The notes under the pieces are model-generated. The model was not told the DNA's origin. It searched no databases and saw only the letters and a program-made list of their open reading frames with translations. Positions 1 through 64,000 of a stretch of DNA of 64,000 nucleotides are shown here, one piece after another. The first letter of the stretch is position 1. The number at the start of each line of letters is the position of its first letter. The translations under genes were made by a program, and so were the position numbers. The stretch covers positions 11,844,001-11,908,000 of the forward strand of contig NC_088321.1 of the NCBI RefSeq assembly GCF_910592395.1. The letters run 5' to 3'. Source of the stretch: Lineus longissimus. Its lineage: Eukaryota; Nemertea; Pilidiophora; Heteronemertea; Lineidae.

Positions 1-2410
1 CACAAGTTCATTCGGTCCCTTACCAAAGGTTACACTGGTACATCGATTCGGTTCGCATTCATTACGTTTTGACTTGTTTTGCGAAGCGGAGTTTTGCAAG
101 AGGTCTAAATCAGGGTAGTTTCAAAACATCTGTTTTAGATCCAAGCAGGATCAATCTTGCATAGCATAGCTTGTTATGTCTTGGAGGGATAACTTGAGTA
201 GGTCACGACCACGGGCTGAAGAAGTACAATGTAGTTCACGTTGTTTTCTAGTGTTGATGTTGGGATCAATAACACAATGCAATGCAGTGCAGTACGTTGG
301 ATGCGACATTGACATGCACTCAATGCAAGTGCAGCGTATTGCAATAACATTGCACCCGCTACTGCTTCTGTCATATTGAAGTGGCACACTAAATCCGATA
401 GAAGGCGCTATCACTCTTATAATGCTACGACGGAGACAGACTTTCACCAATAAACACAACAAATAGTGTGCAGCGACAACGACCCGATTAGGTCACGTGG
501 TGTTATATAACAGATGACCCAATGCAATTGTGGACCTTTTACCATGTTTATGCTTTGTTGCAAGTGTTTCCATGAATACATTGCTTTAATGCTGGCATCT
601 TGTGCATTTGATTTGCTGTTGTCGTCACATAATGAACACACAATTATATTCAGAATGTTCGGATACCTACCTCATGAATCCTTAGGGGATAGATACACGG
701 GGCAGCATGTAAAGTAATTTGAGGCTGGACTTATCAAAGCGAACGGACTTGTTTGAATGAGCGCAACGTTATAAAATTCTGAACATCTTGAACAAAACTT
801 TAGGAGGCCTTCACCGAACGCTAAGCGCAATCTACATACACATGATGCTACCTCCTACTCAGCATGTATGGCAAGCCGTGTGTCCAATAATTTAGGAAAA
901 AACCTGGTTTTCTTTCTTATTTCAAAACTTAGTTTTATGGAAGAAAATCAAGCTTTGTTCAATGAAAAAAGGTTTTCTTTCAAGAAAACTAAGTTTTTAA
1001 AAACAATTTATTCTTTTTTGAAAAAGTATAAGTTTCATGAAAACCAAGTTTAAAAAAAGATAAAACTATCTTTTCTTCCATATAACCTAGTTTTATACGT
1101 TTTCTTCAATAAAAACCTAGTTTCATTTAGAAAAAAAACACGGTTTTCTTGGATGAAACTAAGTTTTGAAAGAAGATAACCAGGTTTTACTGAAACCTAG
1201 TCTTTTTACCTCGTCTCCAACCCAACCTCTCCCAATCAGACGAACCATGCGTGACATGCTGTGGAAAGTAAAAAGACTAGTTTTTCTAGCATATGGATTA
1301 TAAACAAGGTTTTATAAGAAATAACGTAGTCTTTTTCAATAAAAACTAGGTTTTGATGAAGACACGTATATAACCTGGTTTTATTCCACAAAACCAAGTA
1401 TTCTTCTCCGAAACTAGGTTTGTATTGAAGGAACATAGGTTTTATTTTGTTTTTTTACCAAGAACGTGGTTTTTATAATAGACTTAATTGCTTCTCCAAT
1501 AAAAACCTAGTTTCACTTAATAAACGGTTTTCTTCCATGAAACTAAGTTTGGAAAGAAGAAAACCAGGTCTTCTTCAATATAACTATGTTTCCTAATGAC
1601 AAGTTCCGGTCGTGTTTATGCACAAGTGACTGCACTATTCATCGAATGTGATGATATATAAGATCGGCTATTATTGATCAATTTCGTATTTGGTGCGCCA
1701 TTTTGCTTTGAAAGTTCGGAAATGTTCGAGAACATTAGGACATTGCTAAAGATGATGCAAATGGTGCCACTTATTGATGACGGTCGAAGGCAGTACTAAC
1801 GGAACTTGGTGAAACGGACATTGCATTGAATGATTTTCAGAAAACGCAGGAGAATATTTGCAGTAAAAAAGGAGGTGTAAATCGCGTCCAAGATTTATCC
1901 TTGTTCATGTGAGCGGTAACAAATCAGATCACGGTTCTAATAGAAGTAAACTTTGTTCAGTTTGGTATACTCTATCGTTTCACTCATCTAAAACTGGTTC
2001 ATTATAATTATTGACAAAGAAATCAAAGCAGCGGCCAGTCCAGCACGAGGCGTCATTACCATAGGACAATTTGCTGTCAACAACCTCTTGTCTGTCGAAA
2101 TTGAACATGTTGATTGGCATCAAACGCCCTTTTCTCATGATATCCGGCCCAAAATCGACTATGCAGTGCCGGTCTTAGATCAGCGAAACTAGAGTCTATG
2201 CATGTATTGTTAATTCTGTACACGATTCTTGTAGAATTCAATTATCAAGTAAGAAAAAAATATCTCAGAAAGAATCTTTGAAGAATCTTGTAAAGCATGT
2301 ACATGCACATGTACCAACTGAATAAGACCTTTAGGAAACTTTCCAGGATTCTCGATCAGGGATGGCGTTAAGAGGAGACGATGGTAATAGTGCGTGCTTG
2401 TACTATTAAA
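1..2410. other. Intron/intergenic DNA upstream of gene A exon 2
   Basis: No gene is supported here. The stretch is homologous to 47585-50415 in B and 58336-60686 in C, which lie in intron 1 of genes B and C, so it is probably intron 1 of gene A with exon 1 outside the window. It contains the AAACTAG-type palindromic array. Short open frames on either strand are not conserved as proteins between the three segments. Confidence 0.6.
885..1600. repeat. AT-rich degenerate palindromic repeat array (copy A)
   Basis: About 0.7 kb is built from short degenerate units such as AAACTAGGTTT, AAACCTAGTTT, AAAACCAAG and TTTTCTTC in alternating orientation. AAACTAGGTTT-like words are close to self-complementary, so the array could fold into many short hairpins. 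The same block sits at about 48206-48915 and 59170-59880. Confidence 0.75.
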
Positions 2411-2766
2411 GGGGATGTTCGGCTAAGGGACCTGATTACCAAAATTTTTTTAGGGTATTTATAGTAGGAATTAAAAGATGAAATTTGCATGGATGGTACA
2501 AAAGACCAAACTCTAGATGATGAAAAAAGAAAATCTCGGCATATCTGTAATTAAGGATGGAAAACAATGAGGTTTCTAAAAAGTGGCAAAAAAGGTAGAA
2601 AACAGTAAGAAATTAAAAATATTAATATGAATATCTTTAGAATTCATTATAATCTGTACCCTGACAAAAAATTATTTTGATCCGAGATTGCCTTCATGCA
2701 GAAAATCGAGAAAAATCAAGAAAAAACGTCATATTGCTGGGTGTGTGTATTGCATGGAATAGCCAT
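2411..2766 (+). repeat. Spy left terminal inverted repeat (356 bp)
   Basis: The reverse complement matches 11817-12172 almost perfectly; I noticed a single mismatch near 2729. The match stops after GGAATAGCCAT. Confidence 0.92.
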
Positions 2767-3566
2767 TTAAAATGACCAGCACAAAAGAATAAATGAACCA
2801 GTAATAACTTTGATAACACAGTCCTGTGGCCCTGTGTCTGTTTCATTAATTGACTAGTTTGGTTGAAGATTGATTTGGCTCTGTATGCATGCATTCCATA
2901 ACCTCTTGATGACCAGGCGGTTAACCCTTTTTGCTCATGTGTGTCTCCAGCGCTGGTCAGAATTTATTCACCCCAATTTGAGTATATACTGTATGTTCAG
3001 CGAAGAAAAACTACATGCATATAGCGTTTGTGCAAGAATTGGATTGGCAAGGGTGTTTCCCATTCATATCGACTTTATGTGCAGGCAATTGGTACTTATA
3101 TTATTAACTTGTGTTTTTTTTAAACATGTCAAAATGTACATCAGTTATCAGTACTCAATATTTGGTTCTTTTTTATGTTGGTGTTCTTGCTTTTTTAGTG
3201 GTATTGTCTTATTATTGAGTATAGAATAGGCCATCTACAATGTGATTTTTATGTGTGTGACAAGATCAAAGTAATTACATCATCAAGCCATACTCTGAAC
3301 ATGATGCCCAGTGGCAAAACCAAATTATATAAATCCCTCAACTTGATCATGATGTCATCACAATACCTCCCTCCACCCACCCCTTTTGTGTTGGTCATGG
3401 TTCATAAGCAATTTCTATAGTTGTTTTCCACTCTAATGACATTGGCTGTCCATGACTAAATGCCGTTTTTAGGCAGTGGGTTCATTTCTTGTTATGTAAT
3501 AGTCCTTGTAATAGTGTTGGGGAATTTTACCTGTGTATTTCAGTAGTGCACAGTTGTTCTTCAAAG

Positions 3567-4049
3567 ATGCCTGAAAACCAATGTGAACACTGTACCCATG
3601 TATTCACCCGATGGAGTCATTTGTTGACACATTCGTGTCCATTTAGAGTGAGTGCAGTGGATGCAGCTACCTTTCAAACTCTTGAAAGACCAAGCAACGT
3701 AAATAGTGTTAAGGATGCTTTGGGAGCCAATTCAATTTGTGAGCGACTTATTATTTGTCAGGCCGGCAAACTTGCCGTACCAGGAGTGTGGCCATTTGTG
3801 TTTATACCCGGCAGAATAAATGCAACAGCTTATCTGAAGCTAAAGGAGCTAGCAGCTATCAATCCCCATCAGGAGTTGCACACAATTCTCAAAAACAATG
3901 GCACCATAACTTATAATGCATACCTGAAAATTCATGACATTTCCTCTAATACTGATTATACTATATGTCCGCCATGGACTCTACCACCAGGAGGATGTCA
4001 ATATTCGTCTAGTATTAGTGGAAATATGGTAACAATTGTGCAAAGCTCG
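3567..4049 (+). CDS. Spy: C2H2 zinc-finger exon, probable 5' exon of the transposase gene
   Basis: The open frame starts at 3489, but the ATG at 3567 is the better start because a Cys/His finger follows at once (C-x2-C, then H...H, in CEHCTHVF...HLLTHSC). The rest is unrecognised. At 4049/4050 there is a strong donor (GTGAGT) in phase 0. The downstream large frame has an acceptor after ATACAG at 4894, also phase 0, so a spliced protein with an N-terminal finger followed by the DDE-USP protein is plausible. N-terminal DNA-binding fingers are common in transposases. The intron is inferred; if it is wrong, this frame reads on to 4175 as a separate small protein. Confidence 0.5.
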
Positions 4050-4864
4050 GTGAGTATGCAGGTTTTGCGAAAACTAGGTTACTTTGCCACAGCAGTTTTA
4101 CTGCATGATCTATTACAAATACTCATCCTAGTCTTCACTCCGACATTGTGTGATGTTTACTGGGTAGATACTTAAACCCATTAGCCTATAGGACCAGGTT
4201 CGCGTCATCATGGTTCTCACCACCTGGGATGATGTTGCATTGTGCCTTTTGGCGGTTTCAGTCATTTTTGACATGCTCAGCCAGATAGGTGGCGCTTTGT
4301 GAAAAATGTACTTTTGGCTTTTGGATATAGACGAAGTGATTTGCAATTTGAATGAGAAATACCATTTCTATTTCATTTGACCTACTTTACAAGGTCACAG
4401 AGGTCAAATAGCGTTAATTGGCCATTTTTACTAAAAATCTGCCCTGTGACATTTGAACCTTTCACTGCGTTTGGAAATAAGGTCGATTTCTTGGCCAATT
4501 TCTTGTATTGAAGGAGGGTAAACATCTGATTTTGGCGGGAATGCAAGGGAAAGAGCAAATGTCCCAGGGCAGATTTTTAGTAAATTCAGCACTGTCTACC
4601 ATGAACAGAAAGAGAAATCACTAATCCTTCACACGTCCCCCCAATAATGATTGGAAATATTTACCCCTAGAGTTGTTGAATATGACAACCCTGTCTATAG
4701 CATTTCCATTACTATGAGACCAAGGGTTGTCATATTTGACAGCGCTGTTGAATATTCACTTTTGCCGAACTGATATTGTTTGAAGACAATAACTCATTAT
4801 ACAATTATTTAGCCAAAAATAATTATCCTGGATGTATTAACCTTTTATTTACCCACCCTGTAGT

Positions 4865-7800
4865 ATGCTTCTTTCTATTTTAAACAAGATACAGCCACAC
4901 TCACAACCCGGACATCTTGGAGCATCACAGCATAGCCAGGATATTTCAGCTGAGGATAGTACAAGTTCACATGGAGACTCAAGCGATGAGGAATACGGTT
5001 ATCTGGATTTTTCAGATGAAGAAGATGATATTCAGGGGTGTTCTGAATCGAATGTTCAGAGCAGTGCAGGACAAAATGGACAGAGTGGATATACATATAA
5101 ACAAACTGATAGTCATTATGATGAAGTGTATGAGAGGCATCAGTGGCCAAAAGAAAGACGGGAAAGTAAAAACTGTTTCCGTCATCCATGGATGTTGCAG
5201 GAAGGCCAACTTCAGAACTGTTCAGGACTAATGGTCAGAGATTTCTGGAATCTTGTATGGCTACAGAGAGATACCGTTCACAGAGACTCGGGATTAGATA
5301 TTTCTGCACGTGTGTTGCTGTATAGGTATAGAATGAGGTCAAACGTTGACTTCATTGACATTTCGGCCACCTTCCAAGTCGCTGCATCAACTGCGCACGA
5401 CATCTTCTGGTCACAATTGACCTATCATCTTTTCCAAAATAGTCATATACCAAATCTCTTCTGGTCTCCATCAACCACAACAACCGAAAAAGATAAGTTT
5501 TTTCAAAGTGTTCAACAAGCAGAGTCGCCATACCACAGGGAGTTGCTATCGTATATGGATGACCCAACAGGACGACACCGTAGCCCAGTAGGAATTTCCC
5601 TTGATTCCAAGAAGGTGCGGGTGCCAAATTCCATGGATTACGATAATCAAAAAGCTTCTTATTACCCAAAGAAGGGTGGTCATTGTGTCACATTTACCTC
5701 ATTAGTCAGCACAACAGGGCATGTTTTGTTGACAACGCCAATAGCTGCAGCAGCAACTCCAAGATGTGGTGACAGCCAATTGGCAGGCCTCGAAATTGCC
5801 CGTGAGTCACACCAGAATACAGGGGATCATGGGATGACGTCCCTCTTGAAAGGCACAGATCGTTACTTTGTTGTCCTTGCTGGAGATAAAGGGTACATCT
5901 TCGTTCCTCACAATGTCAACCTGAACAACATTCAGAACTTCCAAGAGTGGTGTAAGACAAATGGATGCTTTGTAATATGGCCCAGTGATGGAGATGAACA
6001 AATCCTGCAAGTACGAAATAATAACATTCAATTCGTGGACTGTCCTGGGGATCCCATTCTGACAAAGAATAGTCGAGCCATTGTTGGAAAGCTGCGTGCA
6101 GGTGTTGAGCAATTTCATGGGGCCATGAGGCAGGAGAAGATCTTTACCACAGTGCCATATCAGTTTCTGCTACCCCTTGGAGAATCATTTTGCCAGAAGT
6201 ATCACATTCCCTTGGCTTATGCGAACAGCCCTCGCTTGTCTTTAATATGGCTAGCCAGTGTGAACGTGTACAACCAATTCCATAGGAAATTCAGCTTGAA
6301 ATTCGTCAGCAACCAGGAACAGATACGACTAGCGCAATTGGTGAAACTTCGGCTGAATCAAACAAGTTTCTTGCACGATCTTGACATTCAGTGGCCAGTA
6401 AATATCACTGACATTCCGAGGTCAAATGCTGCTTCCAGCGGCTGGAGTACGATAACAATGAGTGGAACTGGGACTCTCAGAAATCAGCTGAATCTCCCCA
6501 CAGTCGATGCGCAGGAACGGGATAGCTTTTATGAATTGCCATTGGGTCCATTCCTGTTCAAAAGAGCTCTGTCCTATATCACACACCTGCGGCAGCTGGA
6601 GCTAGACATCCCTCCGATTCTTGACAGTTTTGAAGACATCAGTGACCTCTGGGATGCAATGCGCGAGCCTCCTTCTACAACTGTTGTTTACTACAGAACA
6701 CTGGCAAATGAACCCCAGGGATGGGATGAACAGCGCTATTTCCAATGGCCAGTCTCTGGTGGAATTAAAATCATTACAGCAAAGATGCCATCAGCAAATC
6801 GATCAAACCGTAACACTACAAATCTCAAACGCCCACTGTTGGTCTTCGCTGATGTTCCAAACAATTACCTGGGTTTCACAGGACCTCTAATGAAACTTGT
6901 GGGCTGGAATTGCAGCTCGGCAGCTGGAAGCGATCTAGGATCACGCATCCTTGTATCTGACGCCCATGTACTAGCCTTACTGATCATAATATGTGGAAAT
7001 CTACCACACAGGCCAGTGATCAGACTATGTCACATGAGTGATCCGAAGTTGCCTCTCTCACTACAGCCAAGTTATGCTGGGCCACAGATTTGTAGACAAG
7101 TGAGCGTAAATTCTGCAAATAGTCAACATCAGTCCACAGTGCAACTTGGGGCGAGCACTTCAGTAGCAGACAGTCGATCTTGCAGTGCACAGACCCAATC
7201 ACCACCAATCACAACCAGGATACCAACAGTGTCACCTGATACTTCCTCAGCCAGTCGATCTTGCAGTGCACAGACCCAATCACCACCAATCACAACCAGG
7301 ATACCAACAGTGTCACCTGGTACTTCCTCAGCCAGTCGATCTTGCAGTGCACAGACCCAATCACCACCAATCACAACCAGGATACCAACAGTGTCACCTG
7401 GTACTTCCTCAGCTGCATCTACTTCTGGATTTCTTGGCCTAACAAATGACGGTAACATATGCTACAGCATTGCTGTTAGTCAATGTTTAAAGCATGTGGG
7501 CTTACATGACAACATTCGAGGAACAAGTGCACTTGATAATATTTTTATGAACACCTGCCAGAGAATTGGGGGTGAGGAGTTCTCGCTCATTCCTCTAATC
7601 CGTGCAGTCAATGCAACAATGCAAGGAGCAGGATTCAGAATCCCACTGTATAATGACGCCGGAGAATTTCTAATGGAACTTCTGCAGAAACTGCACATAA
7701 ACGAGGGTTTCCTCACCTCTTGGCCTGCAGAACTGGTGTGTCCTTCCGGGCATGTGTCACAGAAAATGGTCGGTGCAGATAATTTCAGCATCCGACTTAA

Positions 7801-8230
7801 TGTTCCACAAGGAAATCGTGCTTCGCTGCAACATATGTATGAACATTATTTTGAAGAGGCAGCACCAGTTCCACTGATATGTGAGACACCAGTTAGAAAT
7901 AGATTATGCGCTCAAAGTGGCATCGGATTACAAGTATGCAGGCAAGGACAGGTGTCAATTATAGAACTAAACAGACGCCTCGATCTGTTATCCAACACAA
8001 AGTGTACTACTAGTATCTCTGCTCCAACTTCAGAAGTTTTCACTAACCAAACAGCAATGGCAGTGCTATGCCATTCAGGAAAGTCCTGTGACATCGGTCA
8101 CTGGTTATGTTTCCTAAAAGACACGAGACAGGATTGGTGGAAGCTAGATGATAGCCAGCGGCCAGTTAAAGTTTCACCCTGGGAGACCCAGGGCAATCTA
8201 CTTACAATAAATGCGATATTCTTTCGCTAG
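4865..8230 (+). CDS. Spy transposase fused to a ubiquitin-specific-protease-like domain
   Basis: A single frame of 1121 codons. Residues about 1-60 are acidic and Ser-rich. A helix-turn-helix-like stretch at about 150-190 (YRYRMRSNVDFIDIS...) precedes a DDE core of the IS5/Harbinger type: D247 in ISLDSKK, D341 in LAGDKGY and E415 in GVEQFHGAMRQ. After an unassigned middle part comes a Ser/Pro-rich linker with three 27-residue repeats (about 770-850). The C-terminus looks like a C19 peptidase: Cys box GLTNDGNICYSIAVSQCL with C866, DAGEFLMELL, and a His box GHWLCF with H1079 followed by W..LDD. The transposase would cut and move the element in the nucleus; the USP-like part would hydrolyse ubiquitin or SUMO-like conjugates if active. 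The first about ten codons may be intronic if splicing enters at 4895. Confidence 0.82.
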   Translation: MLLSILNKIQPHSQPGHLGASQHSQDISAEDSTSSHGDSSDEEYGYLDFSDEEDDIQGCSESNVQSSAGQNGQSGYTYKQTDSHYDEVYERHQWPKERRESKNCFRHPWMLQEGQLQNCSGLMVRDFWNLVWLQRDTVHRDSGLDISARVLLYRYRMRSNVDFIDISATFQVAASTAHDIFWSQLTYHLFQNSHIPNLFWSPSTTTTEKDKFFQSVQQAESPYHRELLSYMDDPTGRHRSPVGISLDSKKVRVPNSMDYDNQKASYYPKKGGHCVTFTSLVSTTGHVLLTTPIAAAATPRCGDSQLAGLEIARESHQNTGDHGMTSLLKGTDRYFVVLAGDKGYIFVPHNVNLNNIQNFQEWCKTNGCFVIWPSDGDEQILQVRNNNIQFVDCPGDPILTKNSRAIVGKLRAGVEQFHGAMRQEKIFTTVPYQFLLPLGESFCQKYHIPLAYANSPRLSLIWLASVNVYNQFHRKFSLKFVSNQEQIRLAQLVKLRLNQTSFLHDLDIQWPVNITDIPRSNAASSGWSTITMSGTGTLRNQLNLPTVDAQERDSFYELPLGPFLFKRALSYITHLRQLELDIPPILDSFEDISDLWDAMREPPSTTVVYYRTLANEPQGWDEQRYFQWPVSGGIKIITAKMPSANRSNRNTTNLKRPLLVFADVPNNYLGFTGPLMKLVGWNCSSAAGSDLGSRILVSDAHVLALLIIICGNLPHRPVIRLCHMSDPKLPLSLQPSYAGPQICRQVSVNSANSQHQSTVQLGASTSVADSRSCSAQTQSPPITTRIPTVSPDTSSASRSCSAQTQSPPITTRIPTVSPGTSSASRSCSAQTQSPPITTRIPTVSPGTSSAASTSGFLGLTNDGNICYSIAVSQCLKHVGLHDNIRGTSALDNIFMNTCQRIGGEEFSLIPLIRAVNATMQGAGFRIPLYNDAGEFLMELLQKLHINEGFLTSWPAELVCPSGHVSQKMVGADNFSIRLNVPQGNRASLQHMYEHYFEEAAPVPLICETPVRNRLCAQSGIGLQVCRQGQVSIIELNRRLDLLSNTKCTTSISAPTSEVFTNQTAMAVLCHSGKSCDIGHWLCFLKDTRQDWWKLDDSQRPVKVSPWETQGNLLTINAIFFR
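7172..7415 (+). repeat. 81-bp tandem repeat x3 in the transposase linker
   Basis: Three near-identical 81-bp units start at 7172, 7253 and 7334 and encode 27-residue Ser/Thr/Pro-rich repeats between the DDE part and the USP-like domain. The near identity indicates recent expansion; the unit length keeps the frame. Confidence 0.95.
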
Positions 8231-8401
8231 AATAGGCAGCATTAGAACCAAGCTTAAATTTGTACATACTTTGAAATGTTTCAAACAATTTAGCCTAGAA
8301 CAACTCTGGTCTCAGGACAATAGGCTAACATTTTGTAAATACGTAAATGCTCAGAGATGAAGTGACTTCCCCGTGAAGAGAAACAGTTAAAGCATGGATG
8401 T

Positions 8402-8756
8402 CATGAAATGGCAAACGCCGGTATCAACCAGTTGACGAGATTACCCGAGAAGGGAAAGAGTTGAAGGACAATCGTAATATGTATTGTTCACCTGTGTCAT
8501 GAACGAGTTAGTCGTGAAATGGCGATTGCTGGTATCAACAAGTTGACGAGATTACCGGAGAAGAAAAAGAGTTGAAGGACAATCGTAATATGTATTGTTC
8601 ACTTGAGTCATCGAGCGGCCAGCGGGAAAGAGTTTGTCGTGAAATGGCAATTGCTGGTATCATCCAGTTGACGAGATTACCCGAGAAGAGAAAGAGTTGA
8701 AGAGAGACATTTGAAGGACAGTACTAATATTGTTCACTTGGTCATTGAGCTTATCA
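8402..8756. repeat. About 115-125-bp tandem repeat, three copies
   Basis: Units start near 8404, 8514 and 8639. Each has TGAAATGGC, GCTGGTATCA, AGTTGACGAGATTACC and AAAGAGTTGAAGGACA in order, with small length differences. Confidence 0.85.
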
Positions 8757-10365
8757 AATGGGGGAGCAGATGACGAGGTGAAGTGACTTGGCTAAGGATA
8801 GAAACAGCTGTGTTGTGTTGCCAACACAGTTAGAACATGCTACTAGATAATATGTGTTACCCTCCCAACAACTAGTTGGAATATCAAATGGATAATGCTC
8901 TGTTACCTTTACAACGACTAGTTGATATAGATAATGTTCTGTGTTAGCTTTAGAACAAACCTGAGGAATATTTAAATGGATAATACTCTGTGTTAGTGGG
9001 TAGTTCAACGATTTCGTTCCCCAGGATAGGAGCTACACTCATGAAAACTGAGGTAAGGTGTATTTAAGTAATTCTATAGCACTGTGTTTTAGATTGTATG
9101 GAAATGATGCACAAACTGTATTCAATCCACCACCAAATTAACTATCAGAAATGAATCTGAGTGCGTGGTAAGAAGTTGAGCTTACGGACCATCTCAAAAG
9201 TATTTTGAAGCCAAAATGACTATTAAGTTACTTAGTGTTTGGTCTGACCCCCTCCCTCCCTCAAACACTATTTAAAAAACATAATATCAACCATGTCAAC
9301 CAACTATCCATGGGTCATACAAGGTGAATCGCTATTAAAAAACTTACTTTTTCTTTCGTGAATAAGGACTACGGTATGTATCTGTGAAACTAATGTCTTC
9401 CCTTGGGGTCCAAGCCTGATTTTTCCCAACATCGTTTGGATGAAGCCAAAGATAAATGCCCATGTAGTCTACTCTTATACAGCCATTGCTCAGATTTAAT
9501 ACCACTACCTGTTGCACACAGTTTATGAATTCGTCGCCAGTGTTTGGAAGATTTGGGTTGTGTTTCTTTTATGATTTTCAAGTTCAAAACAAGTGAAGCC
9601 AAAAGTAATAAAAAATACTAAGTGGCGATGTCAAACATTAAAAACACCATCCCCTGACTAACTGACTTAAGTCTTTTTAGTTTCAAAATACTTTTCAAAT
9701 GGTCCCTGATGGGGGGGGGGGGGATAAGCACTGGTATTGGCTGCAATCTTTACAACAGCAAATGTTCCCACTGTGACTTTATCAATGAACATAAATGCTT
9801 CTGTAGATTTCAAGAAAATATTGCATATTAAAAGGCAAGTAATAATTCCGAAATGATTGTTAGGTTTACATATTGTATCCGCAGACTTTAATAATTTATT
9901 TTGAATTCTGGCATTTTTTTACAATCTCATGACAGATGAGTTCATGGGTACATAGTACATGAACTAGCTATGTACTATTTACATGCATCTGCATGTATGG
10001 CTTTCTGTATTGAAATACTGTAATTATGACACAATGTAAATCCCGGTAGTAAATCTTTACAATTGTATATCTAGATCCAATACAAAATGCACTTCAAATT
10101 AATGTTCCTCTAAATATGAGGCCCCACACGGGCAACCAGGAAATTATGAATGCGAAAATTTATGAATGCGAAACTGGCCTTTGAAGTCTGCGGATAGAGT
10201 ATTTCCTGATTTTATTGTGATCGCAGTCTGCATGGTTCTGAAGACCCAACTGGCCGGGTTTACATAGAGCTACACGGTTTACGGACAAGCCACTGAACAA
10301 TGACTTCACATGACCATCACCATGAATCCACTGTTCACCAGCATGTCTGTAATACTGTGTTGCTG

Positions 10366-10525
10366 TATGTACGTACACCCGGCCCCGTATACCGTGTCCC
10401 CGAATGTAAACCAAGCCCTGTATACCATGTCGCTGAATGTAAACCCGGCCCTGTATACTGTGTTGCATGTAAGCCCCATGTTGATGTATGTAAATCCGGC
10501 CCTGTATACCATGTCGCTGTATGTA
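10366..10525. repeat. About 33-bp minisatellite
   Basis: Four to five diverged units carry CCGGCCCTGTATACC and GTCGCTGAATGTAAA in turn. The repeat is inside the Spy element. Confidence 0.8.
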
Positions 10526-11816
10526 TGCGGGATGAAAACCCAGCCTTAAGAACACATTTAATTGAAGTGTTCAACTGTTGCATTGGATATTATTCATCAG
10601 GCCTAACAGAATAAGATATGATCCACCATGTGCATGTCGCACAGAAGATGAGCGTCAAGGACACTTGGAGATGGAAGAAATTGATGTATGGTAGGCCTAC
10701 TCAGATTTCACAGAAGTCTGCCTCAACCTGGGTCGTTTACTTCTTTTTGGAGGGGGGGTCGGGTAACCGGAAACAGCATTTATTCTGTTAGGTCTTAGAA
10801 CAGTTGAGGACAGACCTCATCCTTAAACACAGTCTTCTACCTAAAAAATCATGCCTAATGCCTGCCACACACGGTACATTTTCATCGTATAGGAATTGGA
10901 TAGGAAAAACTGGCAACGTGTCTGTCAGGAAACATTGTTCAATTTTTATCGTAAAGGAAAAAAAACTCCACAAATAGGTTCTGTCCTATTCATTTCGTTC
11001 AAAAAATGCTATGCGAAATAATTAATTTGACCGTTTAAGCTGGGGCTACATTTTTATGTCAAATTGACCTTTCGGGCCGGCGATCATCGACTACAATGCT
11101 TTATAGGTACCCGGTATCTGGTTTGTAAAGGGTTAACAATACTAAAAAAAATTATGACCCCACCATACACGATACATTACTTGATTGTTCAAAATATTTC
11201 CTAAAAAAATATTGATATATATTTTACATCCAACCGATTCTCATGGAAAATCATAGGAAATATTTTAAAGGAAAATAGTATATCGTGTATGGCGGTCACA
11301 GGGTTAAATACGATTTCAACTTCTTTATAAGCTTTAAGAAATATTTCCACAGCGGCCAAGGCCATCATATTTATGACCCCTTGTATATGGGACAAAAAAA
11401 GGCATTCTTTTAACACAAAAACATACTCATGGTTAGAATGGGTTTAAAATGCCCAATTATTCATTGTTGGGGCAAAGAAAGGTGAGATTAACATGTTATA
11501 TTATAGTATGTTATTTCATTACAAAGAAGATAAAGATTGGGAGCAGGATCAAAATATCACCATTTATTAAGGAATTTCTCTGTACTTCAATTACAAATTA
11601 CATGTAGATCGTAAAAATCAAATGATTTTAACAAATGTCTAATATTATTATCTTGCTGGGACAGAATGGGTTAACTTCTTCCAGTTGGTAAAGTTGACAG
11701 TCACTTAACAATTGAACTACTCAATTACAGCATTTATAAAGCTTATTGAAATAGATTCATGTCTGGCAAATAATGCCTCACGGTGTTGTGGTTTTCTATT
11801 GTTAGTTAAGTTCAAT

Positions 11817-12172
11817 ATGGCTATTCCATGCAATACACACACCCAGCAATATGATGTTTTTTCTTGATTTTTCTCGATTTTCTGCATGAAGGCAATCTCG
11901 GATCAAAATAATTTTTTGTCAGGGTACAGATTATAATGAATTCTAAAGATATTCATATTAATATTTTTAATTTCTTACTGTTTTCTACCTTTTTTGCCAC
12001 TTTTTAGAAACCTCATTGTTTTCCATCCTTAATTACAGATATGCCGAGATTTTCTTTTTTCATCATCTAGAGTTCGGTCTTTTGTACCATCCATGCAAAT
12101 TTCATCTTTTAATTCCTACTATAAATACCCTTAAAAAATTTTGGTAATCAGGTCCCTTAGCCGAACATCCCC
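11817..12172 (-). repeat. Spy right terminal inverted repeat (356 bp)
   Basis: This is the reverse-complement partner of 2411-2766. It ends in CCCC, directly followed by host TTT at 12173-12175. Confidence 0.92.
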
Positions 12173-12296
12173 TTTGTACAACATTAAACTGGGCATGTAT
12201 GCGTACAGATGGTACACGTGCATGCACGGTACAAATCATATACAAGTAAAAATGGCCTGCAAACTTTGTTCACCTAACCTCTTTATTTTCCTCAAG

Positions 12297-13232
12297 AAGA
12301 TTACATCATTCTCTTATCACCTTAGTCACAAACTTGCAATAAGTTCTGCTGTGCATTTTCAAAACTTTTATCATCATAAGCAAGGTGACTTGGTTGTCTT
12401 AACCGATTTCTCAGGAAATGAAACTTCAATAAGAACACTGAAGCTATATCCGGACTCTGGCAAGCTTGGATGGAAACAGGCAAGCTACGAAGGCATAATT
12501 AAAATTGTCGGTCAATATAAACAGTTCCTCATTGCTACTCCAATGACCCGCCTCTACGAAAAGTTCATCATCGTTGGATTGGACGGCCGGTTGCAAGGAA
12601 GGCTAAAGTTCCAACACCTGAATGAAATCCAATTTAGCCTATCCAAGTACATGGACGTTTCATTTCTTCTTTTAAGCGATGCAGATTTGGGCGTTATCAC
12701 ACTTTTCTCTTTGGAAGGCCACTTTACGAAGTATTGTCACAACCGCATATCCAACATGCCCAATGGCTCATTAACCCTAATTCTTACATGCAGAAAGAAA
12801 CTTGCGCCTTCCTTGAAATATTCTGCGTACACAAATTCTGGATTATTCGCATTTTGTTCAGGATTTATCAGTAATGGCTCTCTTGTCAGTTGTTTTGATG
12901 CGAAATCAAAACGCCCTAGCCATGCTATATTGTCTGTGCAAAAAACAGTTAAAACCACATTCTTCTTCATTACCGACGTCTACCATCGACTATTGATAGG
13001 AACTACTGATAACGAGGTCATGTTTATGAGTCGGCCGAAGGGAAATGGAGTTTCTTACCATCAATTAAAACAAGACGACGTCTTCAAATTCAGTGGGGGT
13101 AGTCAGTTCGTTTTGTTAAATAATGGTGATCTTGTTCAGTTTTTAACGGATGGAGGTGCACAAGGAAGGAGAATTCTGACAATGTTGAAGGTGTACTCCC
13201 CGAGAGCAGGATGTGAAACGATCAAAGTGTGA
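12297..13232 (+). CDS. Gene A exon 2 (terminal exon of PAN-domain secreted protein paralogue)
   Basis: An acceptor (TTTATTTTCCTCAAG at 12296) opens a 311-codon frame in phase 0, ending at TGA 13230-13232. The same acceptor, phase and length occur at 60813 (gene C) and, with one stop, at 50416 (gene B). The product part has alternating hydrophobic strands and a recurring pattern such as FLLLSDADLGVITLFS and FVLLNNGDLVQFL, which could be blades of a beta-propeller-like fold, but I do not recognise the family. Exon 1 should lie upstream of the window. Unspliced frames that begin inside the Spy right TIR (ATG 12141) are accidental. Confidence 0.7.
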   Translation, partial: KITSFSYHLSHKLAISSAVHFQNFYHHKQGDLVVLTDFSGNETSIRTLKLYPDSGKLGWKQASYEGIIKIVGQYKQFLIATPMTRLYEKFIIVGLDGRLQGRLKFQHLNEIQFSLSKYMDVSFLLLSDADLGVITLFSLEGHFTKYCHNRISNMPNGSLTLILTCRKKLAPSLKYSAYTNSGLFAFCSGFISNGSLVSCFDAKSKRPSHAILSVQKTVKTTFFFITDVYHRLLIGTTDNEVMFMSRPKGNGVSYHQLKQDDVFKFSGGSQFVLLNNGDLVQFLTDGGAQGRRILTMLKVYSPRAGCETIKV

Positions 13233-13248
13233 CTCAGTAGATCTGCAT

Positions 13249-14314
13249 GGTAGTTGATAAAACTTGGAATCAGTGAAACCATGTAACCTGTGCTAAACCA
13301 TGGAATAGTCAGTACTTAACCGTGGAATCACTGTGCAAGTACCGCGTGAAATCGGGTGCGTTCCTTCCACAATTTATACCCTTCCAACTGCCAGTCTCGT
13401 CCCAGCTGACTTTATTGATAGCAATTTGCCAGTAGTTCCAGAAACCACCTTTTTGTGGAGGATGACGTCATCATGGAATGCATTTGCAATGCAATGCGTT
13501 GTTGTCGTTAAAAAATAAACTTATATTCATGACGGGCCGCAATTGCAAATATCTAATGATTTCTTTTCAATGAAAGCAAAAGGAAGGTTTTGTGATTGTT
13601 TTGTATTCCATATACTAAAATAAAACATTTTTATTAGGAGAATCATTTTGTATATATAATGCTCTGATTAAGCTTGGTAGATAGGACAGACATGTACACG
13701 GGAATCACTAAAAAAATGTGTCCGCTTAGAACTGGTGATATCACGAAAATATCTCTACATCCCTCGATGTGTACATGAAAATGTACGAAATCGCTCACCG
13801 TGAAGGAATTCGTTCTAATTTTTCATCTCCAAACTCGGCTAAAACCTTCGGTAATAAATCTTTTTATACGTTTCTTGTCATGTTTAAGATGATGTACGGA
13901 TAAGTGCATGATGTAGTCAATCTTCTCTGTATCACCCTGTATGATCACACCGCTCCGTAGTTCAAATGGCCCCGTGTGGTGGCGTAGTAAGCGGAGCACT
14001 GATTGGTCCATATTATGGGTGTGTGGTGGGCGTGTCGTGACGTGCATGCCCATATTTGGGAGATCAGTAATGTACACTGGGACGAGGTATGACTTTGTTG
14101 TTCTAAAATATAGATTGTTGAATCGGAAATGCGACTGATTTCTAAACTACCGTCAAATTCCGATCTGATCATGTAAAAATAAGCTCCAAATATTGATTCG
14201 TAACCACCTTAGGTTCCAATGGCATTATTTCATGTTTTTATGCATTTTTAGGACTGATTCCATGGTTTAGCACAGGTTACATGGTTTCACTGATTCCAAG
14301 TTTTATCAACTACC
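13249..14314. mobile_element. Nonautonomous TIR element, 1066 bp, 9-bp TSD
   Basis: About 58-bp TIRs begin GGTAGTTGATAAAACTTGG and end CCAAGTTTTATCAACTACC. The 9-bp sequence GATCTGCAT flanks both sides (13240-13248 and 14315-14323) and occurs once at the empty site in segment B (51359-51367). A 9-bp TSD with long TIRs suggests a Mutator-like element. No transposase is encoded. Confidence 0.9.
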
Positions 14315-14323
14315 GATCTGCAT

Positions 14324-16066
14324 ACGGTTCTCATCATTTCCTTCGAAGTTTCTTTAGTAACTAAAAATATATTTATTCTGCCATGGAGCATAATCCACTA
14401 TTGCCGTTAGGTGGCGCATACAAATGATATATGTACCATATGTAACAGAATAGGTAAGCATTTCAAGTTATTTTAAATAGGGACTTTACGATCTCGGGTC
14501 AGTTAACATGGTAAAGGGCAGTGGGTTGTGTTTGATCCTGCGATAATTATATTTACTTGGGTGTCCAAGCTAGTCTATTTCGTAGTATATTGTAACTTTC
14601 ACCTGCGCTCATATCGCCTGGCTTACAAATTATACCAGTCCTACCAGTATATTCGCAGAACATGCATTTTTGACCAATGGCATTCGTCTTCTCCTTCTTC
14701 TCCTTCTTCTTCCATTTACTGGGACGCAGTCATCATTTGACTATTGTGCCCAGGGCCTTCGGCCAAGGAGGGTCCACAGCAGCTACTCATGTTTCTCACT
14801 AAGTTGGGTCTTTAACCTGGCATATAGCATAGCCACCAGATACAAATAACCTCTGTTTTAAGTCTCCCCGTTCGAACACTGAGCGCTGAGGCATTATTCG
14901 GGCGCTGTTGTGCAAAGCGAAGTGTTGCATAAGTCTAAATCAGAGCTGTATAAAAGCCATCTTTTAGATTCAGGCAAGAACAACGTTTGCATAGCGTAGA
15001 CTGATAGCAGACCTCATCGTCTTAAGTGAAGGAATGAACACTAAGCTTCAAATAAAGCGTGCATTGGTTGCGTCGCCATCATCAATGTTTCGGGGAGTTG
15101 AGAATCAAATTATAAGCTATGCACTGATCTAACTCCGTATAGTCGCATGTATGTAAATTTGATATGTTTTTTTGTGCATACAGTTGCATTCTGCTATGCA
15201 ATGCAGCGCATTACGTAGGATGCAGTTTCACACACACTCGTAATGAATGTGCAATGCATTGCCATATTTTCCCGACACAGTTGTTCCGATACACTGCATA
15301 CGACGTTTCCAGGGACTATGGCATCACCATGGCCGAAACTCCTAAAAGTAGTCTGACATGATCCATGTCTGAATATAGTTTCTATCAAGTATAATGTGTA
15401 CACTCCTTACCATATTATTGTACGATTCTGGTTCAATATATGACAACGGAATCTTACGTTAGTATTGTAAAGATTGTACATGTTAGGCTTTAGATGGCCG
15501 TTAACCAAAATCTTTAAATGAGGATGGCGACCTGGCTAGGCGCAGGAGAAAATGCATTATCAAGTTCCTTACCAGGATTTAAATAATGTTGGCCTGAACC
15601 AATCCATCTTGACACTCAAGCTATAGATCCACTTCGCCGACCCGGACTCCCTTACACCAACCCTTGACGCAACACGCAGATCTGCTTGTGAGTTGGTTAT
15701 GTTATTCCTCACTAGATCGCACGCTCTCGCCCATATTAACAAATCAGTAGGCCTGTAACAAGAGTGCACTTTGATATAATCTAAACAACCTCGCTTCTAG
15801 TCTTCTACGTTTAAAAACGCTATGTCGAAAGTGTATATTGGCAGCATGCCAAGACTGGAGGCAAGAATAAAAAAATGACTCATTCATGAAAAATCACAAT
15901 TTTGAAAGCAGCGTTCTGATTGGCTCACCACAACTCGAGGCGCAGGAGATACAGAATTATGGCTTGCTTTTCTTCAGAGGTATGAGGGGAGGTAACGGAC
16001 CGATAAATCTGATGGTTCAGAATGGCATCAATTATAATCATGTATTCCTTTGCTACTTCATGACAG
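14324..16066. other. Noncoding DNA, partly an old diverged copy of the segment start
   Basis: 14324-14546 matches DNA downstream of exon 2 in B and C. About 14870-15260 is a strongly diverged copy of 61-340: both have GCGAAG.GGAGT, GTCTAAATCAG, CTTGCATAGC and TGCAATGCAGNGCA in the same order. It marks an older duplicated unit (A prime) whose exon 2 starts at 16067. I find no PAN-type exon 1 here. Confidence 0.6.
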
Positions 16067-16996
16067 AGATTCGCCTATTTTTTAAGACACGAGCTTGCAT
16101 TAAACTCATCAGTAGAGTTTCATGATACGTATTACCACCAGCGAAATAACTGCATCATATTAAGCACCCTGTTAGAAAGTGGCACTTTGATAACGATACT
16201 AACATTGAATCCAGTGGCTGGTAAAGTTGTTTTGAAACAGAATCACTATAAAGAGAGAATAAGGATGTTATCTGAATTTAAACAATTTCTACTTGTCGGT
16301 GTTGGTGAACCAACTATGAGGTTTATTTTTTTAACGTTTGACGCCCGACAGATCGGGATGATGAATTTTCAGAGGAACTTCAAAGCCTTTATACGCAACA
16401 GCACAAGCGTTTCATTTCTTTTTTCCCATGTTCATGATCAAGATCAAGTCATTGTTAATTTGTTAAATCAGGGCCGTTATTATTCATTAGGCTGCCACTG
16501 CGGCACATATGAACTTCACGACAAGTTTAACCTGGTGCTATTTTGTGCCGAAAAGCTAGCACTGTCTTTTGAATATCCGGCCTTCACAATTGCTGGATCG
16601 TTGGTATTTTTCTCAAGAACAATTCCTCCAAAAAGCGAATTTGAGTTCTTTCGGGGGCATTTTAAAAACGAGTATACAGTGCGATTATCTTTATGGAAAC
16701 CAGTTCAAGTTACCTTTGTGTTTATTAGTGAAGTTTATCGCAGGTTTCTCATAGGCATCACTGGAAACAAAATCATGATGGTTAATTGGGTAAAGGCAAT
16801 TAACGGGTCTCGATATCGTGTGAAACATGAAGACATCCTCCAATTTAATGGAAGAAGTGATTTCATTCTTTTGAATAATGGTGACCTTGTTCAGTTGATA
16901 ACGGATGTTGCTGCTCCAAGAAAGAGAAATTTGACAATGATTAAAGTTTATTCGCCAAATGCTGGGTGTATCTGGCCGAAAGGGTCGAAGTGTTGA
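16067..16996 (+). CDS. Diverged paralogous exon 2 (A prime), open throughout
   Basis: An acceptor (TACTTCATGACAG at 16066) opens a phase-0 frame of 309 codons. It aligns along its whole length with exon 2 of genes A-C. At the N-terminus LRHELALNSSVEF matches LSHKLAISSAVHF, and near the C-terminus FILLNNGDLVQLITD matches FVLLNNGDLVQFLTD. Amino-acid identity is much lower than among A, B and C, so it is an older duplicate, yet it has no stop, which suggests it was kept. Its own exon 1 is not visible; it could be an alternative terminal exon for an upstream exon 1. The visible longest frame starts at a TTG (16187), so a spliced start is preferred. Confidence 0.62.
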   Translation, partial: RFAYFLRHELALNSSVEFHDTYYHQRNNCIILSTLLESGTLITILTLNPVAGKVVLKQNHYKERIRMLSEFKQFLLVGVGEPTMRFIFLTFDARQIGMMNFQRNFKAFIRNSTSVSFLFSHVHDQDQVIVNLLNQGRYYSLGCHCGTYELHDKFNLVLFCAEKLALSFEYPAFTIAGSLVFFSRTIPPKSEFEFFRGHFKNEYTVRLSLWKPVQVTFVFISEVYRRFLIGITGNKIMMVNWVKAINGSRYRVKHEDILQFNGRSDFILLNNGDLVQLITDVAAPRKRNLTMIKVYSPNAGCIWPKGSKC

Positions 16997-18450
16997 CTTC
17001 AGTCAAGCCAATAAAAGGCTTGCTACACCCCGAGACACTCTGACCGAGAGAATCTATAGTGTCAACTTTGTTCAAGCAAACAAAAAGTTTACACTCAATA
17101 TGTACAATGGGTCTTCTTTAAGGCGGACGGCTGCTGCTGATTTCTTCAAACTGAACGAAGAAAAACAGGTAAATGGCAACGTCAACGCAGGTCGAATGAC
17201 GAGATTATATTTAGATTCTACAGAAACATTTGGTTACGATATTAACTGTGGCTAAAGGTATCGGTTTGCTTGAGAAAAATACGTGCTTACCTGGAGAGAA
17301 AATGACTATACAAAAGAAATATTTAAAAAATATTTGTTAATTTTGAGGGCCGAAAGGCCCACATTTATTTATTTCTTTCCGATTGCACTCCTCCAACACT
17401 GTAATGGTGAGAAAGGTTTCTGCTCTGATGCCCGATATACACGGCCCCATTTCAACTTACGGAAAATTTTGTAGGAAAAAAAACACGTTTAGGTCTTTCC
17501 TATTTTCCCGTACAATAAAATGCTATACAATTTAATCTCACCGTGTACGATGGGGTTGCGGGTTGACGTACGTTTGACCGTTTATTGACTGGATACATGG
17601 GAGTAAGAGCCTACAGGCGCCTTTTAATGGTCGTCTTAGGATCCATTGTTTGGCCCGTTTCAGCGGTTTTCTTCTCTGTTTCCGACGGCGGGAGGAGCGT
17701 GAGACTTCCATCACCAGATCATGACGTTTGCACAAGATACCGAGACAACTTTTAGTTTGGACAGTACCGGAGGTATTTTCAAAATGGATGGGAATATTGG
17801 GCCCTAACTGGTCTATAGTGCAGGATATGATCTATGCAGAATGTTACGTAGGCCTAGAGTCTCCAACCCAAATGTTCTTGAAGAATATTAACCCGGTTTG
17901 GTATCTAGTACACTAGTGGGTTAATCCTATCGAAACTTGCTACCCCGCCAGACACGATCAATTTCTCAATCGTACTTAATCCTTCCTACAAAACAATGTA
18001 CTCGTCGACGTCGGGTTAAGTTGGAGAGACAATTGTAAACAAATATTTCATAGGAATATGTTATTGTGTATAGCGGCCATGACACTGTATTTGGATCGCC
18101 TTGTTTCCATTGTGTTGCAAAGGTAAACAAATAGCTTTAATTACCCACTGTGTTATTCAGTGCCGGATTCGTAGGTTAACATTTCAACATGGAATCTACA
18201 CATAAATTATTTACACGATTCTTGTATGATTCTTAGTTAAGACAAGAACAAAACTGAAAAACTCTAAAAAAGTTGATATTGAGTTGAGATGTTCTGTGAG
18301 ACGTTCAGCGCTCGCCCTTTTCACTATCTCAAGATGTCGTCCACATACCTTTTCCCAAACCTAGGTTTGACATCATTGGGTGCCGTTGCAACGGCTTTCT
18401 GGTCCAAACATATTATATAAAGGTTGGCGAATATCGGAGACATTCATAAC
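16997..18450. other. Noncoding DNA downstream of A prime
   Basis: From about 17065 it aligns with B (51590-52940) and C (61985-63330). Small open frames on both strands (for example near 17100 and 17538-17735) shift frame between copies, so I do not call genes. The 161-bp insertion found in B and C is absent here at about 17893. Confidence 0.6.
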
Positions 18451-20979
18451 CAGTCAGTTGGCCGCGTCCCCGTTCGCAGCGCCAAAAGAGCGTTTCTCTC
18501 TGCGTTGCGCTGCTACTGTCACCTATCGGTAAAAAGTTGATACTAACTCGCGCCATATTTGTGGCAGAGACTAAAACCTCTGTAGCATGCACGACTGTTC
18601 GGGGAGAGCGATTGATCAAAGATGGCGAAATTGTTAGTTATTGAAAGAAAAAATTGGTGTTTATTGCATCAAATTCCAAGCAAAATCAACCGAGTTTGAT
18701 CAATTTTTCGAAAGACGATATTTTCGCAATCTTCGCTGAACATACCTCACTCAAAGATATTTTCCAGCTTTGCGGCGATATTTGGTAAATTGATTTTTTG
18801 CGAAGTGGTTGACCAATCCTAAATGAATTCATATCTTTTAAAACATTTGAGCACCCGGTTTCCTAAATATTTCTTTTTTGGCACTTAATTTGGTGATTTT
18901 TCGAAGAAATCTCATTGATATTTATGACGTTTTGGATCACGTGATGTTAATCAAGCCGTTTTTCGCGGCAATTGCGTGCACGACGCGATATTGTAAAAAT
19001 ATTTTAATGCACAGCGTGTCTCAAAAAAATTGTGGTTAAAAGTGAGAATGGCATGATGGTAGCCTGTTTGAGTTCTGTTGATGAATATGCTTAGTCTGAC
19101 TATAATTTCTACAACTTGTGGCCAAATAACCAGATGATTTTGAGCCTTTTGATAAAGCTACTGGTAGAATAGTCGTCAGAAATGTCAAAGCGACAGTGAC
19201 TGAGTGAGTGTTATGTTATGTTATGAGACTGGAGGTATGTCATGTGTTCCACCATATCGTCATTGATATTGACCAGGAATACTATCGATTTGTGTGGATG
19301 TGCTCAAACAGTAAAGCATGAGCCATGATGCTTCACTTCCGAAAAGATCCAGGTGACTGAGATGTCTACTACTACTGTTGGGCAATCCGGCTGATTCTTC
19401 AGAAATTTCTCTGTATATCCTCTGTGAAAATAAACTTTCTCATAATGATATATCTTTTGTTTGTTTGGTAATTTTAGTTGCCTATGTTAAGGCATTTTTT
19501 TGCCAGATTTGCCTGTAAAAGGCTGCCATAGTTCAGGAAAAGAAATCATATACATATTACAATGTGGATCTTCACGGCCCAAAACACCAGGGCCTACTAG
19601 GTGACATGGCTCAATAATTGGCATTGTCTGATAATTTTGGACGACCTTTGGATGGATAGTTTATTTTCCCTGACCCTGGCCTGGGTCTGAACGGGCTTCC
19701 AAGCCATCAATGATGCTTATAAAGCCGGGAATAGCCTCATCAGTACCCCCACAAGAGTTATTTTGTGCCAGACATCGCGCACAGAACTTGCCATCATCTC
19801 ATTTTTAGAGTTGCTGTATCAGTAAAAGATAATGCCAAAAAGCTGATAAAGTATGTAATTTGAGCAGCATGACCAATGCCAGTGTTAAAGGTGTAAACTT
19901 AACCTATTACAGGACATCTTCCTGCAAGATTGTGATTGGTTTAACTTGAAGTTTGTCATCAATTTGACTGTTGTAATTGTACATCCATGCTGTTGTCATT
20001 CAGGAAAAATCTGCTTTATCTTTCAGCTAATACTTTCACTTCTCCAGTCAATCGGGTTTGATGAACATGTCAAGCTGTTGAATGGTGTAAACAATCATTA
20101 GCAAATAACGTCACGAATGAAAATAAGTTTGATTCCTTCCACTTGAAAAGTTCAACAGCACCACTTGCAAGAATTTTAATTTGGCATTGTGTTTTACACC
20201 CTTCAACAATTGACTGTCTGTTTGTTATTGGTGTTCTTGTTTCAATGTTAGCGTTTCACTGTTAAAAGAGTTTCAAGATGCAGAAGAGAGGATTAGTTAT
20301 CTTTAATGTTAAGTTTCTTCTTTGCATCATTTTGTCATTAAATTTGGGCAATGGTGGTCTCATGAAAGGAGGGATGGGCTGGCAGGATGGGCTATTGGAC
20401 AAGTTTTCATAATCAGTATTCTAGAACACGTTTTGTAGCGATGGTGGAGATCCTTGTGTTCGGGCCTCTTCGGCTCAACTTCGGGCGTGGTCGGAACCTA
20501 AATCCGGCTGCAACATTTTCTGACAAAAATCAGAGGCAACTTAAACGTATTTTCCAGCCGTGCGACAGAAATAATCATTTTTACTATCGTGTTATTCAGT
20601 CAAAGATACATATAACAATAAATATCAGTCATTACATCTGAGCACGCGCGATGTTTTTGATGAGTTAGGTGCATTTATTCAACAAAATTACGTGAAAAAT
20701 TGCAAATTTTCGGGCGACGACCGCTGTTCAAAGTCACGTAAACAGCAAACCTCAGGACTTTTTACACTTTTTTCTTAATGAAACTACTAACTAATGTTTC
20801 ATCCAGAATAATATGTTCCGTTTACATGTCATTCAGAAAGATTTTGGCAAGTTTAGGATCGATTTCCGACTTCATATTTTTCACGCCTAAATGTACGCGA
20901 TAATGAGCTCGTAATGATATGCAGTGACGATATAGCGAAGAGAGAATTACGCGGAAATGGGGGCGCGGCCAACTGACTG
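18451..20979. mobile_element. Nonautonomous TIR element, 2.5 kb, 4-bp TSD
   Basis: Left end CAGTCAGTTGGCCGCG and right end CGCGGCCAACTGACTG form TIRs of about 21 bp, flanked by TAAC on both sides (18447-18450 and 20980-20983). No long frame is present, so it cannot encode its own transposase. The element lies within a 2.7-kb stretch of segment A that B and C lack. B and C join at an AACAAA word present at both edges of that stretch, so a deletion in their ancestor is possible. Confidence 0.7.
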
Positions 20980-20983
20980 TAAC

Positions 20984-23900
20984 ATCGATTGGGAACAAAG
21001 CAAAGTGGTGGAGAGAGACCCAACACGATTTACGAGATGATTGAAGGAGGCGATTCGGATTCGTAAAATCACCAACATGAATCGAGACACTAAGTCCCGT
21101 GTGGGATCAAAGTCTGGCCGCTCCGACATACAACAGTCAGATGTCTAACTTATGAAGAAGAATGGTGCAACCATTTGAAAGATCAAGGTGATGATGAACA
21201 TTGATTGTGAAAAAACTGTTGATGACCCAAAGGACTCCTCCAGGCATGTCAAAAATGTTGTATGGTTTATTAGACACCATGTGGGATGGCGGAGAGAACC
21301 AGGATGTGCATGTCGTGTTGGAGTGCTATCCGAGCTCGGTCGAGTGCATATTAATCACGCGAATAATGATTTGATGATAGTATACCTTTGTTATTGTAGT
21401 TTTGTTTGATAAGAATTCACTGCAAACATATTTTTTATACAATATGCATATAGTTTGAAGAAAAACATACATGTACTTGCAGACTGAGTATACACTGTAA
21501 TATCAGTACGAGTTGATCTCGCTTGCTGACAACTTTGATATGATGCATTAAAAAACTGCATACTACGCGGCTTTCAACCTACATTAACATTGATTTTCAT
21601 CAATCAATACCTACGGTTTTCCTAATCGGTTAGGAGACAGGGGAAGTGCTCGTTAAGTTGCGACCATATAGACACGATAGACACAATCCCGTACAGAATT
21701 ATTGTTAATACGACATCGGACTGATGGCTGGCAGTAACGTACGCCGAACATCATATAGGTGATATGAAACGCACTTGAGAATATCGTGTGCGGAAGTGTT
21801 TTTTGAAGAACCAGTGGCATAATAAAGGGCTGCCGCTTCTTAGTTTCCTTTGCGCTCTAAAGAACTATTTCCAGATATGAATGTGCACAAGAAATGGAAA
21901 ATTCGAAATATTGCTGAATTATCCCTTATTTCCGTGCAGCGATCATATCTATTGACAACGCGCAGCCTTAGCTGGGGAATATAAAGGCGTCATCTTGTCG
22001 GAGCTCGATTACCCCGATACCAAGACGACACTGACAATATGTTAGATCAGAGTCGTTGCACTATCAGTGAAAAGTCCAAGGTTTTTGTGGCCCGGTGTGT
22101 CTTTGAGGACTATGAACCCACACACCGGTCGGCAGATGAGGCGGAATAAAATTTCCATGTCCGGCTCGCATAGGCTTGAGTAAGTAACTAAGGTAACCGA
22201 AGAGTAAGCAAGTACACCTACCCATGCACAACCCTAACCGGATTTGGATAATTTTTGAATGGAAGACTCCATGGGGACGTAAAGCAAATATCAAATCGTC
22301 CTTAAAGTAGATTTTTGGCGGTATTTTATTGGTTGTTCGCGAGGGGGTGGTGGGGCGGTGGTGGTGGGGGGGGGGGGGGGGGGGGCAGACACATGCAGAG
22401 CTCGTAATGTATGTGGGATAACAACCACGATTAGCAACCGTGTAAATATGGAAACGACGTTGATTTTAATGAGAATGAATGCCTACTGATTATGATATGC
22501 TTGTTACAAGAGACATACCGTATTGATTATTGAGAATGTAAATAACTAATTGGCAGCATAATGTGCGTTGGGCAAGCTATGTTTGGTCTGTTCCTTATGT
22601 CTATATGATTGGGATCAGCGAGGACTTGAATGACCTCGTCGATTGGTTATCGCGTGATGTCGTATTCCCGGTGGGTAAATGTATCTGTTGGCCTAAGAAA
22701 AATACGTGCTTACCTGGAGACAGACAAAAGATTAGTTCATTTTGAGGGGCGTATATCAGGCCCGCATTCATAATTTTTAGCCTTGTTTCTATTGTGTTGC
22801 CTTCATCCACCGTGGTATTGGTCACAAATTTGACTCATTCCACGATCTTTCCTCGGGATGAACTGATGTTGTTTTGCGTGTTTTTTTCCGATAGGACAAA
22901 GATTTACAACTCCAAAAAAGCCGGCTATTTCAGTTTTATATTTTACAGTTCGATCGTGACAGTGCACTTGCATACAGTGTATATGATTTAACAAACAATT
23001 GTATGTGTGAAAATCGACGCCACACAAATACGTTACTCCAGATATTGTGTTCCCTTTAGGTGGCAACTTCTAGCCACGATGCACATTCCGCACTTGGGAG
23101 ATTACGACTTGACTGGTTGTCATATTGAGCGATTTGAATCTTAGCCAGCATCGGTTACTCGTAACATTTTGACCAGGCTTGAATCGAATTCTCATTGCAA
23201 TCTCTGTCTTCGTACACACGAACAGTTACCTTTTTTTACAGACTGCCAATACCCTGATTCAAACCTTGTGCCGCAATAAGTATGAAAGCCGATTTACGAA
23301 TGTTGCGTACGTGAGTTTGCGTGCTTGAGCATGCTTGATGACATACACTGATCTGTGTTCATCGCAATTTGTCTTTTGTAAGGGTTGCAAAACATACATA
23401 TTTCAATGGAACTTGTCCTTTTCCAAATCGAGTGCACGCAAGTACAAATAGTGTCATCTATCCGGGGAAATGTGTCTGTAATGGCTCAGTTCGTCATATC
23501 TTCATATTACTCAGAATTTCGTCAGATATTTTTGAGCTATATTCATTGTGAAATACAGCAAAATGTAAATTATGCATAATACAATTAAATATTAATGTCT
23601 GTTGTTTGATACAGAACAGCAATCAATTGCTGATCGTTTGATATAATGCTATAAGACGTAATTATACACTTCTGCAATACTCTCCATCACTCCAGTAGAC
23701 GACACGGAAGTATACTTTTCACCGCATCGAAGCCACATGATGACAGAGAATACGTTGTCGGCTGCACTTTCAAAAGGTTTTCGAAGTTATTTTACTCTCA
23801 GAAATTAAGTGAATTTAAGTGAATGAAACCAACCACAGTTTATTTACTCATCACAGTAGGACATATTGTTGTGACCTAAAGGCCCCCCAATGGCGGTCCC

Positions 23901-24035
23901 CGAAAGGAACTATGTTCTGAAAGATAGACACGCCTTTGGGAGACCAAGAAGTTACCTTTAATACGATGCATGCCTTTATTGCGGTAGACGAAAAACCAAG
24001 TGTATTTGATTTGGCACTGGTCAGTATATAGGCCA
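20984..24035. other. Intergenic DNA of segment A
   Basis: It aligns with B (52940-56815) except for insertions private to B and a roughly 245-bp stretch (about 21630-21870) that B lost and C kept. No gene is supported. A run of more than 20 G lies near 22367-22386. Confidence 0.6.
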
Positions 24036-24265
24036 GGGCCCATATTCATAAAGCACCTTAAGTCAAAGTGGGGCACCTAATATGCATCTTAAGTTTAAGT
24101 GGGGTACTTACTTAAAATAAGTCATATTCGTAAACATACTTAAGTCAAGTGGACCACTCAAATCGAGTCTTAGATTTGAGACACCTCTGGAGCAGTCTTA
24201 ACTCTAAGTCCCGCTCTAAGTGGACTGGTTCTTTCAGTTCATTTTGTGCACGGTGCTCAACGGAG

Positions 24266-25327
24266 ATGGCTGCGTTGATGTTAGCTTGGCAACATGCATT
24301 TGCACACAGACGTGCAATTCGCAGGGAAAGGGTTTTTCGTGATCGGCTGCATCCACTGGACGCTTACAATGACTTGGAATTGTACCAGCGATATCGGTTT
24401 GATCGGCAGACAATTCTTCAATTGATTGATCTTGTGAGGGATGACCTAGAATCGAAAACTAGGAGGAATTACGCGCTGCCTGCTGAGTTGAAGTTGCTTG
24501 CGACTCTTCGGTTTTATGCTTGCGGATCATTCCAACAGGTTACTGGTGATACTGTCCACATTTCGCAGCCAACCATGAGTCGAGTGATCGCGGAGGTAAC
24601 AACCACACTGAACAATTCTCTAAAACACATCATCAAATTTCCGAGACAAGAGGACACACCTCAATTATCTGCAGATTTTTACGAGATAGCTCGATTTCCC
24701 GGTGTTATCGGTGTGGTCGATGGAACGCATATTTGGATTCTAGGACCTTCGTTTCATGAGTGGAGATATGTAAACAGGAAAAACTGGTATTCCATCAATG
24801 TACAGGTTGTTTTTGATGCACATTTTAGGTTTATGAATGTTGTGGCTAGATGGCCCGGTAGCACCCATGACTCCGTTGTGCTCCGAGAAAGCGCCGTAAC
24901 CGACATTATGAGACGTTGGCAAGGAGATGAGGTCATCCTTGGTGACAGTGGGTATCCATTGCGTCCTTGGCTGATGACGCCATTTTTGAACCCTAACACC
25001 CCCGGGCAACGACGATACAATCGGTCTCACAAGAAAACTCGGTGTTTGGTTGAAAGGGGCATCGGTCAATGGAAAAGGCGATTCCACTGTCTGCATGGAA
25101 AACTGCGTTATACACCGGAGAAAGCATGTGCAATCATTACTGCGTGTGCAATGTTGCAAAACATTGCTATCAACAAAGCTCTACCGGATTTCGATCCAGC
25201 AGACATGGATGATATCGAACATCGGCCACAACCCGATGAGGATGGGAACGATGAAGGGAATATCGTAGCATTTGCAGGTGTAAATGGAACTGCTACAAGA
25301 GATCACATTGTCCAGCAACATTTCTAA
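24266..25327 (+). CDS. Harbinger transposase (HARBI1-like DDE nuclease)
   Basis: The ATG at 24266 gives 353 residues, the usual size of HARBI1-like nucleases; the open frame upstream begins with a non-ATG codon. An N-terminal helical part with an HTH-like segment (about 60-110, ELKLLATLRFYACGSFQ) is followed by the catalytic triad: D in GVVDGTHIW, D in ILGDSGYPL and E in CLVERGIGQWKRRF. It would excise and integrate the element in the nucleus, probably together with the Myb-like partner encoded convergently downstream. No stop or frameshift is seen, so it may be functional. Confidence 0.93.
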   Translation: MAALMLAWQHAFAHRRAIRRERVFRDRLHPLDAYNDLELYQRYRFDRQTILQLIDLVRDDLESKTRRNYALPAELKLLATLRFYACGSFQQVTGDTVHISQPTMSRVIAEVTTTLNNSLKHIIKFPRQEDTPQLSADFYEIARFPGVIGVVDGTHIWILGPSFHEWRYVNRKNWYSINVQVVFDAHFRFMNVVARWPGSTHDSVVLRESAVTDIMRRWQGDEVILGDSGYPLRPWLMTPFLNPNTPGQRRYNRSHKKTRCLVERGIGQWKRRFHCLHGKLRYTPEKACAIITACAMLQNIAINKALPDFDPADMDDIEHRPQPDEDGNDEGNIVAFAGVNGTATRDHIVQQHF

Positions 25328-25408
25328 GGCAAGTAAGTGTAACAAATACGTATCTATTATATGCTCATACACACAATTTATTTGTTTTCAAAGGTTTTTG
25401 ACAAATAT

Positions 25409-26694
25409 TTACAACTGTGTAAATATGTTTTCATCGTTTGCCTGAAATGAATTTACAGAAGCATTTTCCATCTCCTTCTCCATCTTACTTGTTTTCATTT
25501 TCAACAATTTAATTTCTAGAACCAATTTTTCCTTTTCAAGTTTAAGCTTATCCATCTCGAGCGCACATCTTTCCTTCTCAGAAGCAAGCAGTTCTTTCTG
25601 CAGTACTACCATCTCGTCCGTATTTCCTAAATTCTTTAGGGTTTTATCCTTTTCAGTGTTCTTGGGAAGCGGTGGGCAAGGATTAGGCAATGAAGACCTC
25701 ACAGGAGAAGGCTGCACCAATCTTTGGAATTTAGTTGAGGTACTGGCGAGGGCTGCCGAGGCACAACCAAGGGATGATGAAGCTTTTCGTTTTTGTGTCC
25801 GCATCTTGGGTTCTTGAAGAAAAGACTCAGTTTGATTCTCTTCCTCATTCTCGCTGAAAGAACTGAAAGAAAATGCATTTACTTTACTAACGATAATGCT
25901 TAATTTCAAGCAGATGGGCTAAATGTTAAAGTTTGATTGAATTAGTTGCTGTGTAAAATCGTTTTGCACATACCTGTCGTTGGTTGCAACGCTGTGGGTG
26001 ATATTCAGGCGCGGGACAGTATTTACTGATGTAGCGATTTTAGGTTTCGGTGCACCGCTATCAAAGCCGCCATCTATACCATACACGGATGGATCATCTT
26101 CGCCAATAACAGCTGCAACTTTCTGTGAAATTATCGACGGTTCCTTAGGAGGGGGTCCACCACCTGAAATGAATTTGAAATCGGTCATGTATTGTTATTC
26201 CTGTGGCACCATTTTGATTTTCAGCATAAAATGTGTTCATTTATGATCATTTATCAAGGGGTATTTTTTATCTTAATTTTCACGACATCACATATAAGAG
26301 TACCGGGTAATTTGCCGATGGTTTTTATGTTTGTATGTATGTACATACATAATTTTAGGATAGCGAGAATGTGCAGAGTTGGCATAGAAAAGGTATTCAA
26401 TGAAATAAATTCAGTTATTTACTAACCTGTCTTTCCTAGCGCTTTTTTGTATTCCCTATATTCGTCCTTCATAGCTGATGTCAGATTCTGCCACTTTTTC
26501 TGTAGTTCTGTCATTTCTCGCACAACATGCGGATTTCGACTATTTACGTTATCTGTTATTTCAAGCCAAGCATCATGTTTGCGCCTCGATGAAACATTTG
26601 ACGAAAACTTCCCCACTAGTAACCCTTTCCGAGCATCGTACGCCTCAATGAGGCGGATTTTTTCCGCATCAGAAAAGTTCGGTTTCCTCCCCAT
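25409..26694 (-). CDS. Harbinger Myb/SANT-like DNA-binding protein (three exons)
   Basis: Exon 1 (26694-26427) encodes an N-terminal Myb/SANT-like domain of the NAIF1 type (MGRKPNFSDAEKIRLIEAYD..., ...MTELQKKWQNLTSAMKDEYR). Exon 2 (26163-25974) is Pro/Gly-rich (GGGPPPKEP). Exon 3 (25862-25409) ends in a long coiled coil rich in Leu, Glu and Lys. Donors ACAG/GTTAGT and ACAG/GTATGT and acceptors ATTTCAG and CTTTCAG give phases 1 and 2 that keep one frame and a 214-residue product. In this superfamily the Myb-like partner helps bring the transposase into the nucleus and to the element ends. Splicing is inferred but internally consistent. Confidence 0.85.
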
Positions 26695-27466
26695 AATTAA
26701 CGAGCAAGTACATGCACTTTGTCTAAATGTGTCTCGTCTGCCTGTTAATCTGTATCTCCTATGGTGTAGGCCCTACAGAATGCACATTTGAATGCCCATG
26801 ATCAATGAACAATGCAGTTACAACAAGCGCAAATCCACAAGAAATGTGACACGGGTACCTGGGAATGTCTTTTCAAGAAAGATAAGTGGTGCACTCAAAC
26901 TTAAGCGGTCAACCTGGCCAAGTGGGGCACTGAGCAGGTTTATGAATCTCATTTTAGGTAGGGGACTTAGGCAAGTGGACAACTAAGGACTTTTTGGCAC
27001 TTAAGTTAAGAACTTTTATGAATATGGGCCCTGTGCTTCGGCCTCGGTTGGCCTGCCAAATTTCCGAATTTGCATTATGGAAACACAATTAACGCTCCTG
27101 AATTTCAAAAACTGTCAGTCAGTTCAACCGCGTGCTCATGTTGCCTCTGTCCTGGTTTACAGTGACCCGTATTCGAAACTGCAGCGAAAGAGGCTGGTAG
27201 CTTTTTTCTAATAAGCCCGGTCTGCCCGGCTGGGACAGAATTTCTGTTCCACTCAGGTCGACGGTGGACTTTTTGTGTCGATTGTTTTTTTATCTTTTAC
27301 TCCGTCAGCTGCACCACCTAGAGTCAAGTTAGATGTGATGGCTGCGCCATCTTATGTAGAAATATTATACGTAACTTAGAAATAATGGCTCCAATCAAAT
27401 ATTAGTTGTACTCTCTGTATGGGAAACAAGATAAAAATACTGCAGAAAAAAATACCGCGACCAGCA

Positions 27467-27772
27467 ATGAACATTTCCACAGTGATTTATGTTGTGTTAT
27501 TCGCCCGACAGGAGGCAGTGCTGGCATTTCTATCCGCAATACTCACACGTTGTTCATCACGTGTCTCAATCCAAGCAAATCTCGGTGAAACTGGAACGGC
27601 ATCAAAAATCGAGTGCTGCCTTCAATGCACTGATAATGACTGTTTGACGATTAACCATATTTTAACTGAAAACCGGTGCCAACTCAGCTTTTCTAAACCG
27701 AAGCCGTTGAACGACGCAATGTCAAACTACAGTGGGGGTCGTTTATATTCAAAATGTAGACGACAGCATTCG
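27467..27772 (+). CDS. Gene B exon 1: signal peptide and PAN/apple-like domain
   Basis: The ATG at 27467 starts 102 codons ending at a donor (CATTCG/GTAAGG) in phase 0. Residues about 1-30 are hydrophobic and can serve as a signal peptide. The rest is Cys-rich in a PAN/apple-like arrangement (CCLQCTDNDCLTINH...RCQLSF...KC), a fold that binds proteins or sugars outside the cell. The next in-phase terminal exon is at 50416, so the Polinton lies inside this intron. Gene C exon 1 at 57244 is nearly identical. Confidence 0.72.
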
Positions 27773-28854
27773 GTAAGGGAAACATACCCTGTAGTAGTCC
27801 TGTTTCGCCGATCTAAGACCGTTTCTGCAAAATCGATCCAGTCCTTCGATTAACTATGTCAACAAGTCTAATTGAAGAGGTGATTGAGTGCAAGAACAAC
27901 TCCAGTCTTTATTTCAGGTACTTTAGTATTTTCAACACTAACCCCCTTCCCTGTCCGTCATTTGTGCAGATGGCCACATGCAAATGTTTCTGACATGACT
28001 GGACAATAGCAACAGAAGGTACTTCTTGCACAAAACATTTGGATTTCAAGTGAATTGTAAAACAGAGCCAATGCCACATTCTGAGAGCAGGTTTGATTTA
28101 AAAAATTCGGAAATCGTTTTGTCAGCCAGCCAACCCAGTGTTTATTTCACTTCTGGTGCTAGCAATATTTTTCAAAAAGTGACTTCAGTAGTTCTTGCAC
28201 TGAGGTCTTCAATTATGAAAGACAATTGGTGGGCGACGCGCCAAGTTGTGCAGTGGTCATGTCGCCATGACATTGGCCTTGGCATGTATCTCGATTCGAG
28301 GTACATTGAACATTATTATACTACATGAAGTTAAAAAAGTGCACGGTCTTAGGTCGGTCAAACTAGGGTAATTACTTACAATGTTTGTAAGTCTCGTCGA
28401 TGACAAAGCTAGGCTGTAATATACTTAATGCAACACATATATATTTAGATAGTAGGTACATTTACAATTACAATGTTTGTAAGGTACATTTACATGTTGT
28501 TAGATTCGCGTGTGCAATGTCCTGTACAGCTACAATGCCAAAGCAAAATGCAGAGAATCGATTACTTCGAGTTCAGGTCGCAGATTTACCCAGTGCACAA
28601 GTTCATTCGATCCCACGCCAAAGGTAACACTGGTACATCGATTCGGTTCGCATTCATTACGTTTTAACTTGTTTTGCCAGGCGGAGTTTTGCAAGAGGTC
28701 TAAATCAGGATATTTTCAAAACATCTGTTTTAGATCCAAGCAGGATCAATCTTGCATAGCATAGCTTGTTATGTCTTGGAGGGATAACTTGAGCAGGTCA
28801 CGACCACTGGCTGAAGAAGCACCATGTAGTTCACGTTGTCTTCAAGTGTTGATG
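27773..28854. other. Intron 1 of gene B, left of the Polinton
   Basis: No separate gene is supported. 28597 onward repeats the start of the window. The stretch ends with the left copy of the Polinton TSD, TTGATG at 28849-28854. Confidence 0.6.
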
Positions 28855-28977
28855 AGAATATATGTATTGTGGTAATTAGGTAATTCTAAGCTATTTTAAC
28901 AAAAGCCCTTACAGGCCTTTTTGTCTCAAAATAGCTTAGAAACCCCTAAGAACCAGACACCACAATACATATATTCT
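28855..28977. repeat. Fold-back at Polinton tip
   Basis: The first 18 bases (28855-28872) are inverted at 28960-28977, and a second nested pair of 14 bases (28884-28897 and 28928-28941, TTCTAAGCTATTTT) lies inside, around a GGCC centre. The tip can therefore form a long hairpin by itself; the other terminus has the same structure. Confidence 0.85.
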
Positions 28978-29122
28978 ATCATTAATTAGATTCCCAGTGA
29001 AGCGTTGCAATGAAATGGTCAGTGAAGCGTTGCAATGAAATGGTAAGGGAATACTAGAGTTCAATGGGTTAATGTAATCATTACTTACTGTATTCCAACA
29101 GAAAGTACACGTCAATAGCTTT
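28855..29122 (+). repeat. Polinton left terminal inverted repeat
   Basis: It matches the reverse complement of 47304-47578 except for a 7-bp indel near the tip (after TTGTGGT) and a few substitutions. It contains a fold-back at its tip and two 25-bp direct repeats (28995-29044, CAGTGAAGCGTTGCAATGAA...). Confidence 0.93.
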
Positions 29123-29201
29123 TTTCCGTGCATTTTACCTGATATATGATGTTGGCACTGTTCACTGCATGTACATAATTTTACTAGTAAATAAATAGAA
29201 A

Positions 29202-30458
29202 ATGGCAACAGGATATTTATTAAATACCGAAAGGGCACATAAGATTCCACTTGGTTTGAAAGCTGAGAGGCAGCATCATATCATTACTCATAACCCATCA
29301 TCTGCTAACCCCAAAGAAACTTTGTATGTTAGAATACCGGCATTGCGAGAGAATACATTCTTTGTACCTAAATCTCTTTATCTGTCTGCTGATGTAACCA
29401 TTTCTGGTGATTCTAAAAATAGTGTTGTAAATAATCTTGGTAGAAACCTAATCTCAAAGATGGTGGTTAAGTGGGGAACAGAGCAGATATTTGACCTTGA
29501 CGAATACAGTCATTATTCTACATTTAAAGACCTGTGGTTTACAGAAGAAGAAAGAAATGATAGAGTTTTTCAGGGTATTCAGTCAAAAAATCTTAGAGAA
29601 TTAAGATCAGGAGTCGCTGAAGCTGATGTCACTGGAGAAACAGCTAATGAAAAGACTTTAAAGAAAGTGTTTGACAAGAAGTACAAAATACCATTAGATT
29701 TTGAACTATTCCATCATCATGCTCCATTTTACAAGTTTCCAATTCAAGAAGATGTGATTATTGAAATAACTTTAGCACCAAAGGAGGAAATCATAGTCAC
29801 CACAAACACAGCTAGCATGGGCTACAAACTAGAGAATATTTGTTTTGAATATGATACCGTAACCAACAAAATGATTGCTAGTCAATTGAGTAACAAGTAC
29901 AATTCTGGATTCTCAATATTTTATGATTGGGTAGACCATTTTAAGACAGTCAATGTTACTGCTAATGAAACACTAATTAATGAGAACATCAACTTTCCAA
30001 GAATGTCTATTAAAGGATTATTATTACTATTTGTGTCTGACTATGTAGATGGAGCTAGAGATTCAGAGAAGTTTGAAAACCCTAACATAAGTAAAGTGCA
30101 GATCACAATAGAGGGTGTTGCCAATCAGGTGTTCCCAGAAGGAATGAGAATGATGGATCAATGGGAGGAGATCAAGAAACATTTTATGTCTGAAGATTTG
30201 AAGAAAACTCATGACTGTAACATGACCATGGAAAAATACTATGGTGATTCTAATCACTATGGTTTATGGTTGGACCTGAGAACTTCTGAGGATAATCGCC
30301 TTCACGGATCAGGAAAGAAGCTCCAGAACACAAAAGATGGTATTCAATTATCTATTACAAAGAAATCTGGAAAGGGACCATACAAAATGCACATATTCGT
30401 GGTTTCTGACGCCCAGGTAAACATCCAGAATTCTCAGATTGCTTCACTCCAGCACTGA
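29202..30458 (+). CDS. MCP: Polinton major capsid protein (double jelly-roll)
   Basis: A 418-residue intact frame, first gene after the left TIR. Long beta-strand-rich stretches such as DVIIEITLAPKEEIIV and a conserved-looking C-terminus (GPYKMHIFVVSDAQVNIQN) match the double jelly-roll major capsid proteins reported for Polintons. It would form the hexagonal capsomers of an icosahedral particle. It starts in the context AAATAGAAAATG, shared in part with PolB and the protein at 40078. No double-hairpin insertion is present. Confidence 0.8.
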   Translation: MATGYLLNTERAHKIPLGLKAERQHHIITHNPSSANPKETLYVRIPALRENTFFVPKSLYLSADVTISGDSKNSVVNNLGRNLISKMVVKWGTEQIFDLDEYSHYSTFKDLWFTEEERNDRVFQGIQSKNLRELRSGVAEADVTGETANEKTLKKVFDKKYKIPLDFELFHHHAPFYKFPIQEDVIIEITLAPKEEIIVTTNTASMGYKLENICFEYDTVTNKMIASQLSNKYNSGFSIFYDWVDHFKTVNVTANETLINENINFPRMSIKGLLLLFVSDYVDGARDSEKFENPNISKVQITIEGVANQVFPEGMRMMDQWEEIKKHFMSEDLKKTHDCNMTMEKYYGDSNHYGLWLDLRTSEDNRLHGSGKKLQNTKDGIQLSITKKSGKGPYKMHIFVVSDAQVNIQNSQIASLQH

Positions 30459-30537
30459 GGTGCTGCAAGAACAAAAGTTCGCTCCAACACTGAATACTAG
30501 ATAAATGAGTTTTACTAGTGATTTTCTAAGTAATTAA

Positions 30538-30774
30538 ATGGATACACCAGGAAAGAAAGATATCATAAATACACTGTATCAAAGTTTACTGTTGGCATCA
30601 ACAACAATTGGTTACTCTATGTTACTGAAAAGGTTCTTGAGAATCAATATTGGTCCCCCAAGTCAGGCCGACCTAGAGGAAATTCTTAAACTGGGAGGAA
30701 CTGTAGCTATTAGTAATGGAACATTAGAGTACCTTTACGATCAAGGAATCCTACCCAGAAATATTATGAAGTAA
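30538..30774 (+). CDS. Small Polinton protein, 78 residues
   Basis: A short intact frame between the capsid gene and the penton-like gene, starting at TTAAATG. It has two mildly hydrophobic helices (TLYQSLLLASTTIGYSMLL and ILKLGGTVAISNGTLEYL). I do not know its function; its place among structural genes suggests a virion component. Confidence 0.6.
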   Translation: MDTPGKKDIINTLYQSLLLASTTIGYSMLLKRFLRINIGPPSQADLEEILKLGGTVAISNGTLEYLYDQGILPRNIMK

Positions 30775-30831
30775 GAATAATTTACTTATTTGATAAAAGC
30801 TAAATTTGAAAACGAAAATTTGCTTAAGTAA

Positions 30832-31599
30832 ATGGTTACTGTAATGAACATAGATTCAAGTGACTATCCAGATCAGAGTTCAAGTGATTTAACAGTCAAT
30901 CTCAAGACTGAAATTCAGGATGCATGTAGCATCACTTTAACTTTTGCAGTAATACCTTGTACATTCTACAACATAAGTGCAGCCAGGGAGAATAACCGAA
31001 TCAAAGTTAAGGGGTTTGATGTGGCAGAGATTACGCTACCAGATGGTCTCTATGACCTACAGAGCTTTTCAAAAGTATTTGCGGATAAGTTGAAAGAAAA
31101 TAGTATGAGTAGAGGTGCTGTCAGATTTGACCTTGAAGAACCAACAGGTAAGGCCATCTTACACTTCCTAAAGAGAAAAAATGAGGCGCATTATCAGATC
31201 TATTTTCTTGGTAAAAGTAACGAATTATTTGGCATGAAATCAGAATGGCCTTACCCTTTAGACAATAAAAGTAAGGATGATGTTGTAAGCGAGAAACCCA
31301 TCAATTTTAGACCAATTAACCATTTTGTTTTTCACTGTGACATAATCGAATCTAATAGTGTATTAAGTAATGGTGAAGCATCTGATGTGCTAACCACAAG
31401 ACCAATAAAGGAAGCTAATTTTGGGGATTTAATAGCATACACATTTGAGAAACCAATAGCAATTCCCTGTAAACCAAGATTCAATAAGCTGAATATTCGC
31501 TTAACTGATGAAAAAGGTGAAATCATCGATCTTAATGGTCATAATGTACAGTACCAATTGGTATTAACTCGAGCTATGCTCTCAGGGACACATCATTGA
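30832..31599 (+). CDS. Polinton minor capsid/penton-like protein
   Basis: A 255-residue frame starting at TAAATG. Beta-rich, with a C-terminal strand block LNIRLTDEKGEIIDLNG that is echoed by the protein at 40078-41028 (KFEITDENGKLVNFRG). Its position after the major capsid gene and its single-jelly-roll size fit the Polinton minor (penton) capsid protein. The last residues (RAMLSG) and the reading-frame end come from a partial double-hairpin element at 31571. Confidence 0.6.
   Translation: MVTVMNIDSSDYPDQSSSDLTVNLKTEIQDACSITLTFAVIPCTFYNISAARENNRIKVKGFDVAEITLPDGLYDLQSFSKVFADKLKENSMSRGAVRFDLEEPTGKAILHFLKRKNEAHYQIYFLGKSNELFGMKSEWPYPLDNKSKDDVVSEKPINFRPINHFVFHCDIIESNSVLSNGEASDVLTTRPIKEANFGDLIAYTFEKPIAIPCKPRFNKLNIRLTDEKGEIIDLNGHNVQYQLVLTRAMLSGTHH
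31571..31590 (+). repeat. Partial double-hairpin element
   Basis: GAGC-TAT-GCTC and TCA are intact; the second stem is lost (GGGACACATC). Looser relatives occur at 30451-30480 (AGCAC..GTGCT then GAAC..GTTC) and 33916-33940 (TGACTTAAGTCA then GAAC..GTTC), both intergenic. Confidence 0.7.
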
Positions 31600-31621
31600 A
31601 ATTAAAATTCATTGGAATTAA

Positions 31622-32080
31622 ATGGCTGGCATTGGCATGTTATTTGGATCTGCAATAATCAATGGATTAGCATTCACTGGATCCGGTTACCTTTTTAAAA
31701 AACTAGACAAGAATGGCTATGAGACTGAAGTGAAAAGACATGATTTGGCTCAGGAGCAATTACAAAAAGCTTTAACCGAATGGGAGGAGCATAGGAAAAG
31801 TACCATTGACTTCGTTAATCTTGAATTAAAGAGAGAAAGAGACGCTTCTATTGATTTTAACAATACTGATTCAGCACTTACTGTTTACAATCATTTACAT
31901 CCAGAAAGAACTATTGTACTACCTCAGCGACCACAATTAAGTGATTACTACCAACCTAGTGATGAAATGAAGAAATACGAGTACCTATGGATTATCCTAG
32001 GACTTAGTGGTTTAGGGTTAATAATTTATTATTTTACTAGGGTTAGAAAGACTAAGACAACTGATCGGACACAGTCCTGA
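31622..32080 (+). CDS. Polinton membrane-associated protein, 152 residues
   Basis: The start is in TTAAATG. It has a glycine-rich hydrophobic N-terminus (about 3-25), a charged coiled-coil middle (about 35-80) and a transmembrane helix near residues 121-140 (LWIILGLSGLGLIIYYF) with a basic tail. The last residues and stop lie in a half double-hairpin at 32067. Function unknown; possibly a capsid-associated or membrane-active protein. Confidence 0.6.
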   Translation: MAGIGMLFGSAIINGLAFTGSGYLFKKLDKNGYETEVKRHDLAQEQLQKALTEWEEHRKSTIDFVNLELKRERDASIDFNNTDSALTVYNHLHPERTIVLPQRPQLSDYYQPSDEMKKYEYLWIILGLSGLGLIIYYFTRVRKTKTTDRTQS

Positions 32081-32110
32081 TGATCGGACACAGTCCTGAG
32101 AGCATAGCTC
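32067..32110 (-). repeat. Double-hairpin element: half core and R core
   Basis: Half core GGAC-ACA-GTCC at 32067-32077, then R core 32086-32110 (GGAC-ACA-GTCC, TGA, GAGC-ATA-GCTC). It supplies the last codons and stop of the gene ending at 32080. Confidence 0.88.
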
Positions 32111-32124
32111 GATGAGAAGCGGGA

Positions 32125-32745
32125 CTAAGATTTTTGATGGGAAAGAGTATATCCAAATGGATGTTGTAGTCTAATGATCAGTTTTGATCCTTTTTTCATC
32201 TTAAGTTCTTCTATGTAGTACTGTCTTTTCTCCTTAGGAATAACACTGTTTTCTTCTAAGGCATCTTTCATGGCTGATTCATCCTTATTAAAAAATAATA
32301 CTAAAATTCTTATGTTCTCTCTGTAGTCCTTAACAACTGAATTGTACTTCTGAACTAGTAACCAAACAGTGAGATTGTAGTGCCTGCCGGAAAAGGCAAG
32401 ATTACATAACTCGGACACCTTCTTTTTTGTGTCTCTCAAATTAGCACAGTCATCAATGAGGAATAATGTGTTAGAACCAGCAAAGGTCAGAGTAGCAAAC
32501 TGAAGCACAAGGTCCAAATTACTGGCCACAGCTTCGGGATTAACTATGTAGACGTTCTTGTCTTGGTAAATCCATTTCCTTTCATATGTCTTATTGTTGA
32601 AATATGTTGGACAGAAAATTACTATGTTCTGGAACTTGTGCCGATACTCCTTTTCTAAGAGGTCAAGGGCAAAATATGTCTTACCACAATTGGTAACACC
32701 AGAAATTAACATATTGTGTGGCTCGTAAATAAATACTTCACTCAT
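32125..32745 (-). CDS. ATP: Polinton genome-packaging ATPase (FtsK/HerA type)
   Basis: A 206-residue intact frame with Walker A GVTNCGKT (residues 16-23) and Walker B TLFLIDDC (93-100), as in the A32-like packaging ATPases of Polintons and related viruses. It would pump the DNA into the capsid. Its start codon is only 4 bp from the divergent integrase start; the shared sequence CATTTAAATG (32743-32752) contains both starts. Confidence 0.92.
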   Translation of the reverse strand: MSEVFIYEPHNMLISGVTNCGKTYFALDLLEKEYRHKFQNIVIFCPTYFNNKTYERKWIYQDKNVYIVNPEAVASNLDLVLQFATLTFAGSNTLFLIDDCANLRDTKKKVSELCNLAFSGRHYNLTVWLLVQKYNSVVKDYRENIRILVLFFNKDESAMKDALEENSVIPKEKRQYYIEELKMKKGSKLIIRLQHPFGYTLSHQKS

Positions 32746-32752
32746 TTAAATG
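32743..32752. promoter_or_regulatory. Shared divergent start CATTTAAATG
   Basis: The palindrome holds the ATPase start codon (minus) and the integrase start codon (plus) 4 bp apart, each in a TAAATG context. Any initiator motif here would serve both genes. Confidence 0.5.
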
Positions 32753-33899
32753 AATGTAAAGGATGACACACAGCAGTATCTAAGGGATTTGTACTACAAC
32801 CCTGAGAGTCCCGTGGCTTACAGTTCTTTGAGTAAAATCTGGAAACAGGTCAAGGAAGATATGACTTCGTCACGAGAGCAGAGCACAACTTCGTTGTTAG
32901 GGACAAAGTCCCGCTCAGGAAAACTTATTAAAAAAAAAGAAGTGAAAGAATTTCTAGAAACACTACCAACTCACCAACTACACAAACCGGCCATTAAGAA
33001 ATTCACCTTCAGGAAGACAATGGTATCGTACATCGATCAACAATGGCAAGCAGATCTGGTTGACATGCAGAAATTCGAGAGTAAGAATAAGGGTTTCAGA
33101 TTCATTTTAACAGTCATAGATCTATTTAGTCGTTTTTCTTGGGCTCTAGCAGTTAAGAGTAAGAGGGGAGAAGAAATCAGAGATGCGTTTAAAGTGATAT
33201 TTGAGGAAGCAAAACCAACGAAAATCCAGTTTGATGACGGTAAAGAATTTTACAACAAACACTTCAAGGAACTCTTAACAGAAAATGACATAGAATGGTT
33301 CTCCACAAAATCTGATAAGAAGGCAGCAGTAGTAGAGAGATTCAATAGAACCCTTAAAGAAAAAATGTGGCGTTATTTCACCGCTAAGGAGACTGACAAG
33401 TGGATTGACGTTCTGGATGACCTGGTCAGCGGCTACAATAACACATTTCACTCATCAATAGGTATGAAACCTGTAGACGCCAGAAAGATGGAAAACGAAG
33501 GAACAGTGTGGTACAATCTTTACGGTCTTCACCTCAAAGAGACATTTGGTGATCCAGTACAAAGTAGGTGACAGTGTAAGAATTTCAAAGTACAAGTCCA
33601 TTTTCGGTAAAGGTTACATGCCCAACTACACTGAGGAGGTGTTCCAAATCAAACAGATCATCTTTACTCACCCTATCGTCTACCAGCTTGAGGATTACCA
33701 CAAAGAAGAAATTCAAGGATATTTCTATGAAGAGGAATTGAGCTATGTTCCTAATCCTGACCAGCTAGAGTACAAGATCGAGAAAATCCTAACGTACAAG
33801 ACCAGTAAAGGCAAGAAATACGGATTAGTGAAGTGGAAGGGTTACAGTGATAAGTTCAATGAATGGTTACCAGTTTCTGATATCAAATCATTGAAATGA
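32750..33899 (+). pseudogene. INT: Polinton retroviral-type integrase with chromodomain, frameshifted
   Basis: The first frame (32750-33571, 273 residues) has the rve-type catalytic core: D102/D105 in ADLVDM, D162/D163 in QFDDGKEF and E196 in VVERFNR. The second frame (33546-33899) carries the SH3-like part (YKVGDSVRI) and a C-terminal chromodomain (about residues 74-115, EYKIEKIL...LVKWKGYSDKFNEWLP). The two overlap by 26 bp in different frames, so the chain breaks near 33550 just after the catalytic domain. Residues about 38-58 fall in a degenerate double-hairpin region (32863-32912). A programmed shift is possible but no slippery signal stands out. Confidence 0.88.
32863..32912 (-). repeat. 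Degenerate double-hairpin copies in integrase N-terminus
   Basis: GAC-TTC-GTC, then GAGAGCAGAGCAC, and further on GGGAC-AAA-GTCCC. These are eroded copies read in frame in the integrase. Confidence 0.6.
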
Positions 33900-33987
33900 A
33901 ATAAAGTCTCTAAAGTGACTTAAGTCACAAGAACAAGTTCGAAAAACGTAATTTAAAAAAAAAATTACCTACTAAATAAAGAAAGAA

Positions 33988-35119
33988 ATGGATGGAGCAA
34001 TATTTGATAATCAAAATGGTATGATGAATCAAAATGATATGATGAATCATGATAATATGATGAATCAAAATATTCAGAAGTTTTTGTATTATTTGCATCA
34101 AAATAATATGTTAAATCAAAATCTGATAAATCAGATTATGTTAAATCAAAATATGATAAATCAGTTTATCTTAAATCAAAACATGGAAAATCAAAATATG
34201 ATAAATCAAAATAATATGATAAATCAGAATAATATGATAAATCAGAATAATATGATGAATCAAAACATGGAAAATCAACCTACAATTTATTGTGTTAAAT
34301 GCTGAGAAAAGAAACCTGAAATTAATTTCGAAAAGAACAGGCGTAATAAACTACTTGATTACTGTAAAGAATGTGGTTCAAGTAAAATCAAGGGATGTAA
34401 TAAATGTTATGAAAATAAATTACTAAGTGATGGTGAATTTGGTAAAGACGGAAATAGAGGTAACTGCAGATCATGTTTTAATTCATATTACAAAAAAGGA
34501 TTACCTTGACCAAAATGGTAATAGAGACAGACACAAAATTAGAGTTGGTCTAAACCGCATTTCTAAGGGAGAGTGTACCGGTAATTCATCATTCAATCTA
34601 GGATGTACAGACAGTTTCTTCTCACAGTGGTTAAAGTACCAGAGGAGTCTATCTCCAATAGGACAAAGTCCCGAGAACAGAGTTCGAATAGTAGAAGAAG
34701 AGTTGGATCATGTCTTACCAATCAAGGAATTCAAAGATAAACCTGAACTGTGCTTTGCTTGGTTTAACATTAGACCAATGTCTAAAACACAAAACAGACA
34801 GAAGAGTGCTAAAGTAGACTACACACAATTTAAGGATCAATTGGATAGGTCAATGGATTTCATGGTAAAAATGAGAAGTGAAAACTGGTTTGTCTTTCGA
34901 GACCAGGATGTAATACCAAATTGGAAAATAGTGATATCACAGCATTTCGGGGATTATCTTCGTGATGAAAATATGATTCTGCTTGATAGATTATCGAATT
35001 TAAATAATAACATGAGAATGAACCAGAACATTAACATATGTAGTCAGACAGAAATCATAAACGAGATGATTAAGTTGAATAATAGACTTGAAAGAAATTT
35101 ACTCTTTGCAGTGAATTGA
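33988..35119 (+). pseudogene. Polinton Asn/Met-rich zinc-finger and HNH-like protein, broken
   Basis: The first frame (33988-34302) is almost entirely repeats of Asn, Gln, Met and Ile (NQNNMINQ...) and ends at CVKC before a TGA (34303-34305). The same frame continues with a Cys4-type region (CKECGSSKIKGCNKC ... CRSC) up to 34509. A shift near the A-run at 34491-34497 leads into the frame ending at 35119. That frame has an HNH-like segment (LDHVLPIKEF ... FAWFNIRPMSKTQNRQK). A zinc ribbon followed by an HNH nuclease is a common pairing. A double-hairpin at 34661-34685 encodes GQSPENRVRI just before the HNH motif. Whether this was one gene or two is an inference. Confidence 0.6.
34661..34685 (-). 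repeat. Double-hairpin element in the HNH gene
   Basis: Core GGAC-AAA-GTCC, CGA, GAAC-AGA-GTTC, followed by GA. It is in frame and encodes GQSPENRV. Confidence 0.88.
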
Positions 35120-35138
35120 TTTTATTTTACTTAATTAA

Positions 35139-35390
35139 ATGAATAGAACTTGGGGTTACACAAAACGACCACGTAATTGGAAAGAAAGATTAGAACGATT
35201 TCATAGAGAATTAGAGGCAGAAGTAGAGTCAAAGTTGGAGCCTGGTCCCGAAAAACCTTTAAAACCTGCTGTGCCTGTTGGGTCAGAAAAACCTTTAAAA
35301 TTTAATGTACTTCAAAAACCTGTAGTGTCTGTAGGATCAACACTAAACACTAGAAATGACAAAACAACTGATTCTAGTTATTCCCACTAA
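35139..35390 (+). CDS. Small basic Pro-rich Polinton protein, 83 residues
   Basis: The start is in TTAAATG. It has an Arg/Lys/Glu-rich N-terminus (RPRNWKERLERFHRELE) and a short repeated Pro/Lys segment (EKPLKPAVPVG / EKPLKFNVL). Not recognised. It precedes the membrane protein gene by 4 bp, so the two may be co-expressed. Confidence 0.45.
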   Translation: MNRTWGYTKRPRNWKERLERFHRELEAEVESKLEPGPEKPLKPAVPVGSEKPLKFNVLQKPVVSVGSTLNTRNDKTTDSSYSH

Positions 35391-35394
35391 TTAA

Positions 35395-36056
35395 ATGGAT
35401 GGAGACAATAAGGTTTATCCAGATTTAAGTAATTTAAACTCTGAAAGTCATTTGAACTATGAACGGTCTGAAAAGCATACAGAAAGTAACCCTCAGGCTT
35501 TCAGACTACAACAAATATGTGAGGTTAAGAGTTTCTTAGAAAGCGAGATTGAATTTAGAAGAAAGATATTTTCAAAGTACAAAAAAGCATTTAGCGTAAT
35601 TACTGGCATTAGCCATTTCCTTAATTTTGCCAGCGTTGCAGCCGGATCTGTTGGTGTTTCCGCTCTAGCTGGTGTCATCACTTAGCTTTGGGTGGCTTAG
35701 CTTTGGGTGGCGTAACAATAGGTAGTGCCATTATTTCATCAGCCTTAGGCTGGGAGAAAAAGAATATTCTTAAGAAAATTGAAAAACATGAGAATATCAG
35801 AATGTTGGCAATTTCAAAACTGAACACAATCAATGATTTGGTTAGTAAAGCCTTAACCGATTCTCACATATCTACAGATGAGTTTACTTTGATTCTCAAG
35901 GAGAAGGAGAAATACATTTCGATGAAAAATGCCATTAGGAAAAAACAAAGGGAGGCAAGTTCAGCTGTTGATGTAGAGTCTTTAAAGAAGACTTTTTTAG
36001 AAGAAGGAAAAAAACTAGCACAGACAGAGATGCTAGAAAAACTAAAAGTTCAGTAA
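35395..36056 (+). pseudogene. Conserved Polinton hydrophobic/coiled-coil protein, frameshifted
   Basis: The first frame (35395-35685) starts in TTAAATG and runs into a hydrophobic Gly/Ala stretch (FLNFASVAAGSVGVSALAGV). It stops at 35683 inside a 15-bp tandem duplication (CTTAGCTTTGGGTGG). The second frame (to 36056) continues the hydrophobic stretch and then a helical region (ISKLNTINDLVSKALTDSH) that I recognise as part of a family often found with invertebrate Polintons. The break looks like a replication slip. Function unknown. Confidence 0.65.
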
Positions 36057-36070
36057 ATCAAACAGGACCC

Positions 36071-36141
36071 GGACTACGTCCAGAGAACAAAGTTCGACTC
36101 GAGCTATGCTCTCAAGACGAAGTCGGACCCGGACTACGTCC
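36071..36141. repeat. Double-hairpin elements: R core, F core and a half core
   Basis: R core 36071-36095 (GGAC-TAC-GTCC, AGA, GAAC-AAA-GTTC), F core 36101-36125 (GAGC-TAT-GCTC, TCA, AGAC-GAA-GTCG) and half core 36131-36141 (GGAC-TAC-GTCC). Confidence 0.88.
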
Positions 36142-36249
36142 TAATCCTAATGTGGTGTATCACTATCACTATTATCATGACTTCGGTGTTAGGGATGAAT
36201 TTCACCAAGTAACACTACCATCAGCACCACCCTATTCATTAGTTTAATC

Positions 36250-36304
36250 GAGCTCTGCTCTCAAGACGAAGTCCTAATCGAACTTTGTTCTCTGGACGTA
36301 GTCC
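36250..36304 (+). repeat. Double-hairpin element, two tandem copies (type example)
   Basis: Core 1 (36250-36274): GAGC-TCT-GCTC, TCA, AGAC-GAA-GTCC. Core 2 (36280-36304): GAAC-TTT-GTTC, TCT, GGAC-GTA-GTCC. Each core is 25 nt: stem 4, loop 3, stem 4, spacer 3, stem 4, loop 3, stem 4. The period is 30 bp. The first stem changes from GAGC/GCTC to GAAC/GTTC, a compensatory change. In this strand sense the order is called F; copies on the other strand are R. Confidence 0.9.
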
Positions 36305-36307
36305 GAC

Positions 36308-39300
36308 TCAAGCGAAGTTTGAATCGCTGTAATCTATGTAGCCTTCATAATACATTCCAAATGGTAAGGTGCTTATTCCATCTTCAAGTATGAACCTCTT
36401 GTCATCAAAAGGACTGAGGCTTTTTTTGTCAACTTCTTCCAAATAGATTTGGTGTTTATCTGATCTTAAGTGTCTCATCTTGTGGTAAAATGACCTACTC
36501 TTTTCAAGACAATCAACATAGTCATCAAATGAGATATTTCTCCTTACTACATTCTTGGCAATACCCTTCAATTTCTTAGAATCGTAATCTTTTGTCGATC
36601 CTTGCTCTCCAGACATAGTCTTGGTCCTGTAAGCGTACATCTTACTTCTCAGGGCAATGAATTCAGTCATCTCTACTCCTCCTAGCTCATCCTTAAAGTA
36701 GCCTGGTACCTTCTTCTTACTGGTATCATAGAGTGGATGATCTTTTGGATAATTACTGAAGTCAAAATAGTGTCTCAACTCCTTTAAGTCTTTAGTTAAG
36801 TCATCAGTATTAATGTTAAGTACAAAGGAATCTGTATCTAGATACAGCAGTTCAATATTTTTCTCACCAAAGTACGGTTGAAGAACTTCATAATAGAATT
36901 CATACATTAATAATTTAGACAATTCAAGTACTGAAGCTCCTATGTAGATTGGTTTGTTGAATTTCATTGATGTTTTCCTCATGCTAATAGCAGCATTATG
37001 TTCGTCAAATACGCATATCGATGAAAACCTGGGATTGGCCATTACATTCCTGGCTCTCTCCCCGTCCGATACAAATTCAATTTCAACCCTGTTCCTTACA
37101 TTCTCACAAGTTTTTCCATAGAACGCATTGTTCATCAGTTTAAAATAGTCTTTCTCAAAATCAGTCTTAGAGTCCATACGTCTTTTAGTGTTAAAATCAA
37201 TGTATGGTGCTAACCACTTTGATTGTTTAAAGCTTATCACTGAATGAACCCTCTTAAGTACCATTCCGTGCTTTAGGTAAAATTGTAGCATTCTGTAATG
37301 CACTATGTAATTAGTTTTATCCTTTTGTGTTAGTATTAGTTTCTCTACATTTGATCTTTTATCATCACCCAGTAACTCTCTCTGGTAAGGACTTAATTCA
37401 TCATCTTCAATAAAGAGAGATTCGGGACAGAATGGAAAGTTCCTTGACTTAAATTTAATATTTCCTGGATACTCCAAATCAACCTCTAAGAAGTAGCCTA
37501 CTTCACTATCACTTGGAATTGCCATAATCTGCTCTTTACTGATAACATTCATGTTAAGTCTAGCTTTGTCCTGAGAGCATAGCTCGAGTGGATCAATATC
37601 TATCATTTCAAAACTACCATAGGGTTGAGGTTCCATCATGGACCAGCCGTAGAGATTATTTGCGTCTACGTAGAGTAGTTTGTGGTGTTCATCTGCCTTG
37701 ACATGTCTTGTTCCCATAACACCCGAAATTCCACCTCGTATTGCTTTCTCAAAAGTAAGTAAGATGTTGGTATCAGTCAGTAGTTCTAGGTTTATTCCTG
37801 TGTACTTCAAACCAGCTTGCCAGGTTAGGCCTGGTGCCGAGTAACAGTGACAGGGATCTATCTGAAAGTAGTTCAAATTGACATCCCTGAATTTCTCAAA
37901 TAAATCAGCTAAAAGGATCACATCAGTTTTGAGGTAGAGGTCAATGAACTCACCGTGATTCCTGATCTTGAAATGATCCCATATTACCTTAGCCTCATCA
38001 TAGGCAGAATCAGGTGCCATTTCATTTTTCAATTCGTCAAAAAACATAGACTTTTCTAGGTAAGTAACATTGTAGCTTTCATGTGATGTGTAAAAAGAGT
38101 AAGGTACTGAACCCTTCTTCCTCAATAGCTTAAAGTCAGTGGTATTTGGGAACAGCTGTCTGGTAATTTTAAAATCATCATCCAACATTGATTTGGTTAT
38201 GTTGTCTAAACTGGACTGCAGGAATCTGTACGAGTCCAAAAACCTGAAACAACCGAACTGAAATGAGATGTATTCCTCTGATGTTTTGGCAAGTATTTTC
38301 AGTTTCTTGTACTTCGGTAGCTTATTCATTAATTCTTTAATAAATAAGTGAGAATCGTAATTACTGAGATTGTGAAAAAACACTGGAACAAACATAGCTT
38401 TCTTTTCATTCAAATTACACGAGTTGTGAGCAGCACCTCGATATCTACCACAGTAGTGATCATGATCCTTGACCTTGTCATAACCCAAAGGTTGATTACA
38501 ATAGTAACAATGTGTTTCTAATTGATATTTATGCCAGTCTTCATCTGTCATTGTTAGAGGAAAGTTACAGCTCAATAAATTAGAGAATTGTTCTTCCATC
38601 CTGATTAACCAATTACAGAACACATCTACAACATCAGCACCACTGTGAGACACATACTGGCTACTGTAAAGGTGTGTGTAGTCTGAGTGAACATAAACAC
38701 CAACAGCTGATGCATTTTGTTTAAAAAGTTTCTTTGAACTCGGTTCTTTCATCATAGGTGGCTCTACTGATACTACTGGCATGTTGCCTTCGGCAGAAGA
38801 ACAAGGTTCGCTTATCGCTTCGAAATCAGCATAGATCACAAACGGAACTCTATTTTTGAATGAGTGTTTTTCAAATTTAATTTGTGACCATTTACTGTTA
38901 GGTGGAGGCAAAGTAATCTTACAGTAATCGTGTTCTCCACATTTCTTTTTATGTTTATCTAGTGTTGACTTCCTGTAAAAGTAATTCATGCATCTCCTGC
39001 AAAGATACACTCTATGAGCTAGTGTCCTGAAGAAAAGATTGATGTCTCTTATGTACATGAAATGGTCCTTGAAATACAACAGATCGATGACATCATCATC
39101 ATCATAATTCTTGGACAGGTAGAGAGGTTCTAGTTTTGCCTCACAGGTGCTCTTAGCCCATTCGTTCTCTAACTTGAACACATTAATCTTGAGATTATTA
39201 TCACTCTCTATCTTAGGGATATCCTTTTGAATACATACAGGAAATGATTTGATTTTGATATCGGTAGTGATATTGAATGTACTCTCGAGCTCTGCTCTCA

Positions 39301-40021
39301 GGACAAAGTCCGTCTCTGGATTTTCTTTCAGATATTTAGCGGCCAATAAAGACAGGAGAAAACATTTATTGTCATTTGATTCCACATTTATTACTGCTTT
39401 TGTTTTAAATGGTAATTTAGTGTAATGACCACCTTTACACCTCTTGTAAGAACAGATGGTCATGTTACAAGACTCTATTTTATTTAAAGTAAGTCCAGAA
39501 CCTTGAAAGTACCTTTCCTCAATCTGTGTCTTAATGTAGTTTAACTGGTTGGTTATGGCATAAATTGCCTGGTTCCTTGAAATTATGCTTTCCATTGGAG
39601 ACTGTATGGGGTGTGTTACACTTTCACCCTGACGATCAAACTGAGCAAATACTGATATGCTAATTTTGTGATGGTAATCATTGAGTTGAAATAATACCTC
39701 CTCTAATTTATCTCTGTATTCATACACTTGTTTGGCTTCTCTGTCAATCTTCAAACTAATGGTGACTACAGGCTTGCCAAATTGTTTTACTATTTCTATT
39801 CCACTCACTTTCTTTATGCCATCTAGCTCATTTTCCTCAAATGCAAGTTTCTTATCCATAGTTTTAGGGATCAGTGATGGGGCTCGGGGTTGAGCAATAG
39901 GGACATAATCCGGATTTAATTTACTTAAGTGACCTTTGGTTCTCCTGTGAATAGCCATATTATTGTAGGATATGTACTTGTCACATGTAGTGCAAAGTAT
40001 TTTCTGATTCTTATCAGTCAT
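36308..40021 (-). CDS. POLB: Polinton protein-primed DNA polymerase B
   Basis: An intact frame; the ATG at 40021 (context AAATAGAATG) gives 1237 residues, while an upstream non-ATG start at 40054 adds 11. N-terminal C2H2 finger (CTTCDKYISYNNMAIHRRTKGH at about 8-29), a second finger-like CRRCMNYF...H, exonuclease motifs YADFEA (about 395), NLSNYDSH (about 550) and YLKTDV (about 703), and an endonuclease VII-like zinc cluster (CYYCNQPL...DHDHYCGRYRG, about 507). Polymerase motifs are YVDANNLYGW (A), NNAFYGKTCEN (B) and YLDTDS (C). It would copy the element from a protein primer. Four double-hairpin elements are read through in frame. Confidence 0.93.
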   Translation of the reverse strand: MTDKNQKILCTTCDKYISYNNMAIHRRTKGHLSKLNPDYVPIAQPRAPSLIPKTMDKKLAFEENELDGIKKVSGIEIVKQFGKPVVTISLKIDREAKQVYEYRDKLEEVLFQLNDYHHKISISVFAQFDRQGESVTHPIQSPMESIISRNQAIYAITNQLNYIKTQIEERYFQGSGLTLNKIESCNMTICSYKRCKGGHYTKLPFKTKAVINVESNDNKCFLLSLLAAKYLKENPETDFVLRAELESTFNITTDIKIKSFPVCIQKDIPKIESDNNLKINVFKLENEWAKSTCEAKLEPLYLSKNYDDDDVIDLLYFKDHFMYIRDINLFFRTLAHRVYLCRRCMNYFYRKSTLDKHKKKCGEHDYCKITLPPPNSKWSQIKFEKHSFKNRVPFVIYADFEAISEPCSSAEGNMPVVSVEPPMMKEPSSKKLFKQNASAVGVYVHSDYTHLYSSQYVSHSGADVVDVFCNWLIRMEEQFSNLLSCNFPLTMTDEDWHKYQLETHCYYCNQPLGYDKVKDHDHYCGRYRGAAHNSCNLNEKKAMFVPVFFHNLSNYDSHLFIKELMNKLPKYKKLKILAKTSEEYISFQFGCFRFLDSYRFLQSSLDNITKSMLDDDFKITRQLFPNTTDFKLLRKKGSVPYSFYTSHESYNVTYLEKSMFFDELKNEMAPDSAYDEAKVIWDHFKIRNHGEFIDLYLKTDVILLADLFEKFRDVNLNYFQIDPCHCYSAPGLTWQAGLKYTGINLELLTDTNILLTFEKAIRGGISGVMGTRHVKADEHHKLLYVDANNLYGWSMMEPQPYGSFEMIDIDPLELCSQDKARLNMNVISKEQIMAIPSDSEVGYFLEVDLEYPGNIKFKSRNFPFCPESLFIEDDELSPYQRELLGDDKRSNVEKLILTQKDKTNYIVHYRMLQFYLKHGMVLKRVHSVISFKQSKWLAPYIDFNTKRRMDSKTDFEKDYFKLMNNAFYGKTCENVRNRVEIEFVSDGERARNVMANPRFSSICVFDEHNAAISMRKTSMKFNKPIYIGASVLELSKLLMYEFYYEVLQPYFGEKNIELLYLDTDSFVLNINTDDLTKDLKELRHYFDFSNYPKDHPLYDTSKKKVPGYFKDELGGVEMTEFIALRSKMYAYRTKTMSGEQGSTKDYDSKKLKGIAKNVVRRNISFDDYVDCLEKSRSFYHKMRHLRSDKHQIYLEEVDKKSLSPFDDKRFILEDGISTLPFGMYYEGYIDYSDSNFA
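37561..37585 (-). repeat. Double-hairpin element inside PolB (one stem degenerate)
   Basis: TAGC-TTT-GTCC (mismatched), TGA, GAGC-ATA-GCTC. It encodes LELCSQDKA in PolB between polymerase motifs A and B. Confidence 0.75.
38785..38809 (-). repeat. Double-hairpin element inside PolB with rewritten stem
   Basis: Core TGCC-TTC-GGCA, GAA, GAAC-AAG-GTTC. The stem that is usually GGAC/GTCC is TGCC/GGCA here, still fully paired. It encodes about 8 residues (EPCSSAEG) right after the first exonuclease motif of PolB. Confidence 0.8.
39287..39311 (+). repeat. Double-hairpin element inside PolB
   Basis: Core GAGC-TCT-GCTC, TCA, GGAC-AAA-GTCC. Read on the minus strand it encodes TDFVLRAELE in PolB; the same peptide frame occurs in the protein at 42531-43670. 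Confidence 0.9.
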
Positions 40022-40077
40022 TCTATTTATTAGATTAAAATTTATTAAATTCAATAAATATCTTGAATTAAATAGAA

Positions 40078-41028
40078 ATGGACTTCATAATCAATGAACA
40101 AGAATGTAATGAAGCCAAATTTGAGTACTACTTAACAGACCAATTAGACATAAAATCCATTACTTTGAAATCGATAACCTTTTACAATTCATGGTGGACA
40201 GGTGATTTTCTACCAGAGGGAGTCAGGATTTTCTCATTTCTAGTCGAAATAACCAGAATTACAACACATGAGCCCTTAGATAAAAAATTATGGTGTAGGA
40301 CATTATTTGCTCCTGGACTTGAAACAGATACACTTGAAAAGGAAGTCATGAAAATTTGCGAACGGCATTTGGAAAATGATTCTACCACAACTAAAGACAC
40401 CATTACTCAATACACATTTCCATACTCTCGACATTTTAGTTTAAGTGAGTTTTGTGAGGTATGGCAAAAATACATAAAAGAAATTGGAGTAAGCCATGTG
40501 AAAATTTACTGTGATAACAATAATTACATAACCCTTGAACTTACAGAGGATAAAGAGTACCCTCTGAAAGTAGACAAGTTAGATAAAAATGAAAAAATCA
40601 AGATTGAGAGAAACACAGAAGGTTTTCAAATAAGCAAAACCATAAGAGAGGTGATAGAAAAACAGCTCACAGTGGTGAATGAGTGGTTTGGCTTTAAGCA
40701 AACTAAATTCACCAAGAAAGGAAAATACTACTCCACAAGACCACTCAACTTTTACAGGAAATATCTATTCCTGCAAGCTAATTTGGTTGACAAAGCTAAT
40801 ACCCTCTACAACAATAAACCATCTAACATTTTCTGCATCATACCTGTAGAAGATGGTGACCAAATAAAAATGCAGCGATACGAACAGAATTGTAAGAAAA
40901 CGATAAATAAGTGTACTAATCACATAAAATTCGAAATCACTGATGAGAATGGTAAGCTAGTTAATTTCAGAGGAACAGAGGTTTCTTTAGAGTTAAGAAT
41001 CGAGCTTTGCTCTCAAGACGAAGTCTGA
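40078..41028 (+). CDS. Polinton protein with penton-like C-terminus, 316 residues
   Basis: An intact frame divergent from PolB, starting in AAATAGAAATG. The C-terminus (HIKFEITDENGKLVNFRGTE) resembles the end of the protein at 30832-31599, suggesting a second beta-rich capsid-associated or fibre-like protein. The last residues (ELCSQDEV) and stop are encoded by a double-hairpin element at 41002. The remainder is unrecognised. Confidence 0.55.
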   Translation: MDFIINEQECNEAKFEYYLTDQLDIKSITLKSITFYNSWWTGDFLPEGVRIFSFLVEITRITTHEPLDKKLWCRTLFAPGLETDTLEKEVMKICERHLENDSTTTKDTITQYTFPYSRHFSLSEFCEVWQKYIKEIGVSHVKIYCDNNNYITLELTEDKEYPLKVDKLDKNEKIKIERNTEGFQISKTIREVIEKQLTVVNEWFGFKQTKFTKKGKYYSTRPLNFYRKYLFLQANLVDKANTLYNNKPSNIFCIIPVEDGDQIKMQRYEQNCKKTINKCTNHIKFEITDENGKLVNFRGTEVSLELRIELCSQDEV

Positions 41029-41086
41029 CTGAGACAAGGTCCAGAGAACAAAGCTTGACTCGAGCAGAGCTCTCAAGACGAAGTCG
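41002..41086. repeat. Double-hairpin cluster (F, degenerate R, F)
   Basis: 41002-41026: GAGC-TTT-GCTC, TCA, AGAC-GAA-GTCT (second stem compensated to AGAC/GTCT). 41033-41056 is a degenerate R copy. 41062-41086: GAGC-AGA-GCTC, TCA, AGAC-GAA-GTCG. Confidence 0.88.
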
Positions 41087-41189
41087 GACCACCTGATGAG
41101 ATCATTCCATTAAAGGAATAGTACATTTCTTCTCTTTAACTACAGGTTTAACAAGAGGGTTAATTGATCCCTTCATGACTGCTTCATTC

Positions 41190-41244
41190 GGACTTTGTCC
41201 TGAGAGCATAGCTCAATTAGGACTACGTCCAGAGAACAAAGTTT
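41190..41244 (-). repeat. Double-hairpin elements, two tandem R copies
   Basis: 41190-41214 (GGAC-TTT-GTCC, TGA, GAGC-ATA-GCTC) and 41220-41244 (GGAC-TAC-GTCC, AGA, GAAC-AAA-GTTT), with a 30-bp period. Confidence 0.88.
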
Positions 41245-41608
41245 GATTCAAGCCTGATCGCTGCTCTTTACTTACTTTTTTAGGAAGTTTCTTAAACATA
41301 ATGAATGTTGCTAAAATAACGGCACCTAAACCTAGTACATAGACATAAGTATTACTACTAGATTCACGCAGTGATACATCAGTATTTTGAGATTGTGGTT
41401 CTTCTTCCTCTAATTCTTCTTCCTCCTTTTCCACAACTCTGTTGTTTGGTGAGGAGTCCTGTACTTTAAATGTCGTCTTATCCTTTTTTATCCTCTTAAA
41501 TTCCTTAGATCTTCTACCCAGTTCTCTAGACCATGCTAATTGTTTCTCTGATCGAGGTTTCTTAGACACTGAAACTTTAGTAGTATCAGTTACAGTTTCA
41601 AGTTCCAT
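41213..41608 (-). CDS. Single-pass membrane protein of the Polinton, 131 residues
   Basis: The start is in ATAAATG. The basic N-terminal half (EKQLAWSRELGRRSKEFKR) is followed by an acidic run (EEEELEEEE) and a transmembrane helix at about residues 88-105 (YVYVLGLGAVILATFIMF). The C-terminal 13 residues come from a double-hairpin element (41220-41244). Similar small Lys/Arg-rich one-TM proteins are known in Polintons; role unknown. Confidence 0.55.
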   Translation of the reverse strand: MELETVTDTTKVSVSKKPRSEKQLAWSRELGRRSKEFKRIKKDKTTFKVQDSSPNNRVVEKEEEELEEEEPQSQNTDVSLRESSSNTYVYVLGLGAVILATFIMFKKLPKKVSKEQRSGLNQTLFSGRSPN

Positions 41609-41630
41609 TTATCTTGGCCGAATTTAATTC

Positions 41631-41655
41631 GAACTATGTTCTCATAACCAGGTTA
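41631..41655 (+). repeat. Double-hairpin element with fully rewritten second stem
   Basis: Core GAAC-TAT-GTTC, TCA, TAAC-CAG-GTTA. The second stem is TAAC/GTTA and pairs perfectly. It lies between two minus-strand genes. Confidence 0.82.
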
Positions 41656-41657
41656 AT

Positions 41658-42479
41658 TTAGTCTTCTTTATCATCACTACCTGTGATATCTAGACTTTCA
41701 TCTATTGATTTGTCACATTTAGAGACAGTCATATTTGGCTTATTCATATTTGATGCAGTCATACTCAATGCAGTCATAGATGATTCCTCATGACAATGAC
41801 CTAAAGTAATAAGTGTTGTTGAGGCAAGTGCAGTTAATGGTCCCATTCTCAAACTCAACCATCCAAGCCATTTATCCAACTCGTTAGTTATCAAATAATC
41901 ATTTCTAAGATCATGATAAAGATTATCTTCATCATCTATTGGTAATAACCACCTTGATAATTTAGTGTAAGCTTTAATTACTGTCTTACCCAAAGAATCA
42001 TTAAGTCTGGCAGCCATCTTTGTTTCATACATTCTATGGTGTTTTAAGATTTCTTTTTCAGTCATATTATCTAAGTCATTAAAAGTTATTTGTTTATTAA
42101 GGAAATCCTTGCTTTTACCAGTTGCAACTAGAATCTCTAAGTATTGTTTGGCTTTAAGGCCACTATCAGTCAAATAGTTCAAATTTTGTTGATTGCTGGT
42201 TGATCCTAGTTGGCAACTAGAATTGACTATTCCTTGACTGGGATTAACTATTCCTTGACTAGGATTAACAAAATTTGAACTATTCAACTGCTTGTTTGAA
42301 ACTTGTTGATTTGTAGAGCAGTTCTGTTGAAAGTTAGTTCTGTTTTGTTGGTAACTACCAGTGTTCTGTTGGTTAGAAGCCCCAACTCGAGCTAAGCTCT
42401 CAGGACTCATAACACCAATCTGTTTCATCTGTTGTTCAATCACTGCAGATGTCTGACTATTCATTTGCTGATTATTCAT
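41658..42479 (-). CDS. Gln/Asn-rich Polinton protein, 273 residues
   Basis: The start is in TTTAAATG. The N-terminal third is Gln/Asn-rich and contains a duplicated NPSQGIV. The middle (about 105-215) is a helical region (KQYLEILVATGKSKDF ... LDKWLGWLSLRMGPL), and the end is Ser/Thr/Met-rich with a DDKED tail. SPESLARVG near the N-terminus is translated from a partial double-hairpin at 42389. I do not recognise the family. Confidence 0.5.
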   Translation of the reverse strand: MNNQQMNSQTSAVIEQQMKQIGVMSPESLARVGASNQQNTGSYQQNRTNFQQNCSTNQQVSNKQLNSSNFVNPSQGIVNPSQGIVNSSCQLGSTSNQQNLNYLTDSGLKAKQYLEILVATGKSKDFLNKQITFNDLDNMTEKEILKHHRMYETKMAARLNDSLGKTVIKAYTKLSRWLLPIDDEDNLYHDLRNDYLITNELDKWLGWLSLRMGPLTALASTTLITLGHCHEESSMTALSMTASNMNKPNMTVSKCDKSIDESLDITGSDDKED

Positions 42480-42530
42480 TTAAAATTATGGAAAAATGAC
42501 TGTTAAGTGCAAAATGCTGTTTTCACAACT

Positions 42531-43670
42531 TTATTGCATCTTAACACTAGCTCGAGCTATGCTCTCAGGACGAAGTCCGGCTCGAGCTATGCTCTCAGGA
42601 CGAAGTCTGGCTGGTGTAAACTTAATATTACTGATGCAGTTAATGTCTCGACCTGCACTGGCACTCAGTAAAACGTCAAACTGCTTGTCAATATCCTGGT
42701 CATATTCCTTCTCAACCTTGTAATTCTGGAAGAAAATACTTTGAGTGAAATCATACCATAATATCTCCAAATCATTTACTCGCTCCTTGTTGGTTAAAAA
42801 AGGTGTAAATATTACATAATCAATTTTCAGCGTTTTAAAGGCTTGGTGTAAAAATACCTTGTAGTTAATGGTGACCTTCACACCACAGTAATGCAGAAAT
42901 CTAAGGAAAGCATAGTACACTAGTCTAAGGTCAGTGATATTCTCATCGGTTAATTGCGGTTTACCAATTGCCCTGTTAATAAATTCAATGGCAAGAAACC
43001 AATCATATTCCTCACAGTGAAATTTAAAAAGCATGGCTTCACCATGTAACCCTTGGTTACAAAACTTAGAGGGGAGAGTGTTAATACCCATTTTTAGGGC
43101 TGACTGAAGAGTATTTTCATATCTCTGCTTACTAAGACATTTTCTGTGACTTGAAAAGTAGCACTGTAAATACCCTTCCACAAAGTCCTTTAAATACTTA
43201 ACTGCCGATTCGGACAGCCGACTCCATCCAAGTTTCCTTAGAATACTGTCAAAGTAACGTGTCTTGTTGTCAATATTGATCTCAAGAGTTTTAAAATCAT
43301 CGTCGTAAGTAGTCGAATTGCAATTGGTGCAGAATTGATACTTCACAGTTTTAGCTGCGTACCTTGCTGAATTCAAGTTTTTTTGATACTCAAAAAGTGT
43401 CCACCTTTTACAATTACGGCAGAATTGAGCATTAGTGTTGGTACTGACGTCATATTCTTTCATTCTTGGCAGGACTACTTTGATTGTCTCAGTCGAGCTT
43501 TGCTCTCGGGACTTTGTCCTAGTCAGACTTCGTCCTGAGAGCTCTGCTCGATCCATAACCCTAGGACGAATGTATCCTTTAAGATTCTCATTGTTCCACT
43601 CGAGCTCTGCTCTCAGGACGAAGTCCGACTCACTAGAATAATAATCTTTTAATGAGATGTATTTATTCAT
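42531..43670 (-). CDS. Zinc-ribbon protein, possible late-transcription-factor relative
   Basis: A 379-residue frame. Two CxxC pairs (FCRNCKRW ... FCTNCNSTTYDD) form a likely zinc ribbon, followed by an all-helical region (KTRYFDSILRKLGW ... RLVYYAFLRFLHYCG ... DLEILWYDFTQSIFF). This layout recalls VLTF3-like proteins of large DNA viruses, but that is a pattern-level guess. Both ends are built of double-hairpin DNA: SDFVLRAELE and DRAELSGRSLT near the N-terminus, and two tandem copies of LRPESIARA at the C-terminus. Confidence 0.5.
   Translation of the reverse strand: MNKYISLKDYYSSESDFVLRAELEWNNENLKGYIRPRVMDRAELSGRSLTRTKSREQSSTETIKVVLPRMKEYDVSTNTNAQFCRNCKRWTLFEYQKNLNSARYAAKTVKYQFCTNCNSTTYDDDFKTLEINIDNKTRYFDSILRKLGWSRLSESAVKYLKDFVEGYLQCYFSSHRKCLSKQRYENTLQSALKMGINTLPSKFCNQGLHGEAMLFKFHCEEYDWFLAIEFINRAIGKPQLTDENITDLRLVYYAFLRFLHYCGVKVTINYKVFLHQAFKTLKIDYVIFTPFLTNKERVNDLEILWYDFTQSIFFQNYKVEKEYDQDIDKQFDVLLSASAGRDINCISNIKFTPARLRPESIARAGLRPESIARASVKMQ
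42554..42608 (+). repeat. Double-hairpin elements, two tandem F copies
   Basis: 42554-42578 and 42584-42608, both GAGC-TAT-GCTC, TCA, GGAC-GAA-GTCC/GTCT. A separate partial copy (first stem only) is at 42389-42406. Confidence 0.92.
43495..43626. repeat. Double-hairpin elements F, R and F
   Basis: 43495-43519 (GAGC-TTT-GCTC, TCG, GGAC-TTT-GTCC), 43525-43549 R (AGAC-TTC-GTCC, TGA, GAGC-TCT-GCTC) and 43602-43626 (GAGC-TCT-GCTC, TCA, GGAC-GAA-GTCC). All lie in the 5' part of the minus-strand 379-codon gene. Confidence 0.9.
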
Positions 43671-43718
43671 ATTTACATAATAATTATTTTTTTAAACATT
43701 GTTTTGATAGAAGGTCAC

Positions 43719-45350
43719 CTAAGACCTTTTACGTGATTTTACTGTTTTACGTGTTTTTAAGGCTTTAACACCCCCAATTAAACCATAAATTATGGAGCTC
43801 ACAATAGCAATAACTGCTATTATCAGATGTTCGGCTAGAAAGCCAACAACTGCACCAATTGTTTTCAGGAGAAATGATACGATAGAACCGATGATTCCCG
43901 GTAAAGCCGCAGCTGATTTCTTGGCTAGTTCTTTTAGCCATTCAGCAAACTTCTTGAGACCTTCTTTTACTTTATCTGGTATTGATGGTTTTGGTCCTGG
44001 TTCTGGTGTAGGTCCTGGAGTTGGGTCTGGTCCTGGAGTTGGGTCTGGTCCTGGAGTTGGGTCTGGTCCTGGAGTTGGTTTTACAGATTTAGTGGCACCA
44101 CTTAAAGCACTACTGATACTAAGACCTAGAGTTGTAAATGTCATTACAACAGCTGTTATTATGGCGCTAATAGTTACACCATATGTCTTAAAAAGTAACT
44201 TTATTCTGTCCTTCAGAGGAATAGTTGAATCTGGTTTCTTTAGAACATCAACAATTAAACGTTTAATTCTTCTAGTTTGTGACTCCCTGTCATTGTCTAA
44301 CCTCCATACCTTTGACTGTTCCTCATGCAATTTGTCATTTAGTTCATCTATTTGCTTTTTCAACTCCACCGTGTCTTTAGAATCTTCTTCTACAGACTTT
44401 ACATAGTCTCTTGTTAAATTATGAAGTTGATTTTCTAGTTCTTGTATTTGCATGTCCTTATCCCTCTTTACTGCAGCTAGTTTATCACCAGCCTGTTTTA
44501 ACCCTCTAAGTTCTCTCAAGGCATATTCAGTAAAACCCAGTGTTTTAAGTTCATCATCATTAGAATCTATCAGTTTATCTATTGGTTTGTTTGAACTGTT
44601 TACCTCATTAATTACTGCCTGTGTTTCAGGGGTTACTAATGTAGGTTCCCTTACTGGTGGGTCAGGTGCAATCACACCTCTAATCATGTCAACAAATCTA
44701 GTACCAAACTTAGTCTTTAATGTGCCTTCAGCATAGAAGCTTCCATTATCCTTAGTTAAAGGAATTAACTTTATCTTTTCTCCATTTTTATCAGAATATT
44801 CAAATAAATTTTTGTTTCCTCGTTTATCTTTTATCAAATCAAATTCAGAATTTCTCGGATTGTAATAAAGTTTGTTTCCATTGTAACTAATGTGTGGTGA
44901 AAGATTACTCAATTTTTTCTTGTCATAATTCCAGAGTGATCCTCCCAATGCTGTATCAAGTTTATCCTCTATTGTATCGTAACTTAACTCCTTTTCCATC
45001 AATTCAGGGACAATACCTCTTACTCTTTCTGGTGTACTGAATGAAGTTTCAGTAGTAAGATTTTCACCTCCTGTGTTGTATGTTGTGCCGGCATCTTGAA
45101 AAGTTCTATTGATTTCACCTGTATTAGGATCTATCTCATCCATTTGGATATCTCCACCTCCTGTGTTGTATGTTGTGCCGTCATCTTGAAAAGTTCTATT
45201 GATTTCACCTGTGTTGTATCTTGCGTGAATATATTGATTAATTAAATCATTCTTTCTCATTTCTTGAATTTGTTCAAAAGTTCCTGATGATGATGATGAT
45301 GATTGTGAATCGTAATCATCCATTTCATAATTTTCACCTCCTTCAGCCAT
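43719..45350 (-). CDS. Conserved Polinton coiled-coil membrane protein, 543 residues
   Basis: N-terminal Ser-rich segment with a duplicated block (NTGEINRTFQD at two places), a coiled coil at about 265-360, a hydrophobic helix (GVTISAIITAVVMTFTTLGL, about 390-410), a PTPGPDP repeat (four units) and a C-terminal pair of hydrophobic segments (LPGIIGSIVSFLLKTIGAVV; HLIIAVIAIVSSIIYGLIGG) with a basic tail. I recognise the family as a frequent Polinton protein of unknown function. The frame is intact and free of double-hairpin elements. Confidence 0.65.
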   Translation of the reverse strand: MAEGGENYEMDDYDSQSSSSSSGTFEQIQEMRKNDLINQYIHARYNTGEINRTFQDDGTTYNTGGGDIQMDEIDPNTGEINRTFQDAGTTYNTGGENLTTETSFSTPERVRGIVPELMEKELSYDTIEDKLDTALGGSLWNYDKKKLSNLSPHISYNGNKLYYNPRNSEFDLIKDKRGNKNLFEYSDKNGEKIKLIPLTKDNGSFYAEGTLKTKFGTRFVDMIRGVIAPDPPVREPTLVTPETQAVINEVNSSNKPIDKLIDSNDDELKTLGFTEYALRELRGLKQAGDKLAAVKRDKDMQIQELENQLHNLTRDYVKSVEEDSKDTVELKKQIDELNDKLHEEQSKVWRLDNDRESQTRRIKRLIVDVLKKPDSTIPLKDRIKLLFKTYGVTISAIITAVVMTFTTLGLSISSALSGATKSVKPTPGPDPTPGPDPTPGPDPTPGPTPEPGPKPSIPDKVKEGLKKFAEWLKELAKKSAAALPGIIGSIVSFLLKTIGAVVGFLAEHLIIAVIAIVSSIIYGLIGGVKALKTRKTVKSRKRS

Positions 45351-45360
45351 AATTACTTAT

Positions 45361-46752
45361 TTATCTAACCATAAAAACAATCAATGTACCAACAACTGAG
45401 TAAAGCATGAATTTAATTGTTTCATGAGTATCATCCTCCTTCTCAACTTTGGTGTCAAGTTTAGTAGTAGTAGGAGTATTCTTTGAGGTTTCAGTTGTTT
45501 TTGGTGTATCAACATTACTCTTTGGTTTATGACTGGTCTCGAGCTTTGCTCTCGGGACTTTGTCCGTCATTGATGTACCAACGCTACTCTTAACTCTTAT
45601 TTTCTTAGAACTATTTCCTTCCATCAGTGGTGGTGGTAAGGTCTTTTTGTGGTTAATGTCATTCTTACCGGGTTTAGCATTTTTTGGCGCTATTAAAATG
45701 TTATTATTGTAGTTATCCAGCTTACCAATAACGAGTACCATATTTGATCCTATGACATACAATCCTGGTGATATTACATAATCTAGTCTTGTATGAGTGT
45801 CACTCACTGCTTTTTTATATCTTTGAATTGAAGTGGGAATATCAGGATGTTGATTAATCGAATCCTTTAATAGTTTGTTAAATTCCTTCTGTGCATCCAA
45901 TTCTGTACCCGGTACTCCAATTATTGGTGTTCTGGTCAACGCCTGAGCACCCAGAATACAGTAAACATATGTTCTTATTGTATCATTCAACCTCTCTATT
46001 CCAGGATTAGAGAAACCATTTGATTTAAATATCATGAATTGTTGATAGGTTTGACATTCATTTTGTGTAATTACATCAAATACATTCTTGTGTCTCCTGA
46101 CATGATCCTTGATGAAAATATCTGGATATTTGAAATTAGCCATTCCAGCATCCCAGTCTTTACTGAACATCGGTGGCATTCTATTTTCATGAACTTGCAT
46201 GAGGAAGAAATTGATTTTAGAATCATTGATGTAATATCCGGGATCAGTTATGTTCGGGTTGTAATCCGGTACACTCCATGACCTCCAACCACCGTTATTT
46301 TCAAACACCGAGAAATCGTACTCGTCTTTTAAACCAAATTCACTCAATAACCCTCCTAGTTTCCTACGGTTAATGTTATTGTTTGTCTCATTAAAATCAC
46401 TTTCACCTGGAATTGGTATCTCTAGATTCTTCATGATCTTCAATATTTGATAGTAAACATGAAACCTGTAAATTGACCTTAACAATGGGTCACTGTGATT
46501 CAAGTGATCGTCTATTGAAATACCACAACCTGTTGTAGCAAACCAAACAGCCATGTTAAATTGGTTCTGGTAAAACGATAATGGATTCTTTTCCAGTAGA
46601 AGACAGTTTTTCTTATTTTTCAGGCTCAAAAACCCAGGTGTTATCTTAGTTTCTTGTAGTCTGAAGAAGTTATTAGTATTAACAGTTACTTCTAAATTAA
46701 AGAAGTCATAGGTGAATTTACTTTTATGTTGATTTGCTATTGGATAATACAT
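45361..46752 (-). CDS. Conserved Polinton protein, 463 residues
   Basis: The start is in ATTAAATG. The conserved part (about 60-300) includes VWFATTGCGISIDDHL, RSIYRFHVYYQILKI and RLNDTIRTYVYCILGAQALT, which I recognise as a Polinton family without assigned function, probably structural. A low-complexity Thr/Lys/Pro tail leads to a C-terminal hydrophobic helix (FMLYSVVGTLIVFMV). TDKVPRAKLE in the tail is encoded by a double-hairpin at 45541. Confidence 0.65.
   Translation of the reverse strand: MYYPIANQHKSKFTYDFFNLEVTVNTNNFFRLQETKITPGFLSLKNKKNCLLLEKNPLSFYQNQFNMAVWFATTGCGISIDDHLNHSDPLLRSIYRFHVYYQILKIMKNLEIPIPGESDFNETNNNINRRKLGGLLSEFGLKDEYDFSVFENNGGWRSWSVPDYNPNITDPGYYINDSKINFFLMQVHENRMPPMFSKDWDAGMANFKYPDIFIKDHVRRHKNVFDVITQNECQTYQQFMIFKSNGFSNPGIERLNDTIRTYVYCILGAQALTRTPIIGVPGTELDAQKEFNKLLKDSINQHPDIPTSIQRYKKAVSDTHTRLDYVISPGLYVIGSNMVLVIGKLDNYNNNILIAPKNAKPGKNDINHKKTLPPPLMEGNSSKKIRVKSSVGTSMTDKVPRAKLETSHKPKSNVDTPKTTETSKNTPTTTKLDTKVEKEDDTHETIKFMLYSVVGTLIVFMVR
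45541..45565 (+). repeat. Double-hairpin element in the 463-codon gene
   Basis: Core GAGC-TTT-GCTC, TCG, GGAC-TTT-GTCC. This is the rightmost copy in the Polinton. Confidence 0.9.
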
Positions 46753-47303
46753 TTAATTTACTTGAATTTTTTTCCTTGAATTTTGGTTAATAACATTTGC
46801 CTTTAAACCATAGTGATATTAAGTTGTACAATGGCCATATCAGATGTTGCAGTAATTAATTATTTGTGCTTGCAAATTACAATGGCCATATCAGATGTTG
46901 CAATCATTAATTATTTTTGCTTGTCAAAGACATGAAAAGGCCTATTGTGTCTTAATGCGTTTATCCGACAGAATTTTAGAAAATATTTTCAGCGCTGAAA
47001 ATTATTTTTGCGGTCGTTAAAATAATGTCTGGAAATTCTGTCGGATAAACGCATTAACGAACAATAGACTTTTGTAATACTTTGGGACGTGAGTATTGTT
47101 TGGTAACATATGTTACCATGTACATGCAGACACTGTCAACATTATTTTAAATAGATTCAAGCAACAATGATTAATCACTGTAACAGCTGTATTGTAGGCC
47201 TACAGCATTTATTGGAATACGCTGGGACTATCAAGATGTGCGAACTTCAATGGTTCATTTCTCTGCTATTTCTCAATGGATATTTGCAATGTTGTATCCT
47301 TGG
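46753..47303. other. Polinton right subterminal noncoding region
   Basis: No gene. It holds a 51-bp tandem duplication (46827-46928, TACAATGGCCATATCAGATG...) and then a perfect 25-bp inverted repeat (46952-46976 and 47033-47057; TTAATGCGTTTATCCGACAG...) that extends imperfectly outward to about 46942 and 47067. A 16-bp palindrome, TTTTCAGCGCTGAAAA (46986-47001), sits in the loop. Confidence 0.85.
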
Positions 47304-47578
47304 AAAGCTATTGACGTGTACTTTTTGTTGCAATACAGTAAGTAATGATTACATTAACCCATTGAACTCTAGTATTCCCTTACCATTTCATTGCAACGCT
47401 TCACTGACCATTTCATTGCAACGCTTCACTGGGAATCTAATTAATGATAGAATATATGTATTGTGGTGTCTGGTTCTTAGGGGTTTCTAAGCTATTTTGA
47501 GACAAAAAGGCCTTTAAGGGCTTTTGTTAAAATAGCTTAGAATTACCTAGATTCCTACCACCACAATACATATATTCT
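47304..47578 (-). repeat. Polinton right terminal inverted repeat
   Basis: Partner of 28855-29122. It includes the same two 25-bp direct repeats and the same terminal fold-back (about 47456-47578). Confidence 0.93.
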
Positions 47579-48205
47579 TTGATGTTAGAATCAATAACAC
47601 AATGCAGTGCAGTGCAGTACGTTGGATGCGACATTGACATGCACTCAATGCACGTGCAGCGTATTGCAATAATTTCTGCTTCTGTTATGAGGAAGTGGCA
47701 CACTAAATCCGATAGAAGGCGCTATCACTCTTATTATGCTACGACGGAGACATACTTTCACCAATAAAACACAACAAATGGTGTGCAGCGACAACGACCC
47801 CATTAGGTCACGTGGTGTGATATAACAGATGACCCGATGCAATCGTGGACCTTTTATCATGTTTATGCTTTGTTGCAAGTGTTTCCATGAATAAATTGCT
47901 TTAATGCTGGCATCTTGTGCATTTGATTTGCTGTTGTCGTCACCTAATGAACACACAATTATATTCAGAATGTTCGGATACCTACCTCATGAATCCTAAG
48001 GGGATAGATACACGGGGCAGAATGTAAAGTAATTTGAGGCTGGACCCATCAAAGCGAACGGACTTGTTTGAATGAGCGCAACGTTATAAAATTCTGAACA
48101 TCTTGAACAAAACTTTGGGAGGCCTTCACCTAACGCTCAGCGCCATCTACATACACATGATGCTACCTCCTACTCAACATGTATGGCAAGCCGTGTGTCA
48201 AATAA

Positions 48206-48915
48206 TTTAGAAAACCTGGTTTTCTTCTTTCAAAAGTTAGTTTTATGGAAGAAAACCAAGCTTTGTTCAATGAAAATAGGTTTTCTTTCAAGAAAACTAA
48301 GTTTTTAAAAACAATTTACTCTTTTTTGAAAAAGTGTAAGTTTCATGAAAACCAAGTTTTAAAAAAGACAAAAACTATATTTTCTTCCATATAACCTAGT
48401 TTTGTATGTTTTTCTTCAATAAAAACCTAGTTTCATTGAAAAAAAAACATGGTTTTCTTCCATGAAACTAAGTTTTGAAAGAAGAAAAACAGGTTTTACT
48501 GAAACCTAGTCTTTTTACCTCGTCTCCAACCCAACCTCTCCCCATCAGACGAACCATGCGTGTCATGCTGTGGAGATGATGTAAAGCGACTAGTTTTTCT
48601 AGCATATGGATTAGAAACTAGGTTTTATAATAAAAAACGTAGTCTTTGTCAATAGCAACTAGGTTTTGATGAAGACACGTATATAACCTGGTTTTATTCC
48701 ACAAAACCAAGTATTCTTCTACGAAACTAGGTTTGTATTGAAGAAGCATAGGTTTAATTTTGGTTTTTGACCAAGAAAACGTGGTTTATATAATAGACCT
48801 ATACTAATTGCTTCTCCAATTGAAACCTAGTTTCACTGAATAAAAGGTTTTCTTCAATGTAACTAAGTTTGGAAAGAAGAAAACGAGGTCTTCTTCAATA
48901 TAACTGGGTTTCCTA
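48206..48915. repeat. AT-rich degenerate palindromic repeat array (copy B)
   Basis: This is the segment B copy of the AAACTAGGTTT/AAACCTAGTTT array, collinear with copies A and C with small indels. It lies in intron 1 of gene B. Confidence 0.75.
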
Positions 48916-49584
48916 ATGACAAGTTCCGGTCGTGTTTATGCGCAAGTGACTGCACCATTCATCGAATGTGATGATATATAAGATCGGCTATCATTGATCA
49001 ATTTAGCATTTGGTGCGCCATTTTGCCTTGGCAGTTCGGAAATGTTCGAGAACATTAGGACATTACTAAAGATGATGCAAATGGTACCACTTATTAATGA
49101 GGGTCGAAGGCAGTAACATAACTTAGTGAAACGGACATTGCATTGAATGATTTTCAGAAAACTTGGGAGAATGTTTGCAGTAAAAAAGGAGGTGTAAATC
49201 GCGTCCAAGATCTATCCCGTTTCTGAGCGGTAACTGATCAGATCACGGTTCTTATAGAAGTACTCCCTGTTCAGTTTCGTGTACTCTATAGTTTCACTGA
49301 TCTTAAACTGGTTCATTATATTAACAAGGAAATCAAAGCAGAGGCCAATCCAGCACGAGGCGTCATTACCATAGGACAATTTGCTGTAAACAACCTCTTG
49401 TCTATCGAAATTGAACACATGTTCATTGGCATCAAACGCCCTTTTCTCATGATATCCGGCGTGAAATCGACTATGCAGAACCGGTCTTAGATTGGTGAAG
49501 CTAAAGTATGTGCATGTATCGTTCATTCTGTACACGATTCTTGTAGAGTTCTCAAGAAAAAAAAAGATATTAGAAAGAATATTT

Positions 49585-49782
49585 GTGACCCGCCACAGCA
49601 AAACCAGTCGCATTGTCGTATGACAAGGGAAGTGTTAACGAAATTGTCAATAAGACACAATAGTTGAAATGGTAATCACAATAGCATTTCATCTTTCCAT
49701 CTAGAGTTGTATTAAATAACAGGGCATCAAAACCCTTGTCACTGCTGTGCGACAAGCGACTGGTTTTGTCGTGGAGGGTCAC
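49585..49782. mobile_element. MITE, 198 bp
   Basis: TIRs GTGACCCGCCACAGCAAAAC and its near reverse complement (27 bp) are flanked by ATTT on both sides (49581-49584 and 49783-49786). It is absent at the same place in A (about 2285) and C (about 60556). Confidence 0.82.
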
Positions 49783-49836
49783 ATTTGAAGAATCTTGTAA
49801 AGCATGAACATGCGTACCAAACTGAATAATATCGTA

Positions 49837-50121
49837 AAGGGACAACCTGACCAGGAGGAAAATGCCACTGCTTGTCATCGTGCGCCGCCACTTGTAGTAT
49901 CACACAAATGCTGATCTCTAATAATGATTTTCGCCAGTGTTACGAGGCAGGCTTGGACATGGCTTGTTAATTTCAGGCTGACCTATGGTTACACCCCGTT
50001 CTCGAGCGTTGTTTACTGCAGTTCTACGATTTTTCAATTATCCTGTTTGGTAACTCTGCGGTCCTGCTGGAAGCCCTTTTTGTCTGAAAAACCAACATAT
50101 CTCATCCCCATGTTGTCCCTT
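49837..50121. mobile_element. MITE, about 285 bp, probable TA duplication
   Basis: Short TIRs AAGGGACAAC / GTTGTCCCTT are flanked by TA on both sides. It is absent from A and C at the equivalent place. No coding capacity. Confidence 0.65.
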
Positions 50122-50415
50122 TAACTAAGTATTGTATAAGACACTTTGCGGGATTCTCGTTCAGGGTTGGCGTTCAGAGGAGACGATGGTAAACAGTCTC
50201 TTTGAAATCAACATGCATGCGCATTTTGTTTCATGCAGCACGAGCTTGTACTAAATATGTACAAACTGTCAATCAATTTTTATGATATCAATACAATATA
50301 TTAAAATGGACATGTACGCGTGCAGGTGGTACATGTACATGTTTATGGTACAAATCATAAACAAGTTAAAAATGGCTGGCGAACTTTGTTCGTGTAACCT
50401 CTTTTTTTCCTTAAG

Positions 50416-51351
50416 AATTTTACATCATTCACTTTTCACCTGAGTCACAAATTTGCGATAAGTTCCACTGTGCATTTTCAAAACTTTTATCATCATAAGC
50501 AAGGTGACTTGGTTGTCTTAACCGATTTCTCAGAAAATGAAACTTCAATAAGAACACTGAAGCTATATCCGGACTCTGGCAAGCTTGGATGGAAACAGGC
50601 AAGCTACGAAGGCATAATTAAAATTGTCGGTCAATATAAACAGTTCCTCATTGCTACTCCAATGACCCGCCTCTACGAAATGTTCATCCTCGTTGGATTG
50701 GACGGCCAGTTGCGAGGAAGGCTAAAGTTGCAACACCTGAATAAAATCCAATTTAGCCTATCCAAGTACATGGACGTTTCATTTCTTCTTTTGAGTGATG
50801 CAGATTGGGGCTTTATCACACTTTTCTCTTTGGAAGGCTACCTTTCGAAGTATTGTCACAACCGCATATCCAACATGTCCAATGGCTCATTAACCGTAAT
50901 TCTTACATGCAGAAAGAAACTTGCGCCATCGTGGAAATATTCTGCGTACACAGATTCTGGATTATATGCATTTTGTTCAGAAATTATCAGTAAATGATCT
51001 CTTGTCAATTGTTTTAATGCGAAGTCAAAACGCCCTAGCCATGCTATATTTTCTGTTAAAAAAACAGTTAAAACCACATTCTTCTTCATTAGCGACGTCT
51101 ACCATCGACTATTGATAGGAACTACTGATAACGAGGTCATGTTTATGAGTTGGCCGAAGGGAAATGGAGGTTCTTACCACCAATTAAAACAAGACGACGT
51201 CTTCAAGTTCAGTGGGGGTAGTCAGTTCGTTTTGTTAAATAATGGTAATCTGGTTCAGTTTTTAACGGATGGTGGTGCACCAGGAAGGAGAACTCTGACA
51301 ATGTTGAAGGTGTACTCCCCGAGAGCAGGATGTGAAACGATCAAAGTGTGA
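50416..51351 (+). pseudogene. Gene B exon 2, one in-frame stop
   Basis: It has the same acceptor position and phase as genes A and C (CCTTAAG at 50415) and aligns over all 311 codons. A TGA at 50995-50997 replaces a glycine codon; the adjacent Asn codon is also changed to Lys. The frame continues after the stop without any shift to the normal end, so truncation is by substitution only. Together with an 18.7-kb Polinton in its intron this suggests gene B is inactive or makes a shortened product. Confidence 0.78.
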
Positions 51352-52421
51352 CTCAGTAGATCTGCATACGGTTCTCATCATTTCCTTCGAAGTTTCTTTA
51401 GTAACTAAACAAATCTTTATTCTGCCATGGAGCATAATCTACTATTGCCGTTAGGTGGCGCATACAAATGATATATGTACCATATGTAACAGAATAGGTA
51501 AGCATTTCAAGTTATTTTAAATAGGGACTTTACGAGCTCGGGGTCAGTTAACATGGTAAAGGGCAATGGGTTGTGTTTGATCCTGCGAACTCTTTTCAAG
51601 CAAACAAAAAGTTTACACTTAACATGTACAATGGGTCTTCTTTAAGGCAGACGGCTGCTGCTGATTTTCTTCAAACTGAACGAAGAAAAACAGGTAAATG
51701 GCAATGTCAACGCAGGTCGAATGACGAGATTATATTTAGACTCTTCAGAAACATTTGGTTACGATATTAACTGTGGCTAAAGGTATCGGTTTGCTTGAGA
51801 AAAATACGTGCTTACCTGGAGAGAAAATGACTATACAAAAGAAATATTAAAAAAATATTTGTTAATTTTGAGGGGCGAAAGGTCCGCATTTATTTATTTT
51901 TGTCCGATTGTACTCCTCCAACACTGTAATGGTGAGAAAGGTTTCTGCTCTGATGCCCGATATACACGTCCCCATTTCAACGTACGGAAAATTTTGTAGG
52001 AAAAAAAACACGTTTAGGTCTTCCTATTTTCCCGTACAGTAAAATGCTATACAATTTAATCTCACCGTGTACGATGGGGTTGCGGGTTGATGTACGTTTG
52101 ACCGTTTATTGACTGGATACATGGGAGTAAGAGCCTACAGGCGCCTTTTAATGGTCGTCTTAGGATCCATTGTTTGGCCCGTTTCAGCGGTTTTCTTCTC
52201 TGTTTCCGACGGCAGGAGGAGCGTGAGACTCCCATCGCCAGATCATGACGGCTGCACACGATGCCGAGACAACTTTTAGTTTGGACAGTACCGGAGGTAT
52301 TTTCAAAATGGATGGGAATATAGGGCCCTTACTGGTCTATAGTGCGGGATATGATCTATGCAGAATGTTACGTAGGCCGAGAGTCTCCAACCCAAATGTT
52401 CTTGAACAATATTAACCCGGT

Positions 52422-52582
52422 GTGCAAGGGATAGAAGTCCTAGGGCTGATAGTCCGTATAACAAAAGCCCGCATTGCTAAATGTTTTGGTTAGAGTTAGC
52501 GGTACAATAGATCATGCTGCTTAATTGATCAAATAAAATGCTACCGGACTATGACTCCAGGGGGACTATATCCGCTGTCACA
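52422..52582. mobile_element. 161-bp MITE-like insertion (segment B)
   Basis: Flanked by CCGGT on both sides (52417-52421 and 52583-52587). Ends GTGCAAGGGATAG...AGTCC and GGACTATATCCGCTGTCAC are imperfect inverted repeats. Segment A has the empty site AACCCGGTTTGG at about 17890. Confidence 0.75.
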
Positions 52583-54148
52583 CCGGTTTGGTATCTAGTA
52601 CGCTAGTGGGTTAATTCTACCAAAACTTGCGACCCCGCCAGACACGATCAATTTCTCAATCGTTCTTAATCCTTCCTACAAAACAATGTACTCGTCGACG
52701 TCGGGTTAAGTTGGAGAGAAAATTGTAAACAAATATTTCATAGGAATATGTTATCGTGTATAGCGGCCATAACACTGTTTTGGGATGGCCTTGTTTCCAT
52801 TGTGTTGCAAAGGTAAACCAATACCTTTAATTACCAACTGTGTTATTCAGTGTCGAATTCGTAGGTTAACAATTCAATAAAGAATATACTCATAAATTAT
52901 TTACACGATTCTTGTATGATTCTAAGTTAAGACAAGAACAAAGCAAAGTGGTGGAGAGAGACCCAACATGATTTACGAGGTAGGTGAAGGAAGCGATTCG
53001 GACTCGTAAAATCACCAACATGAATCGAGACACTAAGTCGCGTGTGGGATCAAAGTCTGGCCGCTCCGACATCCAGCAGTCAGATGTCTAACTGATGAAG
53101 AAGAATGGTGCAACCATTTGAAAGATCAAGGTGATGATGAACATTGATTGTGTAAAAACTGTTGATGACCCAAAGGACTCCTCCAGGCATGTCAAAAATG
53201 TTGTATAGTTTATTAGACACCATGTGGGATGGCGGAGAGAACCAGGATGCGCATGTCGTGTTGGAGTGTTATCTGAGCTCGGTCGAGTGCATATTTATCA
53301 CGCTTATCATGATTTGATGATATTATACCTTTGTTATTGTAATTTTGTTTGATAAGAATTCACTGCAAACATATCTTTTATACAATGTGCATATTATTTG
53401 AAGAAAAACATACATGTACTTGCAGACTGAGTATACACTGTAATATCAGTACGAGTTGATCTCGCTTGCTGACCAACTATGATATGATTCATTAAAAAAC
53501 AACATACTACGCGGCTTTCAACCTACATTAACATTGATTTTCATCAATCAATACTGACAGTTTACCTAATTTCCAGATATGAATGTGCACAAGAAAGGGA
53601 AAATTCGAAATATTACTGAATTATCCCTTATTTCCGTGCAGCGATCATATCTATTGACAACGCGCAGCCTTAGCTGGGGAATATGAAGGCGTCATCTTGT
53701 CGGAGCTCGATCACCCCGATACCAAGACGACACTGACAATTATGTTAGATCAGAGTCGTTGCACTATCAGCGAAAAGTCCAGTAAGGTTTTTGTGGCCCG
53801 ATGTGTCTTCGAGGACTATGAACCCACACACCGGTCGGCAGACGGGAAGGAATAAAATTTCCACATCCGGCTCGCATATGCTTGAGTAAGTAACTAAGGT
53901 AACCGAACCGTAAGCAAGTACACCTACCCATGCGCAACCCTAACCGGATTTGGATAATTTTGAAATGGAAGACTCCATGGCGACGTAAAACAAATATCAA
54001 ATCGCCTTTAAAGTATATTTTTGGCGGTATTTTATTGGTTGTTCGCGAGGGGGATGGAGGGGGTCAGATACATACAGAGATCGTAATGTATGTGGGATAA
54101 CAACCACGATTAGCAAACGTGTAGATATGGAAACGACGCTGATTTTAA

Positions 54149-54912
54149 AGGAAACTGCCCGGGAAAAAAAGGGGAGTTTTGCACGGCCCGGTCAAAACCT
54201 TAGGCGGGAATAAGGTTTCATTGATAAATATAAGGAGTTTCAAGGCCCCCAAATCACTTGTAAGGTTCAATAGATACTGGCCTTTCATTGGTTTACCGTT
54301 TGCGTATCATTTACATACTCTCATCTTGAAAAATATGACAATATTTACGATCGCGTTATTGATTTTTGCAACATTTTCGGTAACGCGCCCCTTGCGGATC
54401 TGTAAGGTACCATTCGGATGCTTGAAAAATGCCTCGTCTCGTCGATTCGCTCGCGGATAAACGCATCAGGTTGACTGCAGCAACTTTTAATTGTTGGAGA
54501 CAGAGAAGGAAGGAATATGATTATCAGTTTGATGAAAACTTTGCAAAGTTTCTTCTTGGGACTCGAAATCCATACTACTATTCTCTCCATTTTCCATTTT
54601 CTCCTCTCTCCAACTCACTAATATCGCTATTGACTGCGTAACATACACTAACATTCTTTCGCTATCATTAATAACTTCATTTACAAGAACACTGGCCTCT
54701 TTGTAGCCGATTATGTAACCCATAGTGGAAACACCTGACAGCGCCGCCCGGCATGATCCACGTGCTACTGGCATATTTATAACTCGTAGTAAATAAGGTT
54801 GTAAAAATATGCAAATGAGATGCCGTATATGGAAACCATGACGTCACTAAGCAGTTCTTATTTCTGCTACGGGTGGCGCTGTTGCTTGCTTCTGGAGGCG
54901 CTATTCAACCTC
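54149..54912. mobile_element. 764-bp insertion with TTTAA duplication
   Basis: TTTAA flanks both sides (54144-54148 and 54913-54917) and occurs once in segment A (about 22471). No clear TIR. A plus-strand frame from 54429 (MPRLVDSLADKRIRLTAATF..., about 44 codons to a GT near 54561) looks like a captured first exon of a transposon protein of unknown family. Confidence 0.65.
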
Positions 54913-56428
54913 TTTAATGAGAATGAATACCTCCTTACTATGATATGCTTATTACAGGAGACATACCGTGTTGATTATTGAGAATGTAAACAACTAATTG
55001 GCAGCATCATGTGCGTTGGGCAAGCTATGTTTGGTCTGTTCCTTATGGCTCGTCCCAGCTAAAAAAAGAATCTCGTTTGCGGGTTGATCTAGCTCTATAT
55101 GATTGGGATCAGCGTGGACTTGAATGACCTCGTCGATTGGTTATCGCGTGATGTCGTATTCCCGGTGGGTAAAGGTATCTGTTGGCCTAAGAAAAATACG
55201 TGCTTACCTGGAGACAGACAAAAGATTAGTTCATTTTGAGGGGCGTATATCAGGCCCGCATTCATTATTTTTAGCCTTGTTTCTATTGTGTTGCCTTCAT
55301 CCACCGTGGTATTGGTCACAAATTGGACTCATTCCACGATCTTTCCTCGGGATGAACTGATGTTTTTTGCGTGTTTTTTTCCGATAGGACAAAGATTTAC
55401 AACTCCAAAAAAGCCGGTTATTTCAGTTTTATATTTTACAGTTCGATCGTGACAGTGCACTTGCATACAGTGTATATGATTTAACAAACAATTGTATGTG
55501 TGAAAATCGACGCCACACAAATACGTTACTCCAGATATTGTGTTCCCTTTAGGTGGCAAGTGGTGGGCCACTACTTCCTAGCCATGAGGCACATTCCGCA
55601 CTTTGGAGATTACGACTTGACTGGTTGTCATATTGAGCGATTGGAACCTTAGCCAGCATCGGTTACTAGTAACATTTTGACCAGGCTTGAATCGAATTCT
55701 CATTGCTATCTCTGTCTTCGGATACACGAACAGTTACCTTTTTTTACAGACTGCCAAGACCCTGATTCAAACCTTGTGCCGCAATAAGTATGAAAGCCTA
55801 TTTACGAGTGTTGCGTACGTGAGTTTGCGTGCTTGAGCATGCTTCATGACATACACTGATCTGTGTTCATTGCAATTTGTCTTTTGTAAGGGTTGCAAAA
55901 CATACATATTTCAATGGAGCTTGTCCTTTTCCAAATCGTGTGCACGCAAGTACAGATAGTGTCATCTATCCGGGGAAATGTGTCTGTTATGGCTCAGTTC
56001 GTCATATCTACATATTACTCTGAATTTCGTCAGATATTTTTGAGCCATATTCATTGTGAAATACAGCAAAATGTAAATTATGCATAATACAATTAAATAT
56101 TAATGTCTGTTGTTTGATACAATACAGCAATCAATTGCTGATCGTTTGATATAATGCTATAAGACGTAATTATACACTTCTGCAATACTCTCCATCACTC
56201 CACTAGATGGCGCGGAAGTATACTTTTCGCCGCATCGAAGTCACATGATGACAGAGAATACGTTGCCGGCTGCACTTTCAAAAGGTTTTCGAAGTTATTT
56301 TACTCTCAGAAACTAGAGAATTTAAGTGAATGAAACTAACCACATTTTATTTACTCATCACAGTAGGACATATTGTTGTTACCTAAAGGCCCCCCAATGG
56401 CGGTCCCCAAAAGGAACCATGTTCTGAA

Positions 56429-56685
56429 GGAAGAGGCTAGAGAAGGAGGTCCAGGACAGATTGCCGCGAAAATTTATAAATAGTTTGGGAAGCTGGCTTG
56501 ACCTCCTGACAAATCCGGCCATCGATCACTCGATATGTGGCCTCGATATGTCCCTCAATCAGAAAGATGCGTAAGGAGTAGGCCCTGTTTGCAAGAGGAT
56601 GCTGCAAGAGGATGTTATAAGTTTCCCGAACTATTTATAAATTTTCGCGGCAATCTGTCCTGGACCTGCTTCTCTAGCCTCTTCC
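56429..56685. mobile_element. MITE, 257 bp, 9-bp TSD
   Basis: About 64-bp TIRs start GGAAGAGGCTAGAGAAG. TGTTCTGAA is duplicated (56420-56428 and 56686-56694) and single in segment A (about 23911). The 9-bp TSD suggests Mutator-like mobilisation, as for 13249-14314, but the TIRs differ. Confidence 0.88.
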
Positions 56686-57243
56686 TGTTCTGAAAGATAG
56701 ACACGCCTTTGGGAGACCAAGAAGTTACCTTTAATACGATGCATGCCTTTGTTGCGGTGGACGAAAAACCAAGTGTATTTGATTTGGCACTGGTCAGTAT
56801 ATAGGCCTGTGCTTTGGCCTCGGTCGGTCTGCCAAATGTCCGAATTTGCATTATGGAAACACAATTAACGCTCCAGAATTTCAAAAACTGTCAGTCAGTT
56901 CAACCGCGTGCTCATGTTGCCTCTGTCCTGGTTTACAGTGACCCGTACTTGAAACTGCAGCGAAAGAGGCTGGTAGCTTTTTTCTAATAAGCCCGGTCTG
57001 CCCTGCTGGGACAGAATTTCTGTTCCACTCAGGTCGACGGTGGACTTTTTGTGTCGATTGTTTTTTTTATCTTTTACTCCGTCAGCTGCGCCACCTTGAG
57101 TGAAGTTAGATGTGATGGCTGCGCCATCTTATGTAGAAATATTATACGTAACTTAGAAATAATAGCTCCAATCAAATATTAGTTGTACTCTCTGTATGGG
57201 AAACAAGATAAAAATACTGCAGAAAAAAATACCGCGACCAGCA

Positions 57244-57549
57244 ATGAACATTTCCACAGTGATTTATGTTGTGTTATTCGCCCGAACGGAGGCAGTGCTG
57301 GCATTTCTATCCGCAATTCTCACACGTTGTTCATCACGTGTCTCAATCCAAGCAAATCTCGGTGAAATTGGAACGGCATCAAAAATCGAGTGCTGCCTTC
57401 AATGCACTGAAAATGACTGTTTGACGATAAACCATATTTTAACTGAAAACCGGTGCCAACTCAGCTTTTCTAAACCGAAGCCGTTGAACGACGCAATGTC
57501 AAACTACAGTGGGGGTCGTTTATACTCAAAATGTAGACGACAGCATTCG
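57244..57549 (+). CDS. Gene C exon 1: signal peptide and PAN/apple-like domain
   Basis: 102 codons ending at CATTCG/GTAAGG in phase 0, nearly identical to gene B exon 1. A hydrophobic N-terminus (MNISTVIYVVLFA...) is followed by a Cys-rich PAN-like region (CCLQCTENDCLTINH). It joins to 60813 across a 3.3-kb intron to give a 413-residue secreted protein. This is the only gene of the array that is complete in the window. Confidence 0.75.
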
Positions 57550-60500
57550 GTAAGGGAAACATACCCTGTAATAGTCCGGTTTCACCGATCTGGGACCGTT
57601 TCTCCAAAATCGATTCAGTCGTATGATTAACTATGTGAACAAGTCTAATTGAAGAGGTGATTGAGTGCAAGATCAACTCCAGTCTTTATTTCAGGTACTT
57701 TAGTATAAACCCCTTTCCTGTCCGTCATTTTTGCAGATGGCCACATGCAAATGTTTCTGACATGACTGGACAATAGCAACAGAAGGTACTTCTTGCACAC
57801 AACTTTTAGATTTTGTAACGTTGTATTGTAAAACAGAGCCAATGCCACATTCTGAGAGCAATTTTGATTTTAAAAAAATCGCAAATCGCTTTGTCAGCCA
57901 GCCAACCCAGTGTTTATTTCACTTCTGGTGCTAGCAATATTTTTCGAAAAGTGACTTCAGTAGTTCTTGCACTGAGGTCTTCAATTATGAAAGACAATTG
58001 GTGGGCGCCGCCAAGTTGTGCAGTGGTCATGTCGCCATGACATTGGCCTTGGGATTTATCTCGATTCGAGGTACATTGTACATTATCATACTTACATGAA
58101 GTTAAAAAAGTGCACGGTCTCAGGTCGGTTAAACTAGGGTAATTACTTACAATGTTTGTAAGTCTCGTCGATGACAAAGCTAATAATATACTTGATGCAA
58201 CACATATATATTTAGATAGCAGGTACATTTACATGTTGTCAGATTCGCGTGTGCAATGTCCTGTACAGCTACAATACCAAAGCAAAATGCGGAGAATCGA
58301 TTACTTCGAGTTCAGGTCGCAGATTTACCCAGTGCACAAGTTCATTCGATCCCTTACCAAAGGTTACACTGGTACATCGATTCGGTTCGCATTCATTACG
58401 TTTAGATTTGTTTTGCGAAGCGGAGTTTTGCAAGAGGTCTAAATCAGGGTAGTTTCAAAACATCTGTTTTAGATCTAAGCAGGATCGATCTTGCATAGCA
58501 AAGCACCATGTAGTTCACGTTGTTTTCCATTGTTGATGTTAGAATCAACAGCACAATGCAGTGCAGTGCAGTACGTTGGATGCGACATTGACATGCACTC
58601 AATGCAAGTGCAGCGTATTGCAATAACATTGCACCCGCTACTGCTTCTGTCATATTGAAGTGGCACACTAAATCCGATAGAAGGCGCTATCACTCTTATA
58701 ATGCTACGACGGAGACAGACTTTCACCAATAAAACACAACAAATAGTGTGCAGCGACAACGACCCCATTAGGTCACGTGGTGTTATATAACAGATGACCC
58801 GATGCAATTGTGGACCTTTTACCATGTTTATGCTTTGTTGCAAGTGTTTCCATGAATACATTGCTTTAATGCTGGCATCTTGTACATTTGATTTGCTGTT
58901 GTCGTCACCTAATGAACACACAATTATATATTCAGAATGTTCGGATACCTACCTCATGAATCCTAAGGGGATAGATACACGGGGCAGCATGTAAAGTAAT
59001 TTGAGGCTGGACTTATCAAAGCGAACGGACTTTTTTGAATGAGCGCAACGTTATAAAATTCTGAACATCTTGAACAAAACTTTAGGAAGCCTTCACCGAA
59101 CGCTCAGCGCAATCTACATACACATGATGCTACCTCCTACTCAACATGTATGGCAAGCCGTGTGTCCAATAATTTAGAAAACCTGGTTTTCTTCTTTCAA
59201 ACCTTAGTTTTATGGAAGAAAACCAAGCTTTGTTCAATGAAAATAGGTTTTCTTTCAAGAAAACTAAGTTTTTAAAAACAATTTATTCTTTTTTGAAAAA
59301 GTATAAGTTTCATGAAAACCAAGTTTAAAAAAAGATAAAAACTATATTTTCTTCCATATCACCTAGTTTTGTATGTTTTTCTTCAATAAAAACGTAGTTT
59401 CATTGAAAAAAAAAACATGGTTTCCTTCCATGAAACTAAGTTTTGAAAGAAGAAAAACAGGTTTTACTGAAACCTAGTCTTTTTACCTCGTCTCCAACCC
59501 AACCTCTCCCCATCAGACGAACCATGCGTGTCATGCTGTGGAGATGATGTAAAGCGACTAGTTTTTCTAGCATATGGATTAGAAACTAGGTTTTATAATA
59601 AAAAACGTAGTCTTTGTCAATAGCAACTAGGTTTTGATGAAGACACGTATGTGACCTGGTTTTATTCCACAAAACCAAGTAATCTTCTACGAAACTAGGT
59701 TTGTATTGAAGAAGCATAGGTTTAATTTTGGTTTTTGACCAAGAAAACGTGGTTAATATAATAGACCTAATTGCGTCTCCAATAAACCCCTAGTTTCACT
59801 GAATAAAAGGTTTTCTTCCATGAAACTAAGTTTGGAAAGAAGAAAAACAGGTCTTCTTCAATATAACTAGGTTTCCTCATGACAAGTTCCGGTCGTGTTT
59901 ATGCGCAAGTGACTGCACTATTCATCGACTGCGATGATACATATAAGATCGGCTATTATTGATCAATTTAGCATTTGGTGCGCCATTTTGCCTTGGCAGT
60001 TCGGAAATGCTCAAGAACATTAGGACATTACTAAAGATGATGCAAATGATCCCACTTATTGGTGAGGGTCGAAGGCAGTACTAACGGAACTTGGTGAAAC
60101 GGACATTGCATTGAATGATTTTCAGAAAACGCAGGAGAATATTTGCGGTAAAAAAGGAGGTGTAAATAGCGTCCAAGATTTATCCCTGTTCACGTGAGCG
60201 CTAACAAATCAGATCACGGTTCTAATAGAAGTACTCCTTGTCTAGTTTGGTATACTCTATAATTTCACTGATATAAAACTGGTTCATTATATTGACAAGG
60301 AAATCAAAGCAGAGGCCAGTCCAGCACGAGGCGTCATTACAAGACAATTAGCTGTCAACAACCTCTTGTCTGTCGAAATTGAACATGTTGATTGGCATCA
60401 AACGACCTTTTCTCATGATATCCGGTCCAAAATCGACTATGCAGAGCCGGTCTTAGATCAGCGAAACTAGAGTCTATGCATGTATTGTTAATTCTGTACA

Positions 60501-60812
60501 CGATTCTTGTAGAATTCAATAATCAGGTGAGAAAAAAATATCTCAGAAAGAATCTTTGAAGAATCTTGTAGAGCATGTACATGCAAATGTACCAACTGAA
60601 TAAAACCTTTAAGAAACTTTCCAGGATTCTCGATCAGGGATGGCGTTCAGAGGAAACGATGGTAATAGTGCGAGCTTGTACTACTAAATTTGTACAACAT
60701 TAAACTGGGCATGTATGCGTACAGATGGTACATGTGCATGCACGGTACAAATCATATACAAGTAAAAATGGCTGGCGAACTTTGTTCACGTAACCTCTTT
60801 ATTTTCCTCAAG
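57550..60812. other. Intron 1 of gene C
   Basis: It contains the AAACTAG array and, at about 60687, the empty AAATTT target of the Spy element. No gene is supported. Confidence 0.65.
59170..59880. repeat. AT-rich degenerate palindromic repeat array (copy C)
   Basis: This is the segment C copy of the AAACTAGGTTT/AAACCTAGTTT array in intron 1 of gene C. It is nearly identical to copy B. Confidence 0.75.
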
Positions 60813-61748
60813 AAGTTTACATCATTCTCTTATCACCTTAGTCACAAACTTGCAATAAGTTATACTGTGCATTTTCAAAACTTTTATTATCATAAGCAAA
60901 GTGACTTGATTGTCTTAACCGATTTCTCAGGAAATGAAACTTCAATAAGAACACTAAAGCTATATCCGGACTATGGCAAGCTTGGATGGGCACAGGCAAG
61001 CTACGAGGGCATAATTAAAATTGTCGGTCAATATAAACAGTTCCTCATTGCTACTCCAATGACCCACCTCTACGAAATGTTCATCATCGTTGGATTGGAC
61101 GGCCGGTTGAGAGGAAGGCTAAAGTTCCAACACATGAATAAAATCCAATTTAGCCTATCCAAGTACATGGACGTTTCATTTCTTCTTTTGAGTGATGCAG
61201 ATTGGGGTTTTATCACACTTTTCTCTTTGGAAGGTTACCTTTCAAAGTATTGTCCCGAATGCAGATCCAACATGTCCAATGGCTCATTAACCGTAATTCT
61301 TACATGCAGAAACAAACTTAAGCCTTCCTTCAAATATTCTGCGTACACAAATTCTGGATTATATGCATTTTGTTCAGGATTTATCAGTAATGGATCTCTT
61401 GTCAGTTGTTTTAATGCGAAGTCAAAAAGCCCTAGCTATGTTATATTTTCTGTGCTAAAAACAGTTAAAACCACGTTCTTCTTCATTAGCGACGTCTACC
61501 ATCGACTATTGATAGGAACTACTGATAACGAGGTCATGTTTATGAGTTGGCCGAAGGGAAATGGAGTTTCTTACCATCAATTAAAACAAGACGACGTCTT
61601 CAAATTCAGTGGGGGTAGTCAGTTCGTTTTGTTAAATAATGGTGATCTTGTTCAGTTTTTAACGGATGGTGGTGCAGTAGGAAGGAGAATTCTGACAATG
61701 TTGAAGGTGTACTCCCCGAGAGCAGGATGTGAAACGATCAAAGTGTGA
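60813..61748 (+). CDS. Gene C exon 2 (terminal exon)
   Basis: Acceptor TTTATTTTCCTCAAG at 60812, phase 0, 311 codons then TGA. No stop or shift. Unrecognised domain with repeated strand patterns (SFLLLSDADWGFITLFSLEG, FVLLNNGDLVQFLTDGG). The frame can be read further upstream to an ATG at 60690, but exon 1 at 57244 with matching phase is the better model. Gene A and gene B copies are 90 percent or more alike by eye. Confidence 0.75.
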   Translation, partial: KFTSFSYHLSHKLAISYTVHFQNFYYHKQSDLIVLTDFSGNETSIRTLKLYPDYGKLGWAQASYEGIIKIVGQYKQFLIATPMTHLYEMFIIVGLDGRLRGRLKFQHMNKIQFSLSKYMDVSFLLLSDADWGFITLFSLEGYLSKYCPECRSNMSNGSLTVILTCRNKLKPSFKYSAYTNSGLYAFCSGFISNGSLVSCFNAKSKSPSYVIFSVLKTVKTTFFFISDVYHRLLIGTTDNEVMFMSWPKGNGVSYHQLKQDDVFKFSGGSQFVLLNNGDLVQFLTDGGAVGRRILTMLKVYSPRAGCETIKV

Positions 61749-64000
61749 CTCAGTAGTTCTGCATACGGTTCTCATCATTTCCTTCGAAGTTTCTTTAGTA
61801 ACTAAACATATCTTTATTCTGTCATGGAGCATAATCTACTATTGCCGTTAGGTGGCGCATACAAAAGATATATGTACAAAATGTAACAAAATAGGTAAGC
61901 ATTTCAAGTTATTTTAAATAGGGACTTTACGAGCTCGGGGGTCAGTAAACATGGTAAAGGGCAATTGGTTGTGTTTGATCCTGCGAACTCTTTTCAAGCA
62001 AACAAAAAGTTTACACTTAATATGTACAATGGGTCTTCTTTAAGGCGGACGGCTGCTGCTGATTTTTTTCAAACTGAACGAAGAAAAACAGGTAAATGGC
62101 AATGTCAACGCAGGTCGAATGACGAGATTATATTTAGATTCTTCAGAAACATTTGGTTACGATATTAACTGTGGCTAAAGGTATCGGTTTGCTTGAGAAA
62201 AATACGTGCTTACCTGGAGAGAAAATGACTATACAAAAGAAATATTAAAAAAATATTTGTTAATTTTGAGGGGCGAAAGGTCCGCATTTATTTATTTTTG
62301 TCCGATTGTACTCCTCCAACACTGTAATGGTGAGAAAGGTTTCTGCTCTGATGCCCGATATACACGTCCCCATTTCAACGTACGGAAAATTTTGTAGGAA
62401 AAAAAACACGTTTAGGTCTTCCTATTTTCCCGTACAGTAAAATGCTATACAATTTAATCTCACCGTGTACGATGGGGTTGCGGGTTGATGTACGTTTGAC
62501 CGTTTATTGACTGGATACATGGGAGTAAGAGCCTACAGGCGCCTTTTAATGGTCGTCTTAGGATCCATTGTTTGGCCCGTTTCAGCGGTTTTCTTCTCTG
62601 TTTCCGACGGCAGGAGGAGCGTGAGACTCCCATCGCCAGATCATGACGGCTGCACACGATGCCGAGACAACTTTTAGTTTGGACAGTACCGGAGGTATTT
62701 TCAAAATGGATGGGAATATAGGGCCCTTACTGGTCTATAGTGCAGGATATGATCTATGCAGAATGTTACGTAGGCCGAGAGTCTCCAACCCAAATGTTCT
62801 TGAACAATATTAACCCGGTGTGCAAGGGATAGCAGTCCTAGGGCTGATAGTTTGTATAACAAAAGCCCGCATTGCTAAATGTTTTGGTTAGAGTTAGCGG
62901 TACAATAGATCATGCTGCTTAATTGATCAAATAAAATGCTACCGGACTATGACTCCAGGGGGACTATATCCGCTGTCACACCGGTTTGGTATCTAGTACA
63001 CTAGTGGGTTAATTCTACCAAAACTTGCGACCCCGCCAGACACGATCAATTTCTCAATCGTACTTAATCCTTCCTACAAAACAATGTACTCGTCGACGTC
63101 GGGTTAAGTTGGAGAGAAAATTGTAAACAAATATTTCATAGGAATATGTTATCGTGTATAGCGGCCATAACACTGTTTTGGGATGGCCTTGTTTCCATTG
63201 TGTTGCAAAGGTAAACCAATACCTTTAATTACCAACTGTGTTATTCAGTGCCGAATTCGTAGGTTAACAATTCAATAAAGAATATACTCATACATTATTT
63301 ACACTATTCTTGTATGATTCTAAGTTAAGACAAGAACAAAGCAAAGTGGTGGAGAGAGACCCAACATTATTTACGAGGTGGGTGAAGGAAGCGATTCGGA
63401 CTCGTAAAATCACCAACATGAATCGAGACACTAAGTCGCGCGTGGGATCAAAGTCTGGCCGCTCCGACATCCAGCAGTCAGATGTCTAACTTATGAAGAA
63501 GAATGGTGCAACCATGAAAGATCAAGGTGATGATGAACATTGATTGTGTAAAAACTGTTGTTGACCCAAAGGACTCCTCCAGGCATGTCAAAAATGTTGT
63601 ATAGTTTATTAGACACCATGTGGGATGGCGGAGAGAACCAGGATGCGCATGTCGTGTTGGAGTGTTATCCGAGCTCGGTCGAGTGCATATTTATCACGTT
63701 TATCATGATTTGATGATAGTATACCTTTGTTATTGTAATTTTGTTTGATAAGAATTCACTGCAAACATATCTTTTATACAATATGCATATTATTTGAAGA
63801 AAAACATACATGTACTTGCAGACTGAGTATACACTGTAATATCAGTACGAGTTGATCTCGCTTGCTGACCAACTATGATATGATTCATTAAAAAACAACA
63901 TACTACGCGGCTTTCAACCTACATTAACATTGATTTTCATCAATCAATACTGACAGTTTTCCTAATCGTTTAGGAGACAGGGGAAGTGTTAGTTAAGTTG
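61749..64000. other. DNA downstream of gene C
   Basis: It aligns with 51352-53570 of segment B and with 21640-21660 of segment A at the very end. Apart from the 161-bp insertion no feature is supported. Confidence 0.6.
62820..62980. mobile_element. 161-bp MITE-like insertion (segment C)
   Basis: Same insertion and same CCGGT flanks as in segment B, so it entered before B and C separated. Confidence 0.75.

Follow-up and report, generated by a model that had tools for sequence, protein, structure and literature searches.

A 27-nt double-hairpin element in Polintons of Lineus longissimus that adds exactly 30 nt per copy and may spread by template switching

Polintons of Lineus longissimus carry a 27-nt unit composed of two adjacent short hairpins, and precise 30-nt presence and absence among related Polinton copies supports one of the roles suggested in an initial annotation, that of a mobile mini-element. 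Each net gain measures exactly 30 nt, since the 27-nt unit comes with a trimer (in many cases ACT, AAT or AGT) that appears on both of its sides, and interrupted genes thus remain readable; gains occur in either orientation, within genes and between genes. With a probability of roughly 0.55, the element is a minute DNA parasite of Polintons that is still spreading, copied by template switching with hairpin snap-back. If true, it may be the smallest selfish DNA for which an insertion rule can be defined; it would parasitise a parasite, close to the lower limit of size, and supply virus-like proteins with ready-made in-frame decapeptides. Mitochondria have been known for decades to contain mobile hairpin mini-elements; one assembled genome here offers thousands of copies, filled as well as empty alleles, insertions of very recent date and an insertion rule that is reproducible, and so makes the mechanism of movement testable. 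No description of hairpin mini-elements in Polintons was found in the literature searched by title and beginning of abstract.

The element consists of a hairpin (stem 4, loop 3, stem 4), a spacer of 3 nt, a second 4-3-4 hairpin and a single outer base at each end. The order of hairpin, spacer and hairpin was recognised at the outset and is exact; the window below is the whole stretch of 64,000 nt that was analysed. The unit had been given as 25 nt, which is corrected here to 27 nt, plus the flanking trimer, because one outer base per side belongs to the element. The ends have the form CGRRC, common to both and possibly a 5-bp terminal inverted repeat, and flank the two 4-bp/3-nt hairpins with 3 nt between them. 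In the window, 14 places match the strict IUPAC motif GARCNNNGYTCTCNRGACNNNGTCY, every one within 32086-45565, against 0 in 100 dinucleotide shuffles. Including degenerate copies, 25 sites (31571-45565) are recognisable, of which 14 fit the motif exactly, 5 with 1 mismatch, 3 with 3 and 3 with 4 or 5; the last three (31571, 38785 and 41631) were accepted because their hairpins or position fit. Within the window all 25 lie inside one Polinton, as had been claimed, and the best motif match elsewhere in the window has 4 mismatches.

This Polinton has a family B polymerase, an rve integrase, an A32-type ATPase and terminal inverted repeats of 246 nt (28877-29122 and 47304-47549), the features by which Polintons are identified. 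Its genes and element sites are as follows, with L-numbers denoting related Polinton copies or stretches that were compared with it.

28877..47549, unstranded: Polinton holding all window copies found, with 246-nt terminal inverted repeats
31570..31596, + strand: element with degenerate second hairpin, in the C-terminal part of ORF 30832-31599; 4 motif mismatches
32085..32111, - strand: 27-nt element just past ORF 31622-32080; exact motif; preceded by 19-nt repeats of one hairpin, whose number differs among copies
32125..32745, - strand: A32-type packaging ATPase gene (Pfam PF04665, E 6.8e-15)
32750..33571, + strand: rve integrase gene (Pfam PF00665, E 2.3e-12); L013, L017 and L027 carry further in-frame elements in this gene
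32861..32887, - strand: degenerate element in the integrase ORF, peptide MTSSREQSTT; 3 mismatches
34660..34686, - strand: 27-nt element in ORF 34427-35119, peptide IGQSPENRVR; exact motif; present too in the divergent Polintons L020 and L028
36070..36096, - strand: 27-nt element in an intergenic cluster; exact motif; not found at the same place in L010, L011, L013, L015 and L016
36100..36126, + strand: 27-nt element in the intergenic cluster; 1 mismatch; absent in L011 and L015
36249..36275, + strand: intergenic 27-nt element; exact motif; absent in L010 and L015; trimer AAT
36279..36305, + strand: intergenic 27-nt element of the GAAC/GTTC class, 30 nt after the 36249 element; exact motif
36308..40054, - strand: family B DNA polymerase gene with in-frame elements (Pfam PF03175, DNA_pol_B_2, E 7.9e-19)
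36596..36622, + strand: 27-nt element in the polymerase gene, antisense, peptide KTMSGEQGST; empty in L016, L017 and L026
37560..37586, - strand: 27-nt element in the polymerase gene, peptide LELCSQDKAR; + strand trimer AGT; empty in L013, L016, L017 and L023
38784..38810, - strand: degenerate element where the polymerase gene varies in length; GAAC/GTTC and TGCC/GGCA stems intact despite 5 motif mismatches
39286..39312, + strand: 27-nt element in the polymerase gene, antisense, peptide TDFVLRAELE; empty in L013; trimer TCT
41001..41027, + strand: 27-nt element at the end of ORF 40078-41028; exact motif
41031..41057, - strand: 27-nt element in opposite orientation, 30 nt after the 41001 element; 1 mismatch
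41061..41087, + strand: 27-nt element, 30 nt after the 41031 element; 1 mismatch
41189..41215, - strand: 27-nt element; exact motif; empty site in L013 and L016; + strand trimer ATT
41219..41245, - strand: 27-nt element, 30 nt after the 41189 element; 1 mismatch
41630..41656, + strand: degenerate intergenic element with GAAC/GTTC and TAAC/GTTA stems, in all seven relatives listed there
42388..42414, + strand: degenerate element in ORF 41658-42479; 3 mismatches; variant form in L013 and L016
42553..42579, + strand: 27-nt element at the C-terminal end of ORF 42531-43670; exact motif; trimer GCT
42583..42609, + strand: 27-nt element, 30 nt after the 42553 element; exact motif
43494..43520, + strand: 27-nt element in ORF 42531-43670; exact motif; L009 empty at the exact trimer AGT
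43524..43550, - strand: 27-nt element in ORF 42531-43670, opposite orientation; exact motif
43601..43627, + strand: 27-nt element in ORF 42531-43670; exact motif; empty in L016; trimer ACT
45540..45566, + strand: 27-nt element in ORF 45361-46752, antisense; exact motif

Across the 391-Mb genome the strict motif, whose count leaves out degenerate copies, has 2937 matches (1461 + 1476) and its reversed control pattern none. The first 100 genome places listed, on one contig, include 99 that fall in fetched stretches, and those 99 are Polinton. All 191 exact-motif copies in fetched stretches have Polinton flanks, though only 101 come from listing-chosen stretches, the other 90 being from stretches chosen for adjoining a polymerase gene and therefore uninformative on confinement. 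Among the copies analysed, 341 have up to 3 mismatches. Searches elsewhere gave no Rfam match within the window at gathering thresholds and no motif match in IMG/VR, where none of 17 pattern-matching stretches was confirmed as a relative of the Polinton polymerase; prokaryote contigs yielded 40 stretches with a single match each, versus about 120 expected by chance (257 Gb, equal bases).

The two adjacent short hairpins are conserved by pairing. There were 64 distinct inserted 27-mers, and covariation was measured in the 59 of them that differ from a reference at no more than 7 positions outside the loops, a choice that favours paired ones. The claim that the stems covary withstood a test set beforehand, in that doubly changed stem cells number 20 compared with 3.4 +/- 1.6 in 2000 shuffles (largest 9), while 94.9% of stem cells are paired versus 90.2% in shuffles. 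When the partner was slid by -3, -2, -1 or +1 columns, 32-41% of cells were paired, with 8, 6, 5 and 0 doubly changed. The predicted fold is the exact double-hairpin shape in all six tested copies as DNA and in five as RNA, the sixth gaining one extra pair; folding energies are only modestly better than those of shuffles (z -0.25 to -2.2). The loops had been described as freely varying; this is only partly right, as a few triplets predominate (mostly TAT, TTT, TCT and AGA in loop 1, and GAA, AAA, TTT and GTA in loop 2), and within genes the reading frame restricts which loops and spacers occur.

Mobility is seen most directly in filled and empty alleles. Among 34 Polinton stretches, 125 of 294 distinct inserted strings of at least 6 nt are exactly 30 nt long, with 60 nt (34), 90 nt (5) and 120 nt (1) also represented and 28, 31, 32 and 33 nt absent, in a comparison that cannot detect long insertions; 30 and 60 nt are the commonest indels between related stretches. 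By sequence (at most 8 mismatches outside the loops), 111 of the 125 are the element. For filled contexts with an empty allele, 127 of 131 distinct ones have an empty allele with exactly one trimer, and two polymorphic insertions show zero substitutions across 788 and 800 compared flanking bases. Precise losses could explain some empty alleles, for instance at 36596, which is filled in the divergent Polinton L029 and empty in L016, L017 and L026, and filled and empty stretches could also be moved about by recombination between Polintons.

Tandem slippage with gene conversion, whereby old copies would expand, contract and exchange with no insertion at new sites, is consistent with the 12 of 93 neighbours at 30-nt spacing that are identical in core and orientation, with the array at 42549 (element 42553..42579), where relatives carry 0 to 4 copies, and with some sites being common to Polintons only about 73% identical. 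As the sole origin it is very improbable and was rejected: 18 non-nested sites have a one-trimer empty allele, both orientations occur, and neighbours differ in core in 81 of 93 pairs. With cores differing so often, and with 55 of 93 pairs in opposite orientation, most arrays must reflect repeated insertion at the trimer rather than plain tandem duplication.

Of 306 copies, 194 lie within an ORF that has the same frame on both sides, and a stop is present in 2 of these; 29 of the 306 have no ORF on either side. Relative to the genes, copies sit in either orientation and in each of the three phases. A TCA spacer would be read as a stop in antisense phase 0, where 0 of 28 contexts have it, whereas 69 of 83 do so elsewhere (p 4e-16; the contexts are not independent). 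This is as expected if coding copies are translated as 10 extra residues, stop-carrying variants being missing from the frames that read them. In Magnusiomyces capitatus, byps are described as short mitochondrial inserts in protein genes that are skipped by the ribosome and whose take-off and landing codons often match (PMC5009743). An RNA-level element, whether a bypassed insert of this kind, a splice-like unit or an RNA processing site, would be favoured by trimers that give matching take-off and landing triplets and by the predicted RNA hairpins, but carries very little probability, lower again than slippage. Copies lie in both orientations and all phases, and frame-specific stop avoidance is not expected of bypassed or spliced DNA; unlike byps, the Polinton element keeps frame and avoids stops as a translated insert would, and translational bypass was rejected on this ground. 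Of the other roles suggested earlier, neither RNA processing nor signalling for packaging or replication is supported as the reason for the copies, because position, number and orientation differ among Polintons and coding copies keep an open frame.

Similar decapeptides do recur in different Polinton proteins, as they would if these were ancient conserved protein repeats that are palindromic in DNA by chance. This reading is the least probable of all, next to nil, and was rejected: the decapeptides come from all six frame/orientation classes, some copies are non-coding, and paralogues are polymorphic. Related polymerases (54-60% identity), to which the initial annotation had pointed as a check, are without the decapeptides in 5 of 5 reaching site 36596, 6 of 6 at 37560 and 5 of 5 at 39286, where the region is variable; full-length polymerase paralogues have open frames of 1248-1294 aa.

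How the element moves is suggested by its trimers, which are mostly NNT when read in the element's orientation. Of 50 filled/empty arrangements, 30 have two trimers equal to the target; only the right one differs in 11, only the left in 6, and both in 3. The 17 one-sided cases, several of them nested at one place and therefore not independent, hold 18 mismatched bases, of which 15 adjoin the element, 3 are in the middle and none is the far base (p 1.9e-5 and 7e-4 under equal positions). By comparison, 30-nt flanks differ from the best empty allele by 2.0-2.6% per base. Three arrangements fit neither pattern, and the left trimer ends in T nearly always, as an enzyme requiring T would also give. 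At 18 non-nested target sites a clear preference is seen at the trimer only (A 12, C 10, T 14 of 18), which fits pairing rather than a protein footprint.

Polinton replication is protein-primed and carried out by a strand-displacing family B polymerase. We infer that template switching at short homology during this replication may move the element, although an enzyme could be at work instead. The fuller proposal, somewhat short of an even chance, is of a transposase-free, self-templating element of 27 nt that would be copied at 3-nt homologies and snap back during strand displacement; that one flanking trimer would be carried from donor to target, always adding 30 nt so that the element can live inside genes, is held just as tentatively. 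Having no enzyme of its own, the element would be copied by the Polinton's replication, in which a nascent 3' end would stall at a trimer such as ACT, pair with the same trimer beside an element elsewhere, and copy 27 nt and the far trimer from this donor. In the modelled snap-back step, the new single strand would fold into its two hairpins and so return the 3' trimer onto the original template. Selection would then act to retain the hairpins, and the 30-nt length would be a consequence of the mechanism, not of frame selection. As the last base of the re-pairing 3' end must match and the copied inner base need not, element-side mismatches are predicted.

An unlikely but more serious competitor is a MITE-like process, in which a Polinton or host transposase recognises the 27-mer, whether folded or double-stranded, and cuts with a 3-bp stagger; the trimer would then be an ordinary target-site duplication and unequal trimers would come from later mutation. 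The 30 arrangements with two matching trimers, the fixed length and the shared CGRRC ends agree with this, and 3-bp target duplications occur in known DNA transposon superfamilies. On the other hand, MITEs are much longer than 27 nt, unequal trimers are many and ordered against a background difference of 2.0-2.6% per base, one case (GAT..ACT) carries a trimer seen elsewhere beside the same rare core, and none of the 101 listing-chosen copies lies outside a Polinton. Less probable again is that the 27-mer and its trimer, as a 30-nt form that is folded or circular, undergo site-specific recombination through a recombinase whose crossover spans 3 nt, for which the coupling sequences of Tn916 and the folded attC sites of integrons are the models. 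One trimer could then be donor-derived, the gain would be exactly 30 nt, and donor and target trimers are indeed partly homologous; however, it is not obvious that this process would place mismatches on a specific side, and a 30-bp double-stranded circle is mechanically implausible, so that the recombining form would need to be single-stranded. The Pfam scan of Polinton ORFs, most of which are matchless, recognised only the rve integrase, the A32/Zot ATPase and the polymerase, with a weak endonuclease VII match, and no tyrosine or serine recombinase. ORF 42531-43670 gave 0 of 1201 candidates at E <= 0.001, with no mobilising enzyme identified and an uninformative single-sequence fold (mean pLDDT 36), and ORFs 29202-30458 and 40078-41028 gave no solved relative at E <= 0.1.

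Among known systems, the palindromic elements of Rickettsia are mobile palindromes found in frame within protein genes, as the Polinton element is, although they are about 100-150 nt long and bacterial, as opposed to 27 nt in eukaryotic Polintons. Palindromic repeats have reportedly colonised large DNA viruses as the submariner MITEs of pandoraviruses, with putative target duplications. The M1/M2 repeats of pithovirus are likewise described as palindromes that have colonised a large DNA virus, with a putative target duplication TA, but at about 140 nt, with 47-54-bp inverted repeats, and in intergenic positions (PMC10664404), they differ from a 27-nt, trimer-flanked and often genic element. 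In sponge mitochondrial DNA, short hairpin units, the repetitive hairpin-forming elements (RHE), are reported to form double hairpins by tandem insertion and occasionally to enter a gene without frameshift, being mostly intergenic and of various lengths; no fixed trimer was noticed in their description (PMC2800124). Closest are the double-hairpin elements (DHE) known from fungal mtDNA including Allomyces, which in Schizosaccharomyces octosporus and S. osmophilus are described as potentially mobile, dispersed pairs of short hairpins, some differing only in the loop, that are GC-rich and intergenic or in rRNA genes (PMC10085805). The Polinton element shares with them two neighbouring short hairpins, dispersed copies and a presence/absence pattern consistent with mobility. 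It is unlike them in residing in animal nuclear Polintons, the window and fetched copies being on chromosome-sized contigs whereas DHE are defined as mitochondrial, in its fixed 27 nt and thousands of copies mostly in protein genes, and in the fixed 30-nt net gain with a flanking trimer. By analogy, it may work like these mitochondrial elements, but with a fixed, frame-keeping length.

The double hairpin that had been reported in the initial annotation was recovered by a scan for pairs of 4-3-4 hairpins, and the class combining GAGC or GAAC with GGAC or AGAC was seen at 32-46 kb only. The Polinton of the window (28877-47549) is bounded by inverted repeats of 246 nt, and its ATPase, integrase and polymerase genes mark it as a Polinton. 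The motif GARCNNNGYTCTCNRGACNNNGTCY has 14 matches in the window, every one within this Polinton, and none in 100 shuffles; a relaxed scan accepted 25 sites, again all inside, and in the rest of the window found no match with fewer than four mismatches. At 32062-32099, a 19-nt tandem repeat corresponds to one hairpin of the element (TGATCGGACACAGTCCTGA); the number of units varies between the window and three other Polinton stretches of the genome (L010, L011, L015), from which it appears that half-elements can expand independently.

A site-by-site comparison of related Polinton copies showed many sites that carry the element in one copy and a single trimer in another. The comparison set comprised 38 stretches including the window (258,138 bases), picked non-randomly, partly by the contig order of the motif listing and partly by polymerase length; at the DNA level it covers one genome, and Polintons of other species were compared as proteins only. 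Among 34 stretches, inserted strings were sorted by length without use of the motif, and of 294 strings, which are partly non-independent as the same insertion may be counted from more than one copy or with its ends displaced, 125 were exactly 30 nt long, 34 were of 60, five of 90 and one of 120, with none of 28, 31, 32 or 33 nt. The element accounts for 111 of the 125 strings of 30 nt; of the other 14, seven (at least 12 mismatches) come from a coding repeat, and the remainder include several that resemble double hairpins of greater divergence. Some insertions are recent, as stretches that differ by 30 nt can be free of substitutions over the 788 or 800 bases compared.

The trimers bear on how the element, 27 nt long, comes to add 30 nt. 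The empty allele is exactly one trimer in 127 of the 131 contexts that have one, and across 128 distinct contexts the left and right flanking three bases are equal in 77, agree at two of three positions in 37, at one in 10 and at none in four. At 18 non-nested target sites, a clear base preference was seen in the trimer only. With an ordinary target-site duplication both trimers would be copies of the target, as they are in 30 of 50 filled and empty arrangements; however, in 17 only one side departs from the target (the right in 11, the left in six), three fitting neither pattern, and of 18 odd bases, 15 adjoin the element, three lie in the middle and none is at the far end. Since the odd base is mostly beside the element and never at the far end, despite flanks that differ from the empty allele by 2.0-2.6% per base, it is likely that one trimer is copied from the donor, its outer base being obliged to match the target. 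Such copying would begin at a 3-nt homology and then return to the same spot; template switching by a strand-displacing polymerase could accomplish this, and the hairpins would help by folding the newly made strand aside. Chimeras are a known product of displacement amplification with phi29 polymerase, another family B enzyme. It is also possible that an enzyme moves the element, with or without donor-carried bases.

The commonest trimers are ACT, AAT, AGT and GCT, with T last when GAGC comes first. Cores ending in G tend to adjoin ACT or AAT and those ending in T or C tend to adjoin AGT, an association of core end with trimer that is suggestive of two or more subfamilies with opposite polarity. 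Neighbours spaced by 30 nt occur in both orientations, as had been noted (55 of 93 pairs are opposite), share a common trimer between them and differ in core in 81 of 93 pairs. The stems covary beyond shuffles, also as claimed, through a handful of changes (stem 1 GC to AT; stem 2 GC to AT or TA), and therefore through few independent events.

Of 306 copies, 194 are embedded in an open reading frame whose frame is the same before and after the copy, 74 are flanked by an open reading frame on a single side and 29 on neither side, and nine join different genes or frames. All six frame and orientation classes are represented among coding copies, and a stop is present in two of the 194. The common TCA spacer would be a stop in antisense phase 0, and none of the 28 contexts there has it, vs 69 of 83 elsewhere (p 4e-16); a TA-loop would be a stop in antisense phase 1 and is likewise missing from all 12 contexts there, vs its presence in 37 of 99 elsewhere (p 0.008). 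These p-values overstate independence, as the contexts represent variants of a much smaller number of sites (fewer than 10 for antisense phase 0, by gene and peptide list). Because stops are avoided in the frames where they would be read, coding inserts look translated, and element variants seem to be sorted by gene tolerance. By eye (32750-33900), the integrase frame ends at 33571, and what follows resembles coding sequence in a different frame, so that the window copy may carry a frameshift. The open reading frame at 43719-45350 holds an 18-nt tandem repeat (44011-44078) of variable number among copies.

The direction of change can be read in the polymerase gene, where each copy reads as a decapeptide. 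Under the alternative raised in the initial annotation, ancient conserved protein sequence, relatives would have the same peptides at the same positions; related polymerases lack them at three sites:

36596: decapeptide absent from 5/5 related polymerases reaching the site; alignment clean
37560: decapeptide absent from 6/6 related polymerases
38784: site within a length-variable part of the polymerase
39286: decapeptide absent from 5/5 related polymerases; region variable

The genome has at least 35 full-length polymerase matches, a lower bound because 37 of 1297 candidates were scored. Over the part that aligns they are 99-100% identical, and 27 of them lack an internal stop; their open frames of 1248-1294 residues form two series rising in steps of ten residues, 1248-1288 and 1264-1294, plus one of 1286. 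At 36596-36622 the element is present in a divergent Polinton, L029 (position 540; ~80% amino-acid identity), but L016, L017 and L026 have the empty site, suggesting either precise loss or exchange by recombination among Polintons. A related metagenomic polymerase (P0005) carries PF14528 and PF14890, homing endonuclease and intein domains; by these domains, polymerases of this group also take large in-frame insertions.

In the whole genome (391,118,348 bases, 30 contigs), the strict motif has 2937 matches, against 0 for the reversed control and ~0.2 expected by chance by our own estimate with equal bases. All 191 exact-motif copies of the fetched stretches sit between Polinton-like flanks with 245 or more aligned bases; 101 of them come from stretches picked off the motif listing and 90 from stretches picked by the polymerase gene and hence Polintons from the outset. 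Since only listing-chosen places count, confinement to Polintons is shown for ~100 of the 2937 places; the first 100 listed all come from contig 1, and 99 fall within fetched stretches. Five places that at first seemed scattered turned out to lie in divergent Polintons (~73% DNA identity). The motif had no match in IMG/VR; prokaryote contigs gave 40 single matches, no more than chance would produce.

In its way of working, the element resembles the mobile double-hairpin elements known from fungal mitochondria. It is not classed with them because its location is not mitochondrial and a fixed length rule is added. Palindromic elements of Rickettsia invade genes in frame, as this element does, and like pithovirus repeats it colonises virus-like DNA, although at about one fifth of their length. 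No description of such elements in Polintons was found in the titles and beginnings of abstracts listed by literature searches.

The window also holds two further features:

2408-12175: another element, with inverted arms of 359 nt, 99% complementary and 9050 nt apart, enclosing an 81-nt tandem repeat and a 1121-aa open reading frame (4865-8230) with a ubiquitin C-terminal hydrolase domain
24149-25327: 392-aa open reading frame with a DDE_Tnp_4 transposase domain, presumably of Harbinger type
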